NCBI GenBank assembly: GCA_026386995.1
Contig: JAPLMO010000305.1
Span: 1 to 24,633, forward strand
DNA: 24,633 bases
Reading direction: 5' to 3'
Source: Planctomycetota bacterium
GTDB taxonomy: Bacteria > Planctomycetota > Phycisphaerae > FEN-1346
The notes beneath the pieces were generated by a model, which was not told the origin of the DNA, made no database searches, and saw only the letters and a list, made by a program, of their open reading frames with translations. Below are positions 1 through 24,633 of the stretch, one piece after another (positions within the stretch are counted from its first letter, which is position 1; each line of letters starts with the position of its first letter). The position numbers and the translations under genes are program-made.

Positions 1-542
1 TGGAGTTGCTTGAAGCCTGCTTTCTCATCCTCCCCGAGCAGCATGGCCTCGCTCCAGCCCGATTTCGCCAGCATTCCCCTGAGGGCCGCCTGCGTCAGCA
101 GCGGGCGCGCCGGGGGCGCGGCGGCGCGTTCCTGGAGTCCCTGAAAGACGCTCTCGAAGCGGCCCGCGCGTGCGGCGGCGGATGCCCACTCGCGCCGATC
201 CTCCGCCGAGACGTTCCCGCCGCCCTGGCGGCGGAACTCCTCGCACAGGGCCGCCACGGCGCCCTCGGCCAGGGCAATCGGTTCAGGCGCGGGCCAGGCC
301 CTTGCCGCGAGGACCGCGAAGGCCTGGTCCAGCGGATTGGCGAAGGCCGCGGCATCCTTGCCGGCCGTGTGATCGCCAAGATACTCGTTGATAGTGGATT
401 CCTGACCGGCCGGAAGCACCCGGTCGCACAGGGGCCGGCGCTCCTCGGGCTGCGGGGCGCCGGAAGGCGTTTCGGCGGCCGATGTGCGGACGGGGAGGCC
501 CCATACGGCAGCGGCCATCAGCAGCAGGCCGAGCCTCTGCAT
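1..542 (-). CDS. Secreted protein of unknown function, 3' end outside window
   Basis: An open frame runs from ATG at 542 down to base 1 without a stop, giving about 180 residues of a longer protein. The N-terminus (MQRLGLLLMAAAVWGL, then an Ala-rich stretch around AXA-like residues 21-24) looks like a Sec signal peptide, so export is likely. The mature part is Ala/Glu/Arg-rich, apparently helical, with Cys at about residues 42 and 109, and shows no motif I recognise. A purine-rich AAGGCGG sits 9-15 bases before the ATG. The frame has the strong third-position GC of its neighbours, which is why I prefer it to the plus-strand frame over the same bases. Function unknown. Confidence 0.6.
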   Translation of the reverse strand, partial: MQRLGLLLMAAAVWGLPVRTSAAETPSGAPQPEERRPLCDRVLPAGQESTINEYLGDHTAGKDAAAFANPLDQAFAVLAARAWPAPEPIALAEGAVAALCEEFRRQGGGNVSAEDRREWASAAARAGRFESVFQGLQERAAAPPARPLLTQAALRGMLAKSGWSEAMLLGEDEKAGFKQL

Positions 543-558
543 GTTCCAGACCGCCTTT

Positions 559-600
559 CGCGTTGGATTTCGGGGGACAAGACCGATTGTGTCATTGCCC
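559..600 (+). other. Conserved intergenic motif, copy 1
   Basis: This stretch contains CGCGTTGGATTT, then GGGGGA, CAAGA and ATTGTGTCA in order. The same blocks in the same order, with small insertions, occur on the minus strand at 21531-21581. The rest of the 543-730 gap shows no gene and no clear promoter. Confidence 0.4.
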
Positions 601-730
601 TTTCCTCGCCATTCGGGACGCTACCCAAGTATTCAGAATTACGCCTTTCATGGGCATCGCTCCGTGTATAGACTTGACGAGTGCTACTGTACAGGCGGGC
701 GGCGGCGAGGTCAACGCGCGAGGCGCGCGG

Positions 731-862
731 CTAGTAGTCCGTCAAGATTGAAAGTGTGAGTAGCATGAGCGCGGCGGGCAGTCTTGCCCGCCGCGCGGTG
801 GGCAAGACTGCCCACCGCGCGACTGGCTTCAACTCACAGAAACGCGTTTGACGGACTGCTAG
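731..862. repeat. Nested palindromic MITE/REPIN-like element (CTAG-ended)
   Basis: The outer inverted repeats are CTAGTAGTCCGTCAA (731-745) and TTGACGGACTGCTAG (848-862), with one mismatch. Inside are two overlapping hairpins: 769-796 (stem GCGCGGCGGGCA, loop gtct) and 793-820 (stem GCGCGGTGGGCA, loop agac). The two loops are complementary, so the core can fold either as two hairpins or as one long one. The right end overlaps the 3' end of the small transporter subunit and provides its TAG stop at 859-861. Length is 132 bp with no coding capacity. It shares the GCGCGG(C/T)GGG stem type with repeats near 9980 and 15870. Confidence 0.75.
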
Positions 863-972
863 GACGTTTTGCCCGAGTCCTTATCCCGAAGCGTTCGGAC
901 CAGGCAGTAAGCGAACAGGCCCAGGATCAGGAGCCAACTGGCGCCCAGGAATATCCAGCCGCCGAGGGTCAT
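859..972 (-). CDS. MetS-like small subunit of NSS transporter (37 aa)
   Basis: This is a 37-residue protein with one hydrophobic helix (about residues 5-25), then a basic RTLRDKDSGK tail that should be cytoplasmic by the positive-inside rule. Its ATG overlaps the stop of the upstream symporter gene (ATGA, 4-base overlap), indicating translational coupling and a shared complex. Small single-helix partners of this kind are known for bacterial NSS transporters (MetP/MetS family), where they are needed for transport. Family assignment rests on size, topology and position, not on a specific motif. The stop codon lies inside the terminal repeat of the adjoining palindromic element, so the original C-terminus may have been altered. 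Confidence 0.65.
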   Translation of the reverse strand: MTLGGWIFLGASWLLILGLFAYCLVRTLRDKDSGKTS

Positions 973-2522
973 GCGGGCACCTCCGGGGCGCGTCGGCGCC
1001 GCCAGACGATCCAGACCAGGCATAGCAGTTCCGCCAGGAGCGAGAGGAGCATGATTCTCGCCCCCAGCACGTAGCGCGCGTTCTCCGGCGCGACATTCTC
1101 CATCATCGCCGTCGGAATGCCTTCCTGCCACAGCCACCAGCCCAGGATGGCCAGCAGGACCAGCGGCGTCACGTACTTGATGATCCAGCGGTAGAACCGC
1201 GGGATCGTGATGTCCGACCCCACGTGCAATTCCGTCCACGCCTTTTCCATGCCGAAGACCCATCCGAAGAGGATCGTCTCGATCGTGGCGAAGAGCACCA
1301 GGCAGAACGTGCCGCCCCAGAAGTCCAGTTCGCCCAGGACGCCGTTGCCGATGAAAAGGATCGCCGCATGGCACAGGACGAACGAGTTGACGGCAAAGAT
1401 GAGCGTCGCCTCTTTCTTCGAGAGACCGAACTCGTCCTCCAGGAATGCGACGGCCGGCTGGGCCAGCGAAATCGACGACGTGATGCCCGCAATGAACAGC
1501 AGGATGAACCACGCGAAACCGAAGAGGCCCCCGTACGGGAACTGCTGAAGCACCAGCGGCATCGTCACGAAGCCGAGGTCAAAGGTGCCGCCCTTGGCGA
1601 ACTCGGCGGTCCCTGCGGGCCCGAAGAAGGCGAACGCCGCCGGAATGACGATGCTTCCGCCGAGGATGACCTCGGCCACTTCGTTCGTTGCGGCGGCCGT
1701 GAGGCCCGACAGCGCCACGTCGTCCTTCGGCGTCAGGTAACTGGCGTACGTCAGGATCACGCCGATGCCCACGCTCAGCGTAAAGAATATCTGCCCCGCC
1801 GCCGCAAGCCAGACTTTGGCGCTGCCCAGGGCCGACCAGTCGGGATTCCAGAGAAACCCAAGGCCGTTGACGACGTTCCAGTCGGGCTGGGCCGCATCGG
1901 GCGTGCCGACCGCAAACACGCGCACCATCAGGACCGCGCCCAGGACGAACAGGATCGGCAGGCCGTACTTGCACACCGCCTCGATGCCGCGCTGGACGCC
2001 CAGGTACACGATCAGCGTGTTGGCGGCAAAGGTGACGAGGAAAAACAGGTACGCCGGCGTGAGGCTCGAGAAGTACTCGTTTTTGACCGTGCCCTGGTAG
2101 CCCTTGAGGAAGGCGGCCATCGAGGCCTTGTCGTGGCAGCCGTCATAGGCCCCCGTCAGGGCGAACCAACTGTAGCCGAGGAGCCACGACTCGATGTACA
2201 CGTAATAGATGTAAATGACAACCGGCCCGAAGATGCCGATGACCCCGAAGTACTTGATGAACCGGTTCTTGTTCCAGAGGGTGTGGAACATGCCCGGGGC
2301 GGTGGAGTGGCCGAAGCCGCCGCCGAAGCGGCCGATGGTCCACTCGATCCACATGAGCGGCAGGCCCAGCAGCAGGAGCGCGACGAAGTAGGGGATGAGG
2401 AACGCCCCGCCGCCGTTCTGCGCCGCCTGGCCGGGGAACCGCAGAAAGTTCCCCAGGCCGATGGCGCTGCCGGCCACGGCCATGATGATCCCCAGTTTGC
2501 TGCCCCATCGCTCGCGCGCCAC
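969..2522 (-). CDS. Sodium:solute (neurotransmitter-family) symporter
   Basis: This is an inner-membrane Na+-coupled symporter of the NSS/SNF family (LeuT fold), about 517 residues with roughly 11-12 hydrophobic helices. The first helix carries the family hallmark AGSAIGLGNFLRFP with the unwound substrate/Na+ site, followed by NGGGAF and the TM2 motif GLPLMWIEWTIGR. I chose the GTG at 2522 because AGGAG lies 6 bases upstream at 2529-2533; the ATG at 2564 would add 14 residues without a good ribosome-binding site. The substrate is probably an amino acid but cannot be read from sequence. The gene overlaps the small subunit gene by four bases, forming a two-gene operon. Confidence 0.92.
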   Translation of the reverse strand: MARERWGSKLGIIMAVAGSAIGLGNFLRFPGQAAQNGGGAFLIPYFVALLLLGLPLMWIEWTIGRFGGGFGHSTAPGMFHTLWNKNRFIKYFGVIGIFGPVVIYIYYVYIESWLLGYSWFALTGAYDGCHDKASMAAFLKGYQGTVKNEYFSSLTPAYLFFLVTFAANTLIVYLGVQRGIEAVCKYGLPILFVLGAVLMVRVFAVGTPDAAQPDWNVVNGLGFLWNPDWSALGSAKVWLAAAGQIFFTLSVGIGVILTYASYLTPKDDVALSGLTAAATNEVAEVILGGSIVIPAAFAFFGPAGTAEFAKGGTFDLGFVTMPLVLQQFPYGGLFGFAWFILLFIAGITSSISLAQPAVAFLEDEFGLSKKEATLIFAVNSFVLCHAAILFIGNGVLGELDFWGGTFCLVLFATIETILFGWVFGMEKAWTELHVGSDITIPRFYRWIIKYVTPLVLLAILGWWLWQEGIPTAMMENVAPENARYVLGARIMLLSLLAELLCLVWIVWRRRRAPEVPA

Positions 2523-2651
2523 GCCCTTCTCCTGCGAGTCCGGGTTGCCGGGAACAGCATACAAACCGGGCGGCGGCAGTCAACTATTGCGCGGCAGCCT
2601 TGCGCGGCCTTGTCGGCCGGCGGCCAAGCCGCTATACTTCGCGCCCCATGC

Positions 2652-2855
2652 AGGGTGGGTGCTCCGCACCCACGCGGTCACAACGTGTCAGAAGGTGGTG
2701 GGTGCACAACACCCGTATGTGTTTAGCGTGTCGCGCCGGCCCGTATCTTACGCGGCGTAGCGCGGGGCCTTGTGCCCCGCGTTTACGAACACGCGGGGGA
2801 TAAACCCCCGCGCTACACGGCGCGGCCACGCTAAACACATACCAGCACCCACCCT
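2652..2855. repeat. Triple-nested palindromic element upstream of HAD gene
   Basis: Three levels of inverted repeat are nested here. The outermost arms are AGGGTGGGTGCT (2652-2663) and AGCACCCACCCT (2844-2855). The next are GTATGTGTTTAGCGTG (2715-2730) and its exact complement at 2827-2842. The inner ones are GTAGCGCGGGG (2757-2767) and CCCCGCGCTAC (2806-2816), enclosing two hairpins with cores ccttgtg and gataaac. A separate GTGGGTGC/GCACCCAC hairpin lies at 2655-2673. It occupies nearly all of the gap between the symporter and HAD genes and ends 20 bases before the HAD start codon. No coding potential. Confidence 0.8.
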
Positions 2856-2875
2856 ACTTTAAGGCAGGAGAAGCG

Positions 2876-3544
2876 ATGAACCGTCGGGCAGTCATCTTCG
2901 ACATGGACGGCGTTCTCATCGACAGTTACCACGCCCATCTGGAGGCGTGGCAGAAGTTGGGCGAGAAACTCGGCCGGCCTGTCACCGAAGAGGTCTTCGT
3001 GCCGACCTTCGGTCGCGTTAACCGCGAAATCTTCCACCACCTCTGGGGCGATGCGTTCACCGACGCCGAGATCGACCGCTGGGGCGACTGGAAAGAGCAG
3101 GCCTATCGCGAGATCATCCTGAAGCGTTTTCCCGCGATGCAGGGCGCCGCCGATCTGCTGGACTCGCTGAAGGGGACCGGGTTCGCCCTGGCGCTCGGCT
3201 CCAGCGGTCCCCCCGAGAACGTGGCGGCGGCCCTGGCGGGCCTGCGGCGGGAGACCATCTTCGACGCCATCGTCACCGGCCGCGAGGTGAAGGAAGGCAA
3301 GCCGCACCCGGAAGTGTTCCTGAAGGCGGCGGAGAAACTACGTCTTTCGCCGCGCTGCTGCGCCGTCATCGAGGATTCTCTGGCGGGCCTGGAGGCGGCT
3401 GCGCGGGCGGGGATGACGCCCATCGGCCTGACGGGCACGTTTACGCGCGAGCGCCTGGCCGAGAAGGCGGCGCTGGTGGTCGAGTCGCTGCGGGAACTGA
3501 CGCCCGAGCGCATTGCCGAGATGATTGACAGCAAAGTCTGCTGA
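2876..3544 (+). CDS. HAD-superfamily hydrolase, beta-phosphoglucomutase-like
   Basis: This is a cytosolic phosphatase or phosphomutase of HAD subfamily I, 222 residues, the usual length. Motif I is FDMDGVLID with nucleophile Asp9 and acid/base Asp11. Motif II is GSSGPP at 108-113, the motif III lysine is in GKPHPEVF (Lys142), and the metal-binding acids are in VIEDSLAG (Glu166, Asp167). A helical cap follows motif I. GGAGAAGCG precedes the ATG. Substrate is not determinable; beta-phosphoglucomutase and other sugar-phosphate phosphatases share this pattern. It is the only plus-strand gene between 1 and 9 kb and is bracketed by related palindromic repeats in opposite orientation, so it may have been inserted or inverted as a unit. 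Confidence 0.9.
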   Translation: MNRRAVIFDMDGVLIDSYHAHLEAWQKLGEKLGRPVTEEVFVPTFGRVNREIFHHLWGDAFTDAEIDRWGDWKEQAYREIILKRFPAMQGAADLLDSLKGTGFALALGSSGPPENVAAALAGLRRETIFDAIVTGREVKEGKPHPEVFLKAAEKLRLSPRCCAVIEDSLAGLEAAARAGMTPIGLTGTFTRERLAEKAALVVESLRELTPERIAEMIDSKVC

Positions 3545-3548
3545 AAAT

Positions 3549-3662
3549 GGTGGGTGCAGAGCACCCACCCTACATGAACTCGGATAGTAGCGCGGGGGTT
3601 TATCCCCCGCGCACAACGAGTATCGCGGACCGTTCTCCGCGGGGCACAAGGCCCCGCGCTAC
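3549..3662. repeat. Paired palindromes downstream of HAD gene
   Basis: The hairpin GGTGGGTGC-aga-GCACCCACC (3549-3569) starts five bases after the HAD stop codon and could serve as its transcription end. It is followed by a doublet bounded by GTAGCGCGGGG (3587-3597) and CCCCGCGCTAC (3652-3662), holding two hairpins with cores tttat and cacaagg. The reverse complement matches the doublet at 2757-2816, including both core words in the same order, so the two copies face each other across the HAD gene. The spacer between the hairpins differs in length and sequence. Confidence 0.75.
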
Positions 3663-3684
3663 GGTGCGTGTCCAACGGGTCGCC

Positions 3685-3718
3685 TTCTCCCCTCTCCCTC
3701 GCTGGGGAGAGGGGAGAA
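3685..3718. repeat. Pyrimidine/purine hairpin CTCCCCTCTCC type
   Basis: A perfect 13-base inverted repeat, TTCTCCCCTCTCC (3685-3697) and its complement (3706-3718), has an 8-base loop. It ends three bases beyond the dciA stop. There is no T-tract on either side, so a rho-independent terminator is doubtful. The same family recurs near 16703-16801 and is widespread in bacterial intergenic DNA. Confidence 0.6.
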
Positions 3719-3721
3719 CGT

Positions 3722-4126
3722 CTACCGCCGGCCGGGCTTCGGCGGCGGCTTCTTTTCGAGGCGGAACTTCAGGTCCTGGACGAAGTAGGTCTTAACCTCG
3801 CGGCGGAGGGTTTCCAGGAGTTCTTCTTTGCGGAAGTTGCGGAGTTCCGACAAGAGGGCGCTTGAGTCGACGACGATTGTGAGCACACCGGCGCTGGGGC
3901 CGCGGTTGGCCAGGCGCTCGATGCTCGTGTGGGCGGCCTCGGGGCCGAGCAGGCGCTGCCAGACGTCCCAGATCTTGTCGCGGTCCGAGACGCGCGTAAA
4001 CCCGCTCCGCTTGGCCCAGCGGCGGACGACCTCGCCGACGGGCTCGGCGCGGTCCCGCCCGTAGTCCGAGGCTTCGGGGGGCAAGGCGGGCTTGCGCGGG
4101 CGATTTTCCGAGGATTGGGAGATCAT
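3722..4126 (-). CDS. dciA: DUF721 / DciA-family protein, replicative helicase loading factor
   Basis: This is a 134-residue cytosolic protein with a DUF721 domain over about residues 30-125. The diagnostic C-terminal half is GVLTIVVDSSALLSELRNF, then KEELLETLR and a closing DLKFRL strand. DciA is the ancestral bacterial protein that helps place DnaB helicase at the origin, in lineages lacking DnaC/DnaI. Its position two genes from dnaN and near dnaA fits that role. The N-terminus (1-25) and the KKPPPKPGRR tail are basic and likely disordered. The ATG at 4126 has only weak upstream purines. It is separated from the sulfatase by a repeat, so it may not share that transcript. Confidence 0.8.
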   Translation of the reverse strand: MISQSSENRPRKPALPPEASDYGRDRAEPVGEVVRRWAKRSGFTRVSDRDKIWDVWQRLLGPEAAHTSIERLANRGPSAGVLTIVVDSSALLSELRNFRKEELLETLRREVKTYFVQDLKFRLEKKPPPKPGRR

Positions 4127-4153
4127 TCGTCAAGTCCCAAAAAAAGTATTAAT

Positions 4154-4227
4154 CGCAGAGAACGCGGAGAGCGCAGAGAAGACTTTTCTTCTTAAAAACC
4201 AAAGATTCTTCCTCAGCGTTCTCTGCG
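4154..4227. repeat. CGCAGAGAACGC inverted repeat, copy 1
   Basis: The arms are CGCAGAGAACGC (4154-4165) and GCGTTCTCTGCG (4216-4227), with a purine-rich imperfect extension inside and an AT-rich centre. It fills most of the 113-base gap between the dciA start and the sulfatase stop. A longer copy lies at 16917-17015. Markedly more AT-rich than the genes around it. Confidence 0.75.
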
Positions 4228-4239
4228 TTCAAAAAACCG

Positions 4240-5808
4240 TTACGTCCGGCTGCGGCCCTTGGCTCGCACATCTTCTAGGAGAGCCGAGAGTTCCTTGACG
4301 ATTTCCGGGTGCTCGGCGGCCACGTTCCTGGTTTCGCCGAGGTCCTCGGCCAGGTTATAGAGTTGCGGGCCGGGCGCTGCGCCTTTGCCGTCACCCTTGG
4401 CTTTCGCCTTGGCGTACCTGCCGCCGGGGTTGGCGGGGATGAGTTTCCACGGCCCTTTTCGGATGGCCAGGTTGTTGGTGCCGTTGGTCTGCGTCACGAG
4501 GTGGTCGCGCACGGGCTTATCGCGTTTCTCGCCCAGAATGGCCGGCAGGGCGTTGAAACTGTCCGGCCCGGCGTCGGCGGGCAGCAGTTGGCCGGCGACG
4601 GCCGCAAACGTGGCCAGCATGTCCACCAGCGAGATAAGTTCGTCGGAAGTCGATCCGGGCTTGATGCGCCCCGGCCACCGCGCGAGAAAAGGCTCGCGCG
4701 TGCCGCCTTCCCACAAACTGCCCTTGTAGCCGCGAAGGGGGCCGTTACAGAGGTGGCCGTTGGCATCCGCGATGGCACCGTCGGCATAGCCGTCGTCCAT
4801 CACGCCGCCGTTGTCGCTCGAGACGATAACGAGGGTGTTCTCCGCAAGTTTCAGGCGGTCGAGCGCCTCCAGGACCTTGCCCACGGCGTTGTCGAACTGC
4901 TGGATGACGTCGCCGCGCGTGCCGCAGCCGCTCTTGCCGCTGCGCTCTGGGCTGGGGACGCGCGGCACGTGGATGTCGTGCGTGGCGAAGTAGAGGAAGA
5001 ACGGTGCGCCTTTACTGCGCTCGATGAACCCGACGGCCTTTGAGGCGAGCGTGTCGGCCATCGTCTCGTCGTTCCAGCGGGCGGCCTTGCCGCCGCTCAT
5101 CCAGCCGATGCGGCTGATGCCGTTGATGATGGTGGCATCGTGGCCGTGGCTGGGCTTCATCTTAAGGAGTTCGGGGTTCTCCTTGCCGGTCGGATCGTCG
5201 CCGACCTTATTCTTATAACTAGTTCTAATTGGGTCGCCGGGGTCGAGGCCGACCACGCGCCGGTTCTCGATGAAGACGCACGGCACGCGGTCGCCCGTGG
5301 CGGGGAAGATGAAGGCGTAGTCGAAGCCGACGTCCAGCGGGCCGGGGCGGATCTCTTTATTGTAGTCGAGGTCGCCCTTCCCCAGGCCCATGTGCCACTT
5401 GCCGACGACGGCCGTCGCGTAGCCGAACTCCTTGAGGAGCGACGGCGTCGTCGGCATGGCGGGGTCGAAAGCCAGGGGCGCCTCGCCGCTTAGGATGCTG
5501 GAGCCGGCGGGGCTGCGCCACGCGTACTGGCCCGTGATGAATGCGTAGCGCGTGGGGGTGCAGACGGCGGCGGGGGCGTGGGCATCGGTGAAACGGACCC
5601 CCTCGCGGGCCAGGCGGTCGACGTTGGGGGTCTTTACTTTCGTGGCGCCGTAGGGGCCGAGGTCTCCGTAGCCGACGTCGTCGGCAAGGATGAAGACGAT
5701 GTTGGGCTTGCATGGCGCTGGCTCGCCGGCCGCCGACCGCATCCACCGCGGTGCAAGCATCGCTGCCGCACCCAGCCCGAGCGCCTTGCAGAAACCCCGG
5801 CGATTCAT
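4240..5808 (-). CDS. Tat-exported sulfatase (arylsulfatase A family)
   Basis: This sulfate-ester hydrolase has 522 residues and a twin-arginine leader (NRRGFCK, hydrophobic stretch to about residue 26), so it should act outside the cytoplasmic membrane after folding. The metal-binding start is PNIVFILADDVGYGDLG (Asp43, Asp44). The formylglycine signature CTPTR begins at Cys83, which needs an FGE-type maturase not seen here. The KWHMG lysine and the SSDNGG metal site later in the chain are present. Substrate is unknown; such enzymes are abundant in Planctomycetota, where they act on sulfated polysaccharides. The ATG lies only 28 bases after dnaN, preceded by AAGGCGGG, so it may be read through from dnaN. 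Codons 5203-5233 are unusually AT-rich. Confidence 0.93.
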   Translation of the reverse strand: MNRRGFCKALGLGAAAMLAPRWMRSAAGEPAPCKPNIVFILADDVGYGDLGPYGATKVKTPNVDRLAREGVRFTDAHAPAAVCTPTRYAFITGQYAWRSPAGSSILSGEAPLAFDPAMPTTPSLLKEFGYATAVVGKWHMGLGKGDLDYNKEIRPGPLDVGFDYAFIFPATGDRVPCVFIENRRVVGLDPGDPIRTSYKNKVGDDPTGKENPELLKMKPSHGHDATIINGISRIGWMSGGKAARWNDETMADTLASKAVGFIERSKGAPFFLYFATHDIHVPRVPSPERSGKSGCGTRGDVIQQFDNAVGKVLEALDRLKLAENTLVIVSSDNGGVMDDGYADGAIADANGHLCNGPLRGYKGSLWEGGTREPFLARWPGRIKPGSTSDELISLVDMLATFAAVAGQLLPADAGPDSFNALPAILGEKRDKPVRDHLVTQTNGTNNLAIRKGPWKLIPANPGGRYAKAKAKGDGKGAAPGPQLYNLAEDLGETRNVAAEHPEIVKELSALLEDVRAKGRSRT

Positions 5809-5836
5809 GACCCGCCTTCTTTTCCGCTTCCCGGCA

Positions 5837-6958
5837 CTAAACGATGCTCACGGGCATAACAACATGGGTGAACGTGCGGCCCTCGGTGATGACGCCCGGC
5901 TTGGACGGGCCCTTGAAGGCGAACGTGAACTGTTCGTCGTCGATCACCTTGACGGCATCCATCAGGTATTGCGGGTTGAAGCCTATTTCGAGCGTTTCGC
6001 CGGCATAATCGGCGGGCATGCGGATTTCAGCCTCGCCCATTTCGGGCGTGCGGCTGGTGACCACGAGTTCCCCGTCGGCGAACTTCAGGGTCACGCCGCG
6101 CGATTCCTCGTTCGTCAGCAGGGCGGCCTTCCGGACGGCCGCCAGGAACGCCGCCGCGCCTAGGACGGCCTTCTTCTCGCAATCCTTTGGAATCACATCT
6201 TCATACTTAGGGAAGTGCCCGTCGACGAGGCGCGAGTAGACGATGCGTCTGCTGCCGTCGGACAGGGCGGATTCCAGGAGGATGTCTTTTTCGCTCACGA
6301 CGACGCGGACCGGCCCCTTGGCCTCGCCCATGTCGGTCAGACACCGCTCAATCAGGAGCATCGCCTTGCTCGGGACGATCGCGCTTTTCATGGCCGCCGG
6401 GCCGTCCTTGCACTTGCCCTTGACGAGACTCAGACGCCGGCCGTCGGTGGCCACAAGGATCAGGTTGGAACCCTCAACTTCCCACAGGACGCCGTTAAGG
6501 GCATATCGCGTGTTCTCCTTGGCGGTGGCGAAGAGCGTGCGTTTGATCATACTCACGAGGTCGTCGGCCTCGATCGTAAACGCCCCCGCGGCCGGAAACT
6601 CGGGCACCTGCGGAAAGTCGGCCGGATTGTCGCCGAGGACCTTGAACCTCGCCCCGGGGGCGACGATCTCGGTTTCCTGATCGGTGGAGGTGATCGTTAC
6701 GGTATCGGCCTCCAGTTCCCGCAGGATGCCGTTAAGCCGTTCGGCCGGCACGAGGCCGTCGCCGGGTTGTTGGACTTCCATCTTGTCCAACTCTATCCGG
6801 ATGCCGACCTCCAGGTCTGTGGCCAGCAAGGTCATCCGCTCCTTGCCGGCCTCCATTTTGATGCAACCCAAAGCGGGCTTCGGACTCTTGGACGCCACAA
6901 CCCCGGACGCCACCTGAACAGCACGGGTCAAGGTTGCTCGGTCGCAAACCGTTTTCAT
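5837..6958 (-). CDS. dnaN: DNA polymerase III beta sliding clamp
   Basis: This is the processivity clamp of the replicase, forming a ring dimer around DNA; 373 residues, the normal length, with three repeated clamp domains. Recognisable family stretches are MKTVCDRATLTRAV at the N-terminus, LLATDLEVGIR, VPAERLNGILREL, ATDGRRLSLV in domain II, and the terminal HVVMPVSIV tail. AGGAGGTC lies 4-11 bases before the ATG, a strong ribosome-binding site. It is downstream of dnaA on the same strand, the classical dnaA-dnaN order, separated by a 318-base gap that looks like an origin. Confidence 0.97.
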   Translation of the reverse strand: MKTVCDRATLTRAVQVASGVVASKSPKPALGCIKMEAGKERMTLLATDLEVGIRIELDKMEVQQPGDGLVPAERLNGILRELEADTVTITSTDQETEIVAPGARFKVLGDNPADFPQVPEFPAAGAFTIEADDLVSMIKRTLFATAKENTRYALNGVLWEVEGSNLILVATDGRRLSLVKGKCKDGPAAMKSAIVPSKAMLLIERCLTDMGEAKGPVRVVVSEKDILLESALSDGSRRIVYSRLVDGHFPKYEDVIPKDCEKKAVLGAAAFLAAVRKAALLTNEESRGVTLKFADGELVVTSRTPEMGEAEIRMPADYAGETLEIGFNPQYLMDAVKVIDDEQFTFAFKGPSKPGVITEGRTFTHVVMPVSIV

Positions 6959-6974
6959 GGACGACCTCCTGGTT

Positions 6975-7236
6975 CTGTTTGACTGTTATTAGTTTAAGAG
7001 TAAGTAAGAAGTAATAGTAACCGTCATAAGCCGTGTGAAAAACGAACCATCCGCCACAGTCACACATAAAGTCTTGCTGCTACTGGTGTTACGACGCCGA
7101 TTTTGGCCGGCGGGTGTGGAAAGAATGTGAAATACCCGGTGGCGCCCGCTGCCCAAGTCGGTTACCTTAATTCGGTCCTCCGACAGCCTGTTGCGTGTTT
7201 CCATGATCGTCACACGTGCGCCACCGGTTTTCCACA
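6975..7236 (-). other. Candidate oriC in dnaA-dnaN gap
   Basis: Read in the dnaA-to-dnaN direction (minus strand): TTTTCCACA-like sites face each other at 7228-7236 and 7115-7123, just outside a perfect CCGGTGGCGC/GCGCCACCGG inverted repeat (7136-7145, 7218-7227). Further on come a degenerate box TTTTTCACA (7042-7034), a 13-base spacer, then five consecutive triplets TTA CTA TTA CTT CTT (7020-7006) that fit the complement of the DnaA-trio rule. The AT-rich stretch 7005-6975 follows. This is the order box, trio, unwinding element known from Bacillus-type origins. Boxes deviate by one or two bases from TTATCCACA, so the call rests on layout. Confidence 0.5.
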
Positions 7237-7276
7237 CTATTTCAGCGGGCCGGTTGGGCTGTGCCCTGAAGCGGCG

Positions 7277-8683
7277 TTATGGGTGCTGAATGTCGCGTTC
7301 GATGGCGTCTACGATGCCGCGGAACACCGGGTCGTGGCCGACCATCTGGCGGATCTTGCGCTCGGAGTGGAGGACCGTAGTGTGATCCCTTCCGCCGAAG
7401 AACGCCCCGATCTCCTCCAGGCTGCGGTTGGTCAGTTCCCGGGCCAGGTACATGCATATCTGGCGCGGCAACGCCACCGACTGGCTCCGGCGCTTGCTCT
7501 GGAGGTCCGACAGGCGGGTGTTGTAGCGCTTGAGCACGGCGTCGGAGATCTCCTGGATAGAGATGGTGCGGCTTGGGGCGGTGGCCAGGTCCCGCAGGGC
7601 CTCCTTCGCCAGGTCCAATCCGATTGGGCGGTTGCACAGCGATGCGTATCCCATGACGCGGACGACCGCGCCTTCCAGTTCGCGGTTGTTCGTGTCGACC
7701 ACCGTCGCGATGTACTGGATGACGTCTTCCGGCAGGTCCATGCCGCGCAACTTCGACTTCTTCTGCACGATGGCCACGCGGGTCTCGAAACTGGGCCGGT
7801 CGATCCGGACCACCAGACCCCACTTGAACCGCGAGACCAGCCGCTCCTCCAGCCGCGGGATCTCGTGCGGCGGAGAATCGCTCGACAGCACAACCTGCTT
7901 CTGCGCCTGGTAGAGCGTGTTGAACGTGTGGAAGAACTCTTCCTGCGTCCGCTCTTTGTCGGCCAGAAAGTGGATGTCGTCGATCACCAGGATGTCCAGG
8001 TACCGGAACCGGTACCGGAACTCCTCGATCTGGCCGCTCTCGATGGCGGCGATGAACTGGTTGACGAAGTCCTCGCACGAGACGTACATCATCGAAACGT
8101 CGGGCCGGTGCGCACGGACCTTGTGGCAGATGGCCTGCATCAGGTGGCTCTTGCCGAGGCCCACGCCGGAGTGGATGAACAGGGGGTTATACGCCCGGCC
8201 GGGCAGGTCGCTGATGGCCATGGCCGCGGCGTGGGCCATGCGGTTGCAGGGCCCCGTCACGAAATTCTCGAACGAGTACTGCGGGTTCAGTCGCAGGCGG
8301 TCGGGGTTGACGAACCGGGCCGGCCAGGAGGCCGAGGCAGGCTCGGCCTTGCGGGGCTCGGCCGCAGGCTTCGGGTCGGCGGGCGAGGCGGGCGACGAGG
8401 CGACCTGGCCGGCCCGGCTGATGAATTCCAGTTCGACGTGCCGGCCGATCGTACGCTCCAGCGCCCGCGCCAGGGCCGACCGCAGGGCCATGCCGAGTTC
8501 GTCCGGCCGCGCGGCTTCCGGCAACCGCACCTGGAGGCGGGACGGCCCGGGCCGCGCGCTTCCGGCGGGGGACTTCTCCACAAGGTCGGCGTGCCACAGC
8601 CAGGGCGGCAGAGCCAGCCCCGCCCCGGCGTCCTGGACCTGCGCCAGCGCCGCCTGCCACAGGTTCGCTCCCTGGGACGCCAT
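7277..8683 (-). CDS. dnaA: Chromosomal replication initiator DnaA
   Basis: This is an ATP-dependent initiator that binds DnaA boxes and opens the origin. I set the start at ATG 8683 (468 residues, MASQGANLWQ) because GAGGAGGG precedes it; the frame stays open 50 codons further upstream but that part looks non-coding. Domains: N-terminal domain I about 1-90, an Ala/Pro-rich linker 91-125, AAA+ domain about 130-345 with Walker A GVGLGKS (173-179), initiator-specific motif YVSCEDFVNQF (200-210) and Walker B ILVIDDIHF (231-239). The C-terminal helix-turn-helix about 370-468 carries the DnaA signature FGGRDHTTVLHS (429-440). Domain I is divergent. Confidence 0.97.
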   Translation of the reverse strand: MASQGANLWQAALAQVQDAGAGLALPPWLWHADLVEKSPAGSARPGPSRLQVRLPEAARPDELGMALRSALARALERTIGRHVELEFISRAGQVASSPASPADPKPAAEPRKAEPASASWPARFVNPDRLRLNPQYSFENFVTGPCNRMAHAAAMAISDLPGRAYNPLFIHSGVGLGKSHLMQAICHKVRAHRPDVSMMYVSCEDFVNQFIAAIESGQIEEFRYRFRYLDILVIDDIHFLADKERTQEEFFHTFNTLYQAQKQVVLSSDSPPHEIPRLEERLVSRFKWGLVVRIDRPSFETRVAIVQKKSKLRGMDLPEDVIQYIATVVDTNNRELEGAVVRVMGYASLCNRPIGLDLAKEALRDLATAPSRTISIQEISDAVLKRYNTRLSDLQSKRRSQSVALPRQICMYLARELTNRSLEEIGAFFGGRDHTTVLHSERKIRQMVGHDPVFRGIVDAIERDIQHP

Positions 8684-8823
8684 CGGCGCGCCCTCCTCTG
8701 CTATCACGGATGTCCATATAACCGAGAGAATGAGGAAACGCGAGCCGCCCCGGAGGCACCGCGCGTCCCGGGCCGACCCCGTCTCCTGCCATGGCCGACG
8801 AAAGAGCCGTCCATGCCCCGGCG

Positions 8824-8852
8824 AGCGTACCAAAAGGTCCGGCGTCCGTCAA
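8824..8852 (-). promoter_or_regulatory. Predicted sigma-70-type promoter for dnaA
   Basis: On the minus strand, TTGACG (8852-8847), a 17-base spacer and TACGCT (8829-8824) match housekeeping -35/-10 hexamers at 5/6 and 4/6 positions. A start near 8817 would give a leader of about 135 bases before the dnaA ATG. No DnaA box overlaps it. Confidence 0.4.
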
Positions 8853-8906
8853 CGTAAAGATGCCCGTCCCGGTAACCCCTCAATTCTTGGCGCTCCTTCC
8901 CCTGCC

Positions 8907-8997
8907 GGGTGGCATGCCCACGCCGCCGTTTGCGTGGGCATGCTCCCTGGCCGCGGCGACAGCATGCCCAGCGAACAGCGCGCCGGGCATGCCACCC
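8907..8997. repeat. Nested GGCATGCC palindromic element
   Basis: The outer arms GGGTGGCATGCCC (8907-8919) and GGGCATGCCACCC (8985-8997) are perfect 13-base complements. Inside, GCATGCCCACGC/GCGTGGGCATGC (8912-8923 / 8932-8943) forms a 12-base hairpin, and GCATGCCC (8962-8969) pairs with the right arm for a second one. Same doublet-hairpin design as other gaps. It lies between the dnaA promoter and the pilin-like gene. Confidence 0.7.
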
Positions 8998-9084
8998 TGC
9001 TTACGTACTGCTCGACGCAACTGTAACTGACGCCTTACGTGGGCGGCGGGGATTCCCTGGATTTTTCGGGCCAAAAGGCCGACA

Positions 9085-9124
9085 ACACTATTGGCGCTTT
9101 TTTTGCGCGCAACGCCAATAGTGT
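9085..9124. promoter_or_regulatory. 12-base inverted repeat upstream of pilin-like gene
   Basis: ACACTATTGGCG (9085-9096) and CGCCAATAGTGT (9113-9124) are exact complements with a 16-base loop beginning with a T-run. It lies 57 bases before the pilin-like ATG and could be an operator, an RNA hairpin or the end of another repeat. Nothing else is seen in 9000-9180. Confidence 0.45.
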
Positions 9125-9181
9125 CAGCGGGGATCCACGCGGGCGCCCTAAGCCCGGCGCAGGACCCGAGAGGGTCTTTCA

Positions 9182-9661
9182 ATGATGCCGCCGACAAGAG
9201 GCTTCTCCCTAGTCGAATTACTCATCGTCGTGGTCATTCTGGCCATCATTGCCGCCATCGTCCTGCCTCAGTATGGCGGCGTAACGGCCCAGGCCAACCA
9301 GTCCGCCATCAAGGAGAACCTCGCAAAGATCCGCGCCCAGATCCAGATCTTTCGCAACCAGCACACGGGCTATCCCTCGGCGGCCGATTTTGCCGGCGAG
9401 ATGACTTTGTACACGGATGCCGGCGGCAACGTATCAAACACTAGGGATGCGACGTTCATATACGGGCCATACCTGGAGAGAGTACCCGCCAACTCCGCGA
9501 CAAACTCGGCGGCCATTCGGGCTGTGACCGCGGCTGCGGAAGCGTTCGCCCCCGCGGCCGCCAACGGCGGGTGGTGGTACAACGAGGCCACGGGCGACTT
9601 CCGTGCGGACCTGATGAACACCATCGTCGACGACAACGGGACGCCGTACAACCAGTTCTAG
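9182..9661 (+). CDS. Type IV pilin-like / type II secretion pseudopilin
   Basis: This is a 159-residue secreted fibre subunit. It has a short basic leader MMPPTRG, a prepilin peptidase cleavage site G|FSLVEL with the Glu at +5, and the N-methylated hydrophobic helix FSLVELLIVVVILAIIAAI that anchors it and packs the fibre core. The rest is a small globular head with an aromatic NGGWWYNEATGDF segment, seen in many planctomycete pseudopilins. GAGAGGG precedes the ATG by about 8 bases; ATG 9185 is an equally possible start. It stands alone, with the GspA/GspB pair 12 kb away the only other secretion-related genes. It may build a type IV pilus or a T2SS pseudopilus; the sequence cannot separate these. 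Confidence 0.88.
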   Translation: MMPPTRGFSLVELLIVVVILAIIAAIVLPQYGGVTAQANQSAIKENLAKIRAQIQIFRNQHTGYPSAADFAGEMTLYTDAGGNVSNTRDATFIYGPYLERVPANSATNSAAIRAVTAAAEAFAPAAANGGWWYNEATGDFRADLMNTIVDDNGTPYNQF

Positions 9662-9802
9662 CCGGCGTCCTGCCGCAGGCCGGCCGGCGGGCAGCATTGC
9701 CTCGCAACCCCCCTTTTTCGGGCTCATTTGGCAGTAGTTGCCGACCCCCACCCCTTGCCCCTGCGGAAATACTGCTAACATTGCCCGAAACAGCGTTTTT
9801 GG

Positions 9803-9907
9803 TCTAAGTCCTTGTCAATGCGCGACTTGTGGTTAGGAGGGCGGGTTGTCCACAGGATATCCACAGAGCCTTCGGAGGCCTAAGTCGTTTTTTGTAAAGC
9901 GTTTACG
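9803..9907 (+). other. Second DnaA-box cluster, possible distal half of oriC
   Basis: Two DnaA-box-like nonamers in direct orientation, TTGTCCACA (9846-9854) and ATATCCACA (9857-9865), each differ from TTATCCACA at one position and are spaced one helical turn apart. They are flanked by two copies of GG(T/C)CTAAGTC (9801-9810 region and 9877-9886 region). A T-rich run and the dyad GTAAA-gcg-TTTAC (9895-9907) follow. The rest of the 9662-10022 gap contains a GC-rich inverted stretch just after the pilin stop and a palindromic repeat next to the ABC gene. Confidence 0.4.
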
Positions 9908-9948
9908 CGCATGAGACCCGCCGCGCCGATATGAATCCGCTCCAGTGT

Positions 9949-10026
9949 GACAGCGCTACTCCCGTGTGGTGCGCGGCGGGTCAGGAGACCCACCGCGCAA
10001 ATGCCCAAGTTGCGCTGTACTACTAG
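9949..10026. repeat. CTAG-ended palindromic element at ABC transporter 3' end
   Basis: The core hairpin is GCGCGGCGGGTC (9971-9982) with GACCCACCGCGC (9987-9998), loop agga, one mismatch. Imperfect outer arms contain ACAGCGC(T/A)ACT on each side (about 9949-9960 and 10006-10018). The right end reads CCTAGTAGT on the minus strand, matching the end of the 731-862 element, and supplies the TAG stop of the ABC gene (10025-10023). Confidence 0.55.
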
Positions 10027-12068
10027 GCGGAATCCAGACCGACCTCGCGCAGGCGGCGATACAGCGTGCACCGGGCCAGAAGCTCGTCGTGCGTGCCGGC
10101 GTCGACGATCCGGCCGGCGTCCATGATGACGATGCGGTCGGCAATGTTCAGGGTCGAGAGCCGGTGGGCGATAAGGATGACCGTTCGGCCCTTGGCGAAG
10201 CCGGCCAGCGTGTCCTGGACCATGGCCTGCGTCTCTTCGTCCAGGGCGCTGGTGGCCTCGTCGAGAATGAGGATGGCGGGGTCGCGGATGATCGCGCGCG
10301 CCAGGGCCAACCGTTGCCGCTCGCCGCCGGAAAGCGTGGCCCCGTGCTCGCCGATGACGGTGTCGTAGCCGTCGGGGAGGTTCCGGATGAACACGTCGGC
10401 GTGTGCCGCGCGGGCCGCCGCTTCAACCTGCTCGCGCGTCGGGTCGGGCCCGGTCGTCTGGCGTGCCCCCAGCGCGATGTTGGTGGCGACGCTCTCGGCA
10501 AAGGGCAGTGTCTCTTGCGGGACGATGGCGATCTGGTCGCGCAGGCTCCGCAGGGTCACGTCCTGGATATTGATGCCGTCGATGAAGATTGCGCCATGGG
10601 AGGGCGTAAAGAACCGCGGAATCAAACTCACGAGGGTGGTCTTGCCACAGCCCGTCCGCCCGATGACGGCGACGACCTCGCCGTGTCGGACCGAGAGGTT
10701 GACGTTCTTCAGGACCGGCTCGCCGGTCGGATAGGCGAACGAGACGTCCTTGAACTCGATCCCCTGCCTCAGTCGCGGCAGAAGCATGCCGCGCGTGCCG
10801 TACCGGGGCTCCACGTCGCCGGCCAGGATGAAGAAGATGCGATCGGCGCCGGCGGCGGCCTGCGAGATGCGGTTGGAGACGTTGGAAAGTTTGCGGGCCG
10901 GGTCGAGCGCGCCGGCCAGCAGGGCGAAGAAGAGCATCAGGTCCGACAGGTTGCCCTGCGACATGCCGATGTCGATGAGGCGTTTGCCGCCCACGACGAC
11001 CGCTCCGGCCACGGCGATCGTAAAGAGCGTCTCGACGGCGGGCTCGGTGATGGCGTCGATGCGGATCGTCCGCAGCAGTTGCCGGAACAACCGCCGGCTC
11101 GCCTGGAAGAACTTGCGGCGCTCGTGGGCCTCCAGGCGGTAGCCCTTGACGATGCGGATGCCGAAGAGGCTCTCTTCCAGGATGCCGACCAGTTGGGCCC
11201 AACTTTCAAGGGCCTTGCGGCTGGAGCGGCGCATCTGCTTGGCCAGTTGCCGCACCAGGAACGTGATCAGCGGCACCATGCCCAGGATGATGACGGGCAG
11301 CCACGGGTCGATCGACACGCCCACGACGACGGCCAGCACCACGCAGACCAGCGCGCGGATCGGCTCGCTGAAGACCTTGCCGAGGAGGGTCTTCATACCC
11401 TCCTGCACCAGGAAGCAGTCCTGCTGGAACCGGCTCATGATATCGGTCGGGCCGATGCGGGCGAAAAGCGATAGCGGCGAGCGGAGCACGTGATCGTAGA
11501 TGCGAAGGCGCAGGGTCAGCATCGCCCGGTTGGTCGCGTGGCCCACGATGTACTCGTTGGCGTACCGCAAGCCCCCGCGAAGGACCGTCATCGTGGCCAC
11601 GCCCGTCATGATCCAGAGGAGGCACCAGTACCGGTTGGTCGGCAACCCGTCGGCGAGGGCCCTGAGGATCGGCGCGTAGATTTTGCCGGAGTCCTCGGCC
11701 TGCTGCGCCAGAAGCGCCATACCCTCCTCGCTCGTGAACACGCGGACGTTGTTGGCGGCTTCCCACTTCGGGTTCACCACGAGGACGGTGTCGCGGACCG
11801 CGAAGGTCTCGACGGACTCCGAGCGCTCGGTCTTCCAGTGATGCGTGGCCTCCAGGACCCACTCCTTATGCTCCGGGTCGCGGGGAATGGGACGCGACTG
11901 AAAATGGACGCCCTTGGCGGGCTCCTGGAAGAGAAGGCCGAAAAGGGGGCCAACGGCGCTGATGGAGCCGACGTACAGGACCGTGGCCACGGCGGCGCAC
12001 CCCCAGCCCGTGGCGATCCGCCAGCGGTACTGCCAACAGTACCTGAGGGCTTTCCAGAACGACCGCAT
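10023..12068 (-). CDS. MsbA-type ABC exporter, fused permease and ATPase
   Basis: This is a 681-residue half-transporter of the inner membrane that should work as a homodimer to export a lipid, lipopolysaccharide precursor or hydrophobic compound. The permease covers about residues 15-410. The first helix (21-45) is followed by an extra hydrophilic segment (about 50-147), then five more helices from about 148. The ATPase domain has Walker A GRTGCGKT (about 467-474), signature LSGGERQRLALARA (about 573) and Walker B ILILDEATSALD (about 595), with the switch His in IAHRLSTL. CGAGGT precedes the ATG. Its stop codon lies in the end of a palindromic repeat. Substrate unknown. Confidence 0.92.
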   Translation of the reverse strand: MRSFWKALRYCWQYRWRIATGWGCAAVATVLYVGSISAVGPLFGLLFQEPAKGVHFQSRPIPRDPEHKEWVLEATHHWKTERSESVETFAVRDTVLVVNPKWEAANNVRVFTSEEGMALLAQQAEDSGKIYAPILRALADGLPTNRYWCLLWIMTGVATMTVLRGGLRYANEYIVGHATNRAMLTLRLRIYDHVLRSPLSLFARIGPTDIMSRFQQDCFLVQEGMKTLLGKVFSEPIRALVCVVLAVVVGVSIDPWLPVIILGMVPLITFLVRQLAKQMRRSSRKALESWAQLVGILEESLFGIRIVKGYRLEAHERRKFFQASRRLFRQLLRTIRIDAITEPAVETLFTIAVAGAVVVGGKRLIDIGMSQGNLSDLMLFFALLAGALDPARKLSNVSNRISQAAAGADRIFFILAGDVEPRYGTRGMLLPRLRQGIEFKDVSFAYPTGEPVLKNVNLSVRHGEVVAVIGRTGCGKTTLVSLIPRFFTPSHGAIFIDGINIQDVTLRSLRDQIAIVPQETLPFAESVATNIALGARQTTGPDPTREQVEAAARAAHADVFIRNLPDGYDTVIGEHGATLSGGERQRLALARAIIRDPAILILDEATSALDEETQAMVQDTLAGFAKGRTVILIAHRLSTLNIADRIVIMDAGRIVDAGTHDELLARCTLYRRLREVGLDSA

Positions 12069-12092
12069 GCGTTACCTCGAGGCGCGGGTCCT

Positions 12093-12153
12093 GTTTAACC
12101 ATCGCCGCACACGGCGACGGATGCCAACCGATCGTGGCCGTGTGCGGCCGCGG
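12093..12153. repeat. Double-hairpin element, GTTTA-family copy 2
   Basis: GTTTAACC (12093-12100) is followed by hairpin TCGCCG-CACA-CGGCGA (12102-12117), then GGCCG-TGTG-CGGCC (12136-12149). It is a diverged relative of the element at 13607-13673. The right outer arm is degraded. It lies in the leader of the ABC gene. Confidence 0.6.
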
Positions 12154-12186
12154 CGCGGCGCGGCCGGCCGACGTCTATAAAGATAT

Positions 12187-12205
12187 GCCCGCCTTCGGGG
12201 CGGGC
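12187..12205 (-). terminator. Possible intrinsic terminator after rplS
   Basis: The hairpin GCCCGCC (12187-12193) / GGCGGGC (12199-12205), loop ttcgg, sits 31 bases beyond the rplS stop. In the rplS direction it is followed by ATATCTTTATA, an imperfect U-tract; on the plus strand AAGGAAGTTTTTG follows. It could end the rpsP-trmD-rplS transcript. Confidence 0.4.
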
Positions 12206-12236
12206 AAGGAAGTTTTTGGGAAACCTGGGCGGCCGT

Positions 12237-12647
12237 TCAGGCGCCGGCCTCGGCCGCCGGGGCGGCGTCGCCCCCTTGGGGGGCGACTTCGCTCTGTTCG
12301 CGGCGCTCTTCCGCCAGGCGCGTGGCCTTGCCGACACGCTCGCGAAGGTACATCAGTTTAGCGCGCCGGGTCCGGCCCGACCGCACCACGTGGATGAACG
12401 ACACCGACGGCGCGTTCAGCGGCCAGCAACGCTCGACGCCCTCACCGGCGACGAGCCGCCGGACCGTGAACGTCTCGGTCCCGGAGCGACCCCGACGGCC
12501 GATCACCACGCCGCCGAACACCTGGATCCGCTCTTTGTCGCCTTCCATGATGCGCACGCCGACGTCGACAGTGTCGCCGATGTGAAACTCAGGCCGGTCC
12601 TTCACCAGATAGGCGGCCTCGATTCGCTGAATGGCTGCTTGCTTCAT
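12237..12647 (-). CDS. rplS: 50S ribosomal protein L19
   Basis: This large-subunit ribosomal protein sits at the subunit interface. It has 136 residues against a usual 115-120, the excess being an Ala/Pro/Glu-rich C-terminal tail (about 118-136). Family stretches: FHIGDTVDVGVRIMEGDKERIQVFGGVVIGRRG, the GVERCWPLNAPSVSFIHVVRSGRTRRAKLMYLRERVGKATRL block. GGAAGGGCAGGG precedes the ATG. It follows trmD on the same strand after a 191-base gap, in the usual rpsP-trmD-rplS order. Confidence 0.96.
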   Translation of the reverse strand: MKQAAIQRIEAAYLVKDRPEFHIGDTVDVGVRIMEGDKERIQVFGGVVIGRRGRSGTETFTVRRLVAGEGVERCWPLNAPSVSFIHVVRSGRTRRAKLMYLRERVGKATRLAEERREQSEVAPQGGDAAPAAEAGA

Positions 12648-12838
12648 GACCCTGCCCTTCCGTGCTTTTCAAGCCTGGTATCTTAAACTTGCGATCTCGA
12701 ATCCGGAATTTCGGATTCGACGCCAACAGACACAACACGCGCCCGGCAAGCCGGGCGGCTAAATATTGCGCCCACCGCGGCGACTCGCCGTGGCAGGCCA
12801 GGCAACCTTCGGCGCCCCACACGCACGGGGCCGACGCA

Positions 12839-13537
12839 CTACGTTTCGTCGAGCGCCTCGCCGACCAGGTCGGCCCGGCGCCGGCGCGTCCGTTCCAGTG
12901 CCTGCGCGGCCCGCCACCGGGCGATCTCGGCATGGTTGCCCGATAGAAGCACCTCTGGCACCGCCATGCCGCGAAACTCGCGCGGCCGCGTGTACTGCGG
13001 GTACTCCAGCAGGGCGTCCGAGAAACTTTCCTCGTGCGTCCCGTCTTCGGCGCCCAGCACGCCGGGGAGAAGCCGCACCACGGCGTCGATCACGACCAGG
13101 GCGGGCAACTCGCCGCCCGTCAGCACGTAGTCGCCGACCGACAGTTCCAGGTCGGCCAGCCGCCGGATCCGCTCGTCAAACCCCTCGTAATGCCCGCACA
13201 CCAGGAGCAGCCGCTCGCGGGCCGCCAGGTCGCGGACCCGCGATTGTGCGAGTCGCTCGCCCTGCGGCGTCAGCAGAATCACCAGCGCCCGACGCGGGTC
13301 GAGCCCCTGCACGTGCTCGACGGCCCGGAAGACCGGCTCGCACATCAGGACCATGCCCGGGCCGCCGCCGAACGGCTTATCGTCCACCGTGCCGCGCGCG
13401 TCCTGGGCGAAGTCCCTGAGGTTCGTCAAGACGACTTCGGCCCGGCCTTCGCGAAGCGCCCGGCCGATGATGCTCGAGTCCAGCACGCTGCCGAAGGCTT
13501 CCGGAAAAAGCGTAATCACGTCAATCCGCAGCGCCAT
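12839..13537 (-). CDS. trmD: tRNA (guanine-N1-)-methyltransferase
   Basis: It methylates G37 of tRNAs with SAM to prevent frameshifting; homodimeric SPOUT enzyme. 232 residues, a typical length. Family segments in order: MALRIDVITLFPEAF, SIIGRALREG, DDKPFGGGPGMVLMCEP, LLTPQGERLAQ, the knot region LLVCGHYEGFDERI followed by SVGDYVLTGGELPALVVIDAV, and LLEYPQYTRPREFRGMAVPEVLLSGNHAEI near the C-terminus. AGCAGG lies 9-14 bases before the ATG. It is directly downstream of rpsP with a palindromic repeat, not rimM, in between. Confidence 0.96.
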   Translation of the reverse strand: MALRIDVITLFPEAFGSVLDSSIIGRALREGRAEVVLTNLRDFAQDARGTVDDKPFGGGPGMVLMCEPVFRAVEHVQGLDPRRALVILLTPQGERLAQSRVRDLAARERLLLVCGHYEGFDERIRRLADLELSVGDYVLTGGELPALVVIDAVVRLLPGVLGAEDGTHEESFSDALLEYPQYTRPREFRGMAVPEVLLSGNHAEIARWRAAQALERTRRRRADLVGEALDET

Positions 13538-13563
13538 GTTGCAACCTGCTTGCCCTGCCGTTG

Positions 13564-13673
13564 TTTAGCCGTCGCCGCGCTGTTGTTTGGTCGTTGGCTT
13601 GCCGTCGTTTAGCCGTCGCCGCATACGGCGACGGTCGTTAAATAATCGCGGCCGTATGCGGCCGCGGCTAAAC
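13564..13673. repeat. Double-hairpin element, GTTTA-family copy 1, with extra half copy
   Basis: The outer arms are GTTTAGCC (13607-13614) and GGCTAAAC (13666-13673). Hairpin 1 is CCGTCGCCG-cata-CGGCGACGG (13613-13634); hairpin 2 is GCGGCCG-tatg-CGGCCGC (13648-13665). An incomplete half copy, GTTTAGCCGTCGCCG, stands just upstream from 13564. The loops cata and tatg are complementary, and copy 2 at 12093 has the matching pair caca/tgtg. It fills the rpsP-trmD gap. Confidence 0.75.
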
Positions 13674-13687
13674 AAGGCCGGCAGGGC

Positions 13688-14062
13688 CTACGCCTTCAGC
13701 TTGTCCTCGCCCTTGGCGGCTGCGGCTTCTTCGGCCTTCTTTTTCTTGGCCAGGCGTTCGGCGGCCGACGGCGGCGGGCGCAATTTGCCCCACGGCCGCG
13801 GCGGAATCTCGTTGCCCTTTGTGTCGAGGCCAAGGTGCGCCAGCAACTGCATCACCGTATCCGACGGCTGCGCGCCGCGCTTCAGCCAGTCCACGACGCG
13901 GTCGCGATGGATCTTCACCTTGTCCTGGTCGGCTACCAGCGGGTCGTAATGGCCGAGTTCCTCGATGACGCGCCCATCGCGCGCAAACCGCTTATCCGTC
14001 GCGCAGATGCGCCAGAAAGCCCGATTGGTCCGACCCAAACGCTTCAAACGGATCCGTACCAC
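13688..14062 (-). CDS. rpsP: 30S ribosomal protein S16
   Basis: This is a small-subunit assembly protein. I set the start at GTG 14062, giving 124 residues beginning VVRIRLKRLGRTNRAF, because AAGGAG lies 7 bases upstream and the family begins exactly here; the frame is open 31 codons further but that part is not S16. Family stretches: RIRLKRLGR, DGRVIEELGHYDPL, DRVVDWLKRGAQPSDTVMQLL. The C-terminus from about residue 95 is a Lys/Ala-rich extension, longer than in short S16 proteins. First gene of the rpsP-trmD-rplS group. Confidence 0.95.
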   Translation of the reverse strand: MVRIRLKRLGRTNRAFWRICATDKRFARDGRVIEELGHYDPLVADQDKVKIHRDRVVDWLKRGAQPSDTVMQLLAHLGLDTKGNEIPPRPWGKLRPPPSAAERLAKKKKAEEAAAAKGEDKLKA

Positions 14063-14175
14063 TCTGTCGCTCCTTCTCCGCCACAGGGGGCCCGACTTGC
14101 GCAGTCGCCCGCCTGTCGAACCGCACATCCTACCCCCCGGATGGCCGCGTGGCAATCAAAAAAAGCGGGTCCGTT

Positions 14176-14325
14176 GTAACCCCTCCGTTTTGGGCGTTCC
14201 AGATTACGCAATGTGGCACGGCTGGCTTGTCCAGCCGTGGGAAACGTCGCCGGTCTTCCGCCACGGCTGGACAAGCCAGCCGTGCCACATTCCACAATCC
14301 AGGGCGCCCGAAACCGAGGGGTTAC
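14176..14325. repeat. Double-hairpin element C, copy 1
   Basis: The arms 14211-14240 and 14261-14290 are perfect 30-base complements around a 20-base centre. Each arm is itself a hairpin, CACGGCTGG-cttgt-CCAGCCGTG and its mirror with loop acaag. Outer arms GTAACCCCTC (14176-14185) and GAGGGGTTAC (14316-14325) enclose imperfectly matching flanks. It lies upstream of rpsP and downstream of the four-cysteine gene, filling the 330-base gap. A further sequence at about 14352-14370 resembles the outer arm of copy 2. Confidence 0.85.
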
Positions 14326-14392
14326 GGGTCGTTTTCAGCCGCGTAGTGCGTAGGGGGGCACGCAACTGAGACTGGAACCGTGTACGGCGGCG

Positions 14393-14623
14393 TCAGGCCT
14401 GCGGGGGCGGGCCCTTCTCCGGCCGCACGACAAGATACCCCTGCTGGATGAGCCAGTGATGGAACTCGTAGGTCGTGTGGATGCAGTCGCTCTTGCAGAC
14501 GGCGCGGACCTCTTCGCCCTCCGCCGAGGCCTCCCCCGCGCTGTCCAGCAAGCGCTGGATGGGGCACTGGATGGCCTTGCAGAACTCGCGCCGCTGGTAG
14601 TCGATGTACCCCGGGATCGCCAT
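14393..14623 (-). CDS. Small four-cysteine protein of unknown function
   Basis: 76 residues from the second of two close ATGs; GGAGG lies 6 bases before ATG 14623, whereas ATG 14629 directly abuts it. Four cysteines form two pairs, Cys15-x4-Cys20 (FCKAIQCPIQ) and Cys43-x3-Cys47 (VCKSDCIH), separated by an acidic linker (30-40). An aromatic/His stretch HTTYEFHHWLIQQGYLVVRPEKG follows. The arrangement could bind zinc or an iron-sulfur cluster; both are inference. No signal peptide or membrane segment is seen. Codon use matches the genome. It is bracketed by two facing copies of repeat C. I do not recognise the family. Confidence 0.7.
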   Translation of the reverse strand: MAIPGYIDYQRREFCKAIQCPIQRLLDSAGEASAEGEEVRAVCKSDCIHTTYEFHHWLIQQGYLVVRPEKGPPPQA

Positions 14624-14740
14624 GTGCATCCTCCAACTTCGGCCACCCTGACGGGCGGCAATTGACAGGCCAGGGAATAGTAGGGTCTCTCGGACTCGCG
14701 GTCCACAAAAAATGGTTGCCCGTGCCGAGGGCGTAAGGGG

Positions 14741-14876
14741 TCAGTTACGTGCGCCCCTCCAGATTGCACGGTGTGGCACGGCTGGCTTGTCCAGCCGTGG
14801 CGGAAGGCCCGCGAGGCTTCCCACGGCTGGACAAGCCAGCCGTGCCACACCTGATAGGGAATGCGCACGTAACTGA
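14741..14876. repeat. Double-hairpin element C, copy 2
   Basis: It has the same 30-20-30 design as copy 1: perfect arms 14771-14800 and 14821-14850, centre 14801-14820, outer arms TCAGTTACGTGCGC (14741-14754) and GCGCACGTAACTGA (14863-14876). Its centre matches the reverse complement of the copy 1 centre at 16 of 20 bases, so the two copies are in opposite orientation around the four-cysteine gene. The rest of the 14624-14989 gap shows no gene. Confidence 0.85.
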
Positions 14877-14989
14877 GGCCGTACCCGAGGGCCGGTATTT
14901 TTTCTCGCCGCTCGGGCCGTAGCGCGGTATTCTGTGAGGCCGGTTGACGACGGCAATCCATCCACAAAGGACCCATAAAGGAGACGGCA

Positions 14990-15835
14990 ATGGTTTCGAG
15001 GCGAGATTTTCTGAAGATCGGGGCTGCGGGTGCGGCGGCGCTGGCGGCGGGCGTGGGGGTCGGCAAGATACTCCAGGCGGCTGAAACCGGCAAGCCCAAG
15101 GTCGCCGTCCAACTCTATTCGGTCCGCGACCGGTGCGGCAACGACCTGGCCGGCACGATCGCGGCCATCGGCAAAATGGGCTACAAGGGCGTCGAGTTTG
15201 CCGGCTACTACGGCAAGAACGCCGCTGACCTTCGCAAGATGCTGGACGACAACGGCCTGGTCTGCTGCGGCACGCACACGGGCCTCGAAACCCTGACGGG
15301 CGACAACCTGGCCAAGGCCATGGACTTCAACAAGACCCTCGGCAACCCCTTCCTCATCGTTCCGGGCATGAGCGCCAAGACCAAGCAGGATTGGCTGGAC
15401 AAGGCGAAGCAGTTCAACGAGATCTCCGACAAGGTCCGCCCGGCGGGCTTCTGGGTCGGCTACCACAATCACTCGGCCGAATTCCAGCCGCTCAAGAGCG
15501 GCGAGAAGCCCTGGGACCTCTTCTTCGGCAACACCAAGAATGACGTCGTCATGCAGTTCGACACGGGCAACGCCGTCGGCGGCGGCGGCAAGGCCGTCGA
15601 TTACCTCAAGCAGTACCCCGGCCGGGCGCTGACGATCCACTGCAAGCCCTCGTCGAAGTCCAACCCCAAGGCCGTCATCGGCGAAGACGAACTGCCCTGG
15701 AAGGAAATCTTCGAGATCTGCGAGACCACCGGCAACACCCAGTGGTACATCGTGGAGTACGAGGTCGGGGGCGTCCCGTCGCTGGAAGCCGTCGAGAAGT
15801 GCCTGGCGGGGATGAAGAAACTCGGCCGGGCGTAG
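14990..15835 (+). CDS. Tat-exported sugar phosphate isomerase/epimerase (xylose isomerase-like TIM barrel)
   Basis: 281 residues with a twin-arginine leader (SRRDFLKIGAAGAAALAAGVGVG, about residues 3-27), so it acts outside the cytoplasmic membrane. The remainder is an AP-endonuclease-2/xylose isomerase-like barrel: VAVQLYSVRDR, GYKGVEFAGYYGK with the first conserved Glu, a VGYHNHSAEF strand with His and Glu ligands, MQFDTGNAVGGGG, and a late IVEYE Glu. Such proteins commonly act as sugar or inositol isomerases/epimerases using a divalent metal; the substrate is not evident. AAAGGAG lies shortly before the ATG. Exported versions are frequent in Planctomycetota. It starts the plus-strand block. 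Confidence 0.88.
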   Translation: MVSRRDFLKIGAAGAAALAAGVGVGKILQAAETGKPKVAVQLYSVRDRCGNDLAGTIAAIGKMGYKGVEFAGYYGKNAADLRKMLDDNGLVCCGTHTGLETLTGDNLAKAMDFNKTLGNPFLIVPGMSAKTKQDWLDKAKQFNEISDKVRPAGFWVGYHNHSAEFQPLKSGEKPWDLFFGNTKNDVVMQFDTGNAVGGGGKAVDYLKQYPGRALTIHCKPSSKSNPKAVIGEDELPWKEIFEICETTGNTQWYIVEYEVGGVPSLEAVEKCLAGMKKLGRA

Positions 15836-15864
15836 GCACACCTGGTCGATACCTTAACGCAGAT

Positions 15865-15896
15865 TTGCGCGGCGGGGCTCCGTACCCGCCGCGCAA
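15865..15896. repeat. GCGCGGCGGG hairpin
   Basis: TTGCGCGGCGGG (15865-15876) and CCCGCCGCGCAA (15885-15896) are perfect 12-base complements with loop gctccgta, in the 72-base gap between the isomerase and amidohydrolase genes. The stem is shared with the elements at 769-820 and 9971-9998 but the loop differs. It could act as a terminator or attenuator, but has no T-tract. Confidence 0.6.
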
Positions 15897-15907
15897 GCAG
15901 GTACGCC

Positions 15908-16690
15908 ATGCAAGTCGCCGCCATCCAACCCGACATCGCCTGGGAGAACAAGCCCGCCAACTTCGAGCGGGTCCGGCGGCTCGTTGCGGCGGTGCGGCCG
16001 GAGGCCGGGGGCCTGGTGGTGCTGCCCGAGATGTTCGCCACGGGCTTCAGCATGGATGCTGGCCGCATCCACGACGGGCCGCAGCGCGAGACGGAAGTCT
16101 TCCTGGCCGAAATGGCCCGCGAGCGCGGCGTGCACGTGATCGGCGGCGTGGTGACCCTCAACCCCGACGGCCGCGGGCGGAACGAGGCGGTCGTCTTCGG
16201 CCCCGACGGCCGCGAGGTCGCACGCTACGCCAAGATGCACCCGTTCTCGTTCGGCGGCGAGCCAGAGCATTACGCCGCCGGCGACCGCGTTGTCACCTGC
16301 CGCATCGGCGAATTCACCGCGGCCGTCACCGTCTGCTACGATCTGCGATTTCCGGAACTCTATCGCGCGGCGGTGCTGGCGGGGGCGGACCTGCTTATCG
16401 TGATCGCCAACTGGCCCGCCCCGCGGGCGGCCCACTGGTCGGCCCTGCTGGCGGCTCGGGCGATCGAGAACCAGGCTTACATGGTCGGCGTCAACCGTTG
16501 CGGCAACGACCCCAAGCACGCCTTCTTGGGCCACAGCCAGGTCATCGGGCCGCGCGGCACGGTGATCGCCGACGCCGGAGAGCGCGAGGGCAGCATCACG
16601 GCGGCGCTCGACCGGGAAGACCTGAAGGCGTACCGGCGGGAGTTTCCGGCGCTGGCCGACATCCGCAAGGACCTTGTCGGCGGGCGGTGA
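15908..16690 (+). CDS. Carbon-nitrogen hydrolase (nitrilase superfamily, omega-amidase-like)
   Basis: This is a 260-residue cytosolic amidohydrolase. The catalytic triad is visible: Glu41 in VVLPEMFATGFS, Lys109 in YAKMHPFSF, Cys143 in VTVCYDLRFPELYR. The METGFS-like context (EMFATGFSMD) and the KMHPFSFGGE stretch resemble the YafV/omega-amidase branch, which removes the amide of alpha-keto acid derivatives of glutamine and asparagine in methionine-salvage clean-up. That assignment is by resemblance only. CAGGTACGCC before the ATG is a weak ribosome-binding site. It follows the isomerase gene in the same direction. Confidence 0.9.
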   Translation: MQVAAIQPDIAWENKPANFERVRRLVAAVRPEAGGLVVLPEMFATGFSMDAGRIHDGPQRETEVFLAEMARERGVHVIGGVVTLNPDGRGRNEAVVFGPDGREVARYAKMHPFSFGGEPEHYAAGDRVVTCRIGEFTAAVTVCYDLRFPELYRAAVLAGADLLIVIANWPAPRAAHWSALLAARAIENQAYMVGVNRCGNDPKHAFLGHSQVIGPRGTVIADAGEREGSITAALDREDLKAYRREFPALADIRKDLVGGR

Positions 16691-16702
16691 TTATGCCGTT
16701 GA

Positions 16703-16801
16703 CCCTCTCCCCTTGGGGGAGAGGGTGGCCGAAGGCCGGGTGAGGGGTGCCCCTGGCCGGCAACTCTCCCCCCCCTCTCCCTCGCTGGGGAGAGGGGAGA
16801 G
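16703..16801. repeat. CCCTCTCCCC-type hairpin pair
   Basis: The hairpin CCCTCTCCCC (16703-16712) / GGGGAGAGGG (16716-16725) is followed by GGCCGAAGGCCGGGTGAGGGG, then a second CTCTCC-rich hairpin (16764-16801) like that at 3685. This arrangement is a well-known widespread intergenic repeat of high-GC bacteria. It begins 12 bases after the amidohydrolase stop. Confidence 0.7.
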
Positions 16802-16916
16802 ATGGGCCACGTCGCCGCGCGTCCGGCACATTCCGCCGCCCCGTTGGGGGCGGTCAGTTTCCGGCCTTGCTTGTTCGCTTGCAACCCCCGGGTTCTCCAC
16901 TACAATAAAAAGTTCT

Positions 16917-17015
16917 AACGCAGAGAACGCCGAGAACGCAGAGAAAAACTTCTTTGGGTTTTTTAGGAAAAAAAGGGTCTTGGTTTCTCTCCGCGCTCTC
17001 TGCGTTCTCTGCGTT
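16917..17015. repeat. CGCAGAGAACGC inverted repeat, copy 2
   Basis: Arms of about 33 bases with mismatches (16917-16949 and 16983-17015) are built from repeated GCAGAGAACGC words, around an AT-rich centre with T- and A-runs. Related to 4154-4227. Lies in the 590-base gap before gyrB. Confidence 0.75.
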
Positions 17016-17056
17016 GAAACCCTTCTTTGTAAGGGTTGGGGTGTGTGCGTAGCACA

Positions 17057-17083
17057 TGGGTGCAGAGCACCCACCCTACATGA
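17057..17083. repeat. GGGTGC-aga-GCACCC hairpin, second location
   Basis: These 27 bases are identical to 3551-3577 in the same orientation, including the flanking CCTACATGA. The left outer arm is truncated, so the stem is only six bases (17058-17063 with 17067-17072). Confidence 0.7.
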
Positions 17084-17134
17084 CTTGCCACAATCTGCGG
17101 CCACACCCGGCGGAAAAAGCAGGCCAATCTAAGG

Positions 17135-17162
17135 TTGGATTCCCCGGCAAAAAGACTATAAT
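17135..17162 (+). promoter_or_regulatory. Predicted sigma-70-type promoter for gyrB
   Basis: TTGGAT (17135-17140), 16 bases, then a perfect TATAAT (17157-17162). A start near 17170 gives a leader of about 110 bases containing a strong hairpin GCCGGGC-cgga-GCCCGGC (17227-17244) 19-36 bases before the weakly spaced GAGAGGAAG ribosome-binding site. The hairpin may affect translation; no supercoiling-response element can be read directly. Confidence 0.55.
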
Positions 17163-17202
17163 ATCCGACGACGAAAACGCACCCAACCCGGCCGGGGGAT
17201 GA

Positions 17203-19812
<2,610 letters not shown>

Positions 19813-19830
19813 CGGCAACGGCAAATTCTC

Positions 19831-19917
19831 AATGTTGAATGTTGAAGTCCAGGCTGACCGGCGGACGCGCGGGACTGCACTTGGTAATTGGTCATTGGAC
19901 ATTCAACATTGAACATT
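19831..19917. repeat. AATGTTGAATGTTGAA inverted repeat
   Basis: An arm at 19831-19850 (AATGTTGAATGTTGAA then GTCC) is matched with one or two differences by the complement of 19897-19917. The centre contains TTGGTAATTGGTCATTGG. AT-rich, filling the gyrB-rmuC gap. This word set is a recurrent intergenic repeat in several bacterial phyla. Confidence 0.7.
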
Positions 19918-19948
19918 TTCCGCGGCCGTTTGAAAGGCGGGGCTTGCC

Positions 19949-21283
19949 GTGACCGATTTCCTGCTTGGCCTGAACTTGTTGCTCCTCCTCGGCGTCCTGG
20001 GGTTCCTCATCGTCCTGGCGAAGCGCCGCGGCCAGGGCGGCAATGCCGAGGCCGAGGCCCAACTCCGCTCCGAGGCCGCCGGCCTCCAAGCCCAGGCCGC
20101 CGAACTCCGCACCCAGATCGCCGCCCTCCAGTCGCAGGCCGCGGCCCTGCACGAGCAGGTCCAGGCCGAGCACGGGGCACGCACGGGCGCCGAGGCGCGC
20201 CTCCAGGCCGAACGCCAATCCTTCAAAGATAAACAAGCTCTGCTCGACAAGGCCGAGGAGAAACTCAAGGACGCCTTCACCGCCCTTTCCGCCAAAGCGC
20301 TCGAGAACACCAGCCAGCAGTTCCTCACCCAGGCGGAGGAGCGCCTCAAGCCCATCCGCGACCTGCTGGCCTCCTACGAAGGCCACCTCCGGGAGGTCGA
20401 GAAGGCCCGCACCGACGCCTACGGCGGCCTCAAGGCCCACCTCGACACCCTCGCCCAGGCCCACCAGATCCTCCAGAAAGAGGCCCACCAACTCTCCACG
20501 GCCCTCCGCTCGCCCACGGTGCGCGGCCGGTGGGGCGAGATGACCCTGCGGCGCGTCGTCGAGGTGGCCGGCATGTCGCCGCAGTGCGACTTCGAGGAGC
20601 AGGCCGGCGCCACCACCGACGAGGGCAGGCTCAGGCCCGACATGAAGATCAAGTTGCCCGGCGGCCGCATCATCGTCGTCGACTCAAAGGTCCCCCTGGC
20701 CGGGTACATGGACGCCCTGGAGGCCAAGGACGAGGCCGCACGCCAGGCCGCGCTCGGCCGCCACGCCCAGCAGGTCCGCAGCCGCGTCCAAGAACTCAGC
20801 AAGAAGGCCTACTGGGACCAGTTCGCCGGGGCCGCCGAGTTCGCCGTGCTCTTTCTGCCGGGCGAATCGTTCTTCTCTGCCGCCCTCGAGCAGGACCGCT
20901 CGCTCATGGAAGACGCGATGGCCAACAAGGTGTTCCTCGCCACGCCCACCACGCTCATGGCCCTCTTGAACGTCGTGGCCCACGGCTGGCGCCAGCAGGA
21001 AATGGCCGAGAATGCCGAGCGCATCGGCGAGGCTGGCAAGGAACTCTTCGAACGCCTCGTGAAATTCGTCGAACACTTCGCCGGCATCGGCGACGGCCTC
21101 AGGCGGGCCGTCAAAGCCTACGACGGCGCCGTCGGCTCATACGAAGCCCGCATCCAGCCTGCCGCGCGGCGGCTTGCCGACCAGGCCGCCATTTCCGATA
21201 AGGCCCTGCCCGAAGTCCCCGCCATCGACGGCCCCACTCGCATGCTCGGCCCGGGCGAGGAGTCGAAGCCCGCGGAGGGGTAG
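19949..21283 (+). CDS. rmuC: DNA recombination protein RmuC
   Basis: 444 residues, typical for RmuC. An N-terminal membrane helix (about 6-24, LLGLNLLLLLGVLGFLIVL) is followed by a long Ala/Gln/Glu-rich coiled coil (about 30-190). The RmuC nuclease-like domain comes next: TVRGRWGEMTLRRVVEVAGM near residue 190, LRPDMKIKLPGGRIIVVDSKVPLAGY (about 230), and FLPGESFFSAALEQD with LATPTTLMALLNVVAHGW. RmuC limits recombination at inverted repeats and has been linked to defence; here it sits in a genome rich in inverted repeats. The GTG start at 19949 has a weak AAAGGCGGGG upstream. Confidence 0.93.
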   Translation: MTDFLLGLNLLLLLGVLGFLIVLAKRRGQGGNAEAEAQLRSEAAGLQAQAAELRTQIAALQSQAAALHEQVQAEHGARTGAEARLQAERQSFKDKQALLDKAEEKLKDAFTALSAKALENTSQQFLTQAEERLKPIRDLLASYEGHLREVEKARTDAYGGLKAHLDTLAQAHQILQKEAHQLSTALRSPTVRGRWGEMTLRRVVEVAGMSPQCDFEEQAGATTDEGRLRPDMKIKLPGGRIIVVDSKVPLAGYMDALEAKDEAARQAALGRHAQQVRSRVQELSKKAYWDQFAGAAEFAVLFLPGESFFSAALEQDRSLMEDAMANKVFLATPTTLMALLNVVAHGWRQQEMAENAERIGEAGKELFERLVKFVEHFAGIGDGLRRAVKAYDGAVGSYEARIQPAARRLADQAAISDKALPEVPAIDGPTRMLGPGEESKPAEG

Positions 21284-21308
21284 GGGCGAGCAAGTGGCCT
21301 CTCGAACA

Positions 21309-21490
21309 ACACGCGCCCATCAAGATGGGCGGCTAACCAAACAGCATCGCGCTGGGCATTGCGCTTGGCATCGCGCCTGGCGACGCGCCGAATGATGTTG
21401 ATTCTTGGTTAGCCGCCCATTCTAATGGGCGTGTGTTTCTTGTGATGTTGTTTCTTGGTTAGCCGCCCATTTTAATGGGCGCGTGTTTTT
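21309..21490. repeat. GCCCAT-ATGGGC element with 12-base tandem core and half copy
   Basis: About 32-base imperfect inverted arms (21309-21340 and 21405-21436) each contain a GCCCAT-loop-ATGGGC hairpin. The core holds four 12-base tandem units of the GCATCGCGCTGG type (21344-21390). A further half copy stands at 21455-21490, whose hairpin CGCCCAT-ttta-ATGGGCG is followed by CGTGTTTTT and could work as a rho-independent terminator for rmuC. Confidence 0.75.
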
Positions 21491-21530
21491 CGATGGGGGG
21501 CAGCGGCACCGAGCCTTGGCGCTAGCGCCA

Positions 21531-21581
21531 GGGCCGATTGACACAATTTTGTCCCTCCCCCGAGGCGGAAAATCCGACGCG
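21531..21581 (-). other. Conserved intergenic motif, copy 2
   Basis: Read on the minus strand it contains CGCGTCGGATTTT, CGGGGGA, GGGACAAAATTGTGTCAAT, the same ordered blocks as 559-600. It includes the dyad GACACAATTTTGTC. The adjoining GGCGCTAGCGCC palindrome is at about 21518-21529. Confidence 0.4.
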
Positions 21582-21701
21582 GCGAAAAAACTTCGCGCGA
21601 CGTAACCACTTGCGCCGCCGCAACTTATAGATCGAACCCTCCGCCGCCACACCGCAACAACCCCTTTCGGGTGAGCAAAGACGTGGACTGTGGGCCTTTA
21701 A

Positions 21702-21750
21702 GGGAGGGACTTGGCGGCGCCGAGCCTTCCCGACCAGTGCCGGGTGGCAC
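21702..21750 (+). ncRNA. Structured leader before zinc-ribbon gene
   Basis: Two consecutive RNA hairpins: GGGAGG + CTTGGC-ggc-GCCGAG + CCTTCCC (21702-21731, one bulge and a G-U pair) and GTGCC-gggt-GGCAC (21737-21750). They end 35 bases before the ATG of the zinc-ribbon gene. I tried to match known riboswitch classes and found none. May be a cis-regulator, or simply another repeat. Confidence 0.3.
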
Positions 21751-21785
21751 CAGGTAATTTACATTAGGCCATAGGAGACCCAGAC

Positions 21786-22052
21786 ATGCCGAAGACCGCC
21801 GAAGTTGCGGCCCGCAAGTGCACGACCTGCGGCCAGGTGAAGCCGATCACGGAGTTCTCTCCGCACAAGCATTACCGCGGCGGCCGGCGCTGGCATTGCC
21901 GGGCCTGCGGCGCGGCAGACTTCCGGCGATGGCGGCAGGAGAACCTCGCCTATGCGCGCCTGCGGGACCGCCGTTACCGCGCACGCCAGAACGCCAGTCG
22001 CAGGACCAAGGCCGCCCGCCGCGCAGACCGCAATCCTGCGCTGTCATACTGA
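21786..22052 (+). CDS. Small zinc-ribbon protein, possibly nucleic-acid binding
   Basis: 88 residues. A four-cysteine zinc ribbon: Cys12-x2-Cys15 (CTTCGQVKPITEF) and Cys38-x2-Cys41 (CRACGAADF), the spacing seen in small phage and HNH-associated zinc-finger proteins. A strongly basic, Arg/Ala-rich tail follows (about 47-82), suited to DNA or RNA contact. No HNH catalytic residues follow, so no nuclease activity is claimed. AGGAG lies 9 bases upstream of the ATG. It stands alone behind a 500-base gap rich in repeats and hairpins. Confidence 0.65.
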   Translation: MPKTAEVAARKCTTCGQVKPITEFSPHKHYRGGRRWHCRACGAADFRRWRQENLAYARLRDRRYRARQNASRRTKAARRADRNPALSY

Positions 22053-22097
22053 GCGGGGGGGCGTGTCGCTCGGTGGCAAGCAAGTGCGGCAGCGGGC

Positions 22098-22997
22098 TTA
22101 CAGCCGCAGGGTCGTGCGGCGGCCGTCGAACAGAATCTCGACGCTGCGCGGGCTGATCGCCACGACCGTGGCGCCGTCGATCGTCTCGCCTACGCCGGTG
22201 ACCTGGCCGTTGATGATCGCGGTCGGCGCCCGGGCGTTGTAGAAGATCGAGGTGACCTTCAACTTCGGCGGCTCCGCGGCTGGCCGAGGTGGCTTCGGCG
22301 CCGGGGCGGCGGCCGCAGAGGGCGCACCCGCCGGCGCGGCGGGCTTGGCCTCAGCGGGGCGGGGCGGGCCGGCAGGCGGTGTTGTGAACGCCGACGAAAG
22401 GCGGGCCGGGTAGGCCACGTCCATGGTCGCAAGGCGGCTGTCGGTCGGCGTGAGCGGGAGGTCGCCGCCGGCCCCGGCCTGCGATTTGCGGGCGTCCAGG
22501 AAGAGCGTCGGCGGCGATGCGAAGACATCCTTCACTGGGGTTGCTGAAGCGGCTGTCGCGAGCAGGTCGGAAGCCCCCGGCCGCGATTGCGGCGGTGCGG
22601 CGGTGCGCGGCGACGGCGGTACGCCGCCGCGGGCGGAGGCGGCGGGGCCGGACGCAGCGGGCACGGTCTGTTTCAGGAGGGTCTTGCCGGCGGCCGGCGG
22701 CGCCGCGGCCGCAGTGAGCGAGGCCGGAACGGTCGGCGCGGCAACGAGGTCCGCGGGCGTACCTGCGGTCAGTTTCCAGAGGCAAATGCCGGTGACCAGG
22801 ATGGCCAGCAGCGCCCCGCCGAGGACGGTGGTCTGGACGGTCTGCCAGCGGCTGGTCTCGGTCGTCGGCGCGGCGGGCGGCGGCTGGGTCGCGGCGGCGG
22901 CCCTTGTGTGGGAGACCGGCGGAGGCGGCGGCAGCGGCTCCGGACGCCGGGGGCCTTCGGCGTCGGCCCGTTTGAGGGCTTCGTTGATCAAACTCAT
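22098..22997 (-). CDS. gspB: General secretion pathway protein B-like (GspB)
   Basis: 299 residues. The typical opening MSLINEALKRADAE, a Pro-rich cytoplasmic segment (15-48), one membrane helix (about 57-76, TVLGGALLAILVTGICLWKL), a long Ala/Pro-rich disordered periplasmic stretch (80-245), and a small C-terminal domain like that of T2SS GspB: TSIFYNARAPTAIINGQVTGVGETIDGATVV, where a pseudo-HMP strand is followed by a closing LFDGRRTTLRL. It overlaps the gspA-like stop by one base (TGATG), so the two are translationally coupled. GspB works with GspA to insert or assemble the type II secretin across peptidoglycan. Confidence 0.8.
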   Translation of the reverse strand: MSLINEALKRADAEGPRRPEPLPPPPPVSHTRAAAATQPPPAAPTTETSRWQTVQTTVLGGALLAILVTGICLWKLTAGTPADLVAAPTVPASLTAAAAPPAAGKTLLKQTVPAASGPAASARGGVPPSPRTAAPPQSRPGASDLLATAASATPVKDVFASPPTLFLDARKSQAGAGGDLPLTPTDSRLATMDVAYPARLSSAFTTPPAGPPRPAEAKPAAPAGAPSAAAAPAPKPPRPAAEPPKLKVTSIFYNARAPTAIINGQVTGVGETIDGATVVAISPRSVEILFDGRRTTLRL

Positions 22998-23818
22998 CAG
23001 AGGGCTTCCTTGAGCAACTCGGAGGCGGCCAGTTGGGCCAGGCGGCGGTCGATCTGCCCGGTCTGGTAAACGTAGCCCGCCAGCAGGGCCTTGTCGCCGA
23101 TGGCGTTGATGAGCCTGGGCGTACCGTGGCTGAACCGGAAGATCTCGTCGACGGCCTCGGAGTCGAAGCGGACGGTGGGCGTCTCGGCGTTCTCGGAGGC
23201 GACCGCCACGCGGTGCCGCAGGTACGCCTCGGTGTCGGTCGGGTCGAGCGTCTGAAGGTGAAAGCGGACGGTGATCCGCTGGGCGAGTTGCCGCAGTTCC
23301 GGGCGGGCGAGTTTCTTGCGGAGTTCGGGCTGGCCAAGGAGGACGATCGGGAGGAGTTTCTGCCGGTCGGTCTCGAGGTTCGAGAGCAGCCGCACCTGCT
23401 CGAGGCACTCGATGGTCATGTCCTGGGCCTCATCGATGATGAGGACGGCGTCCTGGCCGGCGGCGCTGGTCTTCAGGAGGAACTCATTCAGGGCACTCAG
23501 GTATCCGAGGCGGTCGCGGCGGACGGCCTCGATGCCGAATTCCTCGATGATCGCCCGCAGCAGTTGGATGCCGCTCAGCATCGGGTTCAGGATGAGGGCC
23601 GTGTGGTACTGGCCGCCTAGTTCCTTCAGGAGCGCGCGGCAGAGGGTGGTCTTGCCAGTGCCCACTTCGCCCGTCAGCGCGATGAAGCCTTTGCGCTCGC
23701 GGATGCCGTAGAGGAGGTGGTCGAGCGCCTCGCGGTGCTGGGCCGTGAGGTAGAGGAACCGCGGGTCGGGCGTGATGTTGAACGGCTCTTCGCGCAGCCG
23801 AAAGTATTCCCGATACAT
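22997..23818 (-). CDS. gspA: GspA/ExeA-type AAA ATPase
   Basis: 273 residues, cytoplasmic AAA+ ATPase. The family opening MYREYFRLREEPFNITPDPRF is present, with Walker A GEVGTGKTT (50-58), Walker B AVLIIDEAQDM (124-134), a sensor-like IVLLGQPELR, and an arginine-containing RITVRFHL stretch. ExeA proteins normally continue with a membrane segment and a peptidoglycan-binding domain (over 500 residues); both are absent here, leaving the AAA module alone. The partner GspB-like protein supplies the membrane anchor. A role in secretin or pilus assembly is inferred from family and pairing. The first gene of the two-gene operon. Confidence 0.85.
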   Translation of the reverse strand: MYREYFRLREEPFNITPDPRFLYLTAQHREALDHLLYGIRERKGFIALTGEVGTGKTTLCRALLKELGGQYHTALILNPMLSGIQLLRAIIEEFGIEAVRRDRLGYLSALNEFLLKTSAAGQDAVLIIDEAQDMTIECLEQVRLLSNLETDRQKLLPIVLLGQPELRKKLARPELRQLAQRITVRFHLQTLDPTDTEAYLRHRVAVASENAETPTVRFDSEAVDEIFRFSHGTPRLINAIGDKALLAGYVYQTGQIDRRLAQLAASELLKEAL

Positions 23819-23914
23819 GGCGCGACCTCGCTCCGCCCGCCTGGTCGGTGACCGGCGGCGGCAGGTGCCTTGGACGCTCTCTACCCATAAACTCGGCAGG
23901 CGGCCGGTCGGGTC

Positions 23915-23943
23915 TTGAGGGGAAACGGCCGGGCGGGTAGAGT
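23915..23943 (+). promoter_or_regulatory. Possible promoter for LOG-family gene
   Basis: TTGAGG (23915-23920), 17 bases, TAGAGT (23938-23943); each hexamer matches consensus at four of six positions. Lies 42 bases before the start codon in the divergent gap with gspA. Confidence 0.35.
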
Positions 23944-23985
23944 AGCGGGCCGAGGCCGGCCGGTCGATAGCAAGGAGCCACTGTC

Positions 23986-24633
23986 ATGGGCAAGGAATTT
24001 CTGGCACAGGATCCGTGGCGCGTCCTGCGCATCATGGCGGAATTTGTGGACGGCTTTGAGATGATGACGCAGGTGCCGCCGGGCATCAGCGTGTTCGGCT
24101 CCGCCCGATCCAAGCCCGGCCAGATGTACTACGAGAAGGCCGTCCAGGCGGGCCGGTGCATCGCCGAGGCCGGATTCTCGGTCATCACGGGCGGCGGGCC
24201 GGGCATCATGGAGGGCGCCAACAAGGGGGCCAAGGAGGCTGGCGGCGAAAGCGTCGGCCTCAACATCATCCTACCCTTCGAGCAGGTGGCCAACCCGTTC
24301 CTGACGAAAGTCATCAATTTCCGCTACTTCTTCGTCCGCAAGGTCATGTTCTCGAAGTACGCCGTGGGCTTCATCTTCTTTCCCGGCGGCTACGGAACTA
24401 TGGATGAATTTTATGACACGATAACCCTGATACAGACGGGCAAGATCCACCGGCTGCCGGTGGTGCTGCTGGGGCGGGACTTCTGGGAGGGGCAACTGGA
24501 GTGGATCCGCAAGACCATGCTCGGGAAGTTCGAGAACATCTCGCCCGAGGACCTCGATCTACTGCACCTGGAGGACGACCCCCGCGAGGCCGTCCACTAC
24601 ATCTCCGACCACCTCGCCCCGCGCGACCGCGAG
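23986..24633 (+). CDS. LOG-family protein (TIGR00730 type), 3' end outside window
   Basis: 216 residues visible, no stop. Rossmann-like nucleotide-binding protein of the LOG/'lysine decarboxylase-like' family, which cleaves nucleoside 5'-monophosphates to base and ribose 5-phosphate. The two family motifs are present: GGGPGIMEGANKGA (69-82) and PGGYGTMDEF (133-142), where the Glu is catalytic, plus the conserved Arg/Lys in NFRYFFVRKVMF. AAGGAG lies 8 bases before the ATG. Codons around the second motif (24391-24436) are AT-rich compared with the rest. It is divergent from the gspA-gspB operon. Confidence 0.9.
   Translation, partial: MGKEFLAQDPWRVLRIMAEFVDGFEMMTQVPPGISVFGSARSKPGQMYYEKAVQAGRCIAEAGFSVITGGGPGIMEGANKGAKEAGGESVGLNIILPFEQVANPFLTKVINFRYFFVRKVMFSKYAVGFIFFPGGYGTMDEFYDTITLIQTGKIHRLPVVLLGRDFWEGQLEWIRKTMLGKFENISPEDLDLLHLEDDPREAVHYISDHLAPRDRE

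Follow-up and report, generated by a model that had tools for sequence, protein, structure and literature searches.

The window analysed here, a stretch of 24,633 nucleotides from a Planctomycetota bacterium, has gaps between its genes that are rich in hairpins. In 19 hand-set gaps (4845 bp), scans that required perfect stems found 29, 21 and 14 hairpins with stems of at least 7, 8 and 9, respectively, against means of 2.59, 0.67 and 0.23 and maxima of 7, 3 and 2 in 200 dinucleotide shuffles. In the 19,788 bp treated as coding, the corresponding counts were 24, 4 and 1 against 13.1, 4.1 and 0.95 (20 shuffles), so that there is an excess at stem 7 but none from stem 8 upwards. Thus, the intergenic hairpins are genuine, and the preliminary description of this DNA was right that they crowd the intergenic regions. 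It had also placed a hairpin doublet in most gaps. By reading, 12 of the 17 gaps longer than 60 bp contain a paired or inverted-repeat element, 3 contain only unpaired hairpins and 2 are empty. Doublets of two hairpins occupy 10 of these 12, but the gaps at 4127 (CGCAGAGAACGC) and 19813 (AATGTTGAA) hold one long inverted repeat apiece. Pattern scans of viral_contigs gave no match. The individual elements are listed in Table 1.

Table 1. Hairpin and inverted-repeat elements of the window
Positions	Strand	Element	Remarks
731..862		Doublet GCGCGGCGGGCA-GTCT / GCGGTGGGCA-AGAC (769-820), no spacer, outer arms CTAGYAGTCCGTCAA	Arm pair score 13
2651..2857		Nested composite: GGTGGGTGC REP pair, right REP interrupted within the loop by 128 bp (2715-2842)	Sequence by eye; insert has 16-bp arms GTATGTGTTTAGCGTG, arm score 19, and contains the GTAG-CGCGGGG REPIN
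2757..2816		GTAG-CGCGGGG REPIN, loops CTTGT and TTTAT	Forms the kernel inside the nested composite
3549..3573	-	GTAG-GGTGGGTGC REP, single, TCT triloop
3587..3662		GTAG-CGCGGGG REPIN, loops TTTAT and CTTGT, outer arms absent	Arm score 6
3685..3718		CCCTCTCC hairpin	Shares an exact 29-nt stretch with 16772-16800
4149..4232		CGCAGAGAACGC single inverted repeat, no hairpin doublet	0 hairpins in gap
8876..9043		GTGG-CATGCCC REPIN (8909-8995)	Outer arms resemble those of CACGGCTGG elements
9966..9999	+	Single GCGCGGCGGG hairpin, one mismatch	GTGG one base off
12093..12168		Degenerate TTTAG CCGTCGCCG pair	76% identity over 76 nt to 13607-13682
12740..12765	-	TTTAG-C-CGCCCGG-CTTG hairpin, unpaired	Word missing from the first list
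13607..13675		TTTAG-CCGTCGCCG-CATA / TTTAG-CCGCGGCCG-CATA pair	Outward tags
14176..14325		GTGG-CACGGCTGG-CTTGT REPIN (14213-14288) midway between 65-nt arms	Arms 86% complementary, GTAACCCCTC type
14733..14884		Second GTGG-CACGGCTGG-CTTGT REPIN (14773-14848)	Outer arms GTAAGGGGTCAGTTACGTGCGC
15865..15896		Single GCGCGGCGGG hairpin
16702..16800		Two CCCTCTCC hairpins as a pair
16901..17031		Second CGCAGAGAACGC inverted repeat
17057..17079	-	GTAG-(GG)TGGGTGC REP, single, TCT loop
19811..19930		AATGTTGAA single inverted repeat, no hairpin doublet
21302..21493		Three GTTAG-C-CGCCCAT hairpins	Two share an orientation, one is inverted

The best-defined set consists of REPs and REPINs tagged with GT[AG]G, which account for 8 of the 20 listed elements and include five tail-outward pairs. 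Four of these (2757-2816, 3587-3662, 14213-14288 and 14773-14848) appear under a strict setting as inverted REP pairs with a short spacer, and the fifth (8909-8995) has one mismatch and a longer loop; all five have the outer foot GT[AG]G. This foot is missing or inconstant in the TTAG, GCGCGGYGGG, CAGAGAACGC, CCCTCTCC and AATGTTGAA elements.

The ten families initially proposed were obtained by counting stem words, and the number does not survive once tags and loops are taken into account, as GCGCGGGG and CACGGCTGG have a common tag and loop type, and CAGAGAACGC and AATGTTGAA each form one long inverted repeat. Sorted in this way, the elements comprise a class with a GT[AG]G tag and a YTYRY pentaloop (GCGCGGGG, CACGGCTGG), one with a GTAG tag and a TCY triloop (GGGTGC), GTGG-CATGCCC, a class with a TTAG tag and a tetraloop (CCGTCGCCG, GCCCAT and GCCCGG), and GCGCGGYGGG, whose tag is not constant; CCCTCTCC and two single inverted repeats form further classes. 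Both AATGTTGAA and GGCATGCC occur at one place each within the window.

We regard the TTAG-tagged pairs as a probable sister class, mobilised by a Y1 enzyme of some kind. The proteins of subclass 1.2 TnpAY1 (PMC6006769, consulted in excerpt) have the motif Y---Q--HH, and TAG-ended hairpins, whose tag is common to the TTAG hairpins of the window, flank many of them in Planctomycetota. We found the motif in 43 of 46 proteins of this type (L286, L288 and L309 are without HH), a set made up of 6 genes from one proxy genome (G149, see below) and 40 further listed matches, with L261-L270, of the same score range, left out. One locus with short flanks was dropped from the flank survey of these genes, 14 of 20 loci (L241-L260) served as class 1.1 controls, and the Y1 class labels are motif matches rather than tree-based assignments. 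The characteristic unit of subclass 1.2, tested as a GC hairpin, a short spacer, TAG and a second hairpin, is not found on either strand of the window, where the loops also differ, so that it is the tag that links the TTAG hairpins to this subclass.

Other genomes served as proxies. Ranked by GyrB among 392 sampled genomes, the closest relatives are distant (G097 at 59% and G149 at 55%), and the class of G097, with 4 genomes, gave none closer. The G149 sample consists of 80 loci (1.49 Mb), 60 taken by contig-length order, 9 for CACGGCTGG, 10 for Y1 genes and 1 for gyrB, and its densities are thus not genome averages. It contains 232 GT[AG]G-tagged REPs, and neighbouring ones are arranged head-head in 48 cases, head-tail in 26 and tail-tail in 5. 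Among tagged REPs, loops in tag orientation outnumber their reverse complements by 192 to 1, and the TCY triloop was seen on 14 distinct stems and the YTYRY pentaloop on 6. In G149, the CACGGCTGG hairpin pattern GGCACGGCTGGNNNGTCCAGCCGTG has 20 matches against 0 in the control; among the matches listed, 7 of 10 have the CTTGT loop of the window and 3 of 10 CTCGT, and some form tail-outward pairs. One TnpAREP-like gene of this genome (NF047646 at 98.4 bits, cut-off 80; match to PDB 4er8, E 9.2e-8) has six hairpins of the GTGG-GCGGGGC type downstream and further copies of the word within its open frame, and this type is the commonest tagged word in the sample (82 of 232). Of 19 Y1 matches, 17 were read: a word with at least four copies lies within 900 bp in 11 of the 17, and such words stand on both sides in 5 of the 17, although these counts include the copies beside the gene (the 14 copies of AAAGACTC, for example, are spread over just 3 contigs, and the G149 shuffle of that word count is a single one). 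A count of 11 Y1 genes in a genome means at least 11. In G311, GTAG-tagged hairpins of one loop type flank both sides of all three NF047646 matches over the cut-off, a count that leaves out three weak matches (L327-L329).

The picture is not uniform. No GT[AG]G-tagged hairpin was found at any of the three RAYTs over the cut-off in G020 or at the four Y1 loci of G097, and neither CACGGCTGG nor the GCGCGGGG word of the window was seen to flank a Y1 gene in the G149 loci read. The GCGCGGGG pattern GTAGCGCGGGGN7CCCCGCG occurs once in one of 392 Planctomycetota genomes, which is chance level, as the backward control occurs once in each of two. Among 123 loci, none but the window contains its words in their strict forms, and five others have a relaxed CAGAGA form.

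Taken together, these observations lead us to propose, with a probability of roughly 75%, that the GT[AG]G-tagged elements are REPs and REPINs that travel as non-autonomous passengers of several Y1 (HUH) RAYT/TnpAREP enzymes and have become nested by landing near or in palindromes. Hairpins, tags, tail-outward pairing, tag-oriented loops, nesting and Y1 genes with words of their own in related genomes are all directly seen; that RAYTs moved the copies in the window, and that such RAYTs are present in its genome, is what we infer from them. The host would probably have, now or formerly, several RAYT/TnpAREP enzymes, each of which may recognise, on single-stranded DNA, a tag and a loop of its own. 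Stem words would differ, so that many of them could build up. New elements would insert beside or within older palindromes, and nested hairpins could arise in this way. Counting against mobility, we saw no insertion into a known empty site. The REPIN/RAYT reading suggested at the outset is therefore retained for the GT[AG]G part, given the anatomy of the window and the Y1 genes of G149 and G311. For that part, the accompanying idea of a general mechanism for double hairpins corresponds to the known Y1/RAYT mechanism, already described for several enzymes acting in parallel (PMC6006769 and PMC3733652, both in excerpt), but CAGAGAACGC and AATGTTGAA, not being doublets, do not conform to it. Our explanation leaves CAGAGAACGC, AATGTTGAA, CCCTCTCC and GCGCGGYGGG outside its account.

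The hairpins had further been described as lying inside outer inverted repeats. Such repeats are clear at 2757-2816, 14213-14288 and 14773-14848 and shorter at 769-820, but there are none at 3587-3662; at 8909-8995, both arms match arms of both CACGGCTGG elements despite the different kernels, but not each other. In these comparisons, the 99.9% level of the null is a score of 13, the 12 chosen elements are not independent of one another, and, of the 11 high arm pairs, one is a known REP in a flank and four are the two arms of the same element. Shared terminal inverted repeats with differing interiors are thus seen in the window, and they are also seen in G149, where 94 copies of the end TAACTCGCCACGATTNT were counted when one mismatch was allowed (control 0). 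In the loci read, this end bounds 22 complete elements, 15 with a GTGG-GCGGGGC REPIN and 7 with a GTAG CAAGCG-type REPIN, and one element sequence is repeated at 7 places with different flanks.

These data raise the possibility that the outer inverted repeat is the moving unit. On this view, a TIR-reading transposase (Y1 "TIRYT" or DDE) would mobilise miniature TIR elements, into which REPINs were taken up as interchangeable kernels. The recurring ends and arms around different kernels would be expected of such elements, GGGGTCAG in one arm of the window fits GGGGWSAS, a motif of some TIRYT repeats (PMC3733652), and two shell ends share contigs with Y1 genes at about 1.2 and 1.9 kb (C168, C803). 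Nevertheless, we consider it doubtful, as the shells on those two contigs face away from the Y1 gene and do not bracket it, no target-site duplication is visible by eye at the 22 element sites, and many REPINs are shell-free: arms stay within the 95% level of cross pairs in 33 of 42 G149 head-head dimers and in all three from other planctomycete loci, and the same holds for 3587-3662. Moreover, all 22 complete shells contain a REPIN, and A. variabilis is likewise reported to be without empty palindromes (PMC3733652).

It is improbable that the hairpins are instead immobile host functions kept by selection, such as terminators, mRNA stabilisers or supercoiling sites. The confinement to intergenic DNA of the excess over chance at stem 8 and above would suit such roles, as would the T-rich tails behind two TTAG hairpins (13647-13666, 12740-12757). 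However, no family reaches the Rfam gathering score in the window, and identical composite copies lie at different G149 places. The terminator reading in particular was rejected: positions 1-20000 have 23 terminator-like sites, where shuffles give 16.5 on average (sd 4.6), and the GT[AG]G REPs are not among them, except for one half of the split GGTGGGTGC REP. High GC does raise the number of chance hairpins, and the coding count from stem 8 equals chance, but the intergenic count already refutes an origin as chance palindromes of GC-rich DNA, and words, tags and loops recur, so that we give this explanation practically no weight.

Returning to REPINs moved by RAYTs, we are dealing with a known kind of element that is unusually diverse and nested. 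The comparisons that follow draw on excerpts of the cited papers. In Pseudomonas fluorescens SBW25, three groups of REPINs have been described, each beside its own RAYT (PMC3116915). The elements of the window resemble them in having two inverted REPs and in being mostly intergenic, but several tag and loop types occur here within 24 kb, some of them nested, and the RAYT link comes from proxies. A REP or REP dimer inside a longer palindrome is known from the A. variabilis GTAG-15 and T. roseum GTAG-23 repeats (PMC3733652), whereas in the window and in G149 one shell family surrounds different REP kernels, an arrangement for which we found no published description. The outer inverted repeats and the motif fit in one arm are shared with TIRYT/TIRtron repeats (subclass 2.1; PMC3733652, PMC6006769), but we saw no TIRYT gene bracketed by such arms.

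How REPINs spread has been called a central unresolved issue (PMC3116915, in excerpt). The co-occurrence of several REP types, with tag and loop kept over different stems and with shared outer repeats, provides natural tests of RAYT recognition and insertion, and it also advises caution, given that the number of REP families is inflated when stem words are counted. We tentatively suggest that larger palindromes of these planctomycetes may have interchangeable cores, namely REPINs that differ in RAYT specificity, perhaps because single-strand transposition favours the exposed loops of existing palindromes, and that several Y1 enzymes, each inserting its words into the hairpins of the others, may account for the diversity of words. 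If this is true, successive rounds would build nested hairpins like the one at 2651-2857.

The doubled hairpins of the preliminary description are real. Apart from them, the window carries ordinary bacterial genes (by Pfam, an NSS transporter, a HAD hydrolase, DciA, TrmD, RmuC and others) and gyrB, whose product is closest to Planctomycetota (among 392 sampled genomes, 59% for genome G097 and 55% for genome G149). Using the ORF list and Pfam matches, we delimited 19 intergenic gaps manually (4845 bp in total), treated the remaining 19788 bp as coding, and counted perfect hairpins (stem of at least 8, loop of 3 to 8) against dinucleotide shuffles. The gaps hold 21, against a shuffle mean of 0.67 and a maximum of 3 (200 shuffles), and the coding part holds 4, with 4.1 expected (20 shuffles); at a stem of at least 7, the coding part shows an excess too (24 vs. 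13.1). Inverted and direct repeat searches of the window confirmed the stem words first listed. On our reading, a pair or inverted repeat occurs in 12 of the 17 gaps longer than 60 bp, and 10 of these 12 contain hairpin doublets. The CGCAGAGAACGC and AATGTTGAA elements are single long inverted repeats.

A scan of the window for GT[AG]G beside hairpins found canonical REPs (tagged hairpins) in tail-outward pairs. Elements with this tag, singles included, make up 8 of the 20 listed, and a second set, with a TTTAG or GTTAG tag and a four-base loop, makes up 4 (TTAG set in the table). The GCGCGGYGGG and CCCTCTCC hairpins are without a constant tag.

Elements and selected genes of the window
Feature	Position	Remark
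GTAG-CGCGGGG tail-outward pair		two in window; GT[AG]G scan
GTGG-CACGGCTGG tail-outward pair		two in window; GT[AG]G scan
GTGG-CATGCCC tail-outward pair		one in window; GT[AG]G scan
GTAG-GGTGGGTGC		single copy and one split pair; GT[AG]G scan, split pair by eye
TTAG-set element	13607-13675	
TTAG-set element	12093-12168	degenerate copy of 13607-13675, 76% over 76 nt
TTAG-set element	12740-12765	
TTAG-set element	21302-21493	three hairpins
CGCAGAGAACGC single long inverted repeat	4149-4232 and 16901-17031	
AATGTTGAA single long inverted repeat	19811-19930	
gyrB	17281-19812	by sequence matches
AT-rich inverted repeat ACACTATTGGCG ... CGCCAATAGTGT with T run	9089-9125	by eye; upstream of pilin-like gene
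Pilin-like gene	9182-9661	

As a proxy we sampled 1.49 Mb of G149 in 80 loci, 20 of them picked for REP, Y1 or gyrB contigs. This sample contains 694 perfect hairpins with a stem of at least 8, compared with 268 in a single shuffle; 44 stem words have three or more copies, compared with none in the shuffle. CCTCTCCC is, in addition, the commonest stem word there, with 38 copies on 24 contigs. Among its GT[AG]G-tagged REPs, loops seen at least three times run in one orientation from the tag in 192 cases vs. 1 reversed, a ratio to be expected in part wherever a single word has been copied, the informative part being loops common to several stems: a TCY triloop on 14 and a YTYRY pentaloop on 6. 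By the same rule, eight of nine strict tagged REPs in the window have YTYRY (GCGCGGGG and CACGGCTGG together) and one has TCT, in a scan that requires perfect stems. The proposed figure of about ten families is thus an over-count, given that GCGCGGGG and CACGGCTGG share a loop in the window and several stems share one in G149.

A Y1 match is present in 245 of the 392 sampled Planctomycetota genomes. The pattern GGCACGGCTGGNNNGTCCAGCCGTG occurs in only one of the 392, G149, with 20 matches (control 0); at 7 of the 10 places listed the loop is CTTGT, as in the window, and some copies stand in tail-outward pairs and in hybrid pairs with sister words. A hybrid REPIN (inverted REP pair) was also seen by eye in genome G311 (L180), with two different stems, a TTCAT loop on both REPs and GTAG outward. 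G149 has 19 Y1_Tnp matches, and we read the surroundings of 17: a hairpin word of at least four copies lies within 900 bp of 11, 5 are flanked by such words on both sides, and 6 lack them. At L171 and L232 in this genome, NHWH-type Y1 genes have AAAGACTCCGGGAGTCTTT hairpins on either side. The Y1 protein of contig C34 is TnpAREP-like (NF047646, 98.4 bits; PDB 4er8, E 9.2e-8); six GCGGGGC hairpins lie downstream of its gene, and the open frame itself holds copies of this word, four of them after the core's first methionine. In this frame (L203, 6927-7955, reverse strand), four copies of its own REP word stand in tandem, in frame, before the HUH motif. Of the 232 tagged REPs in the G149 sample, 82 carry GCGGGGC, more than any other word, and REP insertions inside tnpAREP genes have been described for subclass 2.4 (PMC6006769). 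In G311, GTAG-tagged hairpins flank all three NF047646 matches over the cut-off on both sides; among six weaker matches examined, L322 is flanked in this way, L325 has one stem on its two sides with GTAG at one of them, and the other four are without such hairpins. None of three over-cut-off matches in G020 has GT[AG]G-tagged hairpins, G039 has no NF047646 match, and the window's own words were seen at none of the Y1 genes in the loci read.

Some REPINs are nested. Among 276 pairs of arms compared outside the kernels (inner units) of 12 window elements, 11 score at or above the 99.9% level of 1500 shuffled pairs, with 0.3 expected; in four of the 11 the two arms belong to the same element, and another reflects a known REP lying in a flank. 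Four pairs match arms of 8909-8995, which has a CATGCCC kernel, with arms of 14213-14288 and 14773-14848, which have CACGGCTGG kernels. The GTAG-CGCGGGG REPIN at 2757-2816 is enclosed by 16-bp arms, GTATGTGTTTAGCGTG, and this unit in turn interrupts a GTAG-GGTGGGTGC REP within its loop. At 2757-2816 and at L176, L194, L196, L199 and L212, one arm abuts the REPIN by 1-2 nt and the other lies 18-39 nt off. Among 42 head-head dimers in G149, 9 have outer arms above 95% of cross pairs and 8 above 99%, three of these eight being neighbouring REPs; none of three dimers at other planctomycete Y1 loci has such arms. Five G149 dimers have one shell (outer inverted repeat) in common, and the shell end, with no more than one mismatch allowed, has 94 copies genome-wide against 0 for the control; many of them are close to contig ends. 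The loci read contain 22 complete shells, 15 with a GTGG-GCGGGGC REPIN and 7 with a GTAG CAAGCG-type REPIN; one sequence was found at 7 places, no target duplication is visible at the 22, and an incomplete shell (L361) has a different hairpin inside. REP dimers inside palindromes have already been published (PMC3733652); we found no published report of one shell with different REPIN kernels in the literature searched.

Hairpins also accompany another group of Y1 genes. We read 46 planctomycete Y1 loci (L134, L138, L141, L143, L145, L146 and L271-L310), 43 of which have the Y---Q--HH motif of subclass 1.2. Outward TAG-ended hairpins lie on the left at 18, on the right at 17 and on both sides at 13, against 4 and 6 the wrong way round, at most 4 for other tags, and 2, 0 and 0 at 14 class 1.1 controls. 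An outward unit of a GC hairpin, a short spacer and a TAG hairpin occurs on the left at 17 of the 46, on the right at 16 and on both sides at 12 (wrong strand 3, 3 and 0; ten shuffles 0); it was not found in the window. Flanking inverted repeats exceed the 99% control at 22 of 45 loci, and at 15 of the 45 same-strand repeats do so as well, as tandem arrays would give. Table 1 of PMC6006769 gives "no" under REP for subclass 1.2, and our literature searches found no paper reporting a link to TAG hairpins.

TnpAREP is described as binding single-stranded DNA at the tag and hairpin and cutting at the adjoining dinucleotide, and REPINs are considered to be mobilised in trans (PMC8266576, PMC3116915). 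We infer that the window's copies were moved by enzymes of this type; the mechanism in the window's own genome is unproved. The preliminary idea of transposase-moved paired REPs is right in kind for the GT[AG]G-tagged elements, and it counted too many families. Several TnpAREP-type enzymes per lineage would produce more than one set of words, a situation that G149 and G311 show.
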